The notes below the pieces were generated by a model. That model ran no database searches, was not told the origin of the DNA, and saw nothing but the letters and a program-made list of their open reading frames with translations. A DNA stretch of 57,820 nt from Vogesella oryzae (GTDB taxonomy: Bacteria > Pseudomonadota > Gammaproteobacteria > Burkholderiales > Chromobacteriaceae), in the NCBI RefSeq assembly GCF_902829295.1, contig NZ_CADEPL010000008.1, positions 1 through 57,820 of the forward strand, given 5' to 3'. The translations under genes and the position numbers were made by a program. Shown one piece after another: positions 1-57,820 of this stretch (position 1 is its first letter; the number at the start of each line of letters is the position of its first letter).

Positions 1-61
1 GCCAGCAACCATGGCCACCAGCGCCGCCGCCCCGCCGGCGCTGGTGGCCATGGTTGCTGGC
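1..61. repeat. Perfect 26-bp inverted repeat at the window edge
   Basis: Bases 1-26 are the exact reverse complement of bases 36-61, with a 9-base GC-rich loop between them. The right arm continues into the tamB coding frame, and the codons just upstream of base 54 (Arg-Arg-Trp-Trp-Pro-Trp-like) read as a plausible tamB N-terminus, so the right arm looks genuine and the left arm looks like a fold-back copy. A perfect hairpin at the very end of a sequence is typical of a contig-end artefact, though a real cruciform cannot be excluded. Confidence 0.7.
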
Positions 62-3000
62 GACGCCGCTGCTGCTACTGCTGGCGGCCGCCGCGCTGCT
101 GGTCTGGCTCACTGCCAGCCAGGCCGGTTTTGCCACCCTGTGGCGCTGGGCCGATAGCCTCAGCGGCGGCAGTCTCAAGGTTGGCCGCAGCGAAGGCACG
201 CTGTGGCAGGGCTTCACCCTGCAGCAGCTGTCCTGGCAGCGTGCCGGCACGCGGCTGGACATCAATCGGCTGCAACTGGACTGGCAACCGGCGGCGCTGT
301 GGCGCGGCCAACTGCATATCCAGCGGCTGGCCATCGGCGCGATCCGCTATGCCGGCAAGCCGTCGGCCAAGCCGGTGACGCCGCCGCAGCTGCCGCGCTC
401 GCTGGCGTTGCCGCTGCAACTGCGGTTGGACGAGCTGGCGGTAGACAGCTTCAGCCAGCCGGGGCGGCCGCTGCTGTCGGCATTGCGCGCCAGCTACCGT
501 TACCAGTCTGGCCGCCACCAGTTCACCCTGCGCCAGCTGGATACGCCGTGGGGCGGTGCCACCGTCGGCTTTACCGTGCTGGATAGCGCGCCGTTCCGGC
601 TGGCCGGGCAGCTGCGCTACCAGGGCGAGCTGGAGGGCGTGGCCGCGCGCGGCGAGCTGGCATTGGCCGGGTCGCTGCAGCAGCCGCATGTCTCCGGCGA
701 CATCACTGCGCAGGGGCTGCTGTTCAAGCTCGATAGCGAGTGGCGGCCGTTTGCCGCGGTGCCGTTGCAGCGGCTGCGCCGGCTGGAAGCGCGCGTCGGC
801 GGCGTCAATCCGCAGGCGCTGCTGCCGGGGCTGCCACAGGCGCGGCTGGCGCTGGCGGTCAGCGCCGAGCCGCTGGATGCCGACTCGGTACAGGGCGGCA
901 TCTCGCTGCTCAACAGCGAGCCGGGGCCGGCATCGGCGCAGCGCATTCCGTTATCGCTGCTGTGGGGCGAATTCCGTATCGATGGCGATACCCTGCACCT
1001 GCCCGGCTTGCGGGCGCAGCTGGCCGGCGGCGAGCTGACCATCAGCGGCAGCGCCGCGGCCGACGCGCTGGCACTGGACGCGGTGCTGCACCACATCGAC
1101 AGCCGCCAGCTGTATGCCTCGCTGCCGGCGCAGCTGATCGACGGCGAGCTGCATGCCGCCGGCCGCGCGCGCCAGCCGCAACTGCGGGTCAAGCTGGACA
1201 GCGGCGAGCTGGGGCTGGATGGCCGCCTGCGGCTGGCCGAGGCACCGCGGCGGCTGGAAGTGGCGGAACTGGCACTGCGCACCGGCCTCGGCCGCCTGCA
1301 GGGCGAAGGCAGCTGGCTGTTCGAGCGCCGGCAGCTGGTCTTTGCCGGCAAGCTGCAGGGCTTCGATCCGGCCAGGGTCGATCCACGTTGGCCGCACGGC
1401 AATATCAATGGCGCGCTGGACAGCCGGGCCGATCTGGCCGCCACGCCGCAGGGCGAGCTGGCGCTGAAACTGGCGGCCAGCCAGCTCGGCGGTGCGCCGC
1501 TGGGCGGCCAGTTCCGCCTGCAGTGGCAGCCGCAGCGCATCAGCCAGCTGCTGGCCGACCTGACACTGGGGCGCAACCGGCTGCAGGCCAGCGGCGCCTA
1601 CGGCCATGCCGGCGACACCCTGGCGTTGCAGCTGGCGGCACCGCAGCTGTCGCTGCTGGGGCCGGCCTTCGGCGGCGAGCTGAACGCCAGCCTGCAACTG
1701 GCCGGTACGCCGGCGCGGCCGGACATCAGCGCCAAACTGGCGGCGCAGGCACTGCGGCTGCCCGGCGGCTTCAGCATTGGCAGCCTGCAGGGCGAGGGTA
1801 GCAGCGGTCTGCAGCAGGACAGCCCGTTCCGTGTGCAGTTGAGCGGCCGCGAGTTGCAGGCCGCCGGCCAGCGGCTGGACAGCCTGCAGCTGCAGGCCAG
1901 CGGCAACCGTGCCGCGCACCAGCTGCAACTGGATGCCCGCGGCCAACTGCAGGGCCAGCCGCAAACGCTGACGCTGGCGTTGGCGGGCGGGCTGGCGCCG
2001 CAAACCCTGCGCTGGCAGGGGCGGATCAGCAGCCTGCAGGCCGGTGGTGCGCTGCCGTTGCGGCTGGAGGCGCCGGCGACATTGCAGCTGGCCGCCGATA
2101 GCGTGACGCTGGGCGCCAGCCGCTGGCAGGCGCTGGGCACGCAGTGGCAACTGGCCGACAGCGGCTGGCAGCGCGGCAGCGGCTGGCACAGTAGCGGCCG
2201 GGTAAACAGCCTGGCGCTGGCGGCGCTGGCGCCGTGGTGGCAGCTACCGCTGCAGCAGGATCTGGTGCTGGCCGCCGACTGGGCGCTGGCCGGGCAGCAA
2301 GGTTGGCCGCAGGGCCATCTCAATCTGCGCCGCGAGCGCGGCGATGTGCAGCTGCCGCAGCAGGGGCGCAGCCCGCTGGCGCTGGGCCTGAGCCGCGCCG
2401 AACTGCAGCTGGGCCTGGGGCCGGCGGCGCCGCTGCGGCTGCAGCTGGACAGCCGTTTCGGTCGCGTCAGCGGCGAGGGCACCTTGCAGTTGCCGGCCAG
2501 CGGTCCGCTGGACGCGGCGCAGCTTGCCGCCCGCGTGCAGCTGGCCTTGCCGACGCTGGCGGCGTTCCGGCCGTGGCTGGGTAATGGCTACGATGTGGAT
2601 GGTGCGCTGGATGCCGACGTGCGGCTGTCCGGCCCGCTGCTGGCGCCGCTGTATAACGGCGACATCCGCGGCCAGAAACTGCGTTTTAGCGAGCGCAAGA
2701 ACGGCATCCGGCTGGAAGACGGCGTGCTGGCGGCGCGGCTGCAACAGCGCACGCTGCTGCTGGACAAGCTGAGCTTCGGCAAGCAGGGCGAATTGCAGGC
2801 CAGCGGCAGCCTGGCGCTGGACGGCGACCAGCCGGGCGCCGCCGTCAATCTCAAGCTGGCACGCTTCGCGCTGATCGAGCGCCCGGGGCGCCGTCTCAGC
2901 GTGTCCGGCAACAGCCGCATCACGCTGGAGCAGGGCAAGGTGTTCCTGCGCGGCGAGCTGGCGGTGGATCAGGCGCGCATGGAGCTGCCCAAGCTGGGCG

Positions 3001-3779
3001 GGCCGAGGCTGTCGTCCGACGTGGTGGTGGTTGGCCGCGAGGTGGCGGCCGATGACAACACCACCCTGCCGCTGGGGGTGGATCTGAACATCGCCCTCGG
3101 CAAGGACTTCCATTTCAGCGGCAACGGGCTGGATGCCTGGCTGGGCGGCAGCGTGCGGCTGCTGGCGGAGCCGGGCGGCGAGCTGCGCGCGCGCGGCCAG
3201 GTGAGCGTGGACAAGGGCCGCTTCAAGGCCTACGCCCAGGATATGGACATCGACAAGGGGCTGATTACCTTCAACGGCCCGCTGGACAACCCCTTGCTGG
3301 ACATCCGCGCCACGCGGCGCAATTCCGCGGTCGGCGCCGGGGTGGAAATTACCGGTTCGGTGCTGCTGCCGTCGGTGACGCTGGTGGCGGACGAGGCGAT
3401 GTCGGAGAAGGACAAGCTGTCCTATCTGGTGCTGGGGCGGGCGGCCACGCCGGGCGAGAGCGGCAACGACAGCGGCGGCGCCTCCGCCGGCGGCCTGCTG
3501 GCCGGCATGCTCAACGACCGCATCGGGTTGTTCGACGATGTCGGCGTGCAGTCGCGCGCCGCCAGCACCGGCAGCGACGGTACGGTGAACCCGGCCGAGC
3601 AGGTGGTGACGCTGGGCAAGCAGCTGACGCGCGAGTTGTACGTCGGCTACGAGTACGGCTTGAAGAGTGCCGAGCAGGCGGTGCGCCTCAGCTACCAGTT
3701 GTCGCAGAAGCTGTCGCTGATCGCCCGTGCCGGGCGTGAAGCCTCCAGCGAGGTGCGCTACACGCTGCGCTTCGACTAG
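54..3779 (+). CDS. tamB: Translocation and assembly module inner-membrane protein TamB (5' end uncertain)
   Basis: TamB spans the periplasm as a long beta-taco or groove and, with the outer-membrane partner TamA, helps move phospholipids and some autotransporters to the outer membrane. The visible 1241 residues begin with one hydrophobic anchor (about residues 3-20), continue as a long repetitive beta-rich region of alternating Leu/Gln/Gly, and end in the conserved TamB/DUF490 domain (roughly 900-1241) with the pattern PLLDIRATR ... SEKDKLSYLVLGR and a terminal beta strand RYTLRFD. Length fits the family. Base 54 is a TTG start with no clear ribosome-binding site, and the frame is open to the window edge, so the true start is probably a few codons upstream and masked by the fold-back at 1-61. 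tamA would be expected just upstream. Confidence 0.9.
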   Translation: MLATPLLLLLAAAALLVWLTASQAGFATLWRWADSLSGGSLKVGRSEGTLWQGFTLQQLSWQRAGTRLDINRLQLDWQPAALWRGQLHIQRLAIGAIRYAGKPSAKPVTPPQLPRSLALPLQLRLDELAVDSFSQPGRPLLSALRASYRYQSGRHQFTLRQLDTPWGGATVGFTVLDSAPFRLAGQLRYQGELEGVAARGELALAGSLQQPHVSGDITAQGLLFKLDSEWRPFAAVPLQRLRRLEARVGGVNPQALLPGLPQARLALAVSAEPLDADSVQGGISLLNSEPGPASAQRIPLSLLWGEFRIDGDTLHLPGLRAQLAGGELTISGSAAADALALDAVLHHIDSRQLYASLPAQLIDGELHAAGRARQPQLRVKLDSGELGLDGRLRLAEAPRRLEVAELALRTGLGRLQGEGSWLFERRQLVFAGKLQGFDPARVDPRWPHGNINGALDSRADLAATPQGELALKLAASQLGGAPLGGQFRLQWQPQRISQLLADLTLGRNRLQASGAYGHAGDTLALQLAAPQLSLLGPAFGGELNASLQLAGTPARPDISAKLAAQALRLPGGFSIGSLQGEGSSGLQQDSPFRVQLSGRELQAAGQRLDSLQLQASGNRAAHQLQLDARGQLQGQPQTLTLALAGGLAPQTLRWQGRISSLQAGGALPLRLEAPATLQLAADSVTLGASRWQALGTQWQLADSGWQRGSGWHSSGRVNSLALAALAPWWQLPLQQDLVLAADWALAGQQGWPQGHLNLRRERGDVQLPQQGRSPLALGLSRAELQLGLGPAAPLRLQLDSRFGRVSGEGTLQLPASGPLDAAQLAARVQLALPTLAAFRPWLGNGYDVDGALDADVRLSGPLLAPLYNGDIRGQKLRFSERKNGIRLEDGVLAARLQQRTLLLDKLSFGKQGELQASGSLALDGDQPGAAVNLKLARFALIERPGRRLSVSGNSRITLEQGKVFLRGELAVDQARMELPKLGGPRLSSDVVVVGREVAADDNTTLPLGVDLNIALGKDFHFSGNGLDAWLGGSVRLLAEPGGELRARGQVSVDKGRFKAYAQDMDIDKGLITFNGPLDNPLLDIRATRRNSAVGAGVEITGSVLLPSVTLVADEAMSEKDKLSYLVLGRAATPGESGNDSGGASAGGLLAGMLNDRIGLFDDVGVQSRAASTGSDGTVNPAEQVVTLGKQLTRELYVGYEYGLKSAEQAVRLSYQLSQKLSLIARAGREASSEVRYTLRFD
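177..189 (+). repeat. DUS-like word AAGGTTGGCCGCA in tamB
   Basis: Exact copy of the recurrent 13-mer, read in tamB as Lys-Val-Gly-Arg. Confidence 0.75.
2299..2311 (+). repeat. DUS-like word AAGGTTGGCCGCA in tamB
   Basis: Second exact 13-mer copy within tamB. Here it is read in a different frame (Gln-Gly-Trp-Pro-Gln), so protein sequence does not explain its conservation. Confidence 0.75.
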
Positions 3780-3797
3780 ACCGCTCGCAGACAAAGA

Positions 3798-3842
3798 AAG
3801 CTTGGCCGCATGCCGTTATGGCGCTGCGGCCAAGCTTTTTGA
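3798..3842. terminator. Bidirectional terminator built from a DUS-like inverted pair
   Basis: AAGCTTGGCCGCA at 3798-3810 is mirrored by TGCGGCCAAGCTT at 3825-3837, giving a 13-bp stem and a 14-base loop followed by a T run. It sits 18 bases after the tamB stop and between convergent genes, so it can end both transcripts. The arms are a one-base variant (C for G at position 4) of the recurrent word, with the same change compensated in both arms. Confidence 0.8.
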
Positions 3843-3860
3843 CTGCCGGCGAAGCGGCAA

Positions 3861-6800
3861 TCAGGCCAGCGCCTGCTGCGCCGCCACCAGTGCCGCCGCT
3901 TCCGGCAGCGGCAGCGGCTTGCCGGTGAGGTAGCCCTGTACCGTGTCGCAGCCCATCGCCAGCAGCGCGGCGAATTCCGCCTCGGTTTCCACCCCTTCGG
4001 CCAGTGCCTCCATGCCCAGGCTGCGAGCCAGGGTGATGATGGCCAGCACGATGGCGGCATTGTCGCGGCGGGTCGGCAGCTCGGTGACGAAGCAGCGGTC
4101 GATCTTCACCGTGTCAGGGGCAAAGTTTTTCAGGTAGGCCAGACTGGAGTAGCCGGTGCCGAAGTCGTCTACCGCCAGCCGTACTCCCAGCTGTTTCAGC
4201 TGCTGCAGCGTTTCCTGCACCACCCCGGTTTTTTCCAGCAGCGCGTTTTCGGTGACCTCGATCTCCAGCTGTGCCGGCGGCAGGCCGCAATCGTGCAGGA
4301 TGCGGCCAACCTCGCCGGCAAAGCCCGGCTGCGCCAGTTGCCGCGGCGAGGCATTGACGGCGATGGTCAGTGGCGCGGCGCCGTCACGTGGCCAGGCGGC
4401 GGCGATATTGCACGCCTCGCGCATGACCCATAGCCCGATGTCGACGATCAGGCCGGAGTCTTCCGCCACCGGGATGAACTCGGTGGGTGGCGTGCTGCGC
4501 CCGTCGCGGTCGGTCCAGCGCAGCAGCGCCTCGAAGCCGGTGAGGCGGCGGTTGGCCATGTGGAATTTCGGTTGCAAGGCCAGGTGCAGCTCGCCGTGGC
4601 CCAGCGCCTGCCGCAGGCGGCTTTCCAGCAGCAGCCGCTGGTTGGCTTCCTGTGTCATCTGCAGGGTAAAGAAGCGGAAGCTGTTGCGGCCGCTGGCCTT
4701 GGCGTCATACATCGCCATGTCGGCGTTCTTCAGCAGCAGCTCGGCGCCGTGGCCGTCGTCCGGATAGATGGCGATGCCGATGCTGGCGCTGATCACCAGC
4801 TGCTGGCCGCCGAGCGAGAACGGCGCCTGCAGTGCTTCCAGAATGCGCTCGGCCACGCTGGCGGCCTGGGCGCTGTCGGTCAGCTCCGGCAGGATGATCA
4901 CGAACTCGTCGCCGCCGGTGCGGCCAACGGTGTCCATGTCGCGCAGCTCGCCACGGGTGCGCTGCGCCACTGCCTTGAGCAGCGCATCGCCGGTGGCATG
5001 GCCCAGCGAGTCATTGATGTTCTTGAAGCGGTCGAGATCCATGAACAGCACCGCCACCTTGTGGCTGGCGCGCTGGGCGATGTGCAGCGATTGCTGCAGA
5101 CGGTCGGCCAGCAGCAGGCGGTTGGGCAGGTCGGTCAGGTAGTCGTATTCCGCCAGGTGCTGCACCCGCGCTTCGGCTTCCTTGCGCTCGCTGATGTCGG
5201 CAAACAGCGCCACGTAGTGGGTGAGCTGGCCGTGCTCGTCGCGCAGCGCGCTGATGGTCAGCCACTCCGGATACACCTCGCCGTTCTTGCGGCGGTTCCA
5301 CACCTCGCCGCTCCACTGGCCGCGGGCGCGCAGGTGATTCCACATGTCCTCGTAGAACTGCTGGTTGTGGCGGCCGGAAGACAGTAGCGACGGGCTGCGG
5401 TCCAGCACTTCGGCCTCGGTGTAGCCGGTAATGGTGCTGAAGGCGCGGTTGACGGCCACGATGCGGCTGGCGGCATCGGTGATCAGGATCGCCTCGGTAC
5501 TGGCCTCGAATACCTTGGCCGCCAGCCGCAGCTCATGCTGTTGCGCCACGCGGGCACTGATGTCGCGCGCGGTGGCGCACTGGTAGCGCTCGCCGCCAAA
5601 GCTGATGCCGGAGTACTGCACTTCGACGGTGAGGCTGCCCTGGCGGCTGTCCAGTACCAGTTCCAGCTGCCGGCCGTCCTCGGCGGCGGCCACAAACAGC
5701 TGTTCCAGTGCCGCGGCATTGGGCGGCGCGAAGCAGTCGCGGGCGCGCTGGTTCTGGTACACCACGTGGCCGCGCGCGTCGCGCAGCACGATGATGTCGG
5801 CGGCGCTGTCGTTCATGTGGCGGGTCAGTTCGATGTCGCGGGCGCCGGCTTCCAGCTGGCGTTGCTTTTCTTCCAGTTGCTGGCGGTATTCGTTGGCCAG
5901 CCGCCGCAGCCAGCGCGAGTAGTACAGCGAGAACAGCAGGGCCAGCAGCAAGGTGGCGGCAAAGATGGCGCTGGTGGCGATGATGCGGTTACGCATGGTG
6001 GCGGCCAGCAGGCCGGCATCGCTGTAGCTGTAGCTGCTGGTCAGTTGCTCGGTGGGGGCGATCGCCAGGATGCGCCAGCCCCATTGCGGCATCTCGCTGA
6101 GGTAGGCGGTGTAGGCGACGCGGCGCGCGCCTTCCTGTTGCACGAAGCTGAACACGCTACCAGAAACGGCTGTGGTGGCCAGTGCCTGCAGCTGGTTGTT
6201 GCCGTCCGGTGGCGGCAGGCTGCCGTCGAACGCCAGCAGGCTCTTGCCCTGGTGATTGAAGACACTGAAGCCGCTGCGGCTGCCCAGGATGTGCTGTTTG
6301 GCCAGCAGCGCCAGCCCTTGCCGTTGCAGGTCGGCCTCGACGTTGGGCACGTACTCGCCGCCGCCGATCAGCCAGCGGTAGGGAGCGAAGTAGCGGGCAT
6401 AGGCGATTTTCTCGGCCATGACCGACTCGTCCGGGCGGAACCAGCGGTAGCTGGTAAAGCCGGCCTGCTGCGGACCGCTGACGGCGTGGATCAGCGCACG
6501 CATGATGTAGGTGCCCTGGTCGTCGCGGTTGTCGAGCAGCGACGAGCCTTCGCGTTCCGGCGCAGTCGGCAGCAGCAGGCAGTCGCCGTTCATGCTGTCG
6601 ATAAAGAAATAGCCGCGGCCCTCGAAGTAGCGCAGCGGCCGCAGCGATTCGATGATGTCGCGCTGGATGTGCTCCGGCGGGTGGCTGCCCTTCTGCCGCT
6701 GGTATAGCGCGGTCGCCAGCGCGTAGGCGCTATCGACCTGCTCGCGGATGCGCTGCCGCAGCAGCTGCTGGGTCTGGCCGTGCAGGCCTTGCAGCAGCAC

Positions 6801-6998
6801 GCGGCCCTGTTCGCCCCAGGCGCGCATGAAGGTCTGGCCGCGCAGGGTGGCCTGCTGCTGGCTGGTGGCGCGTTCGGCCTTGTAGTCCTGCAGGTGCTGG
6901 TAGAAGAAGAATCCGGCCAGCAGCAGGACAACGGCCGTCACCGCTCCGAGCATGCCGAAGAGCTGGAGTCGGGCCAGTTTGTTCTGGACGCGATGCAT
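3861..6998 (-). CDS. Membrane sensor diguanylate cyclase/phosphodiesterase (Cache-PAS-PAS-GGDEF-EAL)
   Basis: Predicted to make and/or degrade cyclic di-GMP in response to a periplasmic ligand. In its 1045 residues I see a first membrane segment (about 12-34), a periplasmic Cache-type sensor (about 40-335, with the YFFI and SYRWFRP signatures), a second membrane segment (about 338-358), two PAS domains (about 395-490 and 505-625), a GGDEF domain (about 628-790) and an EAL domain (about 800-1040). The active-site motif GGDEF (near 694) is intact, and RDMD lies five residues before it, matching the RxxD product-inhibition site. The EAL part keeps EALLRW, EVTENAL, DDFGTGYS and KID, so both activities look possible. 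The ATG start gives the first membrane helix directly; the ribosome-binding site is weak. Confidence 0.9.
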   Translation of the reverse strand: MHRVQNKLARLQLFGMLGAVTAVVLLLAGFFFYQHLQDYKAERATSQQQATLRGQTFMRAWGEQGRVLLQGLHGQTQQLLRQRIREQVDSAYALATALYQRQKGSHPPEHIQRDIIESLRPLRYFEGRGYFFIDSMNGDCLLLPTAPEREGSSLLDNRDDQGTYIMRALIHAVSGPQQAGFTSYRWFRPDESVMAEKIAYARYFAPYRWLIGGGEYVPNVEADLQRQGLALLAKQHILGSRSGFSVFNHQGKSLLAFDGSLPPPDGNNQLQALATTAVSGSVFSFVQQEGARRVAYTAYLSEMPQWGWRILAIAPTEQLTSSYSYSDAGLLAATMRNRIIATSAIFAATLLLALLFSLYYSRWLRRLANEYRQQLEEKQRQLEAGARDIELTRHMNDSAADIIVLRDARGHVVYQNQRARDCFAPPNAAALEQLFVAAAEDGRQLELVLDSRQGSLTVEVQYSGISFGGERYQCATARDISARVAQQHELRLAAKVFEASTEAILITDAASRIVAVNRAFSTITGYTEAEVLDRSPSLLSSGRHNQQFYEDMWNHLRARGQWSGEVWNRRKNGEVYPEWLTISALRDEHGQLTHYVALFADISERKEAEARVQHLAEYDYLTDLPNRLLLADRLQQSLHIAQRASHKVAVLFMDLDRFKNINDSLGHATGDALLKAVAQRTRGELRDMDTVGRTGGDEFVIILPELTDSAQAASVAERILEALQAPFSLGGQQLVISASIGIAIYPDDGHGAELLLKNADMAMYDAKASGRNSFRFFTLQMTQEANQRLLLESRLRQALGHGELHLALQPKFHMANRRLTGFEALLRWTDRDGRSTPPTEFIPVAEDSGLIVDIGLWVMREACNIAAAWPRDGAAPLTIAVNASPRQLAQPGFAGEVGRILHDCGLPPAQLEIEVTENALLEKTGVVQETLQQLKQLGVRLAVDDFGTGYSSLAYLKNFAPDTVKIDRCFVTELPTRRDNAAIVLAIITLARSLGMEALAEGVETEAEFAALLAMGCDTVQGYLTGKPLPLPEAAALVAAQQALA

Positions 6999-7103
6999 GT
7001 GTGTGGTTTCTTGTATAGGCGGGGGGTGGCTCGATTATATTGAGGCGCTGCCGCGCCCGGGTGATATTTGTCAGCGCCGGCAGCTTTATGACAGCGTATG
7101 GAG

Positions 7104-7109
7104 TACAAT
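7104..7109 (+). promoter_or_regulatory. Probable -10 element of the RNase P RNA gene
   Basis: TACAAT lies about 8 bases before the inferred 5' end of the RNA. The -35 region is poor (CAGCTT at 7081-7086 with a 17-base spacer). Confidence 0.45.
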
Positions 7110-7116
7110 CCGCGCC

Positions 7117-7473
7117 GGGGAGTCGGCCAGACAGTCGCCGCGTGCTTGCACGGGGAGGAAAGTCCGGGCTCCGCAGGGCAGGATGCTGGCTAACGGCCAG
7201 GCGTCGTGAGGCGACGGAAAGTGGAACAGAGAGCTGAACCGCCGATGGCCTTGGTAACAAGGCACAGGCAAGGGTGAAAAGGTGCGGTAAGAGCGCACCG
7301 CGGACGCAGTGATGCGGACGGCAGGCTAAACCCCATCCGGAGCAAGACCAAATAGGGGTACATTGGCGTGGCCCGCGCTGTACCCGGGTAGGTTGCTTGA
7401 GACTGTCGGTAACGGCAGTACTAGAGGAATGACTGTCCAATGACAGAACCCGGCTTATCGACCGACTTCCCAC
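7117..7473 (+). ncRNA. rnpB: RNase P RNA component, bacterial type A
   Basis: Catalytic RNA of RNase P, which trims the 5' leader from tRNA precursors. The conserved core is recognisable: GGCCAGACAGTCGCCG near the 5' end, GAGGAAAGTCCGGGCTCC (start of P4), ACAGAGAGCTGAACCGCC, GGTGCGGTAAGAGCGCACCG, GGAGCAAGACCAAATAGGGG and the closing ACAGAACCCGGCTTATCG. The 5' GGGGAGTCGG pairs with the 3' CCGACTTCCC to form P1, which sets the ends to within a few bases. Length of about 357 nt fits type A. Confidence 0.97.
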
Positions 7474-7505
7474 CCCCATTCCCGGCTGCGCAGCGCGCGG
7501 CCAAC

Positions 7506-7530
7506 GCGCCCGACACGGGCGCTTTTCGTT
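7506..7530 (+). terminator. Rho-independent terminator after rnpB
   Basis: A 7-bp stem GCGCCCG/CGGGCGC with the loop ACA is followed by TTTTCGTTT. Confidence 0.7.
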
Positions 7531-7589
7531 TCCGGCGGCAGGCATTGTTGCTGGCAATTGTCATAGCTTAAAAAATAGGCAAAAAGCTT

Positions 7590-7618
7590 TTTACCGGCGT
7601 GACAAAAGGCAGTACAAT
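7590..7618 (+). promoter_or_regulatory. Candidate sigma-70 promoter for dusB-fis
   Basis: TACAAT at 7613-7618 with a weak -35 TTTACC at 7590-7595 (17-base spacer), ending 36 bases before the dusB ATG. The stretch just upstream is unusually A/T-rich for this genome, which suits a strongly expressed fis operon promoter. Confidence 0.45.
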
Positions 7619-7654
7619 GGCGACCCTTTTCCGCTGCCATCCCTTTATTTTGCA

Positions 7655-8683
7655 ATGCAAATCGGCCCCTACCAGCTCAAGAACCGCCTGATCGTGGCCC
7701 CGATGGCGGGCGTCACCGACCGGCCGTTCCGCATGCTGTGCAAGCAGATGGGCGCCGGGATGGCGGTATCGGAAATGATCACCGCCAACAAGGCGTTGTG
7801 GACCACGCCCAAGACCTTGCGCCGTGCCAATCACGAAGGCGAGGTAGAGCCGATCGTGGTGCAAATCGCCGGCGGCGAGCCGCAGATGCTGGCCGATGCC
7901 GCGCGGCTGAACGTGGAACACGGCGCGCAGATCATCGACATCAATATGGGCTGCCCGGCGAAGAAGGTGTGCAATGTGGCCGCCGGTTCGGCGCTGCTGC
8001 GCGATCTCGCCAACGTTGGCCGCATCCTCGAGCAGGTGGTGAAGGCAGTGGATGTGCCGGTGACGCTGAAGACCCGCACCGGCTGGAGTAGCGAAGTGAA
8101 GACCGCGCTGCAGGTGGCGCGCATGGCGGAGGATGCCGGCATTGCCGCCCTCGCGCTGCACGGCCGCACCCGCGAGGACATGTACCGCGGTGCCGCCGAG
8201 TACGACACCATCGCCGCGGTGAAGCAGGCGATCAGCATTCCGGTGGTGGCCAACGGCGACATCGACAGCCCGCAAAAAGCCAAGTACGTGCTGGAGTACA
8301 CCGGCGCCGACGCCATCATGATCGGCCGTGCCGCCCAGGGCCGGCCGTGGATCTTCCGCGAAATCCAGCATTACCTGGACAGCGGCGAGCTGTTGCCGCC
8401 GCCGCGCATCGCCGAGATCGCGGTGGTGATGCAGGCCCACCTTACCGAGCTGTACGACTTCTACGGCGAATACAGCGGCTGCCGCATCGCGCGCAAACAT
8501 ATCGCCTGGTATACCAAAGGGCTGCGCGGCAGCAATGACTTCCGCCAGGCAATGTACAAGCTGGAAAGCACCGCCGAGCAGCAAGTGGCGGTGGCAGATT
8601 ACTTTACCTGGCTGGCGGAGCATTCCGAACGGCTGGAATACCTGGCAGACAGCGTGGCCGAGGCCGACGCGGTGGCCGATTGA
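7655..8683 (+). CDS. dusB: tRNA-dihydrouridine synthase B
   Basis: FMN-dependent enzyme that reduces specific uridines to dihydrouridine in tRNA. The 342-residue TIM-barrel protein shows the opening APMAGVTDRPFR, the catalytic-cysteine segment NMGCPAKKVCN (Cys100), HGRTRED for substrate/FMN contacts, and the phosphate-binding GADAIMIGRAAQGRPW. It is followed after 24 bases by fis, the classic proteobacterial dusB-fis operon, which supports the B subtype over A or C. Confidence 0.95.
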   Translation: MQIGPYQLKNRLIVAPMAGVTDRPFRMLCKQMGAGMAVSEMITANKALWTTPKTLRRANHEGEVEPIVVQIAGGEPQMLADAARLNVEHGAQIIDINMGCPAKKVCNVAAGSALLRDLANVGRILEQVVKAVDVPVTLKTRTGWSSEVKTALQVARMAEDAGIAALALHGRTREDMYRGAAEYDTIAAVKQAISIPVVANGDIDSPQKAKYVLEYTGADAIMIGRAAQGRPWIFREIQHYLDSGELLPPPRIAEIAVVMQAHLTELYDFYGEYSGCRIARKHIAWYTKGLRGSNDFRQAMYKLESTAEQQVAVADYFTWLAEHSERLEYLADSVAEADAVAD

Positions 8684-8707
8684 GAACCCGGAATAGTCGA
8701 TAACATC

Positions 8708-8944
8708 ATGCAAAACAATGACGATATTTCCTTGAGCGTGCGCCTGGCGATGGAACAGTATTTCCGCGACCTGGACGGGGAGACCCCGGCTGCCATCTAC
8801 GACATGGTGCTGGCCTGTGTGGAAAAACCGCTGCTGGAAGTGGTGCTGACCCACACCCAGGGCAACCAGACGCGCGCGGCCGAACTGTTGGGCCTCAATC
8901 GCAACACCCTGCGCAAAAAGATGAAGGCGTACGACCTGATCTGA
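8708..8944 (+). CDS. fis: DNA-binding protein Fis
   Basis: Nucleoid-associated factor that bends DNA and influences rRNA transcription, recombination and replication. The 78-residue protein is shorter than the 98-residue Escherichia coli form, as is common in betaproteobacteria. The C-terminal helix-turn-helix is clear in QTRAAELLGLNRNTLRKKM. It is cotranscribed with dusB by position. Confidence 0.96.
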   Translation: MQNNDDISLSVRLAMEQYFRDLDGETPAAIYDMVLACVEKPLLEVVLTHTQGNQTRAAELLGLNRNTLRKKMKAYDLI

Positions 8945-8950
8945 TTCACC

Positions 8951-8982
8951 AGCCATCCGGCCAGCCGGGTGGCTTTTATTTT
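8951..8982 (+). terminator. Terminator after fis
   Basis: AGCCATCCGG and CCGGGTGGCT pair (one G-T) around a short CCAG loop, followed by TTTATTTT. Confidence 0.75.
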
Positions 8983-9147
8983 GACTAGCGAACTCCCCTG
9001 CAAGGCAGGGGCGGGGGCGATGAAGTTATCAATAAGGTTGATCACCAGTACTGGCCGGCGCCGTGGCGCCAGCCGGTAGACAGCAAGATTTGAGTTGGCC
9101 GCGGGCGTGCCCGCTGCCACGTGTTACTTTGAAGACGGTAGAAAACC

Positions 9148-10725
9148 ATGACCAAGATCGAACGTGCGCTGATCAGCGTTTCTGACAAAACCGGTGTGCT
9201 GGAGTTTGCCCAGGCTCTGGCCGGCTTTGGTGTCGAAATCCTCTCCACCGGCGGCACTTCCAAGCTGCTGCGTGATGCCGGCGTGCCGGTAATCGATGTA
9301 TCCGACTACACCGGTTTCCCGGAAATGCTGGACGGTCGCGTCAAGACCCTGCACCCGAAAGTGCACGGCGGCATCCTCGGCCGTCGCGACCTGCCGGAGC
9401 ACGTGGCCACCATGCAGGAACACGGCATCGGCAATATCGATCTGGTGTGCGTCAACCTCTACCCGTTCGAAGCCACCATCGCCAAAGATGACTGCACGCT
9501 GGAAGACGCCATCGAGAACATCGATATCGGCGGCCCGACCATGGTGCGCTCCGCCGCCAAGAACTGGCAGCACGTGGCTATCGTCACCGATGCCGTGGAC
9601 TACGTGGCGCTGGTTGAAGAGATGAAGGCCAACGCCGGCAAGCTGTCCAAGCTGACCCGTCTGAACCTGTCGAAGAAGGCGTTCACCCATACCGCTGCCT
9701 ACGACGGCGCCATCTCCAACTACCTGACCAGCCTGGCCGAAGGCGTGGACAGCGGCGTGCCGGAACGTTTCGCCTTCCCGAACCGCCTCAATGCCCAGTT
9801 CGTGAAAGTGCAGGACATGCGCTACGGCGAGAACCCGCACCAGGCCGCCGCCTTCTACCGCGATCTGGACCCGGCTGCTGGCTCCATCGCCAACTACCGC
9901 CAGCTGCAGGGCAAGGAACTGTCCTACAACAACATCGCCGACGCCGATGCCGCCTGGGAAGCCGTAAAGACTTTCGACGCCCCGGCCTGTGTGATCGTCA
10001 AGCACGCCAACCCGTGCGGCGTGGCCATTGCTGCCGACACCCTGACCGCCTACAAGCTGGCGTTCGCTACCGATACCACCAGCGCCTTCGGCGGCATCAT
10101 CGCCTTCAACCGCCCGGTGGATGCCGAAACCGTGGAAGCGGTAACCGGCCAGTTCCTGGAAGTGCTGCTGGCACCGGCGTTCACCGCTGAAGCCAAGGCG
10201 CTGATCGCGGCCAAGAAAAACGTGCGCGTGCTGGAGATTCCGCTGGAAGCCGGTGCCAACCGCTTCGAACTGAAGCGTGTCGGTGGTGGCGTGCTGGTAC
10301 AGACCCCGGACATCCGCAACGTCGGCCTCGACGAGCTGCGCGTGGTGACCAAGCGTGCCCCGACCGAACAGGAAATGGCCGACCTGCTGTTCGCCTGGCG
10401 CGTCGCCAAGTACGTGAAGTCCAACGCCATCGTGTTCTGCAAGAACGGCCAGACTGCCGGTATCGGCGCCGGCCAGATGAGCCGCGTCGATTCCACCCGC
10501 ATCGCCGCGCGCAAGGCGCAGGATGCCGGCCTGACACTGCAGGGTGCGGTGGCCTCCAGTGATGCCTTCTTCCCGTTCCGCGACGGTATCGACGTCATCG
10601 CCGAGCAGGGCATCAAGGCCATCATCCAGCCGGGCGGCTCGATGCGTGACGACGAAGTGTTCGCCGCCGCCGACGAGCACGGCATCGCCATGGTGCTGAC
10701 CGGCGTGCGCCACTTCCGTCACTAA
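9148..10725 (+). CDS. purH: Bifunctional AICAR formyltransferase/IMP cyclohydrolase
   Basis: Carries out the last two steps of de novo purine synthesis, formylating AICAR with 10-formyl-THF and closing the ring to IMP. The 525 residues match the usual length. An N-terminal MGS-like cyclohydrolase domain (about 1-145; [19 protein letters not shown]) is followed by the transformylase domain, with the KHANPCG motif and the closing GGSMRDDEV...[10 protein letters not shown]-type end. The ATG is preceded by GAAGACGGTAG. The 165-base gap upstream contains several short GC-rich hairpins (for instance around 9001 and 9052) but I recognise no riboswitch. A later purine gene, purD, follows after pagP. 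Confidence 0.97.
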
Positions 10726-10735
10726 GTGATGGCGC

Positions 10736-10766
10736 AAAGGTTGGCCGCATGCGGCCAACCTTTGTT
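10736..10766. terminator. Perfect DUS-like palindrome acting as purH terminator
   Basis: Bases 10736-10763 form a 28-base perfect palindrome made of two back-to-back AAGGTTGGCCGCA words (10737-10749 and its complement 10750-10762). It lies 11 bases past the purH stop and ends in TTTG. As an RNA stem it has almost no loop, so it may also be a duplex protein-binding site. Confidence 0.7.
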
Positions 10767-10880
10767 AACACTCTGCCAACAAACTGCCATGCCACGGAAT
10801 GTTGCAGTGCAGTAAAATGCCAGGTTTTATTCTTGATCCCGCGGTTGCTGTTGGTCGCCGCGGGGAAGAAAGGTTTGGCA

Positions 10881-11501
10881 GTGAAAGCAGTAACCCGTGC
10901 AGTAGCCGTGGCCGTTGTGGCGATGACCATCAGTGTGCCGGCTTTTGCCAGCGAAGCCGCCGGTCAGTCCGGCAAGCAGGACGACCTTGCGGCCAACTTG
11001 CTGGAAAGCAGCCGCCGTGCCGGTGACAAGACGCTGGAAAACATGGCCGAGACCTGGGGGTCGTCGGATTACGAGCTGTACATCCCGCTGCATACCTGGC
11101 ACAACCGTGCGATGTACAGCGCGGAGAAAATCCGCAGCTACAACGAAAACCCGTGGGGGCTGGGGGTCGGCAAGTACCGTTACGATGCCGACGGCAACTG
11201 GCAGGCCTGGTATGCGATGGCGTTTCTCGATTCGCACCACGATGTCGAGCCTATCGTCGGCTACGGTTACCAGAAAATCTGGCGTCCGGGCGGCGACTGG
11301 CGACTGGGCGCCGGGGTGACTGCCGGCCTGACCATGCGCAGCGATTACAACTATGTTCCGCTGCCGGTGGTGTTGCCGACGGTGTCGGTGGAGTATGGCC
11401 GCTTCTCGCTGCAGTCCACCTATATTCCGGGTGCGGCAGGCGCCGGCAATGTATTGTTTACCTGGGCGCGTTGGCAGTTGTCCGACAAGCCCGGACGATG
11501 A
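10881..11501 (+). CDS. pagP: Lipid A palmitoyltransferase PagP
   Basis: Outer-membrane beta-barrel enzyme that moves palmitate from phospholipid to lipid A, raising resistance to cationic peptides. The 206-residue protein has a signal peptide (cleavage near AFA-S, residue 23) and aligns with PagP along its length: LYIPLHTWHNR carries catalytic His74 and MAFLDSHHD carries Asp117-Ser118, with the same 43-residue spacing as the His33/Asp76/Ser77 triad of E. coli. GNWQAWYAMAF, YGYQKIWRP and PLPVVLP are also family features. I chose the GTG at 10881 because GAAGAAAGG precedes it and the signal peptide starts there; an in-frame upstream extension has no such support. It lies between purH and purD. 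Confidence 0.93.
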   Translation: MKAVTRAVAVAVVAMTISVPAFASEAAGQSGKQDDLAANLLESSRRAGDKTLENMAETWGSSDYELYIPLHTWHNRAMYSAEKIRSYNENPWGLGVGKYRYDADGNWQAWYAMAFLDSHHDVEPIVGYGYQKIWRPGGDWRLGAGVTAGLTMRSDYNYVPLPVVLPTVSVEYGRFSLQSTYIPGAAGAGNVLFTWARWQLSDKPGR

Positions 11502-11564
11502 GTTAGCAAAATGCGGTGATGGCAAGGGGCAGACCCGCCATCACCCAGATGGAGAGCACACAGC

Positions 11565-12842
11565 ATGAAAATCCTGGTAATCGGTTCCGGCGGCCGTGAA
11601 CACGCGCTGGCCTGGCGCATTGCGCAATCCCGCCGCGTGTCCAAGGTGTTTGTGGCGCCCGGCAATGCCGGTACCCAGCTGGACCCGAACCTGACCAATG
11701 TGCCCATTACCGCCATTGCCGAACTGGTCGAGTTTGCCCGCGCCGAGAAAGTGGAGCTGACCGTGGTCGGCCCCGAGGCACCGCTGGCTGCCGGCGTGGT
11801 GGATGCCTTCCGCGCCGCCGGGCTGAAAATCTTCGGCCCGACGCAATACTGCGCGCAGCTGGAAAGCTCCAAGGACTTTGCCAAGGCCTTCATGCAGCGC
11901 CACGGCATTCCCACCGCTGGCTACGAGACCTTCACCGATGCCGCTGCAGCCCACGACTACGTTGGCCGCAAGGGCGCGCCGATCGTGATCAAGGCCGACG
12001 GCCTGGCTGCCGGCAAGGGCGTGGTAGTGGCGATGACGCTGGACGAAGCGCATGCCGCCATCGACGACATGCTGGTCGGCAACAAGATGGGCGATGCCGG
12101 CGCGCGCGTGGTGATCGAGGACTTCCTGCAAGGCGAGGAAGCCAGCTTCATCGTGATGGTGGATGGCGAGCACGTGCTGGCGATGGCCACCAGCCAGGAC
12201 CACAAGCGGCTGAAAGACGGCGACCAGGGCCCCAACACCGGCGGCATGGGCGCTTACAGCCCGGCACCGGTGGTGACGCCGGAAATCCACGCCCGCGTGA
12301 TGCGCGAGATCATCCTGCCCACCGTGCGCGGCATGAAGGCCGATGGCCATGCCTACACCGGCTTCCTGTACGCCGGCCTGATGATCGATGCCGACGGCAA
12401 CCCGTTCACCATCGAATTCAACTGCCGCTTCGGCGACCCGGAAACCCAGCCGATCATGGCACGCTTGAAGTCCGACTTCACCGTGCTGCTGGAGGCCGGC
12501 GTCAACTGCAGCCTCGACAAGGTGGAAGCGGAGTGGGACCGCCGCGTGGCGATGGGTGTGGTGCTGGCCGCCGACGGCTATCCGGAAGCGCCGCGCAAGG
12601 GCGACCTGATCAGCAATATCCCGGCCGCTACCGAAGAAACCATGACCTTCCATGCCGGCTCCAGCTTCGATGCCGCCGGCCAGCTGGTGACCAGCGGCGG
12701 CCGTGTACTGTGTGTGGTGGGGCTGGGTGACAGCGTGCGCATGGCACAGCAGAAAGCCTATGCCGTGGCCGACCAGATCGAGTTTGCCGGCAAGCAGCTG
12801 CGCCGCGATATCGGCAACCGCGCCATCGGCCGCCAGAAGTAA
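11565..12842 (+). CDS. purD: Phosphoribosylamine-glycine ligase
   Basis: ATP-grasp enzyme of purine synthesis joining phosphoribosylamine and glycine to form GAR. The 425 residues begin with the family hallmark KILVIGSGGREHALAW and include KADGLAAGKGV (ATP binding), DHKRLKDGDQGPNTGGMGAY and EFNCRFGDPETQ (metal and active-site residues). GGAG sits a suitable distance before the ATG. It shares the purine pathway with purH upstream, though pagP separates them. Confidence 0.97.
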   Translation: MKILVIGSGGREHALAWRIAQSRRVSKVFVAPGNAGTQLDPNLTNVPITAIAELVEFARAEKVELTVVGPEAPLAAGVVDAFRAAGLKIFGPTQYCAQLESSKDFAKAFMQRHGIPTAGYETFTDAAAAHDYVGRKGAPIVIKADGLAAGKGVVVAMTLDEAHAAIDDMLVGNKMGDAGARVVIEDFLQGEEASFIVMVDGEHVLAMATSQDHKRLKDGDQGPNTGGMGAYSPAPVVTPEIHARVMREIILPTVRGMKADGHAYTGFLYAGLMIDADGNPFTIEFNCRFGDPETQPIMARLKSDFTVLLEAGVNCSLDKVEAEWDRRVAMGVVLAADGYPEAPRKGDLISNIPAATEETMTFHAGSSFDAAGQLVTSGGRVLCVVGLGDSVRMAQQKAYAVADQIEFAGKQLRRDIGNRAIGRQK

Positions 12843-12860
12843 GCGGCCAACCCGGCTGAG

Positions 12861-12892
12861 ACAACGGCGCCTGCGGGCGCCGTTGTTTTTTG
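12861..12892 (+). terminator. Terminator after purD
   Basis: An 11-bp perfect stem (12861-12871 with 12876-12886), TGCG loop and a T6 run. Confidence 0.9.
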
Positions 12893-12995
12893 CAGTGGCC
12901 GGAGCACTGATCATGCTTTGTGATATCAGTTCGTGCCGTTTTGTATGATGAATGCGCTATTCTTATGTCGTTGCCTACATCATTGAGAAATCTTC

Positions 12996-13682
12996 ATGAA
13001 ATCAAACGTTGCTGTTTCATTGCTGCTGGGGGCGCTGCTGACATCCGCGTGCGCGACCCAGACGCTGGATGTGCCACGGGCTGACAACTACGCCGCTTCT
13101 TCGCAGAAAAAGGCGAGGGCAGTGCATCACTGGGAGGTATTGGCGGAGGATGTGGCAACACGGGTCGCAGACAAGCTGCAAACCAAAGCGCTGTCGAAGG
13201 CGGTCTATGTAGTGCCGGTTGCCAATTCTGCTTTTCATCAGGGTTTCAGAAAGCTGCTTATTAATCAGTTGCTTGCTAAAGGTGTAGAGGTTGCTACCCG
13301 TCCCGGCGCTGACTGTGTCGACCTCAAGGTAGATGCGCAATTGGTGCGCCATAACAGTAGTGCAGGCAATAGCGTGCAGCTGAAGGCAACATCGCTGGCT
13401 GCCGGTATCGCCGTGCTTCGTGATCTGACCTTCCAGCATTCAGCCACTGCCTATACCTTGATCGGGTTGGCTGCAGGGGCAGGGATTGATGCGGCTAACC
13501 TCTCCCTCAATGGCACTGCTAGCGGAGGGCCAACCCGGACGGAGGTGTTGATTACCACCGAGGTAGAAGCAAATCAGCGATATATCGCCAGCACATCGGA
13601 CGTGTATTACATCGAGCGTGAAGATGCAGGTCTCTACACGGCGCAGGAGCCAATGAACAGCTGGAAGGTGGTGGGACAATGA
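12996..13682 (+). CDS. Putative lipoprotein, function unknown
   Basis: A 228-residue protein with a lipoprotein-type signal (hydrophobic stretch ending LTSAC, Cys19) and no domain I can name with confidence. The segment VYVVPVANSAFHQGFRKLLINQLLAKGVEV resembles the fold of outer-membrane-linked proteins that start with a nucleotide-binding-like strand/helix, but this is weak. Its stop overlaps the start of the next gene by four bases (ATGA), so the two lipoproteins are almost certainly co-translated and may act together. Base composition is visibly lower in GC than in the neighbours, which suggests separate ancestry. Confidence 0.75.
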   Translation: MKSNVAVSLLLGALLTSACATQTLDVPRADNYAASSQKKARAVHHWEVLAEDVATRVADKLQTKALSKAVYVVPVANSAFHQGFRKLLINQLLAKGVEVATRPGADCVDLKVDAQLVRHNSSAGNSVQLKATSLAAGIAVLRDLTFQHSATAYTLIGLAAGAGIDAANLSLNGTASGGPTRTEVLITTEVEANQRYIASTSDVYYIEREDAGLYTAQEPMNSWKVVGQ

Positions 13683-14209
13683 GAGCGCTTTTGGCTGTAT
13701 TGATGCTGAGTTTTGCACTGGGTGGTTGCGCATCGGTAGAACCGACCCAAGTGCGCAGCAATCTGATCGCGGCTAACTATGAGGCAGTTGATGCCCTGCT
13801 GGCTGGCATGCCGTTGACGACTGACCAACCCTTGCTGGTGGCAACACTGGTCAATGTCGATGTATTGACCGAGTCGTCGCGGCTGGGTCGCTTGTTCTCC
13901 GAGCAGATTGCAACACGCTTGACCAAACGTGGCTTCCCGGTGAAAGAGTTGAAGCTGCGTGAAAACCTGTTCATGAAACAGAACGAAGGCGAGTTGTTGC
14001 TATCGCGTGAAGTCAGCGAAGTAAGTAAAGCGCACAATGCTCGTGCCGTTGTGGTGGGTACATATGCAGCGTCAGGCAGCATGTTGTATGTCAACCTGAA
14101 GCTGGTGCATCCGAGTGGCAATATTGTGCTGGCGGCACACGATTATGCGTTACCGCTGGACAATAATATTCGGGACTTGCTGGGGCAACGGAAGACTTCA
14201 CCATTCTGA
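13679..14209 (+). CDS. FlgO-family lipoprotein
   Basis: A 176-residue lipoprotein with the lipobox LGGC (Cys17). The body matches the FlgO domain: PLLVATLVNVDVLTESSRLGRLFSEQIATRLTKRGF, followed by VSKAHNARAVVVGTYAAS and a YVNLKLVHPSG strand. FlgO of Vibrio is an outer-membrane protein needed for normal flagellar stability, but many FlgO-domain proteins occur away from flagellar loci, as here, so no flagellar role should be assumed. It overlaps the preceding lipoprotein gene by four bases, and a terminator follows 18 bases after its stop. Confidence 0.8.
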   Translation: MRALLAVLMLSFALGGCASVEPTQVRSNLIAANYEAVDALLAGMPLTTDQPLLVATLVNVDVLTESSRLGRLFSEQIATRLTKRGFPVKELKLRENLFMKQNEGELLLSREVSEVSKAHNARAVVVGTYAASGSMLYVNLKLVHPSGNIVLAAHDYALPLDNNIRDLLGQRKTSPF

Positions 14210-14227
14210 CGTTCTCCTGATGGAGTC

Positions 14228-14256
14228 TGGCCGCCGCTTAGGCGGCCATTGTTTTT
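14228..14256 (+). terminator. Terminator after the lipoprotein pair
   Basis: TGGCCGCC (14228-14235) and GGCGGCCA (14241-14248) pair around GCTTA, followed by TTGTTTTT. Confidence 0.85.
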
Positions 14257-14314
14257 CTGGCGCGCAGTTTGTTGCTGTCTACACTCAGAACATGCCACCA
14301 CGGGGGAGTCTGCC

Positions 14315-15034
14315 ATGCGTCGCCTTGCTCTCTGCCTGCTGCTGGCGGCTACCGGCTACGTGGTCGCCGAGCCGCTCAACCTCAAACTGCTGACCGAAGA
14401 CTATCCGCCGTTCAATATGCCACTGCCGGGCGGGCAGATCGGTGGCTCGGCGACCGATATCGTGCGCGAGCTGCTGCAGCGCAGCGGTATCCGCTACAGC
14501 ATCGAGTTGCTGCCGTGGCTGCGCGCCTATAACCGCGCGGTCATGGAACCGGCCACCTGCGTGTATGCCACCACCCGTACCGAGCAGCGCGAGCCCCAGT
14601 TCAAGTGGATCGGGCCGGTGGCGGAGACTTCCTGGGTGCTGTACGCGCGCAACGACAACCCGCGGGTGCTGAACAATCTGGAGGATGCCCGCAATTTTCG
14701 CCTGGGCGGCTACAGTGGCGATGCGCTGGCGCAGTACCTGATCGCGCGCAATTTCGATGTCGACCTGGCCAACAACGATGTGCAGAACGTGCGCAAGTTG
14801 CAGGCCGGGCGCATCGACTACTGGGCCACCGGCAAGTACAGCGGCGCCCTGCTGCTGGCGCGCGAGAAAATCAGCAATGTCCGGCCGGTGCTTACCTTCA
14901 ACACCACCTTCCTCTATCTGGCCTGTAATGTCGGCATGAACGACCAGCTGGTGTCCCAACTCAACGACACACTGCGCAAGATGCAGAAAGACGGCACTGT
15001 CGCTAAAATCAACGCCCATTATCTGCCCGACTGA
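14315..15034 (+). CDS. Periplasmic solute-binding protein, family 3 (amino-acid type)
   Basis: A 239-residue secreted protein with a signal peptide (MRRLALCLLLAATGYVVA, cleaved before EPLNL) and the fold of ABC transporter family-3 binding proteins: LLTEDYPPFN at the ligand site, DIVRELLQRSG, and a late LNDTLRKMQKDGTVAKI helix. No permease or ATPase gene is next to it, so it may be an orphan binding protein serving another transporter or a sensor. I chose the ATG at 14315 because GGGGGAG precedes it; the longer in-frame extension lacks a signal peptide. Confidence 0.87.
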   Translation: MRRLALCLLLAATGYVVAEPLNLKLLTEDYPPFNMPLPGGQIGGSATDIVRELLQRSGIRYSIELLPWLRAYNRAVMEPATCVYATTRTEQREPQFKWIGPVAETSWVLYARNDNPRVLNNLEDARNFRLGGYSGDALAQYLIARNFDVDLANNDVQNVRKLQAGRIDYWATGKYSGALLLAREKISNVRPVLTFNTTFLYLACNVGMNDQLVSQLNDTLRKMQKDGTVAKINAHYLPD

Positions 15035-15093
15035 ACGGGAACCAGGCGCGCCGTGGCGCAGTCTGTTCCCCGTTGTCCCGACTGCCATCTGCC

Positions 15094-15666
15094 GTGAGAA
15101 AACTTTTGCCGCAACTACCGCGCGCTGCCGCGCTGCATACTGCCCGTGCCCGTTTCCGTCATGGCGGGGTGCTGGCCTACGCCACCGAGTCCTGCTTCGG
15201 CCTGGGTTGTGACCCGTTCAATGTGCATGCCATCCGCCGCATCCTCGCCATCAAGGCCCGTCCCAACCACAAGGGGCTGATCGTGATTGCGGCCAACCTG
15301 GCGCAATTGCGGCCGCTGATCCGGCCGTTGACGCCGGCGCAGCTGGCGGTGGTCAACCAGTACTGGCCCGGGCCGTATACCTTCCTGCTGCCGGCCTCGC
15401 GCCGGGTGCCGCACCTGCTGCGCGGCCGCCACGACAAAATCGCGGTGCGCATCACCGGCCACGGCCCGGCTGCCGCGCTGTGCCAGGCGCTAGGCTCGCC
15501 GCTGGTGTCCACCTCGGCCAACCGCGCCGGGCAGAAATCGCTGCGTACCGCCCGCGCCTGTCGCATCGCGTTCGGCGAGCGCGTCCACACCTTGTCCGGA
15601 CGCATCGGCAAACGCCGCAAACCTTCTACCATCATCGACCTGGATAGCGGCCGCGTGCTGCGTTGA
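15094..15666 (+). CDS. tsaC: L-threonylcarbamoyladenylate synthase, TsaC/YrdC type
   Basis: Makes threonylcarbamoyl-AMP for the t6A37 modification of tRNAs that read ANN codons. The YrdC/Sua5 fold is clear: GGVLAYATESCFGLGCDP, KARPNHKGLIVIAANL (matching the KRRPxxKGLI signature), WPGPYTFLLPA, and PLVSTSANRAG near the end. About 190 residues fits TsaC rather than the longer Sua5 form. Two starts are possible, TTG at 15073 and GTG at 15094; neither has a strong ribosome-binding site and I prefer the GTG on length. Confidence 0.88.
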   Translation: MRKLLPQLPRAAALHTARARFRHGGVLAYATESCFGLGCDPFNVHAIRRILAIKARPNHKGLIVIAANLAQLRPLIRPLTPAQLAVVNQYWPGPYTFLLPASRRVPHLLRGRHDKIAVRITGHGPAAALCQALGSPLVSTSANRAGQKSLRTARACRIAFGERVHTLSGRIGKRRKPSTIIDLDSGRVLR

Positions 15667-15681
15667 TCCCGAGGAGCCAAA

Positions 15682-15885
15682 GTGCAGGAAATTTCCATGT
15701 TCAGCCTGATCCTTCATGCCAGCCTGCCGGTGCAGCTGGTGATGGCAGGCCTGGCAGTGCTGTCGCTGCTGTCCTGGGCGGTTATCTTCAACAAGCTGGC
15801 GGTACTGGGGCGTACCCGCCGCGCCACCCAGGACTTCGAGCAGAAGTTCTGGAGCGGCGTCGACCTGAGCAGCCTGTACGACACG
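15682..15885 (+). pseudogene. tolQ: tolQ 5' fragment (about 66 codons), truncated at a join
   Basis: The reading frame from the GTG at 15682 (GAGGAG five bases upstream) encodes LILHASLPVQLVMAGLAVLSLLSWAVIFNKL and then FEQKFWSGVDLSSLYD, the N-terminal membrane segment and conserved FWSG motif of TolQ, the inner-membrane stator of the Tol-Pal envelope system. Homology stops near base 15880, and the sequence continues out of frame into a diguanylate cyclase. About 70% of TolQ and the expected tolR, tolA, tolB and pal are absent. This is either a real deletion or a false join. Confidence 0.75.
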
Positions 15886-15889
15886 CAAT

Positions 15890-16879
15890 ATGGAGCCGGC
15901 CAGCCAGACCATTCTGGCGCCGCTGCTGGAAAGCAGCGGCAGCAAGTTGGGCTTCATCGCCAGCTGCCAGCTGGACCACGACGGCAGCCTGTACCTCGAC
16001 ATCCTCGGTCTGGCGCAGAACGACCCCGTCGCCATGGCCTGGCTGCTGCCGCTGCTGCACAAGCACGAGGGCAGCTACCGCTTGTACGGCTTCGACCACA
16101 TCCTCGCCTCGGCACTGAGCGAGGGCGACCCGCTGGTGATCAACCAGCCGCGGCTGTTTGCCGAAGACGACACCCGGCTGGCGCAGCTGACCTCGCTGCT
16201 GGCGATTCCCTGTTTCTGTCACGGTACGGTAAAGGGGCTGATGGTGCTGGCCGACCGCCCGGACGGCTACGAGCAGGAGCTGGTGGCGCAGCTAGCCACC
16301 CTGGCCGACAACATCGGCTCGCTGCTGCACGTGCGCGATCTGGAGCTGGCGCGGCAGGCGGCAGAGGCCGAGCTGGCACGGCAGGCCAGTGTCGATCCGC
16401 TGACCGGCCTTGCCAACCGCCGCGCCTTTCTGGAGCGCTGCCAGGGTGCGCTGCAGCTGCTGCAGCGTTACCAGACCAGCTTCAGCGTGCTGATGCTGGA
16501 TCTGGACCACTTCAAGCTGATCAACGACGGCCTGGGCCATGCCGCCGGCGACTACGTGCTGTGCGAGATTGCCCAGCTGCTGCGCCAGCAGCTGCGCGAT
16601 ACCGACCAGATCGCCCGCTGGGGCGGCGAGGAGTTCTGCATCCTGCTGCCAAAGGAAGACGGCGAACGCGCCCTGCAGCTGGCCAACCGCCTGCGCGATG
16701 CCATTGCCAACCTGGAATTGAGCTGGCATGAACGCATGATCCAGCTCACGGTCAGCATCGGCGTCGCCGGCATGCTGTCGCCGCAGGACAATATCGACAC
16801 CCTGCTGGCCCGCGCCGACCAGGCGCTGTACGCCGCCAAGCTGGCCGGGCGCAACCGCTGCCTGCAGGCCGACGACTAG
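15890..16879 (+). CDS. GAF-GGDEF diguanylate cyclase, probably 5'-truncated
   Basis: Synthesises cyclic di-GMP. The 329 residues comprise a GAF sensor domain (about 5-155; LGFIASCQLDHDGSLYLDI, GTVKGLMVLADRPDGY) and a GGDEF domain (about 165-329) with the active-site variant GGEEF (about 244-248). RDTD lies five residues before it, matching the RxxD inhibition site. The frame opens only from base 15869, there is no ribosome-binding site before the ATG at 15890, and the preceding bases belong to tolQ in another frame. The true protein probably had more sequence before the GAF domain that was lost at the join. Confidence 0.85.
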   Translation: MEPASQTILAPLLESSGSKLGFIASCQLDHDGSLYLDILGLAQNDPVAMAWLLPLLHKHEGSYRLYGFDHILASALSEGDPLVINQPRLFAEDDTRLAQLTSLLAIPCFCHGTVKGLMVLADRPDGYEQELVAQLATLADNIGSLLHVRDLELARQAAEAELARQASVDPLTGLANRRAFLERCQGALQLLQRYQTSFSVLMLDLDHFKLINDGLGHAAGDYVLCEIAQLLRQQLRDTDQIARWGGEEFCILLPKEDGERALQLANRLRDAIANLELSWHERMIQLTVSIGVAGMLSPQDNIDTLLARADQALYAAKLAGRNRCLQADD

Positions 16880-16955
16880 TGCCGCGGCGGCATGGCAGGC
16901 GGGTCGGCGGTATCTGCCGCTGTCGCGATCCCGTGCCAGACAGTACCATCGTGCC

Positions 16956-17450
16956 ATGACCACACTTCACTACCTGAACGGCTACCCCGCGGCGCTGCTG
17001 GAGCGCATCCAGGCCCTGCTGGCGCAGGGGCAGCTCGGCCCCTGGCTGGCGCGCAAGTATCCTGAGCGCCACGACATCCAGACCGACAAGGCGCTGTACC
17101 AGTACGTGGCCGAGCTGAAACAGCGCTACCTGAAGAACGCCCCGGCCATCGCCAAAGTGCAGTTCGACAGCCAGCAACACCCGGTGAAAGGCACGCTCGG
17201 CACCAATACCTTCGTGGCGCGGGTGCAGGGCGGCAAGCTGAAGAGCAAGAACGAAATCCGCGTTGCCGCATTGTTCCGCGAGGCACCGGAAGCGTTTTTA
17301 CGCATGATCGTGGTACACGAGCTGGCGCACCTGAAAGAAAAAGACCACAACAAGGCGTTCTACCAGCTGTGCTGCCACATGGAACCGGACTACCACCAGC
17401 TGGAGTTCGACATGCGGGTGTGGCTGACCTGGCGCGAACGCACCGAATAG
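16956..17450 (+). CDS. YgjP-like zinc metallopeptidase-domain protein (DUF45)
   Basis: A 164-residue cytoplasmic protein of the YgjP/WLM-like family. The metal motif is complete: HELAHLKEKDH gives HExxH at 121-125 plus the third histidine at 131. The C-terminal HMEPDYHQLEFDMRVWL is also typical. The physiological substrate of this family is not established. It stands alone between a diguanylate cyclase and a YiiX-like gene on the same strand. Confidence 0.85.
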   Translation: MTTLHYLNGYPAALLERIQALLAQGQLGPWLARKYPERHDIQTDKALYQYVAELKQRYLKNAPAIAKVQFDSQQHPVKGTLGTNTFVARVQGGKLKSKNEIRVAALFREAPEAFLRMIVVHELAHLKEKDHNKAFYQLCCHMEPDYHQLEFDMRVWLTWRERTE

Positions 17451-17544
17451 CCGTCCCGGCCGCCACGCGGGCATGAGCCGGTGTCCCGCGCCGGATCGCG
17501 CGGCGGCAGCGCGCCACGGCACCGCAGACTGACGAGGGCCCGCC

Positions 17545-18294
17545 ATGCTCGACCAAATCCTCCACGCCATCGGCCGCGCGCTGGCGCGCTACCTGAGCAA
17601 GCCGCTGAAGTCATACGCGCCGGTAGCCACCATCCCGCCGGAGAAACTGGCGGCGATACTCCAGCCGGGCGACGTGCTGCTGGTGGAAGGGCACTCGCGG
17701 CTGAGCATGGCAATCAAGTACCTGACGCAATCCACCTGGTCACATGCCGCGTTCTATGTCGGCAACCACGCACCCGGCAGTGATGGCCCGATGCTGATCG
17801 AAGCCGACGTGCAGACCGGAGTCCGGCTGGTGCCGCTTGCCACCTATGCCCATCTGCACACCCGGGTCTGCCGGCCGGAGAAACTGCAGCCGGGCGATCT
17901 GGAACGGATAATCGGGGACGCACTGCAACGGGTGGGGCAAAGCTACGACCTGAGGAATATTGTCGATCTGGCCCGTTACCTGTTACCGGCACCGCCGGTG
18001 CCGACGCGCTGGCGGCGGCGGATGATCGCGCTGGGTGCCGGCGACCCGACCAAGGCCATCTGTTCGACCCTGATCGCGCAACTGTTTGCCAGCATCCACT
18101 ACCCGATCCTGCCGGAGATACGGCATATCGCGGTTGACCACCCGGGGCGGGCAGCCTGTTACCGCGAGATCCTGCATATCCGCAACTACCGGCTGTTTAC
18201 CCCGCGCGACTTCGATATTTCGCCGTATTTCCAGATCATCAAACCGGAGCGGCCGACCGATTTCGACTACCGCACCCTGGACTGGGATGACTGA
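17545..18294 (+). CDS. YiiX/YebB-like permuted NlpC/P60 hydrolase
   Basis: A 249-residue protein of the permuted papain-like family of lipid or peptide amidases. LQPGDVLLVEG and TWSHAAFYVG carry the predicted catalytic His, and AICSTLIAQLF the predicted catalytic Cys near residue 173, the reverse order typical of the permuted fold. No signal peptide is visible, although residues 1-20 form an amphipathic helix that might touch a membrane. ATG with GAGGG upstream. Confidence 0.82.
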   Translation: MLDQILHAIGRALARYLSKPLKSYAPVATIPPEKLAAILQPGDVLLVEGHSRLSMAIKYLTQSTWSHAAFYVGNHAPGSDGPMLIEADVQTGVRLVPLATYAHLHTRVCRPEKLQPGDLERIIGDALQRVGQSYDLRNIVDLARYLLPAPPVPTRWRRRMIALGAGDPTKAICSTLIAQLFASIHYPILPEIRHIAVDHPGRAACYREILHIRNYRLFTPRDFDISPYFQIIKPERPTDFDYRTLDWDD

Positions 18295-18366
18295 GGACGC
18301 GCGCGGGCATCACGCGTCCTGGCGGGCGGACAGGGCAGCCCGGCGGGCATTACCCCGCAGCGGGCT

Positions 18367-18379
18367 TGCGGCCAACCTT
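18367..18379 (-). repeat. DUS-like word in the gap between convergent genes
   Basis: Exact AAGGTTGGCCGCA on the minus strand, between the YiiX-like gene and the chemotaxis receptor. It is not part of a full inverted pair. Confidence 0.75.
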
Positions 18380-18390
18380 GCCGCGGCAAA

Positions 18391-20001
18391 TCAGATGCGG
18401 AAGCGGTTGACCGCCACGCGCAGCGATTCGGCGCGGCGGTAGATGTCCTCCACCTGCTGCACCGCGTTGTCGGCGGCAGACAGCGCGTCTTCCACCACCC
18501 CCGCCACCTGCTCCACGCTGCCGGCAATGCTGGTGCCGGCCTTGCTCTGCTCCGACATCGCCAGCGCCACCGCGCGGATGCGCTGCAGCGAGTCGTGGGC
18601 CCGCTCGTTGATGCTGCCCAGCGCCTGCGATGCTTCCTGCACCTGCTCCACCCCCAGCGCCACCGACGGCGAGATGGCCTGCACATGCTCGGTCACGCTG
18701 CCGGTTTCCGCCACCACCGCCTGCACGATGCTGGAAATTTCGTCGGTGGCCAGCGCGGTGCGCTCGGCCAGCTTGCGTACTTCGTCGGCCACCACGGCAA
18801 AACCGCGGCCGGTTTCGCCAGCACGCGCCGCCTCGATCGCCGCGTTCAGTGCCAGCAGATTGGTCTGGTTGGCGATGTCGCGGATGGTCTCGGCAATGCC
18901 GCTGATGTTGCGGGTGCGCTCGGACAGCGATGCCACCAGGCCGTTGACCTCGCCCACCTGGCCGGAAATCTGCCGGATGCTGCCCATCGCCTGCCCGGTC
19001 AGGCCGACGCCGCTGGTCGCCTGCTCGGCGGTCTGCTGCGCATCGCTCTCGGTTTCGCGTGCGCTGGCGGTAACGTGATCGATGCTGACCGACAGTTGCT
19101 CGATGGCCGCGGCAGCGGAGGAGGTGGACTCGCTGGCGCTGTGCGACACCGCCCGCAGGTGCGACATCTGGCCCTGCAGCGCCTCGCCGGCATCGGCAAT
19201 CTGTTCACTGTCGTCACGAATCTGCTTGATGATGTGCGCCAGGCCGGCCTGCATCTGCTGCATGCTGCCCAGCACGCTGTTGGCCGGGCCGCGTACTTCC
19301 AGTTGCTGCGTCAGGTCGCCTTCGGCAATGCGGCCAACCACGCTGGCGGCGTAGGCCGGATCGCCACCCAGCGAGCGCAGGATGCTGCGCGCCATGAACT
19401 GCGCCAGCACCCCGACCACCACCACGCCCAGCACCGCCAGCAGCAGCATGGTGCGCGCCTCGTGCCAGAATACGGTGTCGATGTCATCGACGAAGAAGCC
19501 GGTGCCGATCACCCAGCCCCACGGCTGCACCCGCACCACGCCATTGAGCTTGAGTAGCTCCTCGTTGCCGCCGGGGCGGGCGGCGGTGATATACACCATG
19601 CCGTACGGCTGCGCTTTCAGCGCGTCTTCGTAGACCTGCACCGAGGTACGACCGTCCGGCGTCTTGCCACCGTCATCGACCTTGCCAATACGCTCGGCCT
19701 TGGGATGCAGCAGCATCACGTTGCCGCTGTCGCGGGCAAAGAAGTACATCTCGTCATTGCGGATCATGCCCAGCGTCTTGAGCGCCTGCTGTTTGGCATC
19801 CGCTTCCGGCAGCTTGCCGTCCTGCGCCAGCTTCACCTGCTGCGCCACCACGTGCTCCGCCACCTTCAGCAGGTTGGTGATCTGCAGTTCCTTTTCATTG
19901 ACCAGCGTGCGGTGAATGGCATGCAGGGCAAAGCCGCCCAGCAGCACCAAGCCCAGCAGGCTGGCGGCAATCAGCACCAGCAAACGTGTCGAAAGCTTCA
20001 T
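18391..20001 (-). CDS. Methyl-accepting chemotaxis protein with periplasmic Cache domain
   Basis: Chemoreceptor of 536 residues that feeds the CheA/CheW pathway. It has a membrane segment at about 7-29, a single-Cache sensor domain (about 35-185; [33 protein letters not shown]), a second membrane segment (about 186-208), a HAMP linker and a long coiled-coil signalling domain whose hairpin tip [20 protein letters not shown] is perfectly conserved. Single-Cache domains of this kind often bind small carboxylates, but the ligand cannot be read from sequence. There is no C-terminal CheR/CheB pentapeptide. Its start faces the damaged-looking edd region. Confidence 0.95.
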
Positions 20002-20059
20002 CTTGTCTCCCCTGATTTGGCGTTATGGTCTTGCTATGACATTAGCAGCAGTAAAGCCC

Positions 20060-20189
20060 ACCCGTTACGGTTTCCGGTCAGCGGGCGGGTAGGGCGGGGG
20101 GGGCCCGGGACAAGAACGACCGGCTGGGGGGTTCAAGGCGGGGGGGGGTGAAAAAAGTTTTGGGGGCGGGGCCCCGCTCCGGGGGCCCG
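20060..20189. other. G-rich, low-quality-looking join
   Basis: This stretch holds G runs of 8 and 9 and several of 5-6, plus ambiguous-looking C/G blocks found nowhere else in the window. It connects the upstream region of the chemotaxis gene directly to the interior of edd. The first edd codons beyond it still contain apparent errors (Leu-Pro-Pro-Pro where the family has Leu-Thr-Pro-Pro). It looks like the poor end of a read used to bridge two contigs. Confidence 0.6.
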
Positions 20190-20585
20190 CGTGCCAACGG
20201 CATGCCGGAACTGCACAAGCTGCCCCCGCCGCTGGGCGTGCTGCAGGAGCGCGGCTTCAAGGTAGCGCTGGTCACCGACGGCCGCATGTCCGGCGCTTCC
20301 GGCAAGGTGCCGGCGGCGATCCACGTGTCGCCGGAAGCGCTGCTCGGTGGCGACATCGGCAAGGTGCAGAACGGTGACCTGGTGCGCCTGGATGCCGACA
20401 AGGGCGAGCTGACGGTACTGGTGCCGGCCGCCGAATGGGCGGCCCGCCAGCCGGTGCAGGCGGATCTGGCCCGCAACCAGTTCGGCACCGGCCGCGACCT
20501 GTTCGCCGGCATGCGCCAGTTGGCTACAGCGGCGGAAGAGGGGGCGATGACCTTCTCGCACCCGCTGTGGACGCAGCAGGGCTGA
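20190..20585 (+). pseudogene. edd: edd 3' fragment: 6-phosphogluconate dehydratase C-terminus
   Basis: The last ~132 codons of 6-phosphogluconate dehydratase, the Entner-Doudoroff enzyme that makes [44 protein letters not shown] and the terminal FSHPLW-type end are diagnostic of the IlvD/Edd family and specifically Edd. The full enzyme is about 600 residues, so roughly three quarters is missing at the G-rich join. Because eda follows directly, the pair is probably an intact edd-eda operon in the organism and the truncation an assembly fault. Confidence 0.85.
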
Positions 20586-20606
20586 TCGCATTACGCAATG
20601 ATTCAG

Positions 20607-20619
20607 AAGGTTGGCCGCA
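20607..20619 (+). repeat. DUS-like word between edd and eda
   Basis: Exact AAGGTTGGCCGCA, 21 bases after the edd stop. Confidence 0.75.
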
Positions 20620-20636
20620 GCCAGCCATTAACAAGG

Positions 20637-20708
20637 GCCGCTAACAAAACCCCGCATCGCATCTGCGCCAAGGTGGCGCAACGCAGGATCAGGGGTTTTG
20701 TTAGCGGC
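20637..20708. promoter_or_regulatory. Long nested inverted repeat directly before eda
   Basis: GCCGCTAACAAAACCCC at 20637-20653 is repeated in perfect inverted form at 20692-20708 (17 bp). Inside, TGCGCC and GGCGCA form a second small hairpin (about 20664-20680). The outer right arm ends 14 bases before the eda ATG, and GAAAGGA follows immediately. As RNA this would be a stable two-tier stem just before the ribosome-binding site. It could protect or process the edd-eda message, act as an operator, or be a miniature mobile-element remnant. Confidence 0.6.
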
Positions 20709-20722
20709 TCGAAAGGACAGAC

Positions 20723-21349
20723 ATGGACGCTTTGAATCTGCTTCGCCAGGGCCCGGTAGTACCGGTCATCGTCGTGAACGACGCCGCAGTCGCCGTGGAT
20801 CTGGCCGGCGCGCTGGTGGCCGGCGGCATCCGCACGCTGGAAATCACCCTGCGCACCAAGGCGGCACTGGCCGCCATCCGCCGCATCCGTGACGAAGTGC
20901 CGGATGCGCTGGTCGGTGCCGGCACCGTGCGCACCCGCGCCCACCTGGAAGCGGCGCTGGATAACGGCGCGCAATTCGGCATCAGCCCGGGGCTGACCCC
21001 GGAACTGGCCGCCGCCGCGCGCGCCTCCGGCGTGCCGTTCATTCCGGGCGTGGCCACCCCGTCCGAAGCGATGCACGCGCAGGACGAAGGTTTCAACATC
21101 CTCAAGCTGTTCCCGGCCGAGGCGGTGGGCGGCATCAAGCTGCTGAAGTCGCTGGCCGGCCCGCTGCCGGAGCTGCGCTTCTGCCCGACCGGCGGTATCG
21201 ACGCCAACAATGCGGCCAACTACCTGGCACTGCCGAACGTGCTGGCCGTCGGTGGCAGCTGGCTGACGCCGGAAGCGGCCATCGCCGCCCAAGACTGGGC
21301 CAAGATCACCGCGCTGGCCAAGGAGGCCTGCGCCCTGGCCGTGCGTTAA
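20723..21349 (+). CDS. eda: KDPG (2-dehydro-3-deoxy-phosphogluconate) aldolase
   Basis: Splits KDPG to pyruvate and glyceraldehyde-3-phosphate, the second dedicated Entner-Doudoroff step. The 208-residue TIM-barrel protein has the catalytic Glu in LEITLRT (Glu40), the Schiff-base Lys in FNILKLFPAE (Lys128), GAGTVRT and FCPTGGI for phosphate binding. GAAAGGA precedes the ATG. It follows the edd fragment and precedes a two-component system and sugar transporter genes, which fits a glucose-use cluster. Confidence 0.96.
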   Translation: MDALNLLRQGPVVPVIVVNDAAVAVDLAGALVAGGIRTLEITLRTKAALAAIRRIRDEVPDALVGAGTVRTRAHLEAALDNGAQFGISPGLTPELAAAARASGVPFIPGVATPSEAMHAQDEGFNILKLFPAEAVGGIKLLKSLAGPLPELRFCPTGGIDANNAANYLALPNVLAVGGSWLTPEAAIAAQDWAKITALAKEACALAVR

Positions 21350-21514
21350 GCGCGCACGGGATGACGTTTTTGCCGGCTCCGGCCGGCGGTTGCTGCCGGC
21401 CTGGCTGTCCCGGATTGGACGTCTGACAGCCGGGGCCGGTGGTGGCCACCCTATCCTTTCCGTCAGACACGCGCTGCGGGATGGTGTGTTTTGTTGCTTT
21501 TCGTTTCCTTTGAA

Positions 21515-21548
21515 GGCGTGCCGACTCTCCCCGGCACGCCCTTTTTTT
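21515..21548 (+). terminator. Terminator after eda
   Basis: A 9-bp stem GGCGTGCCG (21515-21523) with CGGCACGCC (21532-21540), followed by C and T7. Confidence 0.85.
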
Positions 21549-21588
21549 GGCCTGCGCCCGGCCGGGGTTGGCCTGCGCCCGGCCGGGG
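21547..21588. repeat. 21-bp tandem duplication
   Basis: Two adjacent identical 21-base units (21547-21567 and 21568-21588), each beginning TTGGCCTGCGCCC, with the first bases of a third unit after them. They lie between the eda terminator and the response regulator gene. A slippage product is the simplest reading. Confidence 0.7.
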
Positions 21589-21666
21589 TTGGCCGCGCGC
21601 GTTTGCGGTGCCGCCGCGCGCGGTTTTGGCATACCATCTGCCACTGTCACTTAGCCGGTTCCCACC

Positions 21667-22344
21667 ATGAAACTGTTTGTTGCCGAAGACGATACCGTTC
21701 TGGCCGATGCGCTGCTGACGCGGCTGGCGCGGCTGGGATTTGATACCGAACACGCTGCCGACGGCATCGCGGCGCAGCAGCGCTTGCTGGACGACAACTT
21801 CGATGCGGTGATCCTCGACATCGGCCTGCCCGGGCTGGACGGTTTGCAGGTGCTGCGCAATGTGCGCGTGCACAAGCCGGCGCTGCCGATCCTGATCCTC
21901 ACCGCGCTGGACAGCATGGAAGACCGCGTCGCCGGGCTGGACGCCGGCGCCGACGACTATCTGGTCAAACCGTTCGAGTTTCCGGAGCTGGAGGCGCGCA
22001 TCCGTGCGCTGCTGCGCCGGCAACGCGTCGGCGGCGACAGCCCGCAGCGCGACGAGCTGCGCTTCGGCCGCCTGCGGCTGGACCGCGGCGGCCAGCGCGC
22101 CTGGGCCGACAACCAGCCGCTGGAGCTGTCGGCGCGAGAACTGCAGTTGCTGGACATCCTGATGGGTAATGCCGACCGGGTGGTGACCAAGGAACAGATC
22201 GCCGGCGAGCTGTCCGGCGACGGCGAGGAAGTGGGTGCCAACGCGGTGGAGGTGTATGTGCACCGGCTGCGCAAGAAGCTGGATGGCAGCGGGGTGGCGG
22301 TGCGCGCGGTACGCGGCCTCGGTTACCTGCTGGCGGCGGAGTGA
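21667..22344 (+). CDS. OmpR-family response regulator (TctD/GltR-like)
   Basis: A 225-residue DNA-binding regulator. The receiver domain has the acidic pair EDD (7-9), the phosphorylation site Asp51 in AVILDIGLPG, and Lys101 in DYLVKPFE; the C-terminal winged helix (about 130-225) shows LSARELQLLDIL and VEVYVHRLRKKL. It sits 40 bases before its histidine kinase and upstream of a sugar ABC transporter, the arrangement seen for the glucose-responsive GltR/GtrS system of Pseudomonas; TctD/TctE is the alternative relation. OmpR-type 11-bp repeats lie before the transporter operon. Confidence 0.93.
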   Translation: MKLFVAEDDTVLADALLTRLARLGFDTEHAADGIAAQQRLLDDNFDAVILDIGLPGLDGLQVLRNVRVHKPALPILILTALDSMEDRVAGLDAGADDYLVKPFEFPELEARIRALLRRQRVGGDSPQRDELRFGRLRLDRGGQRAWADNQPLELSARELQLLDILMGNADRVVTKEQIAGELSGDGEEVGANAVEVYVHRLRKKLDGSGVAVRAVRGLGYLLAAE

Positions 22345-22372
22345 GCATGCCGCGCCGTCTGCCGTTAGCCGC

Positions 22373-22387
22373 AAGGTTGGCCGCATG
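22373..22387 (+). promoter_or_regulatory. DUS-like word that forms the ribosome-binding site and start of the kinase gene
   Basis: The exact word AAGGTTGGCCGCA is followed by TG, so its final A is the A of the ATG at 22385. AAGG, eight bases before the ATG, is the only Shine-Dalgarno-like sequence available. Confidence 0.65.
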
Positions 22388-23809
22388 AGCGCCAGCCGTC
22401 CGCGCCAGCTGTCGCTGCGCCGCCAGTTGCTGCTGTGGCTGCTGCTGCCGCAGCTGGTGCTGTGGCTGGGCGCGGCGTTTCTCGCCTACAAGCTGACACT
22501 GGCCTACGCCAACGAGGTGATCGACCGCACGCTGGCCAAGTCCAGCAGTGCGCTGGCGCGGCAGGTGAAACCGTTCGGCAACGGTTTCTATGTCGACTTT
22601 CCGCGCGCGGCGCGCGATGTGCTGGAGCAGGACCCGGACGACCGCGTGTATTACATGGTCAGCTCGCCGCCGGAAGCCTTCCTGCTGGGCGAGCCGGCGA
22701 TGCCGCGCCCGCCGCTGGGTAGCAGCGCCCCCACTGGCACCACCTTTTTCTACAACGGCAAGCTCGGCAAGCTGGATGTACGGGTAGCGGCGCAGTATCT
22801 GCCGGCCGGCACGCCGGACAAGCCGGAGCTGATGCTGGTACAGGTGGCCAAGAGCCGTGCGCTGTCGGCGGAACTGGCGCGGCGCATCCTGTTCGACATG
22901 GGGCTGCCGCTGTTGCTGCTGATCTCGCTGACCAGCGTGTTGGTGTGGGCCGGGGTCAGCCGCGGGCTGTCGCCGCTGCGCAGCCTGCGCCGCACGGTGG
23001 AAGACCGCAGCCCGCGCGATCTGGCGCCGATCGAGATCGACGACGCCCCGGCGGAGGTGCGCACCCTGGCCTCCGCCATCAATACCCTGCTGGACGAAGT
23101 GCATGCCCAGGTGGCGCAGCAGCGGCGCTTCATTGCCGATGCCGCGCACCAGCTGCGCACGCCGCTGGCGGGGCTGAAATCGCAGACCGAACTGGTACAG
23201 GCCGAGCGGGCCGAGGCCGCCCCGGCCCTGCCGCTGGCGCTGCGCCAGCTGCGGCAGGTGGAAACCAGCGTCGCGCGTTCCATCCGGGTGGTGAACCAGC
23301 TGCTGGCACTGGCGCGCGCCGAGCCGGAGGCCGGGCTGCAACTGGCGCCGCTGGACCTGGCGGCGCTGGCGCGCGAGGTGGCCGCCGAGGCGGTGCCGCG
23401 GGCGTTGGCCGCCGGGCAGGACCTGGGGGTGGAAGGCGAGGAGGGTGCGTTGCCGGTCAACGGCCACGCCGGCCTGCTGCGCGAGCTGGTGGCCAACCTG
23501 CTGGACAACGCCATCAGCTATACCCCGCGCGGCGGCGAAATCACGCTGTGGCTGGCACGCGAAGACGGCCAGGTGCGGCTGGAAGTGCGCGACAACGGCC
23601 CGGGAATACCGGAGGGCGAGCGCGAACGGGTGTTCAGCCGTTTCTATCGCGGCAGTGCCGAAGGCAAGGGCAAGGGCTGCGGTCTGGGCCTCGCCATCGT
23701 GCTGGAAATCGCCCGTCGCCACGGTGCCCGCATCCCGCTGGCAGACAATCCGGGTGGCGGGCTGCGCGCCTGCCTGTTAATGCCGCTGGCGGTAGCAAAC
23801 GGGCAATAA
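22385..23809 (+). CDS. Sensor histidine kinase (TctE/GtrS-like)
   Basis: A 474-residue inner-membrane kinase paired with the response regulator just upstream. It has a membrane helix at about 17-39, a periplasmic region of the 2CSK_N/TctE type (about 40-165), a second helix (about 165-188), a HAMP linker, and a HisKA domain with the phospho-accepting His in FIADAAHQLRTPLAGL (about 254). The ATPase domain has the N box ELVANLLDNAISYTP, DNGPGIP and GLGLAIV. I chose the ATG at 22385; a longer in-frame extension would run through the end of the regulator gene. Its ligand is not readable, but the context suggests a sugar acid or sugar. Confidence 0.93.
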   Translation: MSASRPRQLSLRRQLLLWLLLPQLVLWLGAAFLAYKLTLAYANEVIDRTLAKSSSALARQVKPFGNGFYVDFPRAARDVLEQDPDDRVYYMVSSPPEAFLLGEPAMPRPPLGSSAPTGTTFFYNGKLGKLDVRVAAQYLPAGTPDKPELMLVQVAKSRALSAELARRILFDMGLPLLLLISLTSVLVWAGVSRGLSPLRSLRRTVEDRSPRDLAPIEIDDAPAEVRTLASAINTLLDEVHAQVAQQRRFIADAAHQLRTPLAGLKSQTELVQAERAEAAPALPLALRQLRQVETSVARSIRVVNQLLALARAEPEAGLQLAPLDLAALAREVAAEAVPRALAAGQDLGVEGEEGALPVNGHAGLLRELVANLLDNAISYTPRGGEITLWLAREDGQVRLEVRDNGPGIPEGERERVFSRFYRGSAEGKGKGCGLGLAIVLEIARRHGARIPLADNPGGGLRACLLMPLAVANGQ

Positions 23810-24121
23810 TCACCCGCCGTAGTGCCAGCCTGGCCGCAACAGGTGTGTAGTTGACACACTACTTTTGGCGGCTTTGTTGCGGTGCAATATCGCGGCAATG
23901 CCCAATTCTGGCGCAATTAACGTCAGTGTCATGATGCGGCGCACCCAATATGGGGCGTTTCCTTACAGCAATCCTGTCAAAAACTTACGCAAAGCTTACA
24001 TCGCGCGGCTATAGTTCACCCAACCGCGGAACCGGCAAGGAGAGTTGCCCCGCGGCGGAAGTCTGCCGGCACATAAACCAATACCGCCGGGCGACTTGCA
24101 CAACACGACAGGAGATGGAAC
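23810..24121 (+). other. 311-base gap: promoter and leader of the sugar transporter operon
   Basis: No gene is visible. The left part has a 6-bp inverted repeat GTGTGT/ACACAC (23843-23859) of unknown role. The right part holds the 11-bp-spaced CTTAC repeats, a TATAGT -10 box and a roughly 100-base leader with a small stem-loop (24024-24055: CCGCGG flanking GGCAA/TTGCC). Confidence 0.6.
23962..24015 (+). promoter_or_regulatory. Putative OmpR-type operator and promoter of gtsABCD
   Basis: CTTACA (23962), CCTGTC (23973), CTTACG (23984) and CTTACA (23995) follow each other at exact 11-bp steps; the first, third and fourth share CTTAC. Such 11-bp direct repeats are how OmpR/PhoB-family regulators bind as head-to-tail dimers. 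The last repeat ends ten bases before a TATAGT -10 box (24010-24015) and occupies the place of the -35, typical of an activator-dependent promoter. The neighbouring response regulator is the obvious candidate. Confidence 0.6.
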
Positions 24122-25366
24122 ATGGAATTGAAGCGTCTGACTATGGCCGTACTGGCCGCTACCCTGTTGCCGGCAACAGCCATGGCAAGCGAAGTGGAAG
24201 TACTGCACTGGTGGACCTCCGGCGGCGAGGCCAAATCCGTTGCCGAACTGAAGAAAATGATGAACGCCAAGGGCGTGACCTGGAAAGACTTCGCCGTGGC
24301 CGGCGGTGGTGGCGATAACGCCATGACCGCGCTGAAGACCCGCGTGGTATCCGGCAACCCGCCGACCGCCGCCCAGATCAAGGGCCCGGCGATCCAGGAG
24401 TGGGGTGCCGAGGGCGTGCTGGCCGACATCGACTTGGTTGCCAAGGCCGGCAACTGGGACAAGCTGCTGCCGCCGGTCGTCAGCAATGTGATGAAGTACA
24501 AGGGCAAGTACGTGGCGGTACCGGTGAACGTACACCGCGTGAACTGGCTGTGGGTGAACCCGGAAGCGTTCAAGAAAGCCGGCGCTACCGTACCGAAGAC
24601 CTGGCCGGAATTCTTTGCTGCCGCCGACAAGCTGCAGAAAGCCGGCATCCAGCCGATCGCGCATGGCGGCCAGCCGTGGCAGGACGCTACCCTGTTTGAA
24701 TCCGTGGCCCTGGGTGTGGGCGGTGCCGACTACTACCGCAATGCCTTCGTGAAGCTGGACAAGGCTACCGTCGGTGGCGCCACCACCGTGAAGGTGTTCG
24801 AGACCCTGGGCAAGATCAAGGGCTACATCGACAAGGGCGCTGCCGGTCGTGACTGGAACCTGGCCACCGCGATGGTGATCAACGGCAAGGCCGGCATGCA
24901 GTTCATGGGTGATTGGGCCAAGGGCGAATTCACCGCCGCCGGCAAGGTACCGGGCAAGGACTTCCTGTGCGTAGATGCCCCGGGCACCCAGAATGCCTTC
25001 ACCTTCAACATCGACTCGCTGGCGATGTTCCAGCAGAAGTCGCCGGCAGCCGTGAAGGCGCAGGCTGACCTGGCCAGCACCGTGATGAGCAAGGACTTCC
25101 AGGAAGTGTTCAACCTGAACAAGGGCTCCATCCCGGCCCGTCTGGATACTCCGCTGGCCAAGTTCGACGACTGCGCCAAGAAGTCCAACTTCGACATGAA
25201 CGCCGCCTCCAAGAGCAACAAGCTGGTGCCGAGCTTCGCGCACAAGATGGCGATGCCGTCCGCGACCGAAGGCGCCATGGTGGACGTGATCTCGCAGTTC
25301 ATGAACTCCAAGATGACCCCGCAGCAAGCTGCCGAACGTCTGGCCAAGGCCAGCGCGGTACGCTGA
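24122..25366 (+). CDS. gtsA: Sugar ABC transporter periplasmic binding protein (glucose/mannose type)
   Basis: A 414-residue secreted binding protein of extracellular solute-binding family 1. The signal peptide runs to about residue 22 (ATAMAS), and the mature protein opens with EVEVLHWWTSGGEAKSV, a signature of the glucose-binding GtsA/GltB group. VPVNVHRVNWLWVNPEAFKKAG and QPWQDATLFESVALGVGG are also typical. It is the first gene of a four-gene transporter operon. GGAGATGGAAC precedes the ATG. The glucose assignment rests on family resemblance and on adjacency to edd-eda. Confidence 0.9.
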   Translation: MELKRLTMAVLAATLLPATAMASEVEVLHWWTSGGEAKSVAELKKMMNAKGVTWKDFAVAGGGGDNAMTALKTRVVSGNPPTAAQIKGPAIQEWGAEGVLADIDLVAKAGNWDKLLPPVVSNVMKYKGKYVAVPVNVHRVNWLWVNPEAFKKAGATVPKTWPEFFAAADKLQKAGIQPIAHGGQPWQDATLFESVALGVGGADYYRNAFVKLDKATVGGATTVKVFETLGKIKGYIDKGAAGRDWNLATAMVINGKAGMQFMGDWAKGEFTAAGKVPGKDFLCVDAPGTQNAFTFNIDSLAMFQQKSPAAVKAQADLASTVMSKDFQEVFNLNKGSIPARLDTPLAKFDDCAKKSNFDMNAASKSNKLVPSFAHKMAMPSATEGAMVDVISQFMNSKMTPQQAAERLAKASAVR

Positions 25367-25391
25367 TCCTGACGCTGTAACTGCATCCGCT

Positions 25392-25460
25392 CCCCGCCGC
25401 CCGGCGGCGGGGGTGGGTGTCTTGTCTCGCCGTTCGCCCACGCTGCCGCCAGGCAGCGTG
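25392..25460. other. Two strong hairpins between the binding-protein and permease genes
   Basis: A 10-bp GC stem (25392-25401 with 25403-25412) and a 9-bp stem (25439-25447 with 25452-25460, loop GCCA) occur in the 131-base gap. Neither has a T run. Such hairpins after a binding-protein gene commonly stabilise its mRNA so that it is made in excess over the membrane parts. Confidence 0.6.
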
Positions 25461-25497
25461 AACGGTGCCGCTTTACCCGAGACAGCAAGGAACTCAC

Positions 25498-26397
25498 ATG
25501 TCTGCCTCCGCTAATCAAGGCCTGCGTGCGCTGGCCGACCGCTGGCTGCCCAAGCTGGTGCTGTCGCCAACGCTGGCTGCCAGCCTGATCTTCGTCTACG
25601 GCTTCATTGCCTGGACTGGCTGGCTTTCCTTTACCGAATCCCGCCTGATGCCCCGTTTTGAATGGGCCGGCTTTGTGCAATACCAGGCGCTGTTTGAAAA
25701 CGAGCGCTGGTGGACGGCTGCGGCCAACCTCGGCATCTTCGGCAGCCTGTTCATCGTCTGCTGTCTGGTGGTCGGCCTGCTGATGGCCATCCTGCTGGAC
25801 CAGAAAATCCGCGCCGAAGGCGCGCTGCGCACCATCTACCTGTACCCGATGGCGCTGTCGTTCATCGTCACCGGTACGGCCTGGAAATGGATGCTGAATC
25901 CGGACATGGGCCTGCAGAAGGTGATGAACGACCTGGGCTTTGCCAATTTCACCTTCGACTGGCTGGTGAACCCGGACATGTCGATCTACACCGTGGTGAT
26001 TGCCGGTGTGTGGCAAAGCTCCGGCTTCGTGATGGCGCTGTTCCTGGCCGGCCTGCGCGGTATCGATGATTCCATCATCAAGGCGGCGCAGGTGGATGGC
26101 GCCAGCCTGCCCACCATCTACCGCCGCATTCTGATCCCCAGCCTGCGCCCGGTGTTTTTCAGCGTGCTGCTGATCCTGTCGCACATCGCCATCAAGAGCT
26201 TCGACCTGGTGATGGCGCTGACCGGCGGCGGCCCCGGCAATTCGTCCGACGTACCGGCGATCTTCATGTACCAGTTCGCCTTTACCCGCGGCCAGCTGGG
26301 CCAGGGTGCCGCCTCCGCGATGATGATGCTGTTCACCATCGTCGCCGTGCTGGTACCGCTGATGTACATGGAAACAAGGAGTGCCAAACGTGTTTAA
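25498..26397 (+). CDS. gtsB: Sugar ABC transporter permease, first subunit
   Basis: A 299-residue inner-membrane permease of the MalF-like family with six predicted membrane segments. The cytoplasmic coupling (EAA) loop reads KAAQVDGASLPTIYRRILIPSL. The ATG at 25498 is preceded by AAGGAA at the right distance; an in-frame start 11 codons earlier lacks that. It overlaps the next permease gene by eight bases. Confidence 0.93.
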   Translation: MSASANQGLRALADRWLPKLVLSPTLAASLIFVYGFIAWTGWLSFTESRLMPRFEWAGFVQYQALFENERWWTAAANLGIFGSLFIVCCLVVGLLMAILLDQKIRAEGALRTIYLYPMALSFIVTGTAWKWMLNPDMGLQKVMNDLGFANFTFDWLVNPDMSIYTVVIAGVWQSSGFVMALFLAGLRGIDDSIIKAAQVDGASLPTIYRRILIPSLRPVFFSVLLILSHIAIKSFDLVMALTGGGPGNSSDVPAIFMYQFAFTRGQLGQGAASAMMMLFTIVAVLVPLMYMETRSAKRV

Positions 26398-27247
26398 GAA
26401 CCTTACCGTTGGCCGCGCGCTGGTGTATGCCGCGCTGCTCCTGGTGGCCATCTACTATCTCTTGCCGCTGTACGTGATGCTGACCACCTCGTTCAAGAGC
26501 CTGGACGACATCCGCAACGGCAATATGCTGGCGCTGCCGCAGGCATGGGAAGGCGGCGCCTGGGTCAAGGCCTGGGCCGAAGCCTGCACCGGCGTGGAAT
26601 GCGGCGGCATGAAGGGCTTCTTCTGGAACTCGGTGAAGATGACGGTGCCGGCGGTGCTGATCTCCACCCTGCTGGGGGCGGTAAACGGCTACGTGGTGTC
26701 GATGTGGCGCTTCAAGGGCTCCGACGCGCTGTTCACCATGCTGCTGGTCGGCTGCTTCATTCCGTTCCAGGTGGTACTGCTGCCGATGGCGCAGCTGCTG
26801 GGGATGATGGGCATCGCCAATACCACCACCGGCCTGGTGCTGGTGCATGTGGTGTACGGCACCGCGTTTACCACGCTGTTCTTCCGTAACTTCTACATCA
26901 CCGTGCCGGACGAGCTGGTGAAGGCGGCACGCATCGATGGCGCCGGTTTCTGGACCATCTTCGGCCGCATCCTGCTGCCGATCTCCGGGCCGATCTTCGT
27001 GGTGTGCGTGATCTGGCAGTTCACCCAGATCTGGAACGACTTCCTGTTCGGCGTGGTGTTTGCCGCCGGCGAGTCGCAGCCGATCACGGTGGCGCTGAAC
27101 AACCTGGTGAATACCTCCACCGGGGTGAAGGAATACAACGTGGACATGGCAGCGGCGATCATTGCCGCCCTGCCGACCCTGTTCGTTTATATGGTAGCCG
27201 GCCGCTATTTCGTGCGCGGTCTGACTGCCGGTGCTGTGAAAGGTTAA
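26390..27247 (+). CDS. gtsC: Sugar ABC transporter permease, second subunit
   Basis: A 285-residue MalG-like permease. The EAA loop is DELVKAARIDGAGFWTIFGRILLPI, and six hydrophobic segments are visible. Two GTG starts are possible: 26381, which abuts the AAGGA and is too close to use it, and 26390, nine bases from AAGGA, which I prefer. The overlap with gtsB suggests translational coupling. Confidence 0.92.
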   Translation: MFKNLTVGRALVYAALLLVAIYYLLPLYVMLTTSFKSLDDIRNGNMLALPQAWEGGAWVKAWAEACTGVECGGMKGFFWNSVKMTVPAVLISTLLGAVNGYVVSMWRFKGSDALFTMLLVGCFIPFQVVLLPMAQLLGMMGIANTTTGLVLVHVVYGTAFTTLFFRNFYITVPDELVKAARIDGAGFWTIFGRILLPISGPIFVVCVIWQFTQIWNDFLFGVVFAAGESQPITVALNNLVNTSTGVKEYNVDMAAAIIAALPTLFVYMVAGRYFVRGLTAGAVKG

Positions 27248-27251
27248 TGCG

Positions 27252-28360
<1,109 letters not shown>

Positions 28361-28361
<1 letters not shown>

Positions 28362-29257
28362 TGAGCGTGCTGGCTCTGCAAAGGTTGGCCGCAGACGGCC
28401 CGCTGCTGTCGCCGGTGGCGGCGGGCGTGTGGCGGCTGGACGAGTGGGGCTTTGACGACGCCGCACTGGCGGCGTGGGTGGAGCATGCCATCAGTCTCGG
28501 CATCACCACCTTCGACCACGCCGACCTGTACGGCGGCTTCCGTTGCGAAGCGCTGTTCGGCCGCTGGCTGAAGGCCAATCCGTCGCGGCGCGACGCCATC
28601 CAGCTGGTGAGCAAGTGCGGCATCAAGCCGCCGGATGCGGCGCGCGGCTGGCGGGTAAAGCACTACGACACCTCGGCGGCGCACATCACCGCCAGCGTGC
28701 ATGCCTCGCTGCAGCATCTGGGTACCGATTACCTCGACCTGCTGCTGATCCATCGCCCGGACCCGCTCATGGACCCGGACGAGGTGGCGGAAACCTTCGC
28801 GCGGCTGCGGGATGCCGGCAAGGTGCGCCACTTCGGGGTGTCCAACTTCAGCCCCAGCCAGTACGCGCTGCTGGCGTCGCGCACGCCGCTGGTGACCAAC
28901 CAGGTGGAGGCGTCGCTGCTGCACACCGCGCCGCTATTCGACGGCAGCTTCGACCAGTGCCTGCAGTTGGGCGTGCGGCCGATGCTGTGGTCGCCGCTGG
29001 CCGGTGGCCGGCTGTTCGATGCGGCGGCCAACCCGGCGCTGGCGGCGGCGTTGAACCTGCTGGCCGGCGAGCTGGGCGTCAGCACCGCTGCGCTGGCGCT
29101 GGCCTGGCTCATGCACCATCCGTGCCGGCCGTTGCCCATTGTCGGTTCGCGCCGCCTGGCCTCGCTGGACGATGCTGCCGCCGCCTGCCGGCTGCAACTG
29201 GATCGCCAGCAGTGGTTTACGCTGCTACAGGCGGCCCGTGGCTACGAAGTAGCCTGA
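28361..29257 (+). CDS. Aldo/keto reductase
   Basis: A 298-residue NADPH-dependent oxidoreductase of the YdhF-like branch. The tetrad is visible: Asp and Tyr in FDHADLYGG, Lys in LVSKCG and His in LLLIHRPD, with GVSNFSPSQ and IVGSRR (cofactor phosphate) further on. It overlaps gtsD by one base, so it belongs to the sugar operon and may act on a sugar or aldehyde derived from it; the substrate is unknown. A DUS-like word lies 20 bases into the gene. Confidence 0.9.
28381..28393 (+). repeat. DUS-like word near the start of the aldo/keto reductase gene
   Basis: Exact AAGGTTGGCCGCA, read as part of Gln-Arg-Leu-Ala-Ala. Confidence 0.75.
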
Positions 29258-29298
29258 GATTCCGTGTTATCTCCTGTTTGCAGGAGCGACTCTCCTTG

Positions 29299-29324
29299 AC
29301 GGCCTGCGGGCCGTTTTTCTTTTC
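29299..29324 (+). terminator. Terminator of the sugar transporter operon
   Basis: ACGGCC (29299-29304) pairs with GGCCGT (29309-29314) around TGCG, followed by TTTTTCTTTT. Confidence 0.9.
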
Positions 29325-29420
29325 TGTGCTCATGCCACCGGCAAATTCGGCTGTAAATCCCAAAACGATTGCCTAAGCTCATCTGGTAATGCCAACGACG
29401 AGTTACGGAGGGGATGCGAC

Positions 29421-30245
29421 ATGAAAGTTGCCGAGTTGTTCGACCAGGCCGCCGGGCGGCTGCCGATGGTGCCCAAGGTAGTGCAGGAGCTGATTGCCAG
29501 CTTCCAGGACAGCAATATCAATATCGACGACATCACCGACAAGGTAGTGCATGACCAGGTGCTGAGCGCGCGGGTGCTGCGGCTGGCCAACAGTGCCCGC
29601 TTCGGCGGCAGCCGCAATATCGGCTCGCTGCACGATGCGGTGGTGATGCTGGGCTTCGACAATGTGCGCATGCTGGTGATTGCCTCTGGCATTGCCGGTG
29701 CCAGCATGGCGATTCCCGGTTTCGACATGCGCGGCTTCTGGGGCCGTAGCTTCGAGATGGCCAATACCAGCAAGGTGCTGGCCAAGCTGGCCGCGCAGGA
29801 CACCCAGCTGGCGTATACCTGCGGCCTGCTGGCCAATATCGGCGAGCTGGTGCTGCACGTGGCGGAGCCGGAAAAGGCGGTGCAGATCGACCGCGTGGTG
29901 GAAGGCGGTGCCGAGCGGCTGGCGACCGAGCGCATGGTGCTGGGCATGGACCTGACCGAGGTCGGTGCCGAGCTGGCGCGGCGCTGGAATTTTCCGGATG
30001 CCATCCAGCAGGCGATCCGCGACCAGCACCATCTGGCCGAGCCGTCGCAGGTATCGCACTACGCGCTGCTGACCGGCTTGTCGTCCTACATCGTGGCCGG
30101 TTTCAACCACGGCATGAGCGAGGCGGAAATGCAGGCGATGCTGCCGTTGCCGCTGCTGGCCGAGCTTGGCATTAGCGAAGAAAAAATGGCCGAGGCGCTG
30201 CCGCACCTGAAGGAAGTCAGCACCACGGTGGATGCGCTGCTGTAG
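29421..30245 (+). CDS. HDOD-domain protein
   Basis: A 274-residue protein consisting mainly of an HDOD domain, a non-catalytic relative of HD hydrolases often found in signalling. LPMVPKVVQELIASFQD, VLSARVLRLANSARFGG and AYTCGLLANIGELVLHV match the family, while the HD metal ligands are replaced (NIG where HD would fall). GGAGGGG precedes the ATG. No partner gene is attached; related proteins link to cyclic di-GMP or chemotaxis circuits, which are abundant in this window. Confidence 0.87.
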   Translation: MKVAELFDQAAGRLPMVPKVVQELIASFQDSNINIDDITDKVVHDQVLSARVLRLANSARFGGSRNIGSLHDAVVMLGFDNVRMLVIASGIAGASMAIPGFDMRGFWGRSFEMANTSKVLAKLAAQDTQLAYTCGLLANIGELVLHVAEPEKAVQIDRVVEGGAERLATERMVLGMDLTEVGAELARRWNFPDAIQQAIRDQHHLAEPSQVSHYALLTGLSSYIVAGFNHGMSEAEMQAMLPLPLLAELGISEEKMAEALPHLKEVSTTVDALL

Positions 30246-30267
30246 CACGCTGCAACGCCAGACATGA

Positions 30268-30298
30268 CAAGGCCCCGCCATGGCGGGGCCTTGTTGTT
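30268..30298. terminator. Bidirectional palindromic terminator
   Basis: Bases 30268-30293 are a 26-base perfect palindrome centred on CCATGG, followed by TTGTT on the plus strand. It lies between the convergent HDOD and exoribonuclease genes. Confidence 0.75.
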
Positions 30299-30316
30299 GC
30301 GGCCAACGTTGGCCGC
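30298..30316. repeat. Head-to-head DUS-like variant pair
   Basis: GCGGCCAACGTTGGCCGC at 30299-30316 is an 18-base perfect palindrome built from the CGTTGGCCGC variant of the recurrent word, just outside the terminator of the exoribonuclease gene. Confidence 0.6.
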
Positions 30317-30321
30317 CGGCG

Positions 30322-32208
30322 TTACGCCTGTTCCGCTTCGTCCTGCGGCAGCGGCTGCTTGCGCTCCAGCACCGCCAGGTAGCGGCATTCGATCTCCTGC
30401 TGCAACTCGTCGATGCGCACGATCTGCAGCTGGATGCGGTCGCCGTTGGCCAGCTCCGGCAGGCCGCCGATACGCAGCCGCATCGGCACTCCGTCCACCC
30501 GCACCAGGTCTTCCTTGATGTAGGTGGCGGTCGGCTCGCTGATGCCTTCCTGGCTGAACCAGCGCAGGCACCAGAAGTGCTCCATCTTGTCCTGGAAGCC
30601 GAGGTAGGCGCTGTAGGCGGCATCGAAGTCGCGCAGCATGGCAAACAGCATGGCGTCGCCCTGCTTGTACTGCGGCTCCTCGCCGCGAATCATCGCCACC
30701 AGCTGGCGCTGGTTGATGAAGTCGGCGGCGCGGCGCAGCGGCGAGGTACTCCACGCATACTGCTGCACGCCCAGACCGACGTGCGGTTCCGGGCGGGTGG
30801 TCATGCGCACCTTGCCCATGCTTTGCGCGCGGTACATGGCCGGAATGTCGGCCTCGGCCAGCATGCGGCCCCATTCGCTGTTGGCGAGGATCATCAGCTC
30901 GGACACCAGTTTGTCCATCGGCGAGCCGCGCTTGCGGATGCTGATGATCACCTTGCCGTCGACCACGTTGAAGTTGTAGTCCACCTGCGGCGGGCGGTTC
31001 GGGTCCGGGGTCTTGCCGCGGAACGCCTCGCGGGCACCCGCAAACTGCCACAGCCATACCAGTTCACGCTTGAAGGCGTAATCCGGGCCGAAGCCGGGTG
31101 CGGCCAACGTGTCTTCGTTGAACACCTGCTCCAGCTGGTCGTGGCGCAGGTTGGCCGCAATGTGTACCAGCTCGATGCGGTTGTCGAACTCCACCAGCTC
31201 GAACGCCGGGGTCACGTCCACGTACAGGCTCAGCGCCGGGCAGTCGTGGCCTTCCTTCAGCGTGAACTGCTGCACCACATCGTCCGGCAGCATGGTGATC
31301 TTGTCGCCGGGGAAGTACACCGTGGACAGGCGCTGGTGCACGATCTTTTCCAGCTCGGAGCCCTGTGCGATGCCCAGCGTCGGCGCCGCGATGTGGATGC
31401 CGACGCGGATGTTGCCGTTATCCAGCCACTGTACCGACAGTGCATCGTCGATCTCGGTGGTGGCGGCGTCATCGATGGAGAACGCCTTGACCGTGGCCAG
31501 CGGCAGCTCTTCCGGCATGCTGGCCGGCACATAGTTGCCAAAGCCGGTGCCCTTGGGGAAGTGCTCCAGTTCGAAACCGGCCATCAGGTAGGCCGGCACC
31601 GACTGGATGCCGCCGACCTTGTCCGCCAGCCGCAGCGGCGGCAGGCCGGTGGCCTTGCAGGCCTGGTCGAAGGCCTTGAATTCCAGCGTGTTCTTGTCCG
31701 GGCGGTACAGCAGGGTCATCAGCTTGTCGCGGATGATGTCCGGCAGGCTGCCGGCAGCCAGCTCGGCGGCCAGCGCGTCGATCTGCTCCTGCTCGCGCTT
31801 CTTGCGCTCGATGGCGGCCAGCGCGGCTTTCAGCGTTTCTTCCGGCGCGGCCTTGAAGCTGCCCTTGGCCTTCTTGTAGAAGTACATCGGCGCGGCGTAC
31901 AACCGCAGCAGGATGGCGGCGTTTTCCAGCGCGCTGGGCGCGTGGCCGAAGTAATCGGCAGCCAGCGTCTCGAAGCCGAACTCGTCCTGGCCGCAGCATT
32001 CCCACAGGAAATCCACGTCGATATCGGCAGCGATGGCTTCCGCAGCCGGCAGGAAATCCTGCAGCGGGCTGCTGAATTCCAGAAATACGTTGGCCGCTTT
32101 CAGCTTGGTGCGCTTGCCATGCTGGGTATCGATCTGCAGGCTGGCTTCGGCGCGGGAAACCACGCTGCCGACCTTGAAGCTGCCGCTTTCTTCGTAAAAG
32201 ACGTTCAT
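30322..32208 (-). CDS. RNase II/R-family 3'-5' exoribonuclease (RNB domain)
   Basis: Processive 3'-5' exoribonuclease acting in mRNA turnover. The 628-residue protein has an N-terminal region without a clear cold-shock repeat, then the catalytic RNB domain (about 240-540) with the metal-binding FSIDDAATTEIDDALSV, and a C-terminal S1-like region. YAWSTSPLRRAADFINQRQL is the diagnostic RNB motif. I chose the ATG at 32208 (Met-Asn-Val-Phe); an in-frame TTG at 32259 overlaps the -10 box TATAAT and so cannot be the start. RNase II rather than RNase R is suggested by length. Confidence 0.9.
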   Translation of the reverse strand: MNVFYEESGSFKVGSVVSRAEASLQIDTQHGKRTKLKAANVFLEFSSPLQDFLPAAEAIAADIDVDFLWECCGQDEFGFETLAADYFGHAPSALENAAILLRLYAAPMYFYKKAKGSFKAAPEETLKAALAAIERKKREQEQIDALAAELAAGSLPDIIRDKLMTLLYRPDKNTLEFKAFDQACKATGLPPLRLADKVGGIQSVPAYLMAGFELEHFPKGTGFGNYVPASMPEELPLATVKAFSIDDAATTEIDDALSVQWLDNGNIRVGIHIAAPTLGIAQGSELEKIVHQRLSTVYFPGDKITMLPDDVVQQFTLKEGHDCPALSLYVDVTPAFELVEFDNRIELVHIAANLRHDQLEQVFNEDTLAAPGFGPDYAFKRELVWLWQFAGAREAFRGKTPDPNRPPQVDYNFNVVDGKVIISIRKRGSPMDKLVSELMILANSEWGRMLAEADIPAMYRAQSMGKVRMTTRPEPHVGLGVQQYAWSTSPLRRAADFINQRQLVAMIRGEEPQYKQGDAMLFAMLRDFDAAYSAYLGFQDKMEHFWCLRWFSQEGISEPTATYIKEDLVRVDGVPMRLRIGGLPELANGDRIQLQIVRIDELQQEIECRYLAVLERKQPLPQDEAEQA

Positions 32209-32258
32209 GCTGCCGTTGCAGAGCCAGGCTCTGCCCTGTCCGAGGGTGAAAAGGAACA

Positions 32259-32264
32259 ATTATA
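32259..32264 (-). promoter_or_regulatory. -10 box for the exoribonuclease gene
   Basis: TATAAT on the minus strand, giving a leader of about 45 bases before the ATG at 32208. The -35 is poor. Confidence 0.55.
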
Positions 32265-32297
32265 GCAGCTGCCCACCTTCGGCCGGCGTGCTGCCGC

Positions 32298-32303
32298 TAT
32301 ACT
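32298..32303 (+). promoter_or_regulatory. -10 box for the REC-GGDEF gene
   Basis: TATACT on the plus strand, about 28 bases before the ATG at 32331. It is back to back with the exoribonuclease promoter. Confidence 0.45.
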
Positions 32304-32330
32304 CGCCACATCCATTTGCAATCGTTTGTA

Positions 32331-33905
32331 ATGTCTATGACCACGCCTGCTTCACAAACCCTGGCCAGCGTTGCGCGCGAGATGGACCACGTCGGCCAGC
32401 AATTGCTGCAACGCTGGGATCCGGAACTGCAGCGCCGCTTCATGGCGCTGAGCCAGTGCCTGCAGGGTTTGGCCGAGCAGCTGGCCGTCGAGCCGGTGCT
32501 GCGTGCCAACGAAGAACTGACCACGCTGTGGCGGCATATCGGCAAGCGCCGGCTGGGCAACGCTGACAACCTGGCACTACGCCAGCAGCTGGCACTGGTG
32601 ACCCAGCTGGCCAGCCTGCCGTTGCCGGGCGCCGGCAAACCGCTGGCGGCCAACGTGACGCCGAGCCACCGCCTGTTCCTGCTGGCACCCCAGGCTCAGG
32701 CGCCGGCAGCGGCGCTGCTGGAGCAGTTGGCGTGTTTCGGTTACGCGCTGGAAGTGTTCCATGACGAGCCGGCGCTGCAGCAGGCGTTGCAACTGCACGA
32801 GCCGGGGGCGGTGATCGTCTACCACAGCTTCGAGGCCGACAGCATGCTGCCGCTTATCGGCCCGCTGAACTGTCCGCTGCTGTTTGCCAGCCCGCGACGG
32901 GACTTTGCCGCCCGGCTGCAGGCGGTGAATGCCGGCGGGCAGGGGTTTCTGGGTTGGCCGCTGGCGGTACGCGAGCTGCTGGACGGCCTGGTACAGCCGA
33001 TGCTGCCGGACCGCCGCAACCCGTTGCGTGTGCTGCTGGTGGAGGACATGAGCTCGCTGGCCGGACTGTATGCGGCGGTACTCAACCGCCACGGCATTCT
33101 CACCGAGGAAGTCACCCGCCCCAGCCAGACGCTGGAGGCGATCGAGCGCTTCCGCCCGGACCTGATCCTGATGGACATGTATATGCCGGAGTGCGATGGC
33201 CAGGTGCTGGCGCGCATCATCCGCCAGCAGCGGCTGATGGACGGCATCCCCATCATTTTCCTGACCATGGAAAAGCGCCAGCACATGCAGCTGGACGCGC
33301 TGACGCTGGGGGTGGACGGCTACCTCACCAAGCCGGTGTCCAGCGAGGAGCTGGTGGTGACGGTCAGCACCCGCGCCAGCCGCTACCGCCAGCTGCGGTC
33401 CTATATCTCCACCGACAGCCTGACCGGCCTGCTCAACCACAGCCATCTGTTCGCGCGGCTGGAATACGAGTTTGCCCGCGCCCAGCGCGAGCGCCGGCCG
33501 CTGAGCATGGTGATGCTGGACCTGGACCACTTCAAGCACGTCAACGACAGCTATGGCCACCAGGCCGGCGACGAAGTGCTGGTCAGCCTGTCGCGCTTCC
33601 TGCGCGAACGGCTGCGCCGCTCCGACCTGATCGGCCGTTACGGTGGCGAGGAGTTCGCCATCGTATTGCCGGGCATGGGCTGCGAGCAGGCTACGCAGCT
33701 GCTGGATGATCTGCGCGATGCCTTCGCGCGGCTGGAGCAGGTATCGCCGCGCGGCCGCTTCCGCCAGACCTTCAGCGCCGGGGTGTGCAGCAGCGACGGG
33801 GTGTGGGATGTGGTGGCGCTGGTGCAGCGCGCCGACAGCATGCTGTACCGCGCCAAGGCGGCCGGGCGCAACTGCGTGGTGCGCTGGACGCCGGAGCAGG
33901 AGTAG
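32331..33905 (+). CDS. Response regulator with GGDEF output (REC-like, REC, GGDEF)
   Basis: A 524-residue cytoplasmic diguanylate cyclase. After an N-terminal helical region comes a degenerate receiver-like domain (about 105-220, FLLAPQAQA to GFLGWPLAVRELLDGL) lacking the phospho-Asp. A full receiver domain (about 228-345) follows, with VEDM, the site Asp in LILMDMYMPECDG and LTKPVSSEEL. The GGDEF domain (about 360-524) has the active variant GGEEF, and RRSD five residues before it is an RxxD inhibition site. It is WspR-like in logic: phosphorylation should switch on cyclic di-GMP synthesis. The start is uncertain between ATGs at 32331 and 32337. No kinase gene is adjacent. Confidence 0.9.
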   Translation: MSMTTPASQTLASVAREMDHVGQQLLQRWDPELQRRFMALSQCLQGLAEQLAVEPVLRANEELTTLWRHIGKRRLGNADNLALRQQLALVTQLASLPLPGAGKPLAANVTPSHRLFLLAPQAQAPAAALLEQLACFGYALEVFHDEPALQQALQLHEPGAVIVYHSFEADSMLPLIGPLNCPLLFASPRRDFAARLQAVNAGGQGFLGWPLAVRELLDGLVQPMLPDRRNPLRVLLVEDMSSLAGLYAAVLNRHGILTEEVTRPSQTLEAIERFRPDLILMDMYMPECDGQVLARIIRQQRLMDGIPIIFLTMEKRQHMQLDALTLGVDGYLTKPVSSEELVVTVSTRASRYRQLRSYISTDSLTGLLNHSHLFARLEYEFARAQRERRPLSMVMLDLDHFKHVNDSYGHQAGDEVLVSLSRFLRERLRRSDLIGRYGGEEFAIVLPGMGCEQATQLLDDLRDAFARLEQVSPRGRFRQTFSAGVCSSDGVWDVVALVQRADSMLYRAKAAGRNCVVRWTPEQE

Positions 33906-33925
33906 CCGCTGCGGCGGCAACAAGC

Positions 33926-33958
33926 ACAAGGGCGCCAGCGGCGCCCTTGTCTTTGTCT
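33926..33958 (+). terminator. Terminator after the REC-GGDEF gene
   Basis: An 11-bp perfect stem (33926-33936 with 33940-33950) with an AGC loop, followed by CTTTGTCT. It can serve both convergent genes. Confidence 0.75.
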
Positions 33959-33969
33959 GCGGCCAGGCG

Positions 33970-34740
33970 TTACAGCGGGTCGGCCTGGTACATGCGCACG
34001 CCGTGTTCTTCCAGCAGCTTTTTCAGGCTTTCCGGCGGCATCGCGTCGGTGAAGATGGCGTTGAATTCGCTGATGTGGCCCATGCGTACCAGCGCATTGC
34101 GGCCGAACTTGCTGTGGTCGGCGGCCAGGAAGCGATGGCGGGCATTGTTCATCATTGCCTGCGCCACGCGCACTTCGCGGTAGTCGAAGTCCAGTAGCGA
34201 GCCGTCGGTCTCGATGCCGGAGACGCCGATCACCGCGTAATCGACCTTGAACTGGTTGATGAAGTCCAGCGTCGCCACCCCGGTAATGCCGCCATCGGAG
34301 GCGCGCACCACGCCGGAGGTGATCATTACCGTGAAATCCGGGTTGGCCGACATGATCGACGCCACATGGATGTTGTTGGTGATGACGCGCAAGCCCTTGT
34401 GGGTGGTGGTCAGCGCCTGCGCCACCGCCTCGATGGTGGTGCCGATGCTCATGAACAGCGAGGCATGGTCGGGAATGTTCTCCGCGATCATGTCGGCGAT
34501 GTGCGCCTTTTCGCTCTGCAGCTTGCCCTTGCGCGAGAAGTAGTCCTCGTTTTCCACGCTGTTGCCCAGCGCGGCACCGCCGTGATAGCGGCGCAGCAGA
34601 TTGGCTTCGCACAGCTGGTTGATGTCGCGGCGGATGGTTTGCGGCGTCACATCCAGCAGGCGGGCCAGCTCTTCAATCGGCATGAAACCGCTTTCGCGGA
34701 CCAGCTGCAGGATTTTGTCGTGTCGTGGAGATCGGCTCAT
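33970..34740 (-). CDS. DeoR/GlpR-family transcriptional regulator
   Basis: A 256-residue repressor-type protein. The N-terminal winged helix is typical of the DeoR family (RHDKILQLVRESGFMPIEELARLLDVTPQTIRRDINQL, split here across residues 6-43), then the RYHGGA hinge. The C-terminal sugar-phosphate sensor domain has SIGTTIEAVAQAL, ITNNIHVASIM and the DYAVIGVSGI strand. Closest in pattern to GlpR, which senses glycerol-3-phosphate, but no glycerol genes are adjacent. A Tsx-like nucleoside porin gene follows on the same strand. Confidence 0.9.
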   Translation of the reverse strand: MSRSPRHDKILQLVRESGFMPIEELARLLDVTPQTIRRDINQLCEANLLRRYHGGAALGNSVENEDYFSRKGKLQSEKAHIADMIAENIPDHASLFMSIGTTIEAVAQALTTTHKGLRVITNNIHVASIMSANPDFTVMITSGVVRASDGGITGVATLDFINQFKVDYAVIGVSGIETDGSLLDFDYREVRVAQAMMNNARHRFLAADHSKFGRNALVRMGHISEFNAIFTDAMPPESLKKLLEEHGVRMYQADPL

Positions 34741-34838
34741 GGCGGCGCGTTCGAAAGCGAAAATTATCCTTAGTCTTTATCACACTATTTGCGCATCAGG
34801 CAACTTGTTGGATACATAAACGAAAGTCGTAGAAAGCA

Positions 34839-34873
34839 AAAAACGCCAGTACATCAAGGCACTGGCGTTTTTG
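34839..34873. terminator. Bidirectional terminator for the Tsx-like porin gene
   Basis: AAAAACGCCAGT (34839-34850) pairs with ACTGGCGTTTTT (34861-34872), giving T runs on both strands. Confidence 0.85.
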
Positions 34874-34935
34874 TTGCATTGCAAAATAATGCAGGCCGGC
34901 TGTGGTTTACTGCACCACCCGGCGCGGCGACACGG

Positions 34936-35718
34936 TTAGAAGTTGTACTTCAGCGTGGAGATGAAGGCGTTCTGGTAGGTGGCAGAACCCAGCTTCTGGT
35001 CGGCGTAGCGGTAAGTCAGGCCGGCGGTTACCGACTTGGTGGCGTTCCACCACAGCGATACCGCGCCGTTGTTGGCCAGTTTGCGGGCGCGGACCACGTC
35101 GCCATCCTTGGCCATGGCCAGGTAGGCGTCTTCGCGGGCGAATTCGGTTTCGTGCCACTGGGTGACCATCATCGCCTGGCCCGCCAGGTTGAAGCTGTAG
35201 CCCAGCACCCAGCCAGCCATCATGCCGTTGCGGTGGGCGCCGACGCCCTGCTTGAACTCCTGGTGTGCGCCGAGGAACGGCTTGATCCAGAAGTTGCCGC
35301 GGGACAGCGCGGTGCCCAGACCCAGTACGCGGTTCTGGTCGTAGAAGTCGGCGTCGCGGAAGTCGTAGACATGGGCGTACACCTGTACCGGCAGATCGCC
35401 GATGCGGCCAACGTTGAAACGACCTACCAGCTTGGAGGCGTAGCGGCGGTTCTGGCCGGCGGCTTCATGCGTGCTCTTGTCCGGGTTTTCGATATCGAGG
35501 AAACCGTACAGGTCGCCCCAGTTGCCGCCCATGCCGCCTTCGGCTTCCAGGTAGCCGAAATCGTTCTTGCCGCCGAACGGGCCTTTTTGCGTGCGCTGCT
35601 GGGTGCCATTGGACCAGTCCAGCCAGTTGGCGCTGACATTGCTGAAGGAGTAGTCGGCGTGGGCAAAGCCGGCACAGGAGGCCAGTGCCAGGGCGAGCAG
35701 GGTAGTGCGAGTGTTCAT
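34936..35718 (-). CDS. Tsx/OmpK-like nucleoside-specific outer-membrane channel
   Basis: A 260-residue outer-membrane beta-barrel with a signal peptide (cleavage near FAHA-DYSF, residue 22). The opening SFSNVSANWLDWSNGTQ and later FGGKNDFGYLEAEG, LYGFLDIENPDK and the terminal TLKYNF with final Phe are typical of the Tsx/OmpK family, which passes nucleosides. The ATG at 35718 begins the signal peptide. Upstream on the minus strand are a TATGCT -10 (35818-35823) and a 15-base inverted repeat GTTTGT-N3-ACAAAC (35773-35787) inside the leader. Confidence 0.87.
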   Translation of the reverse strand: MNTRTTLLALALASCAGFAHADYSFSNVSANWLDWSNGTQQRTQKGPFGGKNDFGYLEAEGGMGGNWGDLYGFLDIENPDKSTHEAAGQNRRYASKLVGRFNVGRIGDLPVQVYAHVYDFRDADFYDQNRVLGLGTALSRGNFWIKPFLGAHQEFKQGVGAHRNGMMAGWVLGYSFNLAGQAMMVTQWHETEFAREDAYLAMAKDGDVVRARKLANNGAVSLWWNATKSVTAGLTYRYADQKLGSATYQNAFISTLKYNF

Positions 35719-35772
35719 GATGTGCTTCTGTTGCTTGCGTGTTGGATGAAAACCCGCCGCGCCGGCAAGGTT

Positions 35773-35787
35773 GTTTGTGTGACAAAC
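35773..35787. promoter_or_regulatory. Inverted repeat in the tsx-like gene leader
   Basis: GTTTGT and ACAAAC flank three bases, between the putative -10 and the start codon. An operator for a local regulator is possible; I recognise no specific consensus. Confidence 0.35.
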
Positions 35788-35835
35788 ACTTGTTTGCCTG
35801 GCGCCGCGGGGCGCGGAGCATAGCAGAAGCCAACA

Positions 35836-35862
35836 AAAAACCGGCACGCTTGGCCGGTTTTT
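35836..35862. terminator. Terminator after the alkyltransferase-like gene
   Basis: AAAAACCGGC (35836-35845) pairs with GCCGGTTTTT (35853-35862). On the minus strand it follows the gene ending at 35915. Confidence 0.85.
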
Positions 35863-35914
35863 GCAGCAGAACTGTCGCATTAATGTCTTATTGCCGACAT
35901 TTAATGACAACGTT

Positions 35915-36244
35915 TCATGACTTTGGAATGAAATATTGTGCGGGCCAGCCGTAGCGCTTCAGGTTCACTCGCCCGCCGGCGCCGACTTCCACGCCGTCTT
36001 CTTCCAGCAGCAGGATCTGGAAATCCGCCTCCGCCGAGCCCGGTCGCGACACCTTGCCGCTGCCGCTGACCACGCGAAACCACGGCCAGCCGGCGCCCTC
36101 CGGCGCATTGCCCAGCAGCTTGCCGACGTGGCGGGCATGGCGCGGGTAGCCGGCAAGCTGCGCCAGCGTGCCGTAGGTGCTGACCTGCCCCGGCGGAATC
36201 GCCATGAGCTGCGCCAGCACCGCGCGTTGGAAGGCGGCGTCCAT
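35915..36244 (-). CDS. Alkyltransferase-like protein (MGMT family, no catalytic Cys)
   Basis: A 109-residue member of the O6-alkylguanine-DNA alkyltransferase family consisting only of the DNA-binding domain. The reactive PCHRV motif is replaced by PWFRVV (Trp55 in place of Cys), the hallmark of ATL proteins, which bind alkylated DNA and recruit nucleotide excision repair instead of repairing it. IPPGQVSTYGTLAQLAGYP is the conserved helix-turn-helix lead. Its ATG overlaps the stop of the MBL-fold gene (TGATG), so the two are co-translated. Confidence 0.9.
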   Translation of the reverse strand: MDAAFQRAVLAQLMAIPPGQVSTYGTLAQLAGYPRHARHVGKLLGNAPEGAGWPWFRVVSGSGKVSRPGSAEADFQILLLEEDGVEVGAGGRVNLKRYGWPAQYFIPKS

Positions 36245-36894
36245 CAGCCGTAGCGGCGGTCGGCCACGAACGGGTTGCTGCGGCGCTCGTCGCCGATGGT
36301 GGTGAACGGGCCGTGGCCCGGCACCACCGTCATGTCGTCCGGCAGCGCGAACAGCTTGTTGCGGATGGCGTCGATCAGCTGCTGGTGGTTGCCCATCGGA
36401 AAATCGGTACGGCCGATGGAGCCCTGGAACAGCACGTCGCCGACCACGCACAGGTTGGCCGCACGGCTGACAAATACGATATGGCCCGGGGTGTGGCCGG
36501 GGCAGTGCAGCACCTCCAGCACCTCGCGGCCAACCTGCACCGTGTCGCCTTCTTCCAGCCAGCGCTCCGGCGTCAGCGCCGGGCTGGGGGCAAAGCCGAA
36601 CATCTGCCCCTGCTGCGGCAGCTGGTCCAGCCAGAAACTTTCCGCGCGCTGCGGGCCTTCGATCTGCACCCCCAGCGCATCGGCCAGCGCCCGCGCGCCG
36701 CCGGCGTGGTCGATATGGCCGTGGGTAAGCAGCAGCTTGGTCACCTGCAGGCCCTTGGCGTCGATAAAGGCGCGGATGCGGGCGATATCGCCGCCGGCGT
36801 CCACCACCGCCGCTTCGTTGCTGACATCGCACCACAGCACGGAACAGTTCTGCTGGAACGGGGTGACCGGAATGACGTGAAGCTGCAAGGCCAT
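36244..36894 (-). CDS. Metallo-beta-lactamase-fold hydrolase (YcbL/glyoxalase II-like)
   Basis: A 216-residue hydrolase. The zinc motif THGHIDHAGG (His58, His60, Asp62, His63) is complete, with HCPGHTPGHI, VGDVLFQGSIGRTDFP and VVPGHGPFT supplying the other ligands. The short length without a C-terminal domain places it with YcbL-type glyoxalase II-like proteins, which act on thioesters such as S-lactoylglutathione, but activity is unproved here. Confidence 0.88.
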   Translation of the reverse strand: MALQLHVIPVTPFQQNCSVLWCDVSNEAAVVDAGGDIARIRAFIDAKGLQVTKLLLTHGHIDHAGGARALADALGVQIEGPQRAESFWLDQLPQQGQMFGFAPSPALTPERWLEEGDTVQVGREVLEVLHCPGHTPGHIVFVSRAANLCVVGDVLFQGSIGRTDFPMGNHQQLIDAIRNKLFALPDDMTVVPGHGPFTTIGDERRSNPFVADRRYG

Positions 36895-36993
36895 GATCTG
36901 CTACCTGAAAACGGGAATGGCACATTGTAAGCCAGCCGGCCGGTGACTTGACCAAGGCGCTACAATAGCGGCAGTGAAAATCGAGAAAGCATC

Positions 36994-37815
36994 ATGAGCC
37001 TGATCCCGGAAATCAAACCGCAGCAGTCGGTCGAACTGCTGAAAGAACTGCACATCCTCACCCGCGACGGCAAGATCAACCAGGACACTCGCCGCAAGCT
37101 GAAGCAGGTCTATCACCTGTACCAGTTCATCGAGCCGCTGATGGCCGACGTGCTGACGGAAAAAGGCAGCCTGACGCTGGCCGACCACGGCGCCGGCAAG
37201 TCCTACCTCGGCTTCATCCTCTACGACCTGTTCCTGAAGGACAAACCCGCCGCCTACGTCTACGGCGTGGAAACGCGACAGGATCTGGTGGACAAGTCGG
37301 TGGATCTGGCCAAACGGCTGGGTTTTGACGGCATGAGCTTCCTCAACCTCACCGTCGAGCAGTCGATCACCTCCGACGCGCTGCCGCCGCAGGTGGACAT
37401 CATCACCGCGCTGCACGCCTGCAACACCGCCACCGACGACGCCATCCGCTTCGCGCTGGCCAAGGACGCCAAGTACATCGTGCTGGTGCCGTGCTGCCAG
37501 GCCGAGGTGGCCGCCGTGTTGCGGCAGAAGAAGAACGAGACCTTCGGCAAGACGCCGCTGTCCGAGCTGTGGCGCCACCCGATCCACACCCGCGAGTTCG
37601 GCAGCCAGCTCACCAACGTGCTGCGCTGCCTGCAGCTGGAAGCGCGCGGCTACCAGGTCACCGTTACCGAGCTGGTGGGCTGGGAACACTCGATGAAGAA
37701 CGAGCTGATCATCGCCAAGAAAACCAGCAAGGGCAAAAAAGCCGCCCGCGAGCGGCAGGAGAGCATCCTGCGCGAGCTGAACCTGGAAGAACTGCGCGAG
37801 CGCTTCGCCTACTAA
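36994..37815 (+). CDS. Class I SAM-dependent methyltransferase
   Basis: A 273-residue protein with a Rossmann methyltransferase core: LADHGAGKSYLGFILYD replaces the usual glycine-rich loop, then VYGVETR (acidic end of strand 2) and DIITALHACNTATDDAIRFAL. The pattern LHACNTATD with the later LVPCCQ is that of the Methyltransf_32-type group whose substrate is unknown. The Lys/Arg-rich C-terminus (KKTSKGKKAARERQ) could bind nucleic acid. It is followed nine bases later by a LysR gene. Confidence 0.83.
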   Translation: MSLIPEIKPQQSVELLKELHILTRDGKINQDTRRKLKQVYHLYQFIEPLMADVLTEKGSLTLADHGAGKSYLGFILYDLFLKDKPAAYVYGVETRQDLVDKSVDLAKRLGFDGMSFLNLTVEQSITSDALPPQVDIITALHACNTATDDAIRFALAKDAKYIVLVPCCQAEVAAVLRQKKNETFGKTPLSELWRHPIHTREFGSQLTNVLRCLQLEARGYQVTVTELVGWEHSMKNELIIAKKTSKGKKAARERQESILRELNLEELRERFAY

Positions 37816-37824
37816 GCCCGCCGC

Positions 37825-38709
37825 ATGAGCCGCCGCCTCGACGCTACCCTGCTGGCCGACCTGTGGTTCTTCCACGCGGTGGCGCAGTGCGGCGGTTTCC
37901 GCCGCGCCGCCGAACAGCTGGCGGTCACGCAGGGCGCGGTCAGCCAGCGCGTGCAGCGGCTGGAAGCACGGCTGCAGCTGAGCCTGCTGCAGCGCGGCGG
38001 CCGCAGCCTGCAGCTCACCGCCGCCGGGCAGCAGCTGTTTGCCGCCTGTGACAGCGGCTTCGATACCGTGGCAACAACGTTGGTCGCATTGCAGCGTGAT
38101 TCCGCACCGGCCAGCGTGCAGCTGGCGGCACCACCGTCGCTGGCGCTGGAATGGCTGCTGCCGCGGCTGGGCCGCTTCGCCCGCCTGCAGCCGGACATCA
38201 GCGTCGATCTGCTGGCCGACAACCAGCCCTACAGCCCGGCGGCGCTACGTCAGGCCGGCATTGACCTGGCGCTGCGCTACCTGCCGCACGCGCCGCAGGA
38301 TGCCGCCTTCGTGCTGCCGGAGTACGGCTACCCGGTCGCCGCCCCCGCTTTCGACCCCGCCGGCCACGGTGGCCGCCTGCTGCACGACGATGCGCCGTGG
38401 AGCACGCCAACACCGGCCGGCAGCGAGTGGGCGCTATGGTTGGCCGCCCACGGCCGTCCATCCGGCTGCGACGCCGGCGAACGCCACTTCAATCAGGCAC
38501 AACTGGCCTACCGCAGCGCGCAGGCCGGCGATGGCGTGGCACTGGGCCGCCAGCTGCTGGTGGCGCGCTACCTGCAGGATGGCAGCCTGTGCCGGCTGGA
38601 CGATCAGCCGCCGTTGCTGCTGGGCTATTACGCGTTGTATGCGGTTGGCAGCAGCGCGGCGGTTGCGGCACTGGGGGCGTGGCTGTGTGGGGAGATGCAA
38701 GCCCGGTAG
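37825..38709 (+). CDS. LysR-family transcriptional regulator
   Basis: A 294-residue regulator. The N-terminal helix-turn-helix is clear (FFHAVAQCGGFRRAAEQLAVTQGAVSQRVQRLE within residues 15-48), followed by the co-inducer domain starting near residue 95 (SVQLAAPPSLALEWLLPRL). The pattern resembles GcvA-type regulators. It starts nine bases after the methyltransferase gene, an unusual position for LysR members, which are usually divergent from their target. Confidence 0.9.
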   Translation: MSRRLDATLLADLWFFHAVAQCGGFRRAAEQLAVTQGAVSQRVQRLEARLQLSLLQRGGRSLQLTAAGQQLFAACDSGFDTVATTLVALQRDSAPASVQLAAPPSLALEWLLPRLGRFARLQPDISVDLLADNQPYSPAALRQAGIDLALRYLPHAPQDAAFVLPEYGYPVAAPAFDPAGHGGRLLHDDAPWSTPTPAGSEWALWLAAHGRPSGCDAGERHFNQAQLAYRSAQAGDGVALGRQLLVARYLQDGSLCRLDDQPPLLLGYYALYAVGSSAAVAALGAWLCGEMQAR

Positions 38710-39089
38710 CTCGATAAGTGCCGCGAACCCCGGTAAAAGGCAGGCACTCCGGCCCCGGATGCGCCGTTGGCTTATCCGATCTGCATGTTCACACCAGCTC
38801 ATGGCTGGTCTGCTAACATGCCAACAGCTTGTTTGACCATATCGCTCATGGAGCCCGCATGCCTTTCATTTTATCCCACTGAGCTGTAGCGCTGACCATC
38901 GGCTTAGCTGTGTTGCTGTCTGAGTTGTAGTGGATATGGCTGTTAGCCAGTGCGCCGGGACTGTTGATTGCGTTGTGGCTGCGTCTGGTGCGGAGTAAAT
39001 ATCTGTTTTGTATGATTTTCTAACGGATAGCCGCTATAAGCGGGCCTCAATGCGCTATTGATTTTGCAATTTTGTAATAAGGGGGCGGT
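38710..39089 (+). other. 380-base gap at the left of an AT-rich island
   Basis: No intact gene. The middle holds a decayed small open frame (38859-39023). From about 38980 the sequence turns clearly AT-rich. Confidence 0.5.
38859..39023 (+). pseudogene. Decayed small membrane-protein gene with two in-frame stops
   Basis: Reading from the ATG at 38859, a 54-codon frame gives Met-Pro-Phe-Ile-Leu-Ser-His, TGA (38880), AVALTIGLAVLLSEL, TAG (38928), WIWLLASAPGLLIALWLRLV and ends at TAA (39021). Two hydrophobic segments separated by single stops, each one substitution from Trp or Gln codons, look like a recently disabled two-helix membrane protein. I cannot name a family. Chance is a real alternative for a frame this short. 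Confidence 0.4.
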
Positions 39090-39611
39090 ATGATTGGAGT
39101 TATTGTTGGATTTTTTATTGTAGCTTTGATGTTTGCGTCTTTTGCCTACTTTATTCGTCAGTCAGAGAAAAATGGCAATGGCGCCATTGATTCGCATAAA
39201 CCAATTGTCTTGCTTGTAGATAACAATCCTACCTATGTGTCCTATAAAGAAATGGGTTTTTGGGCGGTTCGTATGTCTGATAAGGAATCTCACAGACTTT
39301 TGGATTCAATGAAGGACTCAAAAGTAGCTAATGATTTCATTACATACTTTATTACAGTGGCGCTGCAGTCGGCAATGTATAGATATCATGTGGTGAACGT
39401 CCTTAAATTTGGGGACGAGGCATTGCACGATATGAAAATTGGTGAGGATGATTCAATTAACACCTTCACCATGGGTAATGGTGAAAAATTGCCAGATGAG
39501 CTATATCGCAATTTCTCTACTTTTGTTGATTTTTTTTCGCAGCCATACAAGATGATTTTAATAGTGCAATGGATAAAATGGGAACATTTGGGAGTAGCAA
39601 AATTTCCATAA
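39090..39611 (+). CDS. Hypothetical membrane-anchored protein, frame interrupted
   Basis: A 173-codon frame in AT-rich DNA unlike its neighbours in codon use, pointing to transfer. It starts with a membrane helix (about 3-23, VIVGFFIVALMFASFAYFI) and then a soluble region I do not recognise; SYKEMGFWAVRMSDKESHRLLDSM and KFGDEALHDMKIGEDDS read as true protein. GGGGGCGG lies just before the ATG. The last ~23 codons after base 39536 look like out-of-frame noise; a -1 shift at the T run gives a natural continuation to 39751, so the genuine product is probably about 220 residues. Confidence 0.7.
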   Translation: MIGVIVGFFIVALMFASFAYFIRQSEKNGNGAIDSHKPIVLLVDNNPTYVSYKEMGFWAVRMSDKESHRLLDSMKDSKVANDFITYFITVALQSAMYRYHVVNVLKFGDEALHDMKIGEDDSINTFTMGNGEKLPDELYRNFSTFVDFFSQPYKMILIVQWIKWEHLGVAKFP

Positions 39612-39751
39612 CATTCGATGCCATGTTAGACAAGTACAATGGAAAATATGTGACGGTCGATGCATTGGACCGCATGATGACTGGCCAAGTATTGGATGCT
39701 GCTTTATTGGCAAAAATGGAGGTGTTGAGTAGTGTCATTAGGCGGAGATAG
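39530..39751 (+). pseudogene. Frame-shifted C-terminal part of the preceding gene
   Basis: At 39530-39537 there are eight Ts, positioned as GA-T TTT TTT T. Slipping back one base yields FFFAAIQDDFNSAMDKMGTF and then SKISITFDAMLDKYNGKYVTVDALDRMM up to TAG at 39749 (split in two quotations). This is either a lost T in a homopolymer (mutation or base-calling error) or a -1 slippage site. Confidence is in the frame relationship, not in the cause. Confidence 0.6.
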
Positions 39752-39781
39752 TTTAATTTTCTAAAAATGGCTGCAGAGTGA

Positions 39782-39907
39782 ATGAGCATGTCCGGAACTC
39801 TTCTGTTTAATCCTGCCGCTGACCACTATTACTGGGAACGCAGTCATGGTCGAGTTGTAGTCTATGCTAGACAACGCGGTAAGTCGGGGGGGGTAGGCTG
39901 GTGCTGA
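39782..39907 (+). other. Short open frame of doubtful status in the AT-rich island
   Basis: A 41-codon frame (MSMSGTLLFNPAADHYYWER and onward to TGA at 39905). The first 30 residues read like protein; the end runs into a G7 stretch. No ribosome-binding site is clear. It may be the remnant of a longer gene. Confidence 0.25.
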
Positions 39908-39945
39908 GTATCGCGAAGCCCGGCGTTTACCTCGAATGAATAAAA

Positions 39946-39990
39946 AAGGTTGGCCGCAAGCCATGAGCAGCTTGCGGCCAACCTTTTTGC
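39946..39990. terminator. Bidirectional terminator from an exact DUS-like inverted pair
   Basis: AAGGTTGGCCGCA (39946-39958) and its complement (39973-39985) form a stem extended to about 16 bp by the flanking AG/CT and A/T bases, with A6 before and T5 after. It ends the dsdA transcript on the minus strand and any plus-strand message from the island. Confidence 0.85.
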
Positions 39991-40008
39991 GTTTGCTTGA
40001 TTGAGTAA

Positions 40009-41235
40009 TCAATCAGCCAGCAGCGGCAGGAATACCTCGTCCGGCAGGCCGTTGCCGCCGGTGGTCCACACCACCGGGATGATGTCGCCCGGCCATTGTT
40101 CGCCGGCCAGCTGGTGGGCGACGAAACCGGCGGCGGCGGAGGGCTCCAGCCGCAGGCGGTGCTGCTGCCATTGCCGGCGCACTTCGGCCAGCAGGCTGGC
40201 GTCGCTGACGGTGATCACTGCGTCGATCAGCGGGCCGACGATGCCGGCCACGGTGGCGGAGGCGCGCGGCACCGCCAGGCCGTCGGCCACGGTGCGGTTG
40301 TCGAGGCCGATGTCGTACACCGACAGCGTGTCGTCGTCCGTGGCGAGGCGCAGCAGCATGCAGGGCGAGGCCACCGGTTCCACCAGCACGCACTGCACCG
40401 CGTCGCCGAACAGACACTTCAGGCCGAAAGCCACACCGCCTGGGGCGCCACCCACGCCGCACGGCAGGTAGACGCGCAGCGGCTGCTCGGGAGTTGGCCG
40501 CAGGCCGGCGGCTGCCAGCTGCGGCGCCAGGTCCCAGGCCGCGGCGGCATAGCCGAAGAACAGCAGCAGCGAGCTTTCATCGTCGATGAAATAGGCGTGC
40601 GGGTCGGCAGCGGCGATGTCGCGCGCGGCGGCCACCGCCAGTGCGTAGTCGCCCTGGTGCTCCACCACGCCGGCGCCCAGCGCGCGCAGGCGCTGCTTTT
40701 TCCACTCCTTGGCATCGTGCGACATATGCACTTCCACCTGCAGACCCAGCGCACGCGCCATCACGCCGACGCTGTAGCCGAGGTTGCCGGTGCTGCCGAC
40801 CAGGATGCGGTGCTGCGCGAACAGCGCGCGTGCCGGCGCCTCGGCCAGCACGGCGTAGCTGCTGCCGGCCGGCAGCAGGCCGGCGGCCAGCGCCAGCTCC
40901 TCGGCATGGCACAGCACCTCGTACACGCCGCCGCGCGCCTTGATGCAGGCGGTGATCGGCAGCGCGTGGTCGGCTTTCACCCACAAGGGTTGGCCGTGCT
41001 CGTCGATCTGGCTTAGTAGTGGTGAATCGATGCGGCCATCGGCGGCGACGCTGTCCGGAAACAGCCGCGCCAGCAGCGGCGCGAAACGCTGCCAGCGGGC
41101 GATGGCGGCTTCGATGTTGGCGCGGCCGTAGCGGCTGGCGGCCAGCGCCTCGGCGGCGGGTTGCAGGGAGGGGTTGTGCCACAGCAGCGGTTGGCCGTGG
41201 CGCAGGGCGTTAGGGAGGGTATCGAGAGGGAACAT
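40009..41235 (-). CDS. dsdA: D-serine ammonia-lyase
   Basis: PLP enzyme that deaminates D-serine to pyruvate and ammonia. The 408 residues contain the PLP lysine in ACIKARGGVYEVL (Lys99), the phosphate-binding GSTGNLGYSVGVMARALG, and PCGVGGAPGGVAFGL, all characteristic of DsdA. It is somewhat shorter at the N-terminus than the E. coli enzyme. No dsdC or dsdX is adjacent. A 17-base palindrome lies about 80 bases upstream. Confidence 0.93.
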   Translation of the reverse strand: MFPLDTLPNALRHGQPLLWHNPSLQPAAEALAASRYGRANIEAAIARWQRFAPLLARLFPDSVAADGRIDSPLLSQIDEHGQPLWVKADHALPITACIKARGGVYEVLCHAEELALAAGLLPAGSSYAVLAEAPARALFAQHRILVGSTGNLGYSVGVMARALGLQVEVHMSHDAKEWKKQRLRALGAGVVEHQGDYALAVAAARDIAAADPHAYFIDDESSLLLFFGYAAAAWDLAPQLAAAGLRPTPEQPLRVYLPCGVGGAPGGVAFGLKCLFGDAVQCVLVEPVASPCMLLRLATDDDTLSVYDIGLDNRTVADGLAVPRASATVAGIVGPLIDAVITVSDASLLAEVRRQWQQHRLRLEPSAAAGFVAHQLAGEQWPGDIIPVVWTTGGNGLPDEVFLPLLAD

Positions 41236-41313
41236 GGCGCTTTCCGGTCAGAACATGCCCGGCAGTGTGCGCGTGGCCGCTGGCGGCGACAAGCCAGCAT
41301 TACTGCTGCGTGT

Positions 41314-41330
41314 GATTAGCCTGGCTAATC
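41314..41330. promoter_or_regulatory. 17-base palindrome upstream of dsdA
   Basis: GATTAGCC-T-GGCTAATC, overlapping the stop of the GIY-YIG gene. It could be an operator for dsdA or a weak terminator stem; no T run follows. Confidence 0.35.
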
Positions 41331-41588
41331 GCTTGTCTGGCCCAGCTGCGCCGCCAGCCACGCCCGCTTCTGCGCCGCGCTCATCGCCTTCACCGCCAGT
41401 TCGGCGCGCAGTGCCTCGCTCTTGTCGGCAAATGCCACCACCAGCGCGATGCGCTCCGGCGGGAAGCTGCGGGTGTAGCGCGCACCCTTGCCTTTGAGGT
41501 GGGCGGCGTAGCGTTTCTCGACGTTATTGCTGATGCCGGTGTACAGGCTGCCGCCGCGGCATTCCAGCAGGTACAGGTACCAGCTCAT
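41325..41588 (-). CDS. GIY-YIG nuclease-domain protein (UPF0213)
   Basis: An 87-residue single-domain GIY-YIG protein. The first strands YLYLLECRGGSLYTGISNN carry the GIY...YIG-equivalent motif (here YLY...YTG), followed by the conserved Arg in KRYAAHLKGKGARYTRSFPP. The short UPF0213/YhbQ-type members have been linked to nucleic-acid cleavage but their role is unsettled. The ATG at 41588 removes an unlikely seven-residue extension. Confidence 0.88.
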   Translation of the reverse strand: MSWYLYLLECRGGSLYTGISNNVEKRYAAHLKGKGARYTRSFPPERIALVVAFADKSEALRAELAVKAMSAAQKRAWLAAQLGQTSD

Positions 41589-41595
41589 GGTGTGC

Positions 41596-41629
41596 AAGGT
41601 TGGCCGCAAGACATGCGGCCAACGTTTTG
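41596..41629. terminator. Terminator from a DUS-like inverted pair
   Basis: AAGGTTGGCCGCA (41596-41608) faces TGCGGCCAACGTT (41614-41626), with one mismatch at the G/C position near the base, loop AGACA. It lies in the gap between the GIY-YIG gene and the upstream PLP-enzyme gene on the minus strand. Confidence 0.7.
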
Positions 41630-41640
41630 TGCTGTTGGGG

Positions 41641-42822
41641 TCACTCGGCCAGCGCCTGCTGCAGATCGGCGATGATGTCGCGGATGTCCTCGATGCCCAC
41701 CGAGCAGCGCACCAGCCCGCCGGGGATGCCGAGCGCGATGCGCTCCTCCTCGCTGCATTCCACGTGGCTGGTGGTGCTGGGCACGCCCAGCAGGGTATCC
41801 ACCGTGCCCAGCGTGGCGGCGCGGATCAGCAGCTGGCAGCGCGGCAGCAGCCGGCGCACGGCGGCAAAACCGCCGGCCAGCTCGAAGCTGAGCACGCCGC
41901 CGAAGCCGTGCATCTGCTCGCGGGCGATGGCGTGCTGCGGGTGCTCCGGCAGGCCGGGATAGTTCACCTGCCGCACCGCCGGCTGCTGTTGCAGCCACTG
42001 TGCCAGCGCCAGCGCGTTGTCGTTGTGCTGGCGCATGCGCAGCGCCAGGGTCTTGATGCCGCGCAGGATCAGGAACGCGCTCATCGGGTCGAGGCAGGCG
42101 CCGTGGATTTCGCGGTAGTGGCGGATACGGTCGGTCAGCATCTTGCTGCCGCAGACGATGCCGCCCATGGCGTCGGCGTGGCCGCCGAGGAACTTGGTGG
42201 CGCTGTGCAGCACCAGGTCGGCGCCCAGCGCCAGCGGGTTCTGGTTTACCGGGGTGGCGAAGGTGTTGTCGATCACTACCACCGCGCCGGCGGCATGGCC
42301 GGCGGCGGCCAGGCGGCGGATGTCCTGCACTTTCAGCAGCGGGTTGGTCGGCGATTCCAGGTACAGCAGGTCGCAGCCATCAGCCAGCGCGGCGATGAAG
42401 GCGGCGGCATCGGTGGTGTCGCACAGCGTCACCTGCACCCCCCACTGCGGCAGGGTGTGCTGCAGCAGGTAGTGGCTGCCGCCGTAGGTGTCCTTGCCGG
42501 CCACCACGCGCGCGCCGGGCTTGAGCAGCGCCATCAGCGTGCTGCTGATCGCCGCCATGCCGCTGCCGAAGCTCACCGCCGCCGCCGCGCCTTCCAGCGC
42601 CGCCAGCTTGGCTTCCAGTGCCAGGCTGGTGGGGTGGGCGGTGTTGCGCGCGTACAGCGGGCCGGGCACGTCGCCACGCGCCACCTGCTCCCAGCTGTCC
42701 ACATCCGGGTAGCCGTGGGCGATGCCGAACTCGATGGGTACCGCCAGCGCGGCGTGCGGGCGGTGGGCTTCTTCGCCGGCGCGGACGGCCAGCGTGGCAG
42801 GGTGCAGGGTGGGGGCTGTCAT
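41641..42822 (-). CDS. metB: Cys/Met-metabolism PLP enzyme, cystathionine gamma-synthase type
   Basis: A 393-residue trans-sulfuration enzyme predicted to join an activated homoserine to cysteine (or sulfide) on the way to methionine. Features include YARNTAHPTSLALEAKLA, FGSGMAAIS, YLESPTNPLL, VVVIDNTFATP and the PLP lysine in SATKFLGGHADAMGG (Lys210), then STTSHVECSEEER. The family includes cystathionine beta-lyase and O-acetylhomoserine sulfhydrylase; the length and the SHVECSEEER segment favour a gamma-synthase-like enzyme but do not prove it. A GC-rich hairpin (about 42863-42896) precedes it. Confidence 0.85.
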   Translation of the reverse strand: MTAPTLHPATLAVRAGEEAHRPHAALAVPIEFGIAHGYPDVDSWEQVARGDVPGPLYARNTAHPTSLALEAKLAALEGAAAAVSFGSGMAAISSTLMALLKPGARVVAGKDTYGGSHYLLQHTLPQWGVQVTLCDTTDAAAFIAALADGCDLLYLESPTNPLLKVQDIRRLAAAGHAAGAVVVIDNTFATPVNQNPLALGADLVLHSATKFLGGHADAMGGIVCGSKMLTDRIRHYREIHGACLDPMSAFLILRGIKTLALRMRQHNDNALALAQWLQQQPAVRQVNYPGLPEHPQHAIAREQMHGFGGVLSFELAGGFAAVRRLLPRCQLLIRAATLGTVDTLLGVPSTTSHVECSEEERIALGIPGGLVRCSVGIEDIRDIIADLQQALAE

Positions 42823-42896
42823 GGCGGCTCCAGAGAGGGACTGAGCCGCATGCTGGTGGCCTGCCGCCGGGCTGTCAAGCCGGCGGCGGGCAGGTG

Positions 42897-43436
42897 CTAG
42901 CGGCCGTAGGTAGCGATCAGGCTGGTCTTGCCCAGGCTGTTGGCATTCAGCATATAGCCCACCAGCGCCGGCATGGCATCGGCGCCCAGCTCCAGTTTGT
43001 CCACTTTCAGCGCATGCACGGTAAAGATGTAGCGGTGCGGCCGGTCGCCCTGCGGCGGGCAGGCGCCGCCGAAGCCGGGCACGCCGTAGTCGGTGCGGCT
43101 CTGCACGCTGCCGGCCGGCAGCACGCCGCCCGGATTACCGGCGCCGCTGGCCAGTTCGCGGGTGTCGGCCGGCAGGTTGAAGACCAGCCAATGCCACCAG
43201 CCGCTGCCGGTGGGGGCATCCGGATCGTAGACGGTGACGGCAAAACTCTTGCTGCCGGCCGGGGCATCTTTCCAGCGCAGCGCCGGCGACACATTGCCGC
43301 CGTTGCAGCCAAAACCGTTGTATTCCTGCGCCTTGCTCATCGGCTTGCCCGGCAGCAGCTGCGGACTGGTGACATCGAAGGCCAGCGCCGGCACGGCGGC
43401 CAGCAGCAGGGCGGCGCTGCTCAGAATGTATCGCAT
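42897..43436 (-). CDS. Periplasmic YbhB/YbcL-type PEBP-family protein
   Basis: A 179-residue phosphatidylethanolamine-binding-protein relative with a signal peptide (MRYILSSAALLLAAVPALA). The ligand-pocket motifs are clear: GGNVSPALRWKDAPAGSKSFAV, VYDPDAPTGSGWWHWLVFNLP and GFGGACPPQGDRPHRYIFTVHAL. The function of bacterial members is not well defined. The ATG at 43436 starts the signal peptide. Confidence 0.92.
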   Translation of the reverse strand: MRYILSSAALLLAAVPALAFDVTSPQLLPGKPMSKAQEYNGFGCNGGNVSPALRWKDAPAGSKSFAVTVYDPDAPTGSGWWHWLVFNLPADTRELASGAGNPGGVLPAGSVQSRTDYGVPGFGGACPPQGDRPHRYIFTVHALKVDKLELGADAMPALVGYMLNANSLGKTSLIATYGR

Positions 43437-43470
43437 GGGATGACTCCTGGTGGTGGCGGACAAACACAGT

Positions 43471-43483
43471 ATGGTTGGCCGCA
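43471..43483 (+). repeat. DUS-like word (ATGGTTGGCCGCA) upstream of the PEBP gene
   Basis: Eleven of the 13 bases match (second A and first G differ from AAGG as ATGG). It is unpaired and intergenic. Confidence 0.6.
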
Positions 43484-43543
43484 GGCGCTTTGGCGCGCAG
43501 TCTACAAGCTTCATCCGCTGTGCTTGCCGCAAGCCGGGCGGCA

Positions 43544-43864
43544 TCATCGCCGCTGCAACCATTCCGCCACCGACGCCTGCCAGCCATCGGCCACGCCGCT
43601 GGCCAGCAGATGTTCGCTACTGCCCAGTTGCAGCCGTGCGCCAGTGGCATCGAACCACAGTTCGCCCTCGGCGAAGCGGCGATAGGGCTGCGGTTCGCTG
43701 GTCATGGCGGCGAAGGTGAGCTTTTGCCAGCCGCCGCTGCCAGCCGGTTGCCACAGCCAGTGGTACACCGCATCCGCTGCGCTGCCGGCGGGCAGGTCCA
43801 GCCGCTTCACTTCCAGCAACGTGCCGTCCGCGCCGCTAAAGCCGTACAGGCATTGCAGCAGCAT
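43544..43864 (-). CDS. Hypothetical protein coupled to the DUF1456 gene
   Basis: A 106-residue protein without signal peptide or recognisable domain (MLLQCLYGFSGADGTLLEVKR at the start, tryptophan-rich middle with HWLWQPAGSGGWQ). Its ATG overlaps the stop of the DUF1456 gene as TGATG, so the two are probably co-translated. Confidence 0.65.
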   Translation of the reverse strand: MLLQCLYGFSGADGTLLEVKRLDLPAGSAADAVYHWLWQPAGSGGWQKLTFAAMTSEPQPYRRFAEGELWFDATGARLQLGSSEHLLASGVADGWQASVAEWLQRR

Positions 43865-44343
43865 CAGTTGCCTTTCGGCTGTGCGCCCGGGCGCAGCTTG
43901 ATGCTCAGCCCCTTGAGCAGGTAGCGCAGGAACTGGTCGCCGCACAGGCGGAAGTTCTTGTGGCCGGGCTTGCGGAACAGCGCGCCGACTTCGGCGCTGG
44001 AGACCTGCAGGCCGGTGAGGGCGATCAGCGCCTCGATGTCTTCCTGCTTCAGCTCGAACGCCACGCGCAGCTTTTTCAGGATGTCGTTGTTGTTCAGGCG
44101 CAAGAGTGGTGCCGGCGGCGGCGCATCGTCGCGGCGGCCGCGTTTTTCGATGATCAGGCCATCGAGAAACGCCGACAGCAGTTCGTCGCTGCAGGGCTGG
44201 AAGCCGGCTTCGTCGTCTTTCTTCAGCAGCGCGGTGAAGTCGTCGTCGGCGTACGGTTCGGCGTGCTGCAGGATGGCCAGCATCTTGGCGTCGCCGATAT
44301 TGAGGATGAAGCGCACGCTGCGCAGGATGTCGTTGTTAAGCAT
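43864..44343 (-). CDS. DUF1456-family protein (YehS-like)
   Basis: A 159-residue cytoplasmic protein made of two copies of a ~60-residue helical repeat: LNNDILRSVRFILNIGDAKM near residue 2 and LNNNDILKKLRVAFELKQED near residue 83. This duplicated layout is the definition of DUF1456; the function is unknown. It is the first gene of a two-gene unit with the 106-residue protein. Confidence 0.88.
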   Translation of the reverse strand: MLNNDILRSVRFILNIGDAKMLAILQHAEPYADDDFTALLKKDDEAGFQPCSDELLSAFLDGLIIEKRGRRDDAPPPAPLLRLNNNDILKKLRVAFELKQEDIEALIALTGLQVSSAEVGALFRKPGHKNFRLCGDQFLRYLLKGLSIKLRPGAQPKGN

Positions 44344-44401
44344 GGGGTGTCCGTAGTGGGGTGCGGCCGGCGATGGCGTGCTGTCGCGGCTGGCCAGCAA
44401 A

Positions 44402-44430
44402 AAGTTTGGCCGCATTGCTGCGGCCAACGT
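44402..44430. terminator. DUS-like inverted pair after pdxH
   Basis: AAGTTTGGCCGCA (44402-44414) and TGCGGCCAACGT (44419-44430) form a short-loop stem with small mismatches. It lies 20 bases beyond the pdxH stop on the minus strand. Confidence 0.5.
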
Positions 44431-44449
44431 GGCAGGCGTGGGCGGCGCG

Positions 44450-45091
44450 TTATGGCGCCAGGCGGCAGCGTTCCCAGCCGGCATTGGCCTGCAGGGTATA
44501 TAGCACGCGATCGTGCAGCCGGCTGGGGCGACCCTGCCAGAATTCCACGCGGTCCGGCACGATGGCGTAACCGCCCCAGTGCGGCGGGCGCGGCACGGTC
44601 AGCGGGTGCTTGAGGCCGAAGGTGGCGGCGCGGGTCACCAGCACGCTCTTGCCGTCGATGACGCTGCTCTGTTCGCTGGCCCAGGCGCCGATGCGGCTGG
44701 TGTAGGGGCGGCTGGCGAAGTATTCGTCGGAGACTTCCGGCGCTACCTGCTGCACCTTGCCCTCGAGGCGTACCTGGCGTTCCAGCTCCGGCCAGAAGAA
44801 GGTTACCGCGATGTAGGGGTTGGCCGTCAGTTGGCGGCCCTTGCGGCTGAGGTAGTTGGTGTAGAACACCAGTTGCCCGTTTTCCACCCCCTTGAGCAAC
44901 ACGATGCGCGCCGACGGGCGGCCGTGCTCGTCCACGGTGGCAATGTGCATGGCGGTGGGTTCGTTCACCTCGGCGGCGATGGCCTCGTGCAGCCACAGCT
45001 CGAACTGTGCCACCGCATCCGGCAGGCAATCGTCGGGGGAAAGTTCTTTCTTGCTGTATTCCAGACGGATATCGGCGAGATTCAGCGGCAT
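44450..45091 (-). CDS. pdxH: Pyridoxamine/pyridoxine 5'-phosphate oxidase
   Basis: FMN enzyme that makes pyridoxal 5'-phosphate, the cofactor of several enzymes in this window. The 213 residues match the family length. [46 protein letters not shown] and the terminal [17 protein letters not shown]...HDR are diagnostic. GGAGG sits six bases before the ATG at 45091. It is divergent from hemA. Confidence 0.96.
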
Positions 45092-45206
45092 GGTGCCCTC
45101 CTTGATTGGCGACATGATACTCGGCTCGCCGCTTGCCGGCACGTCGCCCCGGCGCGCTAGCTGGTATAGAATGCCCGTTTTCTCCCTGCGCGTTATTGCC
45201 CTGCCC

Positions 45207-46460
45207 ATGCAGCTGGTTGCCATCGGTCTCAATCACCACACCGCTCCGCTTGCCATCCGCGAGCGTCTGGCCTTTCCGGCCGAGACGTTGTCGGCAGCGC
45301 TGGCGCAGCTGGTGGAGTCGCATGCCGCGCGCGAGGTCACCATCGTTTCCACCTGTAACCGCACCGAGCTGTACTGTGCCACCGCGCAGCCGGAGCAGGT
45401 GCTGCGCTGGCTGGTGGGTTACCACGGCATGGCGCTGGACGAGGTGGCGCCGTACCTGTACCAGCTGGATGCCGCCGAAACCGCGCGCCACGCTTTCCGC
45501 GTCGCCTCCGGGCTGGACTCGATGGTGCTGGGCGAGACGCAGATCCTCGGCCAGATCAAGGACGCGGTACGCAATGCCGAGCGCGCCGGCACCATGGGCA
45601 GCCTGCTCAACGGCCTGTTCCAGAAAACCTTTGCCGTGGCCAAGGATGTACGTAGCCAGACCGCGGTGGGCGCCAGCTCGGTATCGATGGCCGCCGCCGG
45701 GGTAAAACTGGCGGAGCAGATTTTTGCCTCGGTGGGCGAGCTGAATGTGCTGTTCATCGGCGCCGGCGAGATGATCGAGCTGGTGGCGACGCACTTTGCC
45801 GCCCGCCAGCCGCAGAAAATCACCGTCGCCAACCGCACACTGGAGCGCGGCCAACGGCTGGCTGCCGAGTTCGGCGGTAACGCGATCACCCTGTCCGAGC
45901 TGCCGGATCAGCTGCAGCACTACGACGTGGTGGTCAGCTCCACCGCCAGCCAGCTGCCGATCATCGGCAAGGGCATGGTGGAGCGCGCGATCAAGGCGCG
46001 CCGCCACCGCCCGATGTTCATGCTCGACCTGGCGGTGCCGCGCGATATCGAGGCCGAGGTTGGCCGCATGGACGACGTCTACCTGTACACCGTCGACGAC
46101 ATCGCCAGCATCGTGGAAGTGGGCCAGCAGGCGCGCAACCAGGCGGCCGAAGAGGCCGAGACCATCATCAACCACCGTGTGGTGGAGTTCGTCGACTGGC
46201 TCAAGCGCCGCGAGTCGGTGCCGCTGATCCGCGCGCTGCGCGACGAATCGGAACGTATCCGCCGTCACGCGCTGGACGCTGCGCTGAAGCAGCTGTCGCG
46301 TGGCGACGCCCCCGAAAAAGTGCTGGAAGCGTTGTCGCTGCAGCTCACCAACAAACTGATGCACCCGCCGACGCAGGCGCTGTCTACCGGCAGCGGCGCG
46401 GCGCACGATGCGCAGGTCGAACTGATCGCGCGTCTGTATCGCTTACACCCGGAGCAGTAA
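45207..46460 (+). CDS. hemA: Glutamyl-tRNA reductase
   Basis: First step of tetrapyrrole synthesis by the C5 route: reduces glutamyl-tRNA to glutamate-1-semialdehyde with NADPH. The 417 residues have the catalytic Cys50 in [27 protein letters not shown], the NADPH loop VLFIGAGEM and the C-terminal dimerisation helices. The ATG at 45207 gives the standard [14 protein letters not shown] start. It overlaps prfA by one base (TAATG), a common hemA-prfA arrangement. Confidence 0.97.
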
Positions 46461-47536
46461 TGAAACCGTCGATTGCGGCGAAACTGGCCACCCTTTGCGA
46501 GCGGCTGGAAGAAGTCACCCATTTGCTGGCCGCCGAAAACGCCACCGCGGACATGGACGCGTTCCGCAAGCTTACCCGCGAACACGCCGAACTGACCCCG
46601 GTGGTGGAGGCATTCAATGCCTATCGCCAGAGCGAAGCCGATATCGCCACGGCCGGCGAACTGCTGGCCGATCCGGAGATGAAGGAATTCGCCCAGGCCG
46701 AGATTGAAGAAGCCAAGGCGCGCATGGATTCCCTGGACCTGGAGCTGCAGAAGCTGCTGCTGCCCAAGGACCCGAACGACGACAAGAACATCCTGCTGGA
46801 AATCCGCGCCGGCACCGGCGGCGACGAAGCGGCGCTGTTCGCCGGCGACCTCTTGCGCATGTATACCCGCTACGCCGAGCGCAACCGCTGGCAGGCCGAG
46901 ATCCTGTCCGCCAGCGAGTCCGACCTTGGCGGTTACAAGGAAGTGATCGTGCGTATCGCCGGTGACGGCGCCTACTCGCGGCTGAAGTTCGAGTCCGGCG
47001 GCCATCGCGTGCAGCGCGTGCCGGCCACCGAGACCCAGGGCCGCATCCATACCTCCGCCTGCACCGTGGCGGTGATGCCGGAAGCGGACGAGATTGCCGA
47101 AGGGGTGCTGAACCCGGCCGACCTGCGCATCGATACCTTCCGCGCCAGCGGCGCCGGCGGACAGCACATCAACAAGACCGACTCGGCGGTGCGTATCACC
47201 CACTTGCCGACTGGCATCGTGGCCGAGTGCCAGGACGGCCGTTCGCAGCACGCCAACAAGGCCAGCGCCATGCGCGTGCTGGCGGCGCGCATCTACGACA
47301 TCCAGTTGCGCGAGCAGCAGCAGAAGGAAGCGGCGGAGCGCAAGAGCCTGATCGGCTCCGGCGACCGCTCCGAGCGCATCCGTACCTATAACTACCCGCA
47401 GGGCCGCGTCACCGACCACCGCATCAACCTGACGCTGTACAAGCTGGATTACGTGATGGACGGCGACATGGTGGAGCTGACCGACGCGCTGCTGGCCGAG
47501 CGCCAGGCCGAGCTGCTGGCGCAGCTGGCAGAGTAA
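46460..47536 (+). CDS. prfA: Peptide chain release factor 1
   Basis: Releases finished proteins at UAA and UAG codons. The 358-residue length is standard. The GGQ motif is in [19 protein letters not shown] (GGQ about 233-235), and the codon-recognition domain contains the PxT-type loop around [11 protein letters not shown]. It overlaps hemA by one base and should be translationally coupled. Confidence 0.97.
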
Positions 47537-47540
47537 AGCG

Positions 47541-47606
47541 TGCGGCCAACGTTGGCCGCAGAGGCAAACGACAAGGGCAAGCCGATGGCTTGCCCTTGTC
47601 GTTTGC
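47541..47606. terminator. DUS-like palindrome followed by a 20-bp perfect hairpin after prfA
   Basis: Bases 47541-47560 are a 20-base palindrome of two TTGGCCGCA words head to head. Directly after it, 47564-47583 pairs perfectly with 47587-47606 around the loop GAT, a 20-bp stem. No T run follows on either side. It lies between convergent genes and probably ends or protects both transcripts. Confidence 0.65.
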
Positions 47607-47634
47607 GGGTGGGCGAAACGGGTACGGAGCTGGC

Positions 47635-47940
47635 TCAGCTCCAGCGTTTGCCCAGTTCGTCCAGCCCGGCCTGCTGCAGTTCGGCCGGCGTCATCAGGAT
47701 GCGGAATTGGCAGCCGGCGTTGAAATTGAGGAAGAACTGCTCGGCCAGGGCCGGTACCGCGGCACCATTGGCGACTTCCACCACGAAGATCGCGCAGCGG
47801 TGACCGTCCTGTTCGGTGAAGTAGGCGGCTTCCGGCTGGATGCTGTCCAGAATGCGGCCGATGACGGCGCCGGCCTGACCGTTACGCACCAGGGTGTTGA
47901 ACGGTTCGTGCGGAAAATCGACGGTGAGTAACATTTTCAT
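47635..47940 (-). CDS. Hypothetical small cytoplasmic protein
   Basis: A 101-residue protein with alternating strands and helices suggestive of a ferredoxin-like alpha/beta fold (MKMLLTVDFPHEPFN, AYFTEQDGHRCAIFVVEV, FLNFNAGCQFRILMT). Relatives are sometimes labelled pantothenate synthetase-like without support. GGAGGT precedes the ATG on the minus strand, a strong ribosome-binding site, so it is likely expressed. I assign no function. Confidence 0.8.
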   Translation of the reverse strand: MKMLLTVDFPHEPFNTLVRNGQAGAVIGRILDSIQPEAAYFTEQDGHRCAIFVVEVANGAAVPALAEQFFLNFNAGCQFRILMTPAELQQAGLDELGKRWS

Positions 47941-48104
47941 GGGGACCTCCTGTTAACCCGGGAGGCAGGCGGCTGTCTGCCCTGCTACAGGCATAGGCCA
48001 GTTCCGCCGTGGCGGCGGGGTAATTGCCGGCGATTATCGATGCCAGGCGACTGCGGCGCGGTGGGCGCTTGTTTGCGCTGGCGCAAGCGCGCGCGGGGGC
48101 TGCT

Positions 48105-48133
48105 TTGCCAATCACTATATTTCTGCATATAGT
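48105..48133 (+). promoter_or_regulatory. Promoter with embedded palindromic operator
   Basis: TTGCCA (48105-48110) and TATAGT (48128-48133) are separated by 17 bases. ACTATAT-N6-ATATAGT, a perfect 7-bp-arm inverted repeat at 48114-48133, fills the spacer and covers the -10 box. A repressor bound here would block the polymerase. AT-rich palindromes in this position are typical of ArsR-family persulfide/redox sensors of the BigR/SqrR/YgaV group, but no such gene is in the window. Confidence 0.65.
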
Positions 48134-48166
48134 AAGACCGTCAGCATGCCACGGAGATTGGCAACC

Positions 48167-48358
48167 ATGTTCCAGCGCAATATCGGCAGTACCGAACGCA
48201 TCATCCGCATCGTGGCCGGCGTGGCCATCACCGCCTTGGCCTTTGTCGGCCCGCAGTCGCCGTGGGCATTCCTCGGCCTGGTGCCGCTGGCAACCGGCCT
48301 GCTCGGCTGGTGTCCGCCGTATGCCATGCTGGGGATCAATACCTGCAAGAAGTCCTGA
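48167..48358 (+). CDS. DUF2892 (YgaP-like) small membrane protein
   Basis: A 63-residue inner-membrane protein with two hydrophobic segments. MFQRNIGSTERIIRIVAGVA and the LLGWCPPYAMLGINTC end with its two cysteines are the DUF2892 signature, the same module that anchors the YgaP rhodanese. GGAG lies 11 bases before the ATG at 48167; an upstream in-frame ATG at 48146 has none. The operator-overlapped promoter ends 33 bases upstream. Confidence 0.9.
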   Translation: MFQRNIGSTERIIRIVAGVAITALAFVGPQSPWAFLGLVPLATGLLGWCPPYAMLGINTCKKS

Positions 48359-48377
48359 GCGGCAGCGGCAGGCAAAT

Positions 48378-48412
48378 AAAAAACGCGAGGCTATGCCTCG
48401 CGTTTTTGTTGT
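48378..48412. terminator. Bidirectional terminator between DUF2892 gene and rlpA
   Basis: AAAAACGCGAGGC pairs with GCCTCGCGTTTTT around TAT, giving T runs on both strands. Confidence 0.9.
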
Positions 48413-48433
48413 TTACCGTGTTGCCGGCCCGGT

Positions 48434-49291
48434 TTAACGGGTGATGACGGGTGCCACGTTTAGCGCGTTGGCTACCAGCAGCGCCTCATGGTCGTCACTG
48501 AACGGACCCATGCGTACGCGGTACAGGCCGTCCTGGTTGACGATGCCCAGCTTCTCGTCATGCGCGTTGGCCGGATTGGCCAGCAGCGCTTTCAGCTCGG
48601 CCTCGGCAGCGGCCAGGCGGCTGAAGGAAGCCAGTTGCAGGTAGTAGCTCTCGCCCGGCGCCGCTTTCTGCTGTGCCGGCGGACGGGTAGCGATACGGTC
48701 GCTGCCATCTACCGGGAACACGCGTTCCACCACCACGTTGCCGAAACCCGACTTCACGATGCCCAGCTTGTAGGCAGCGGAGTAGCTCAGGTCCATCAGG
48801 CGGTTCTTGTGAAACGGGCCACGGTCGTTGATGCGCACGATGACCGATTCGCCGTTTTTCAGGTTGGTAACCCGGGCGTAGCTCGGAATCGGTAGCGTCG
48901 GGTGCGCGGCGGTCATCGCAAACATATCGTAGCGTTCGCCGGAGCTGGTTTTGCGTCCGTGGAACTGCTTGCCGTACCAGGAAGCCTTGCCGGTCTGGCG
49001 GTAGGGCTTCTCCGATGCGTCCGGGCGGAAGCTCATGCCCAGGGCGGAGTACGGCTTGTTGGCTGAAGCGATCAGCGGCTCATCCTGCGGAATCGCATCC
49101 GGTATCAGGTCCAAGTTGACCGGGGTTTGCAGGGCCGGACCGTCGTTCTGGAAGTAGGCTCCGGAGTTGACGGCAGATTTTTTGTAACTGACCTTGGCAG
49201 TCTGCGTCGCAGTTGCCGGTCTGACGGTGGTACAAGCCACCAGCAAAGCACTGATGAACACTAGCCACAGCCATCGGTAAAAAGGTTTCAT
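48434..49291 (-). CDS. rlpA: RlpA-family septal lytic transglycosylase lipoprotein
   Basis: A 285-residue outer-membrane lipoprotein that, in studied species, cleaves denuded glycan strands at the septum. The lipobox LLVAC places the lipidated Cys at residue 20. A double-psi beta-barrel domain (about 100-195) shows GKASWYGKQFHGRKTSSGERYD, AAHPTLP and VIVRINDRGPFHKNR with the catalytic Glu and Asp, and a C-terminal SPOR domain (about 212-285; YYLQLASFSRLAAAEA, YRVRMGPFSD) binds denuded peptidoglycan. Confidence 0.94.
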   Translation of the reverse strand: MKPFYRWLWLVFISALLVACTTVRPATATQTAKVSYKKSAVNSGAYFQNDGPALQTPVNLDLIPDAIPQDEPLIASANKPYSALGMSFRPDASEKPYRQTGKASWYGKQFHGRKTSSGERYDMFAMTAAHPTLPIPSYARVTNLKNGESVIVRINDRGPFHKNRLMDLSYSAAYKLGIVKSGFGNVVVERVFPVDGSDRIATRPPAQQKAAPGESYYLQLASFSRLAAAEAELKALLANPANAHDEKLGIVNQDGLYRVRMGPFSDDHEALLVANALNVAPVITR

Positions 49292-49336
49292 GACCTCTCC
49301 TTATGCTGTTGTGCCAACGGTGAGTTGCAGGCGCGG

Positions 49337-49801
49337 CTAGAACCCTCCGACAAAATCATGCTGGCGCCAGGCTTCGAACACGAGCACGGCGACGGCATTG
49401 GAAAGGTTCAGGCTACGCGATTCGGGCCGCATCGGCAGTCGCACCCGCCGCGTAGACGGGAGCGTGTCGAGAATCTCGGCGGGCAGGCCGCGTGATTCGG
49501 GACCGAACAATAAAACATCGCCGGGCTGGAAGGCGATGCGGTCATGCCGCGTGGCACCCTTGGTGGTGGCCGCGAAAATGCGGCGCTCGCCAAGGTGGGC
49601 CAGGCAGGCTTCCCAGTCCTCGTGAACCACCATGCGGGCGTACTCGTGATAGTCGAGTCCGGCGCGTTTCAGTTTGGCGTCTTCGAGCGGAAAACCCAGT
49701 GGCTTGACCAAGTGCAATTCACAGCCGGTGTTGGCACAGAGTCGAATAATATTGCCCGTATTGGGCGGTATTTCCGGCTGGTAGAGAACAACGGTAAACA
49801 T
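49337..49801 (-). CDS. trmL: tRNA (cytidine(34)-2'-O)-methyltransferase
   Basis: SPOUT-class enzyme that methylates the wobble base of tRNA-Leu. The 154-residue protein has the TrmL/YibK opening VVLYQPEIPPNTGNIIRLCA, FGPESRGLP and the knotted C-terminus RLPMRPESRSLNLSNAVAV. Its stop is 45 bases before rlpA on the same strand. Confidence 0.95.
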   Translation of the reverse strand: MFTVVLYQPEIPPNTGNIIRLCANTGCELHLVKPLGFPLEDAKLKRAGLDYHEYARMVVHEDWEACLAHLGERRIFAATTKGATRHDRIAFQPGDVLLFGPESRGLPAEILDTLPSTRRVRLPMRPESRSLNLSNAVAVLVFEAWRQHDFVGGF

Positions 49802-49839
49802 CGTTGCGGGGCGAATATTCTAGTAAATCAACAGGTTGG

Positions 49840-50559
49840 TCAAGTGTGACGAAAATGGGCCTTGGCCAGCACCCATGCTTCTACCCGTTTTGCCCCTGCT
49901 TTTTTCAGGGTTTTGGACAGGGCATGCAAGGTGGCGCCGGTGCTTGCCACGTCATCGACAATGGCAATGAAAAGACCGTCACAGCGGTGTTTTACGCCGA
50001 AGGCATCACGCAGGTTGGCCAGCCGTTCGGTACGGTCGAGGCCGGCCTGCGGCACGGTGTTGCGTTTGCGCCAACACAGATCGCGAGCCAGTGGCGCGCG
50101 CATTGTAACAGCCAGGGCGTCGGCCAGTGCATCCGGCAGATTAAAGCCGCGGGCGGCCAACCTGGCGGCCGCCAGTGGCACCGGAATGATGAGGTCGGGC
50201 ACAGGCAGTGCCGGATGGCGTTGTAACAGCGTTCGCATCAGCCCGGCCAACGCGCCTTGCAGCGCCGGCTGCGGCCCGTATTTGCAACGCGCGATCAGGC
50301 CATCGAGCGGGTAATCGTAGTCGTAGGCGGCCAGCAGGCGGTCAAAGGCCGGCCGCAGTTGCTGGCAGTCGCCGCAGGGGGCGTGGCCGCTGTTGACCTG
50401 GGCATGGCATTGCGGACAGCGCGCGGTGATCTGATAAGGCAGGGCCGGCAGGCAGCACTGGCACACGCCGTGCGGTGCCGGACGTTGGCCGCAGAACTGG
50501 CAGTGCTGTTCAAATAATGAACAGCTGTCAACAAGGTGGCCAAGCAGGTTTGACAGCAT
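49840..50559 (-). CDS. comF: ComF-family phosphoribosyltransferase-like protein
   Basis: A 239-residue protein of the ComF/GntX family, implicated in DNA uptake for natural transformation. The N-terminal zinc-binding region has paired cysteines (CQFCGQRP, CQCC, CPQCHAQVNSGHAPCGDC), and the C-terminal part carries the PRPP loop IAIVDDVASTGAT. It is divergent from bioB with only 43 bases between the starts. Given the uptake-sequence-like word in this window, its presence is relevant. Confidence 0.93.
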   Translation of the reverse strand: MLSNLLGHLVDSCSLFEQHCQFCGQRPAPHGVCQCCLPALPYQITARCPQCHAQVNSGHAPCGDCQQLRPAFDRLLAAYDYDYPLDGLIARCKYGPQPALQGALAGLMRTLLQRHPALPVPDLIIPVPLAAARLAARGFNLPDALADALAVTMRAPLARDLCWRKRNTVPQAGLDRTERLANLRDAFGVKHRCDGLFIAIVDDVASTGATLHALSKTLKKAGAKRVEAWVLAKAHFRHT

Positions 50560-50602
50560 GCGGCAGTCCTCGGCATGATGCGCCTAGTTTTTACTCTAAT
50601 TT

Positions 50603-51601
50603 ATGACGGTAGCACAGATGACCCAGGCCACCATCGCTTTCCAGCGCCCGCCCAAACTGCATCCGGAACAAGCTCTGTGGAGCCAGCAGGAAGTCGAGGC
50701 TTTGTACGACCTGCCGTTCATGGAGCTGGTCTTCCGTGCCGCCGAGGTGCATCGCCAGCATTTCGACCCCAGCCGGGTGCAGCTGTCGACGCTGGTTTCC
50801 ATCAAGACCGGCGGTTGTCCGGAAGATTGCGGCTACTGCCCGCAATCGGTGCATCACGAAACGCCGGTGGAAAACCAGCCGATGATGACGGTGGAAGAAG
50901 TGGTCGAGGCCGCGCGTCATGCCAAGGCCAACGGTGCCGGGCGTTTCTGTATGGGCGCTGCCTGGCGCGGCCCCAAGGATGCCGATCTGGAAAAGACGCT
51001 GAACATGGTGCAGCAGGTCAAGGCGCTGGGTCTGCAGACCTGTGCCACTTTCGGGCTGCTGAAAGACGGCCAGGCCGAGAAGCTGAAAGATGCCGGGCTG
51101 GACTTCTATAACCACAATCTGGATACCGCACCGGACAAGTACGCCGACATCATCCAGACCCGTGAGTATGAAGACCGCCTCGACACCCTCGGCAAGGTAC
51201 GCGGCGCCGGCCTGTCGGTGTGCTGTGGCGGTATTGTCGGCCTCAACGAAACCCGCGAGCAGCGCGCCGGGCTGATCCTGCAACTGGCCAACCTCGACCC
51301 GCAGCCGGAGTCGGTGCCGGTGAACAATCTGGTGAAAGTAACCGGTACCCCGCTGGACGGCGCCGAGGAACTGGACTGGACCGAATTCGTGCGCACCATC
51401 GCCGTGGCGCGCCTGACGCTGCCGAAGAGCTATATCCGGCTGTCGGCCGGCCGCCGCGAAATGCCGGAGGCAATGCAGGCGCTGTGCTTCCTGGCCGGCG
51501 CCAACTCCATCTTCTACGGCGACAAGCTGCTGACCACCGGCAATCCGGATGTCGATGCCGACCGCGCGCTGATGGACAAGCTGGGTCTGCAACCGCTGTA
51601 A
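50603..51601 (+). CDS. bioB: Biotin synthase
   Basis: Radical-SAM enzyme that inserts sulfur into dethiobiotin. The 332 residues have the iron-sulfur motif [10 protein letters not shown] (Cys72, Cys76, Cys79), YNHNLDTAP and the terminal [12 protein letters not shown] with [2Fe-2S] ligands upstream. Two starts (50603 and 50618) are possible; the first is used here. bioF follows after a terminator, with bioH-bioC further on. Confidence 0.97.
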
Positions 51602-51656
51602 CCTGCTGCCGGCGCTAACCACCGCCAGCACTGACGCTACACTGCGTCACCGAACA

Positions 51657-51687
51657 AGCACCTTGCCGTCGGCGGGTGCTTTTTTTC
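51657..51687 (+). terminator. Terminator after bioB
   Basis: AGCACC (51657-51662) pairs with GGTGCT (51675-51680), followed by T7. bioF would then need its own promoter or read-through. Confidence 0.75.
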
Positions 51688-51702
51688 GACCATTGCACTA
51701 GA

Positions 51703-51717
51703 AAGGTTGGCCGCATG
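51703..51717 (+). promoter_or_regulatory. DUS-like word that forms the ribosome-binding site and start of bioF
   Basis: Exact AAGGTTGGCCGCA followed by TG: its last A begins the bioF ATG at 51715. GAAAGG, partly in the word, is the only Shine-Dalgarno-like sequence before the gene. Confidence 0.65.
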
Positions 51718-52866
51718 CGTCCCGACGAAATCGATTCCGCCCTGGGCGAGCTGGCTACCGAGCACCGCCTACGCCGCCGTCCCACGCTGGCTTCGCCACA
51801 GGGGCCGCGGGTGACGATCGACGGCTGCGACTATCTGGCATTTGCCAGCAACGATTACCTCGGGCTGGCCAATCATCCGGCGCTGCGGCAGGCGATGCAG
51901 CAGGGCATAGACGACTGGGGCGTCGGCGGCGGGGCGTCGGCGCTGGTGGCCGGGCATTTCGCCATCCAGCAACAGGCGGAGGAAGCGCTGGCGGCATTTG
52001 TCGGCTGCGAGTCCGCGCTGCTGTTCGGTTCCGGTTATGCGGCCAACCTCGGCGTGATCACCAGTTTGGTCGGGCGTGGCGATGCGGTGTTTGCCGATCG
52101 CCTCAATCACGCGTCGTTAAACGATGGCTGCCTGCTGTCGCGGGCCGAGTTCAAGCGTTTCCGCCACAACGATCTGGCGCAGCTGGAGCAGCTGTTGCGC
52201 GATACCCCGGCCCGCAGCCGGTTGATCGCGGTGGACGCGGTGTACAGCATGGATGGTGACGAGGCGCCGCTGCGCGACTTACTGCAGCTGGCCGAGCGCT
52301 ACGATGCCTGGCTGTATCTGGATGATGCCCACGGTTTCGGCCTGCTGGGCGATGGGCACGGCGCGTTGCTGGAGTATGCGCTGCACCACCCGCGGGTGGT
52401 GTACATGGCGACGCTGGGTAAAGCCGCCGGCGTGGCGGGGGCGTTCGTGGCCGGCAGCCGCCAGCTGGTCGACTGGCTGGTGAATACGGCGCGCACCTAC
52501 ATCTTTACTACCGCCCATCCGCCGGCGCAGGCCGCTGCGGTTTTGCGCAGTCTGCAGCTGATTGCTGACGAAAAATGGCGTCGTCATTTACTCAATGAGC
52601 ATATATCGGTGCTGCGCAATGGTTTGCGCGCAACTTCTTTATCGTTGTGCTCTTCCCGTGCGCCAATTCAACCGATTATTATTGGCAGCAATAAGGAAGT
52701 CTTGAAGCTGGCAGCAGCACTGCGTGCGCGCGGAATCTGGGTGCCGGCGATCAGACCGCCCACTGTGCCGGCAGGTAGCGCGCGTTTACGCGTATCACTG
52801 ACGGCCGGGCATACACGCGACGACGTGGCAGAGTTGTTAGCCGCATTACTATCTGTAATTAGTTAA
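51715..52866 (+). CDS. bioF: 8-amino-7-oxononanoate synthase
   Basis: PLP enzyme that condenses pimeloyl-ACP or -CoA with alanine in biotin synthesis. The 383 residues show NDYLGLA, GVGGGASALVAGH, DDAHGFGLLG and the PLP lysine in ATLGKAAGVAG (Lys236, the same number as in E. coli). The ATG at 51715 is the start in the family alignment. The last ~100 codons (from about 52560) are visibly lower in GC and use different codons from the first part, which hints at recombination at the 3' end. Confidence 0.96.
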   Translation: MRPDEIDSALGELATEHRLRRRPTLASPQGPRVTIDGCDYLAFASNDYLGLANHPALRQAMQQGIDDWGVGGGASALVAGHFAIQQQAEEALAAFVGCESALLFGSGYAANLGVITSLVGRGDAVFADRLNHASLNDGCLLSRAEFKRFRHNDLAQLEQLLRDTPARSRLIAVDAVYSMDGDEAPLRDLLQLAERYDAWLYLDDAHGFGLLGDGHGALLEYALHHPRVVYMATLGKAAGVAGAFVAGSRQLVDWLVNTARTYIFTTAHPPAQAAAVLRSLQLIADEKWRRHLLNEHISVLRNGLRATSLSLCSSRAPIQPIIIGSNKEVLKLAAALRARGIWVPAIRPPTVPAGSARLRVSLTAGHTRDDVAELLAALLSVIS

Positions 52867-52970
52867 AACTGCTGCTTCATTTGTTGTAAAAAGCTGCCAA
52901 TATAAAAACAGCCACTGTGCATGGGGGGATGCCCCGTGCAAGCGCTCACGAGTGGGTATACACGAACTGT

Positions 52971-55823
52971 ATGAACAGTACGGCTGATTTCCTGTTTACA
53001 CCGGAAGAAGCTGCCGAAGCGGCGCTGGATTTCCTGGCCCGCTTGCAGGCTCCTGACGGTGCAACAGTCTGGGGGAAGATAGGCACTGTCTGGCATTGTC
53101 TGGCCAGGCGGGGCGATACGGCTTGTCTGCCGAAACCGGACAAGCTGCACGCCGCTGCCAGCCTGCCGGACCATGTCCGCCTGCACCGGCTGGGTAGTGA
53201 AAGCGCCCCGCTGGGATGGCTGCTTTGGCACGGGCAGAAAGTGGCCGACGAGCTTACCTCGCGCCTGGCCTACCTGCTGTCGGGCCACCTGCTTGGCGCC
53301 GGTCTGAACGAGGCGCTGTCCACCGCCCGCCTGACCCATCACATCCTGCTGGAAATCAGCCGCCTTGCCAGCGAGGCCGACGACCTCGCCACCGTGCTGC
53401 CGCAGCTGCACCAGGCGGTGCGTTTCCTGATGCCGGCCGACAATTTCTATATCGCGCTGCACGACGAAAACGCCGGAGTGTTGCGTTTTCCCTACTTTGT
53501 TGACCAAAGTGATGCATTAAAACCACAGCCGGAACAGACCTTTCCGGCGCGTGGTCCGGATGCCTCGCTGACGGCCTGGCTGATCCGCGAGAACCAGTGC
53601 CTGATGCTCGGTGGCGACGACCTGGTCTCGCTGTGCCGGCGCGAAGGCATCCCGCAACATGGCGCCGCCTGCGACTGGTGGATGGGCATGCCGCTGAGCA
53701 ATGGCAGCGGCCGGGTGATGGGCGCCATGGTGATCCAGGGCTACCACGGCCAACCACGGCCGGAGCCGCATGCCGAGGCCGCCTTCCTGTTTGTCGGCCA
53801 CCATATTTCCGCCGCGCTGGACCGGCTGCTGTTCCGTGCCGATCTGGAAAAGCAGGTCTGGCGCCGCACTACCGAGCTGGAAACCGCCAATGCGCGGCTG
53901 CGCGCCGAAGTTGCCGAACGCCAGCGTACCGAGCAGCTGCAGACCATGCTGTTCCGCATGGCCGAGCTGTCCAATACCAGCCTGTCGATGGAAGCATTCT
54001 TCGCCGGCCTGCACCGCCTGCTGGCCGAGCTGATCGATGCCGGCAACTGCCAGGTGGCGCTGTATGACCTGGAACGTGACGAACTGAGCTTCCCGTACTG
54101 TGCCGACCTGTACCAGTCGGAACTGGCGCCGCGCGCGCCGGGCCGCGGGCCGGTAGAGCAGGTGCTGCATAGCGGCCGGCCGCTGTTGCTGGCCGATGCC
54201 CGCTGGCAGCTGGATGGCGACGAGGCACTGGAGTCGCCCCCCTGCTGCTGGCTGGGCGTGCCGCTGTATAGCGGCAGCGTGCTGCGCGGCGTGCTGTCGG
54301 TGCAAAGCTATACCGCGGAAACCCGTTACAGCTGGCGGGAGCAGGAGATCCTGGAGTTTGTCGCCAACCATATCGGCAGCGCGCTGGCGCGGGTACAGGC
54401 GCTGGACGATCTGCAGCGTGCCTACGCCGACCTGGAGCAGCGGGTGCGCGAGCGCACCACCCAGCTGGATGCGGTCAATGCCCAGCTGCAGCACGACAGC
54501 CTGCACGATCCGCTGACCAAGCTGCCGAACCGCAACTATTTCGGTCGCGTGCTCAAACGCAGCTGGGACGCCTTCCAGCTCGACCCGGAGCAGCGCTTCG
54601 CGGTGCTGTTCATCGATCTGGACCGTTTCAAGCTGGTCAACGATTCGCTGGGCCATCTTGCCGGCGACCTGCTGCTGATCGAGGCGGCGCAGCGCATCCA
54701 GGGCACCTTGCAGTTTGCCGACTTCCTCGCCCGCCTCGGCGGTGACGAGTTCGCGGTGCTGCTGTCCTGTGTCGATACCATGGACCAGTGCGAGGAGATC
54801 GCCCGCCAGCTGGTGGCGTCGTTCGAGCGCCCCATCGTGCTGTCCGGCCGCGAAGTGTTCACCACCGTCAGTCTCGGCGTGGTGCTGGCAGACAAGAGCC
54901 ACTACAGCCGTGCCGAAGACATGCTGCGCGATGCCGACCACGCCATGTACCGCAGCAAGCAGCGCGGCCGCCACGGCTACACCCTGTTCAACCAAGAGTT
55001 GCGCCGCGACCAGGCCGACCAGCTGGCGCTGGAGGCCGAGCTGCGTCACGCGCTGACCAACGACTACGAGCTGGTGCCGTACTACCAGGCCATCGTCGAC
55101 AGCCAGACCGGGCGTCTGGCCGGCTTCGAGACGCTGGTGCGCTGGCACCACCCGCAACGCGGCATGATTTCGCCCAGCGTGTTCATGCCGATGGCGGAAG
55201 AAAGCGGCCTGATCCTCAAGCTCGACCGCTACATGATCGAGCGTTCCTGCGCCCAGTTGGCCGCCTGGTATGCCGAGGGCCGGCTGGACGGCGAGGTGTG
55301 CCTGCACATCAATCTGTCGTCCACCCATTTCCACGACCGCACCTTGCTGGACTGGCTGTTGCCGCTGTTGCGCCAGTACGGGCTGCCGGCCGGCACCCTG
55401 CATCTGGAGGTGACCGAAAGCGCGCTGATCGACGTGCCGGATCTGGCCATCCGCGTGATGCAGGAGCTGAAGGAGCAGGGCATCTGCCTGGCGCTGGACG
55501 ATTTCGGTACCGGCTACTCGGCGCTGTCCTATTTGCACCGTTACCAGTTCGATGTGCTGAAGATCGACCAGTCCTTCGTGCGCGAAGTGCACTGCCAGGA
55601 CGAGTCCGCCGCCATCGTGCGCGCCATCCTGGCACTGGCCGCCGCGCTGGGGCTGGAAGTGGTGGCCGAGGGGGTGGAAACGCCGGCGCAGGTACAGGCG
55701 CTGCGTGAACTGGGCTGCACCCGGCTGCAGGGCTACTACTTTGCCCGTCCGGCACCGGCCGCACAGCTGGACTGGGATCGTCTGGGCGGCATCGAGCCCG
55801 CCACTGCCGCGCTGAGCGCCTGA
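52971..55823 (+). CDS. GAF-GAF-GGDEF-EAL cyclic di-GMP turnover protein
   Basis: A cytoplasmic sensor of about 950 residues. Two GAF-type domains (about 115-285 and 320-475) are joined by a coiled coil (WRRTTELETANARLRAEVAE). A GGDEF domain (about 500-665) has intact GGDEF in ARLGGDEFAVLL but no RxxD inhibition site before it. The EAL domain (about 680-940) reads ETLVRW in place of EALLRW and keeps EVTESAL, DDFGTGYSAL, KIDQSF and EGVET, so phosphodiesterase activity is likely. I chose the ATG at 52971; a start 18 codons earlier is possible. It sits between bioF and bioH. Confidence 0.92.
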   Translation: MNSTADFLFTPEEAAEAALDFLARLQAPDGATVWGKIGTVWHCLARRGDTACLPKPDKLHAAASLPDHVRLHRLGSESAPLGWLLWHGQKVADELTSRLAYLLSGHLLGAGLNEALSTARLTHHILLEISRLASEADDLATVLPQLHQAVRFLMPADNFYIALHDENAGVLRFPYFVDQSDALKPQPEQTFPARGPDASLTAWLIRENQCLMLGGDDLVSLCRREGIPQHGAACDWWMGMPLSNGSGRVMGAMVIQGYHGQPRPEPHAEAAFLFVGHHISAALDRLLFRADLEKQVWRRTTELETANARLRAEVAERQRTEQLQTMLFRMAELSNTSLSMEAFFAGLHRLLAELIDAGNCQVALYDLERDELSFPYCADLYQSELAPRAPGRGPVEQVLHSGRPLLLADARWQLDGDEALESPPCCWLGVPLYSGSVLRGVLSVQSYTAETRYSWREQEILEFVANHIGSALARVQALDDLQRAYADLEQRVRERTTQLDAVNAQLQHDSLHDPLTKLPNRNYFGRVLKRSWDAFQLDPEQRFAVLFIDLDRFKLVNDSLGHLAGDLLLIEAAQRIQGTLQFADFLARLGGDEFAVLLSCVDTMDQCEEIARQLVASFERPIVLSGREVFTTVSLGVVLADKSHYSRAEDMLRDADHAMYRSKQRGRHGYTLFNQELRRDQADQLALEAELRHALTNDYELVPYYQAIVDSQTGRLAGFETLVRWHHPQRGMISPSVFMPMAEESGLILKLDRYMIERSCAQLAAWYAEGRLDGEVCLHINLSSTHFHDRTLLDWLLPLLRQYGLPAGTLHLEVTESALIDVPDLAIRVMQELKEQGICLALDDFGTGYSALSYLHRYQFDVLKIDQSFVREVHCQDESAAIVRAILALAAALGLEVVAEGVETPAQVQALRELGCTRLQGYYFARPAPAAQLDWDRLGGIEPATAALSA

Positions 55824-55854
55824 TAACCAGACCGGCGTCACAACGCCGTGCCGC

Positions 55855-55889
55855 ACGCCGCCCCGTTGTCATGACCGGGCGGCGTTTTC
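55855..55889 (+). terminator. Terminator after the GGDEF-EAL gene
   Basis: ACGCCGCCC (55855-55863) pairs with GGGCGGCGT (55877-55885), then TTTTCA. Confidence 0.7.
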
Positions 55890-55965
55890 ACGCCCCGGCA
55901 CAACGGCGGGTATCTTTCCGCCGGCAGTATTGCGAAAATGCGCTTTTGCCCCACCTTGTTGTTTC

Positions 55966-56730
55966 ATGAGCCTTTTTATCGAAAGCCACGGCCGTGGTCC
56001 GGATGTGGTACTGCTGCACGGCTGGGGGTTGCACGGCGGCGTGTTCGACCGCATTGCGGCCAACCTTGCCGGCGAATTCTGCGTCCATCTGGTCGACCTG
56101 CCCGGTCACGGCGGCAGCGCCGCCAGCCTCAGTTTCAACCCGGATACCATCGCCAGCCAGCTGGCCGAGCGCTTCCCGCTGCCGGTGCAGGTGGTGGGCT
56201 GGTCGCTGGGCGGGCTGATCGCGCAGCACTGGGCCGCCCGCCATCCTGCCGGCGTCAAGAGTCTGGCGCTGATCGCCACCAGTCCGCGCTTCGTGCGCGA
56301 CGACAGTTGGCCGCATGCGCAGCAACGTGCCGCCATCGAGGGCGTCGGTGCCAGCCTGGACGGCGCCTTCGAGCAGACGCTGGAGCGCTTCCTCGCGCTG
56401 CAGATGCTGGGCGCGCCGGCAGCGCGGCAGACGCTGGCGGCACTGAAAGAGCAGATGTTCGCCCACGGCCGCCCTCAAGGGCTGCTGCCGGCGCTGGATT
56501 GCCTGCTGGCCGCCGATGCGCGGGAACTTGCGCCGCTGATTACCTGTCCTGTAGGGCTGTTCTTTGGCGCCCGCGATGCCATCACCCCGATCGGGGCGGG
56601 TCGCTGGCTGGCCGCAGCGCTGCCGGATGCCACCCTGTACGAATTTGCCCAGGCTTCGCATGCGCCCTTCCTCTCGCACGAGAGCGAATTTCTGCAGCAC
56701 CTGCGCCACCATCTGGAACAACACGCATGA
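55966..56730 (+). CDS. bioH: Pimeloyl-ACP methyl ester carboxylesterase
   Basis: Alpha/beta hydrolase that removes the methyl group BioC added, releasing pimeloyl-ACP for BioF. The 254 residues carry the nucleophile Ser80 in VGWSLGG, the catalytic Asp in FGARDAITP and His in ASHAPFLS. The ATG at 55966 gives the family start; no good ribosome-binding site is visible. It overlaps bioC by four bases (ATGA), confirming the functional pairing. An exact DUS-like word lies at 56055-56067. Confidence 0.94.
   Translation: MSLFIESHGRGPDVVLLHGWGLHGGVFDRIAANLAGEFCVHLVDLPGHGGSAASLSFNPDTIASQLAERFPLPVQVVGWSLGGLIAQHWAARHPAGVKSLALIATSPRFVRDDSWPHAQQRAAIEGVGASLDGAFEQTLERFLALQMLGAPAARQTLAALKEQMFAHGRPQGLLPALDCLLAADARELAPLITCPVGLFFGARDAITPIGAGRWLAAALPDATLYEFAQASHAPFLSHESEFLQHLRHHLEQHA
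56055..56067 (-). repeat. DUS-like word within bioH
   Basis: Exact AAGGTTGGCCGCA on the minus strand, read in bioH as Ile-Ala-Ala-Asn-Leu. Confidence 0.75.
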
Positions 56731-57632
56731 CTGAAGCGTTTTACACCGACAAGACCCGCGTGCGCGCCTCGTTCGAGCGCGCGGCGCACAGCTACGATGC
56801 CGCCGCCGTACTGCAACGCGAAGTGTCGGACCGCATGGCCGAACGGCTGGACTACATCAAGCTGCAGCCGGCAGTGATTCTGGATGCCGGCAGCGGTACC
56901 GGTTACGGCAGCGCCGAGCTGCGCCGCCGCTACCCGGAGGCCCGCGTGGTGGAGCTGGACCTGGCGCACGCCATGCTGTGCGCCTCGCGCGAGAAGCAAC
57001 GCGCCGGGCAGGGCATGCTGTCGCGGCTGTTCAAACCGCAAAGCCCGTGGCAGGTGTGTGCCGATGTCGAGCGTCTGCCGCTGGCCGACAACAGCGTGGA
57101 CATGATCTGGTCCAGCCTCACCATCCAGTGGCTGAACCTGCCGGATGCGGTGTTTGCCGAGTTCCAGCGCGTGCTCAAACCGGGTGGCATGGTGCTGTTT
57201 GCCACCCTGGGGCCGGACACGCTGTTCGAGCTGCGCACGGCGTTCAGCCATGCCGACGGTGCCAATCATGTGAACCAGTTCATCGACATGCACGATCTGG
57301 GCGATGCCATGCTCGCCAGCGGCATGTCGGAGCCGGTGATGGACATGGAAAAAATCGTGATGACCTACGCCAGCGCGCGCGAGGTGATGCAGGACCTGAA
57401 GTCCATCGGTGCGCATAACGTCACCGACGGTCGCGGCCGCGGCCTGCTGGGCAAGCATGCCTGGCAGCGGGTGTGCGAAGCCTACGAAGGCTACCGCCGC
57501 GACGGCCAGCTGCCGGCCACCTATGAAGTGCTGTACGGCCACGCCTGGAAGGGTGAGCCGAAGAAGAAAGCGAACATCCTGCCCGACGGGCGGCAGGTGA
57601 TCGAATTTACCCGTACCCCGCCCAAGCGTTGA
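56727..57632 (+). CDS. bioC: Malonyl-ACP O-methyltransferase
   Basis: SAM-dependent enzyme that methylates malonyl-ACP so it can enter fatty-acid elongation toward pimelate. The 301 residues have the opening VRASFERAAHSYDAAAVLQREV, the SAM loop LDAGSGTGYG, and the BioC-specific SSLTIQWLNLP and FATLGPDTLFEL. It overlaps the bioH stop by four bases, so the two steps are co-expressed. Confidence 0.95.
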   Translation: MTEAFYTDKTRVRASFERAAHSYDAAAVLQREVSDRMAERLDYIKLQPAVILDAGSGTGYGSAELRRRYPEARVVELDLAHAMLCASREKQRAGQGMLSRLFKPQSPWQVCADVERLPLADNSVDMIWSSLTIQWLNLPDAVFAEFQRVLKPGGMVLFATLGPDTLFELRTAFSHADGANHVNQFIDMHDLGDAMLASGMSEPVMDMEKIVMTYASAREVMQDLKSIGAHNVTDGRGRGLLGKHAWQRVCEAYEGYRRDGQLPATYEVLYGHAWKGEPKKKANILPDGRQVIEFTRTPPKR

Positions 57633-57642
57633 TGATTGCCGC

Positions 57643-57820
57643 ATGACTGTTACCCGCCGACTGTTTACCCTTTCCCTGCTGGCCATCCTGGCCGGCTGTG
57701 CCAGCCAGACGCCGCCTCCGCCGGTGGCCAAAGCGGTGCCCAAACCCAAAATCGCGCTGGCGCTGGGTGGCGGTGCCGCCAAGGGCTTTGCCCATGTCGG
57801 CGTGATCCGTGTGCTGGAAC
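57643..57820 (+). CDS. Patatin-like phospholipase lipoprotein (3' end outside window)
   Basis: The first 59 codons of a lipoprotein run off the window end. The signal ends in the lipobox LAGC (Cys18), a proline-rich linker follows, and KIALALGGGAAKGFAHVGV gives the patatin oxyanion loop. The nucleophile GxSxG and the Asp dyad lie beyond the window. It starts 10 bases after the bioC stop. Related lipoproteins belong to the RssA-like patatin group. Confidence 0.85.
   Translation, partial: MTVTRRLFTLSLLAILAGCASQTPPPPVAKAVPKPKIALALGGGAAKGFAHVGVIRVLE

What the first reader, a model, noticed from the sequence alone, without database searches (positions are those of the whole stretch)
1..57820. A high-copy 13-mer, AAGGTTGGCCGCA, behaves like an undescribed DNA uptake sequence
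Counting by eye, the exact 13-mer occurs 13 times (177, 2299, 10737, 10750 minus, 18367 minus, 20607, 22373, 28381, 39946, 39973 minus, 41596, 51703, 56055 minus), and its core GGTTGGCCGCA at least 22 times (adding 4300, 15288, 19329, 25719, 31148, 36462, 43473, 46058, 52038). A random 13-mer would be expected about 0.002 times here. A sister form with CGTTGGCCGCA adds about ten more (for example 8014, 11960, 35403, 50483). Both orientations are common, so it is not a strand-biased Chi or KOPS type word. It lies in genes in several reading frames and is over-represented in gaps, often as inverted pairs: the exact behaviour of Neisseriaceae DUS and Pasteurellaceae USS. The described Neisseriaceae dialects are variants of GCCGTCTGAA sharing a CTG core, which this word lacks. 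comF is in the window.
Basis: partly seen in the sequence, partly recalled or inferred. Interest (0 to 1): 0.9.

Follow-up and report, generated by a model that had tools for sequence, protein, structure and literature searches.

The report
New DNA uptake words in Chromobacteriaceae
A rice-root bacterium and its relatives carry a short DNA word about a thousand times per genome, most likely a password that lets them recognise and take up DNA of their own kind, in a bacterial family not known for such passwords.

Summary
The repeat is real and genome-wide. The window is from Vogesella oryzae L3B39T (58 contigs and 3,415,129 bp match PMC7862949). GGTTGGCCGCA occurs 22 times in the window and 1,141 times in the genome (543/598 by strand, reversed control 0). 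All 13 genomes held of the genus have 1,141-1,510 copies; the 48 of other genera in the family 1-22. Several of those genera carry sister words: GTTGGCCGAA (183-2,168 copies in 8 genomes, five genera) and GTTGGCCGAG (1,590 and 1,940 in the two genomes of one genus); 38 of 61 genomes carry none in quantity. In Vogesella the word behaves like a DNA uptake sequence: both strands, enriched between genes, inverted pairs at gene ends, all reading frames, scarce in low-GC islands; relatives differ by one base. In the Neisseriaceae 12-mer register AGGTTGGCCGAA matches mucDUS at 9 of 12, but the invariant CTG core reads CCG. In samples of the GAA genera inverted pairs are nearly absent. Uptake, competence and the receptor are unshown. 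Best reading: a CCG-core branch of DUS in Chromobacteriaceae, where a 2013 survey found no obvious DUS in the genomes it tested.

The parts
177..189 (+). 13-mer AAGGTTGGCCGCA
2299..2311 (+). 13-mer
10737..10749 (+). 13-mer, left arm of inverted pair 10737-10762 after purH
10750..10762 (-). 13-mer, right arm of the same pair
18367..18379 (-). 13-mer
20607..20619 (+). 13-mer
22373..22385 (+). 13-mer
28381..28393 (+). 13-mer
39946..39958 (+). 13-mer, left arm of terminator-like inverted pair 39943-39988
39973..39985 (-). 13-mer, right arm of the same hairpin
41596..41608 (+). 13-mer, left arm of hairpin 41599-41623
51703..51715 (+). 13-mer
56055..56067 (-). 13-mer
4301..4311 (-). 11-mer GGTTGGCCGCA
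15288..15298 (-). 11-mer GGTTGGCCGCA; 10-mer intact in all 11 relatives that align
19329..19339 (-). 11-mer GGTTGGCCGCA
25719..25729 (-). 11-mer GGTTGGCCGCA
31149..31159 (+). 11-mer GGTTGGCCGCA
36453..36463 (+). 11-mer GGTTGGCCGCA
43473..43483 (+). 11-mer GGTTGGCCGCA
46058..46068 (+). 11-mer GGTTGGCCGCA
52038..52048 (-). 11-mer GGTTGGCCGCA
1386..1396 (+). sister form CGTTGGCCGCA
4919..4929 (-). sister form CGTTGGCCGCA; the aligned site in G038 reads GTTGGCCGAA, the dialect of that genome
8014..8024 (+). sister form CGTTGGCCGCA; 10-mer intact in all 12 relatives
11960..11970 (+). sister form CGTTGGCCGCA
30298..30308 (-). sister form CGTTGGCCGCA
31099..31109 (-). sister form CGTTGGCCGCA
35403..35413 (-). 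sister form CGTTGGCCGCA
41614..41624 (-). sister form CGTTGGCCGCA, right arm of hairpin 41599-41623
44419..44429 (-). sister form CGTTGGCCGCA, overlapping hairpin 44406-44427
47541..47551 (-). sister form, left half of palindrome TGCGGCCAACGTTGGCCGCA; no unusual RNA fold (z -0.4)
47550..47560 (+). sister form, right half of the same palindrome
50483..50493 (+). sister form CGTTGGCCGCA
49843..50559 (-). GntX/ComF-family protein gene; context only

Best explanation
AG-GTTGGCCGCA is the DNA uptake sequence (DUS) of the genus Vogesella: a receptor linked to the type IV pilus is expected to bind the word in double-stranded DNA, so that DNA of close relatives is taken up preferentially, and repeated uptake with recombination keeps perfect copies spread through the genome. 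Sister genera use the dialects GTTGGCCGAA and GTTGGCCGAG. In Vogesella inverted pairs of the word seem to have been co-opted as transcription terminators. Shown here: abundance, spread, near strand balance, placement, conservation in the genus, dialects, scarcity in low-GC islands. Inferred: uptake, the receptor, and that the organism is competent.
For: 1,141 genome copies on both strands, reversed control 0; 13 of 13 genomes of the genus have 1,141-1,510. Dialects: GTTGGCCGAA 183-2,168 in 8 genomes of five genera, GTTGGCCGAG 1,590 and 1,940 in the two g5 genomes. Positive control: the same word count puts GCCGTCTGAA first in a 15-kb Neisseria iguanae locus, 19 copies. Noncoding enrichment 2.5-3.0 fold for the 11- to 13-mer (1.4-2.4 for looser forms) and all six frames used inside genes. 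Of 466 9-mer sites 51 inverted neighbour pairs within 50 bp against 1 tandem (random expectation 24 of any kind); paired sites 40 of 102 in convergent gaps, 0 in divergent ones; in G059 28 inverted, 0 tandem among 304. Core nearly free of one-base variants: 9 over the 24 neighbours at eight core positions against 112 perfect 12-mers. Of 171 five-kb bins from two genomes, none of the 152 with GC rounding to 0.60 or more lacks the 10-mer; the 13 empty ones are all low-GC and include BREX, Tn7-like and surface-polysaccharide genes. Relatives keep the 10-mer in 59 of 101 gap-free aligned cells against 0.199 for control 10-mers. A dusB site reads GTTGGCCGAA or -GAG according to the dialect of the genome in 7 of 9 GAA/GAG genomes and in none of 6 word-free rows. 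comEC and eight pilin-type genes in the own genome.
Against: No uptake or transformation data; of two papers holding Vogesella and 'natural transformation', neither looked relevant from title and abstract start, and V. indigofera was manipulated by conjugation (passages). No receptor: PF16732 (ComP_DUS) matches 61 of 61 genomes with or without the word, the own hit is a PilE-like gene in a minor-pilin operon, and neither pilin search tracks the word. The CTG core of the described dialects is absent. comEC is in 59 of 61 genomes, so not discriminating. Inverted pairs are nearly absent in samples of the five GAA genera: 1 among 141 sites, and partial inverted copies exceed direct ones clearly only in g10 (6 against 0). 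Cross-genus site sharing is low at the one locus tested, and a third inspected site holds word-like sequence in word-free genera too, so it is probably driven by the protein. One of four folded pairs gives no hairpin. Weak leading-strand excess, 89 against 61.
Confidence: 0.85

Rival explanations
1. A Chi- or KOPS-type polar word read by a recombination or translocation motor.
For: High copy number; weak excess on the G-rich strand, 89 against 61 for the 11-mer and 170 against 134 for the 9-mer.
Against: The bias is small (recalled: Chi and KOPS are strongly polar); inverted pairs at gene ends; one-base changes between close genera; scarce in low-GC islands.
Confidence: 0.03
2. A family of intrinsic terminators only: the word is the preferred stem sequence of a hairpin.
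For: 51 inverted pairs, most dense between convergent genes; long hairpins with T tails in the window.
Against: 364 of 466 sites are unpaired, 242 of them inside called genes, in all frames and both strands; single coding sites still prefer A at -2, G at -1 and A at +10; sister genera with up to 2,168 copies show almost no pairs.
Confidence: 0.03
3. A binding site of a nucleoid, replication or regulatory protein, or a methylation-linked word such as cyanobacterial HIP1 (recalled), with no role in uptake.
For: No receptor or uptake shown; a strict core suits any protein-binding site; the near absence of pairs in the GAA genera weakens the terminator parallel there.
Against: Not a palindrome; pairs in terminators and one-base dialects are the described uptake-sequence pattern (PMC13020248 passages; PMC3630211 section 6); the 12-mer aligns with AG-DUS words; scarce in low-GC islands.
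Confidence: 0.08
4. A dispersed mobile repeat (REP/MITE type) spread by transposition.
For: High copy number, inverted pairs.
Against: Information is near background outside about -4 to +10, apart from weak preferences; at several sites relatives differ by substitutions without gaps, though 11 of 112 aligned cells have indels, most of them at the purH pair; islands lack it.
Confidence: 0.01

Closest known systems
Neisseriaceae DUS dialects (PMC3630211, section 6 read; letters from passages of PMC3868556 and PMC12061091)
   Same: 10-12 bp word in thousands of copies with dialects; AGGTTGGCCGAA matches AGGTCGTCTGAA (found in N. mucosa and N. sicca) at 9 of 12 in register, including the AG prefix; the C at +9 of the Vogesella word also occurs in king3DUS.
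   Different: T at +7 of the CTG core is C, and +5 is G. Found in Chromobacteriaceae; the 2013 survey found no obvious DUS in five genomes (Laribacter, Lutiella, Pseudogulbenkiania, two Chromobacterium). 164 of 20,000 shuffles of AGGTTGGCCGAA match as well, 1,040 for the GCA form, 768 for the GAG form: common descent is suggested, not proven.
Pasteurellaceae USS
   Same: High-copy uptake words that also occur in terminators (PMC13020248 passages).
   Different: Unrelated letters (AAGTGCGGT, same passages) and family; its receptor is only predicted (ComN/PpdA, PMC12616744 abstract).
ComP, DUS-binding minor pilin of Neisseria (Pfam PF16732)
   Same: Proteins matching PF16732 occur in all 61 genomes searched, 60 over the cut-off.
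   Different: The match is independent of the word, so no ortholog in that role is identified.

Membership tests
DNA uptake sequence (general kind) | Over-represented short word, hundreds to thousands of copies on both strands | tested here: met
DNA uptake sequence (general kind) | Enriched between genes, inverted pairs at gene ends | tested here: met
   Vogesella; g5 in part (7 inverted, 0 tandem among 52); not met in samples of the GAA genera (1 pair among 141)
DNA uptake sequence (general kind) | Scarce in recently acquired DNA | tested here: met
   three low-GC stretches in two genomes, picked because they were empty
DNA uptake sequence (general kind) | Dialects in related genera | tested here: met
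DNA uptake sequence (general kind) | Word raises DNA uptake or transformation | not testable with these tools
   needs an experiment
DNA uptake sequence (general kind) | Competence machinery in the genome | tested here: inconclusive
   comEC and pilin-type genes present; other genes not searched; comEC not discriminating
Neisseriaceae DUS dialect set | CTG at +6 to +8 and A at +10 in all eight described dialects | tested here: not met
   core reads CCG; A at +10 in the GAA and GCA words, not in GAG
Neisseriaceae DUS dialect set | ComP receptor specific for the word | tested here: inconclusive
   PF16732 in 61 of 61 genomes; no tracking pilin; no chain named ComP among the hits

The most novel reading that the evidence does not exclude
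The DUS system predates the split of Neisseriaceae and Chromobacteriaceae. Chromobacteriaceae keep a separate CCG-core branch with at least three dialects (GAA, perhaps ancestral; GCA in Vogesella; GAG in another genus), lost in several genera. The supposedly universal CTG core is then a feature of one branch, and the receptor has changed its central contacts.
Probability: 0.5. Interest if true: 0.85.

Novelty: new variant of a known kind. Interest (0 to 1): 0.77.

Why it matters
Self-recognition words for DNA uptake are, to my knowledge (recalled), established in two families, and the described Neisseriaceae set shares a CTG core. A second, CCG-core set in a sister family, with one-base dialects between close genera and apparent losses, would be a natural experiment on how uptake specificity arises, shifts and is lost, and a new set of receptor-word pairs for the open question of how a pilin reads DNA. 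It could also make an environmental, pigmented genus easier to manipulate by adding the word to donor DNA.

Tried and rejected
ComP by Pfam family: matches every genome searched, so rejected as evidence. Pilin at C9:93005 as receptor: copies of 54-65% identity in G059, G055, G058, G060, G057, G050, G056, G049, G035, G034, G038 and G045, but only weaker or partial ones in the word-bearing G051-G054, G036, G037, G046-G048 and G010, and full-length 45-54% copies in word-free g2 and g3 genomes, so rejected. Solved-structure searches gave PilE/PilA-type chains or nothing. Literature by letters: 803 papers hold one of five short strings, 15 listed, none of those on uptake. In-place dialect change: one 20-kb locus only; of three aligned sites inspected, two show it and one does not. 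Order-wide search (399 genomes drawn, 13 of the own family): highest count of GTTGGCCGAR outside the family 104 in G351, control 32; not followed.

Limits: gene calls are my own codon-usage calls (353 genes, coding fraction 0.776) and under-call genes, so intergenic figures are approximate. The tree is one protein, 29 rows; five Vogesella loci and G045 were not put in.

Full report
Observation. The 13-mer, the 11-mer and the sister form are present as described (13, 22 and 12 copies); shuffles give about zero. At every k from 7 to 14 the top word of the window is a part or one-base extension of it, and likewise at k = 8 to 12 in a 437,045-bp own-genome sample.

Organism. The assembly has 58 contigs and 3,415,129 bases, exactly the figures of Vogesella oryzae L3B39T in PMC7862949 (whole text read). 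Family Chromobacteriaceae, order Neisseriales in NCBI taxonomy.

Spread. GGTTGGCCGCA: 1,141-1,510 copies in all 13 genomes held of the genus, strands nearly equal; 1-22 in the 48 genomes of nine other genera, reversed control 0-9 there. Samples of 40 kb from ten genomes of those nine genera showed related words in five genera and none in four. Family-wide counts over 61 genomes: GTTGGCCGAA 1,368 (G010, g2), 579 and 2,168 (G036, G037, g6), 1,245 (G038, g7), 1,851 (G045, g9), 1,104, 183 and 893 (G046, G047, G048, g10); 77 and 78 in the two g5 genomes; 8-62 in the other 51. GTTGGCCGAG: 1,940 and 1,590 in the g5 genomes G034 and G035, at most 165 elsewhere. So 23 of 61 genomes carry one of the three words; 38 do not (19 of 19 in g3, 4 of 4 in g4, 9 of 10 in g2, 6 of 6 in g8, with a slight excess in G040 and G043). 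A locus of a MAG labelled Pseudogulbenkiania has five GTTGGCCG words, all followed by A. Among 399 genomes drawn from the GTDB order only G010 and G038, both of this family, reach 600 copies of GTTGGCCGAR (13 of the 399 are of the own family).

Motif. The consensus is A(-2) G(-1) G T T G G C C G C A(+10); -2, -1 and +10 are preferences, the rest nearly strict. The preferences also hold at 241 single sites inside genes (A 51%, G 45%, A 54%), so they are not a by-product of terminators.

Placement in Vogesella. Of 466 GTTGGCCGC sites in 437 kb, strands are 236/230; inverted neighbours within 50 bp number 51 (19 convergent, 32 divergent, 19 of the latter the exact palindrome), tandem neighbours 1. 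Of 102 paired sites 40 lie between convergent genes and 0 between divergent ones; 12 lie in called genes. Three of four pairs folded give strong hairpins (z -4.9, -7.1, -2.9), the fourth does not (z -0.4). G059 repeats the pattern: 28 inverted, 0 tandem among 304. The gap after purH holds an inverted pair in 11 of 13 Vogesella loci (absent in G059, one arm broken in G058); both g10 loci have one full GAA word with a partial inverted arm there.

Placement in sister genera. g5 has 7 inverted and 0 tandem pairs among 52 sites. The GAA genera do not share the habit in the samples: 1 pair among 141 sites; partial inverted arms exceed direct ones clearly only in g10, 6 against 0. This is a gap in the parallel with known uptake sequences, though samples are small.

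Islands. In 171 five-kb bins from V. oryzae and G059, the 13 bins without the 10-mer are all low in GC (bins 0.40-0.55); none of the 152 others at 0.60 or more is empty, and 6 of 14 bins at 0.55 have copies. Empty stretches hold BREX genes, a Tn7-like transposition protein and surface-polysaccharide genes.

Evolution. At 15 sites of window 1-22000 against 12 relatives (180 cells), 68 did not align, 11 had indels; of 101 others 59 keep the 10-mer, against 4,518 of 22,685 control 10-mers. A dusB site (window 8116-8137) reads GTTGGCCGAA in G037, G010, G048, G045 and G038 and GTTGGCCGAG in G034 and G035, each the dialect of its genome; G036 and G046 miss by one or two bases, the Pseudogulbenkiania MAG misses too, and G002, G017, G033, G039, Crenobacter and Chitinimonas lack it; Vogesella has another codon there. 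At window 4919 ten of 12 aligned Vogesella have GTTGGCCGCA and G038 has GTTGGCCGAA, same amino acids. A third site holds GTTGGCCGA- in Vogesella and near-words in word-free genera, so it reflects the protein. One purH tree groups g5 with g6, puts them apart from the rest of the family, and puts G038 with Vogesella; the fork of the rest is weak (81/82) and ten of 26 inner branches are open. An early GAA word with switches to GCA and GAG and several losses is the simplest reading (inference).

Comparison. All eight described Neisseriaceae dialects keep CTG at +6 to +8 and A at +10; five genomes including Chromobacterium and Pseudogulbenkiania were reported without an obvious DUS (PMC3630211, section 6). 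In that register AGGTTGGCCGAA matches AGGTCGTCTGAA at 9 of 12; 164 of 20,000 shuffles do as well against four dialects (1,040 for the GCA form, 768 for GAG). The words look related, but the defining CTG is CCG, so I do not file them in the Neisseriaceae dialect set; they work like DUS.

Machinery. comEC is in the own genome and 59 of 61 family genomes. Eight pilin-type genes were found in the own genome, seven over the cut-off. PF16732 matches all 61 genomes. No receptor is proposed.

Literature. No held paper contains both Vogesella and 'uptake sequence', or GTTGGCCG and 'uptake sequence', or three of six terms on family genera and DUS. Supplementary tables of the 2013 survey were not readable here; preprints and most subscription papers are not held.

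Verdict. The finding is real and the interpretation very probably right in kind: a CCG-core branch of uptake sequences, with dialects, in Chromobacteriaceae. Function remains to be shown.

Noticed in passing
own sample L142-L161 against G059 stretches L190-L209: After GTTGGCCG, V. oryzae uses CA 258, CC 71, CG 65; G059 CA 282, CC 13, CG 8: the +10 position seems relaxed in V. oryzae.
   Followed up: partly
G010 in genus g2: One of ten g2 genomes has 1,368 GTTGGCCGAA, the other nine 11-36: loss or gain inside one genus.
   Followed up: no
G040 and G043, genus g8: Small excess of GTTGGCCGAA (62, 45) and GTTGGCCGAG (92, 85) over controls of 11-21, perhaps relics.
   Followed up: no
L193 (G059:C1:615001-635000): BREX-type genes (BrxL, PglZ, BrxC domains) and a YqaJ-type recombinase in a stretch without the 10-mer.
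   Followed up: no
L197 (G059:C1:1435001-1455000): Tn7-like TnsD/TniQ protein, a CoiA-nuclease-like protein and a Beta-protein family gene in a word-free stretch.
   Followed up: no
L174-L175 (G033:C37): Repeated TAGGGAGTAGGG, 10 copies in 40 kb.
   Followed up: no
G351, family f10: GTTGGCCGAR 104 copies against 32 in the control, the highest outside the own family.
   Followed up: no
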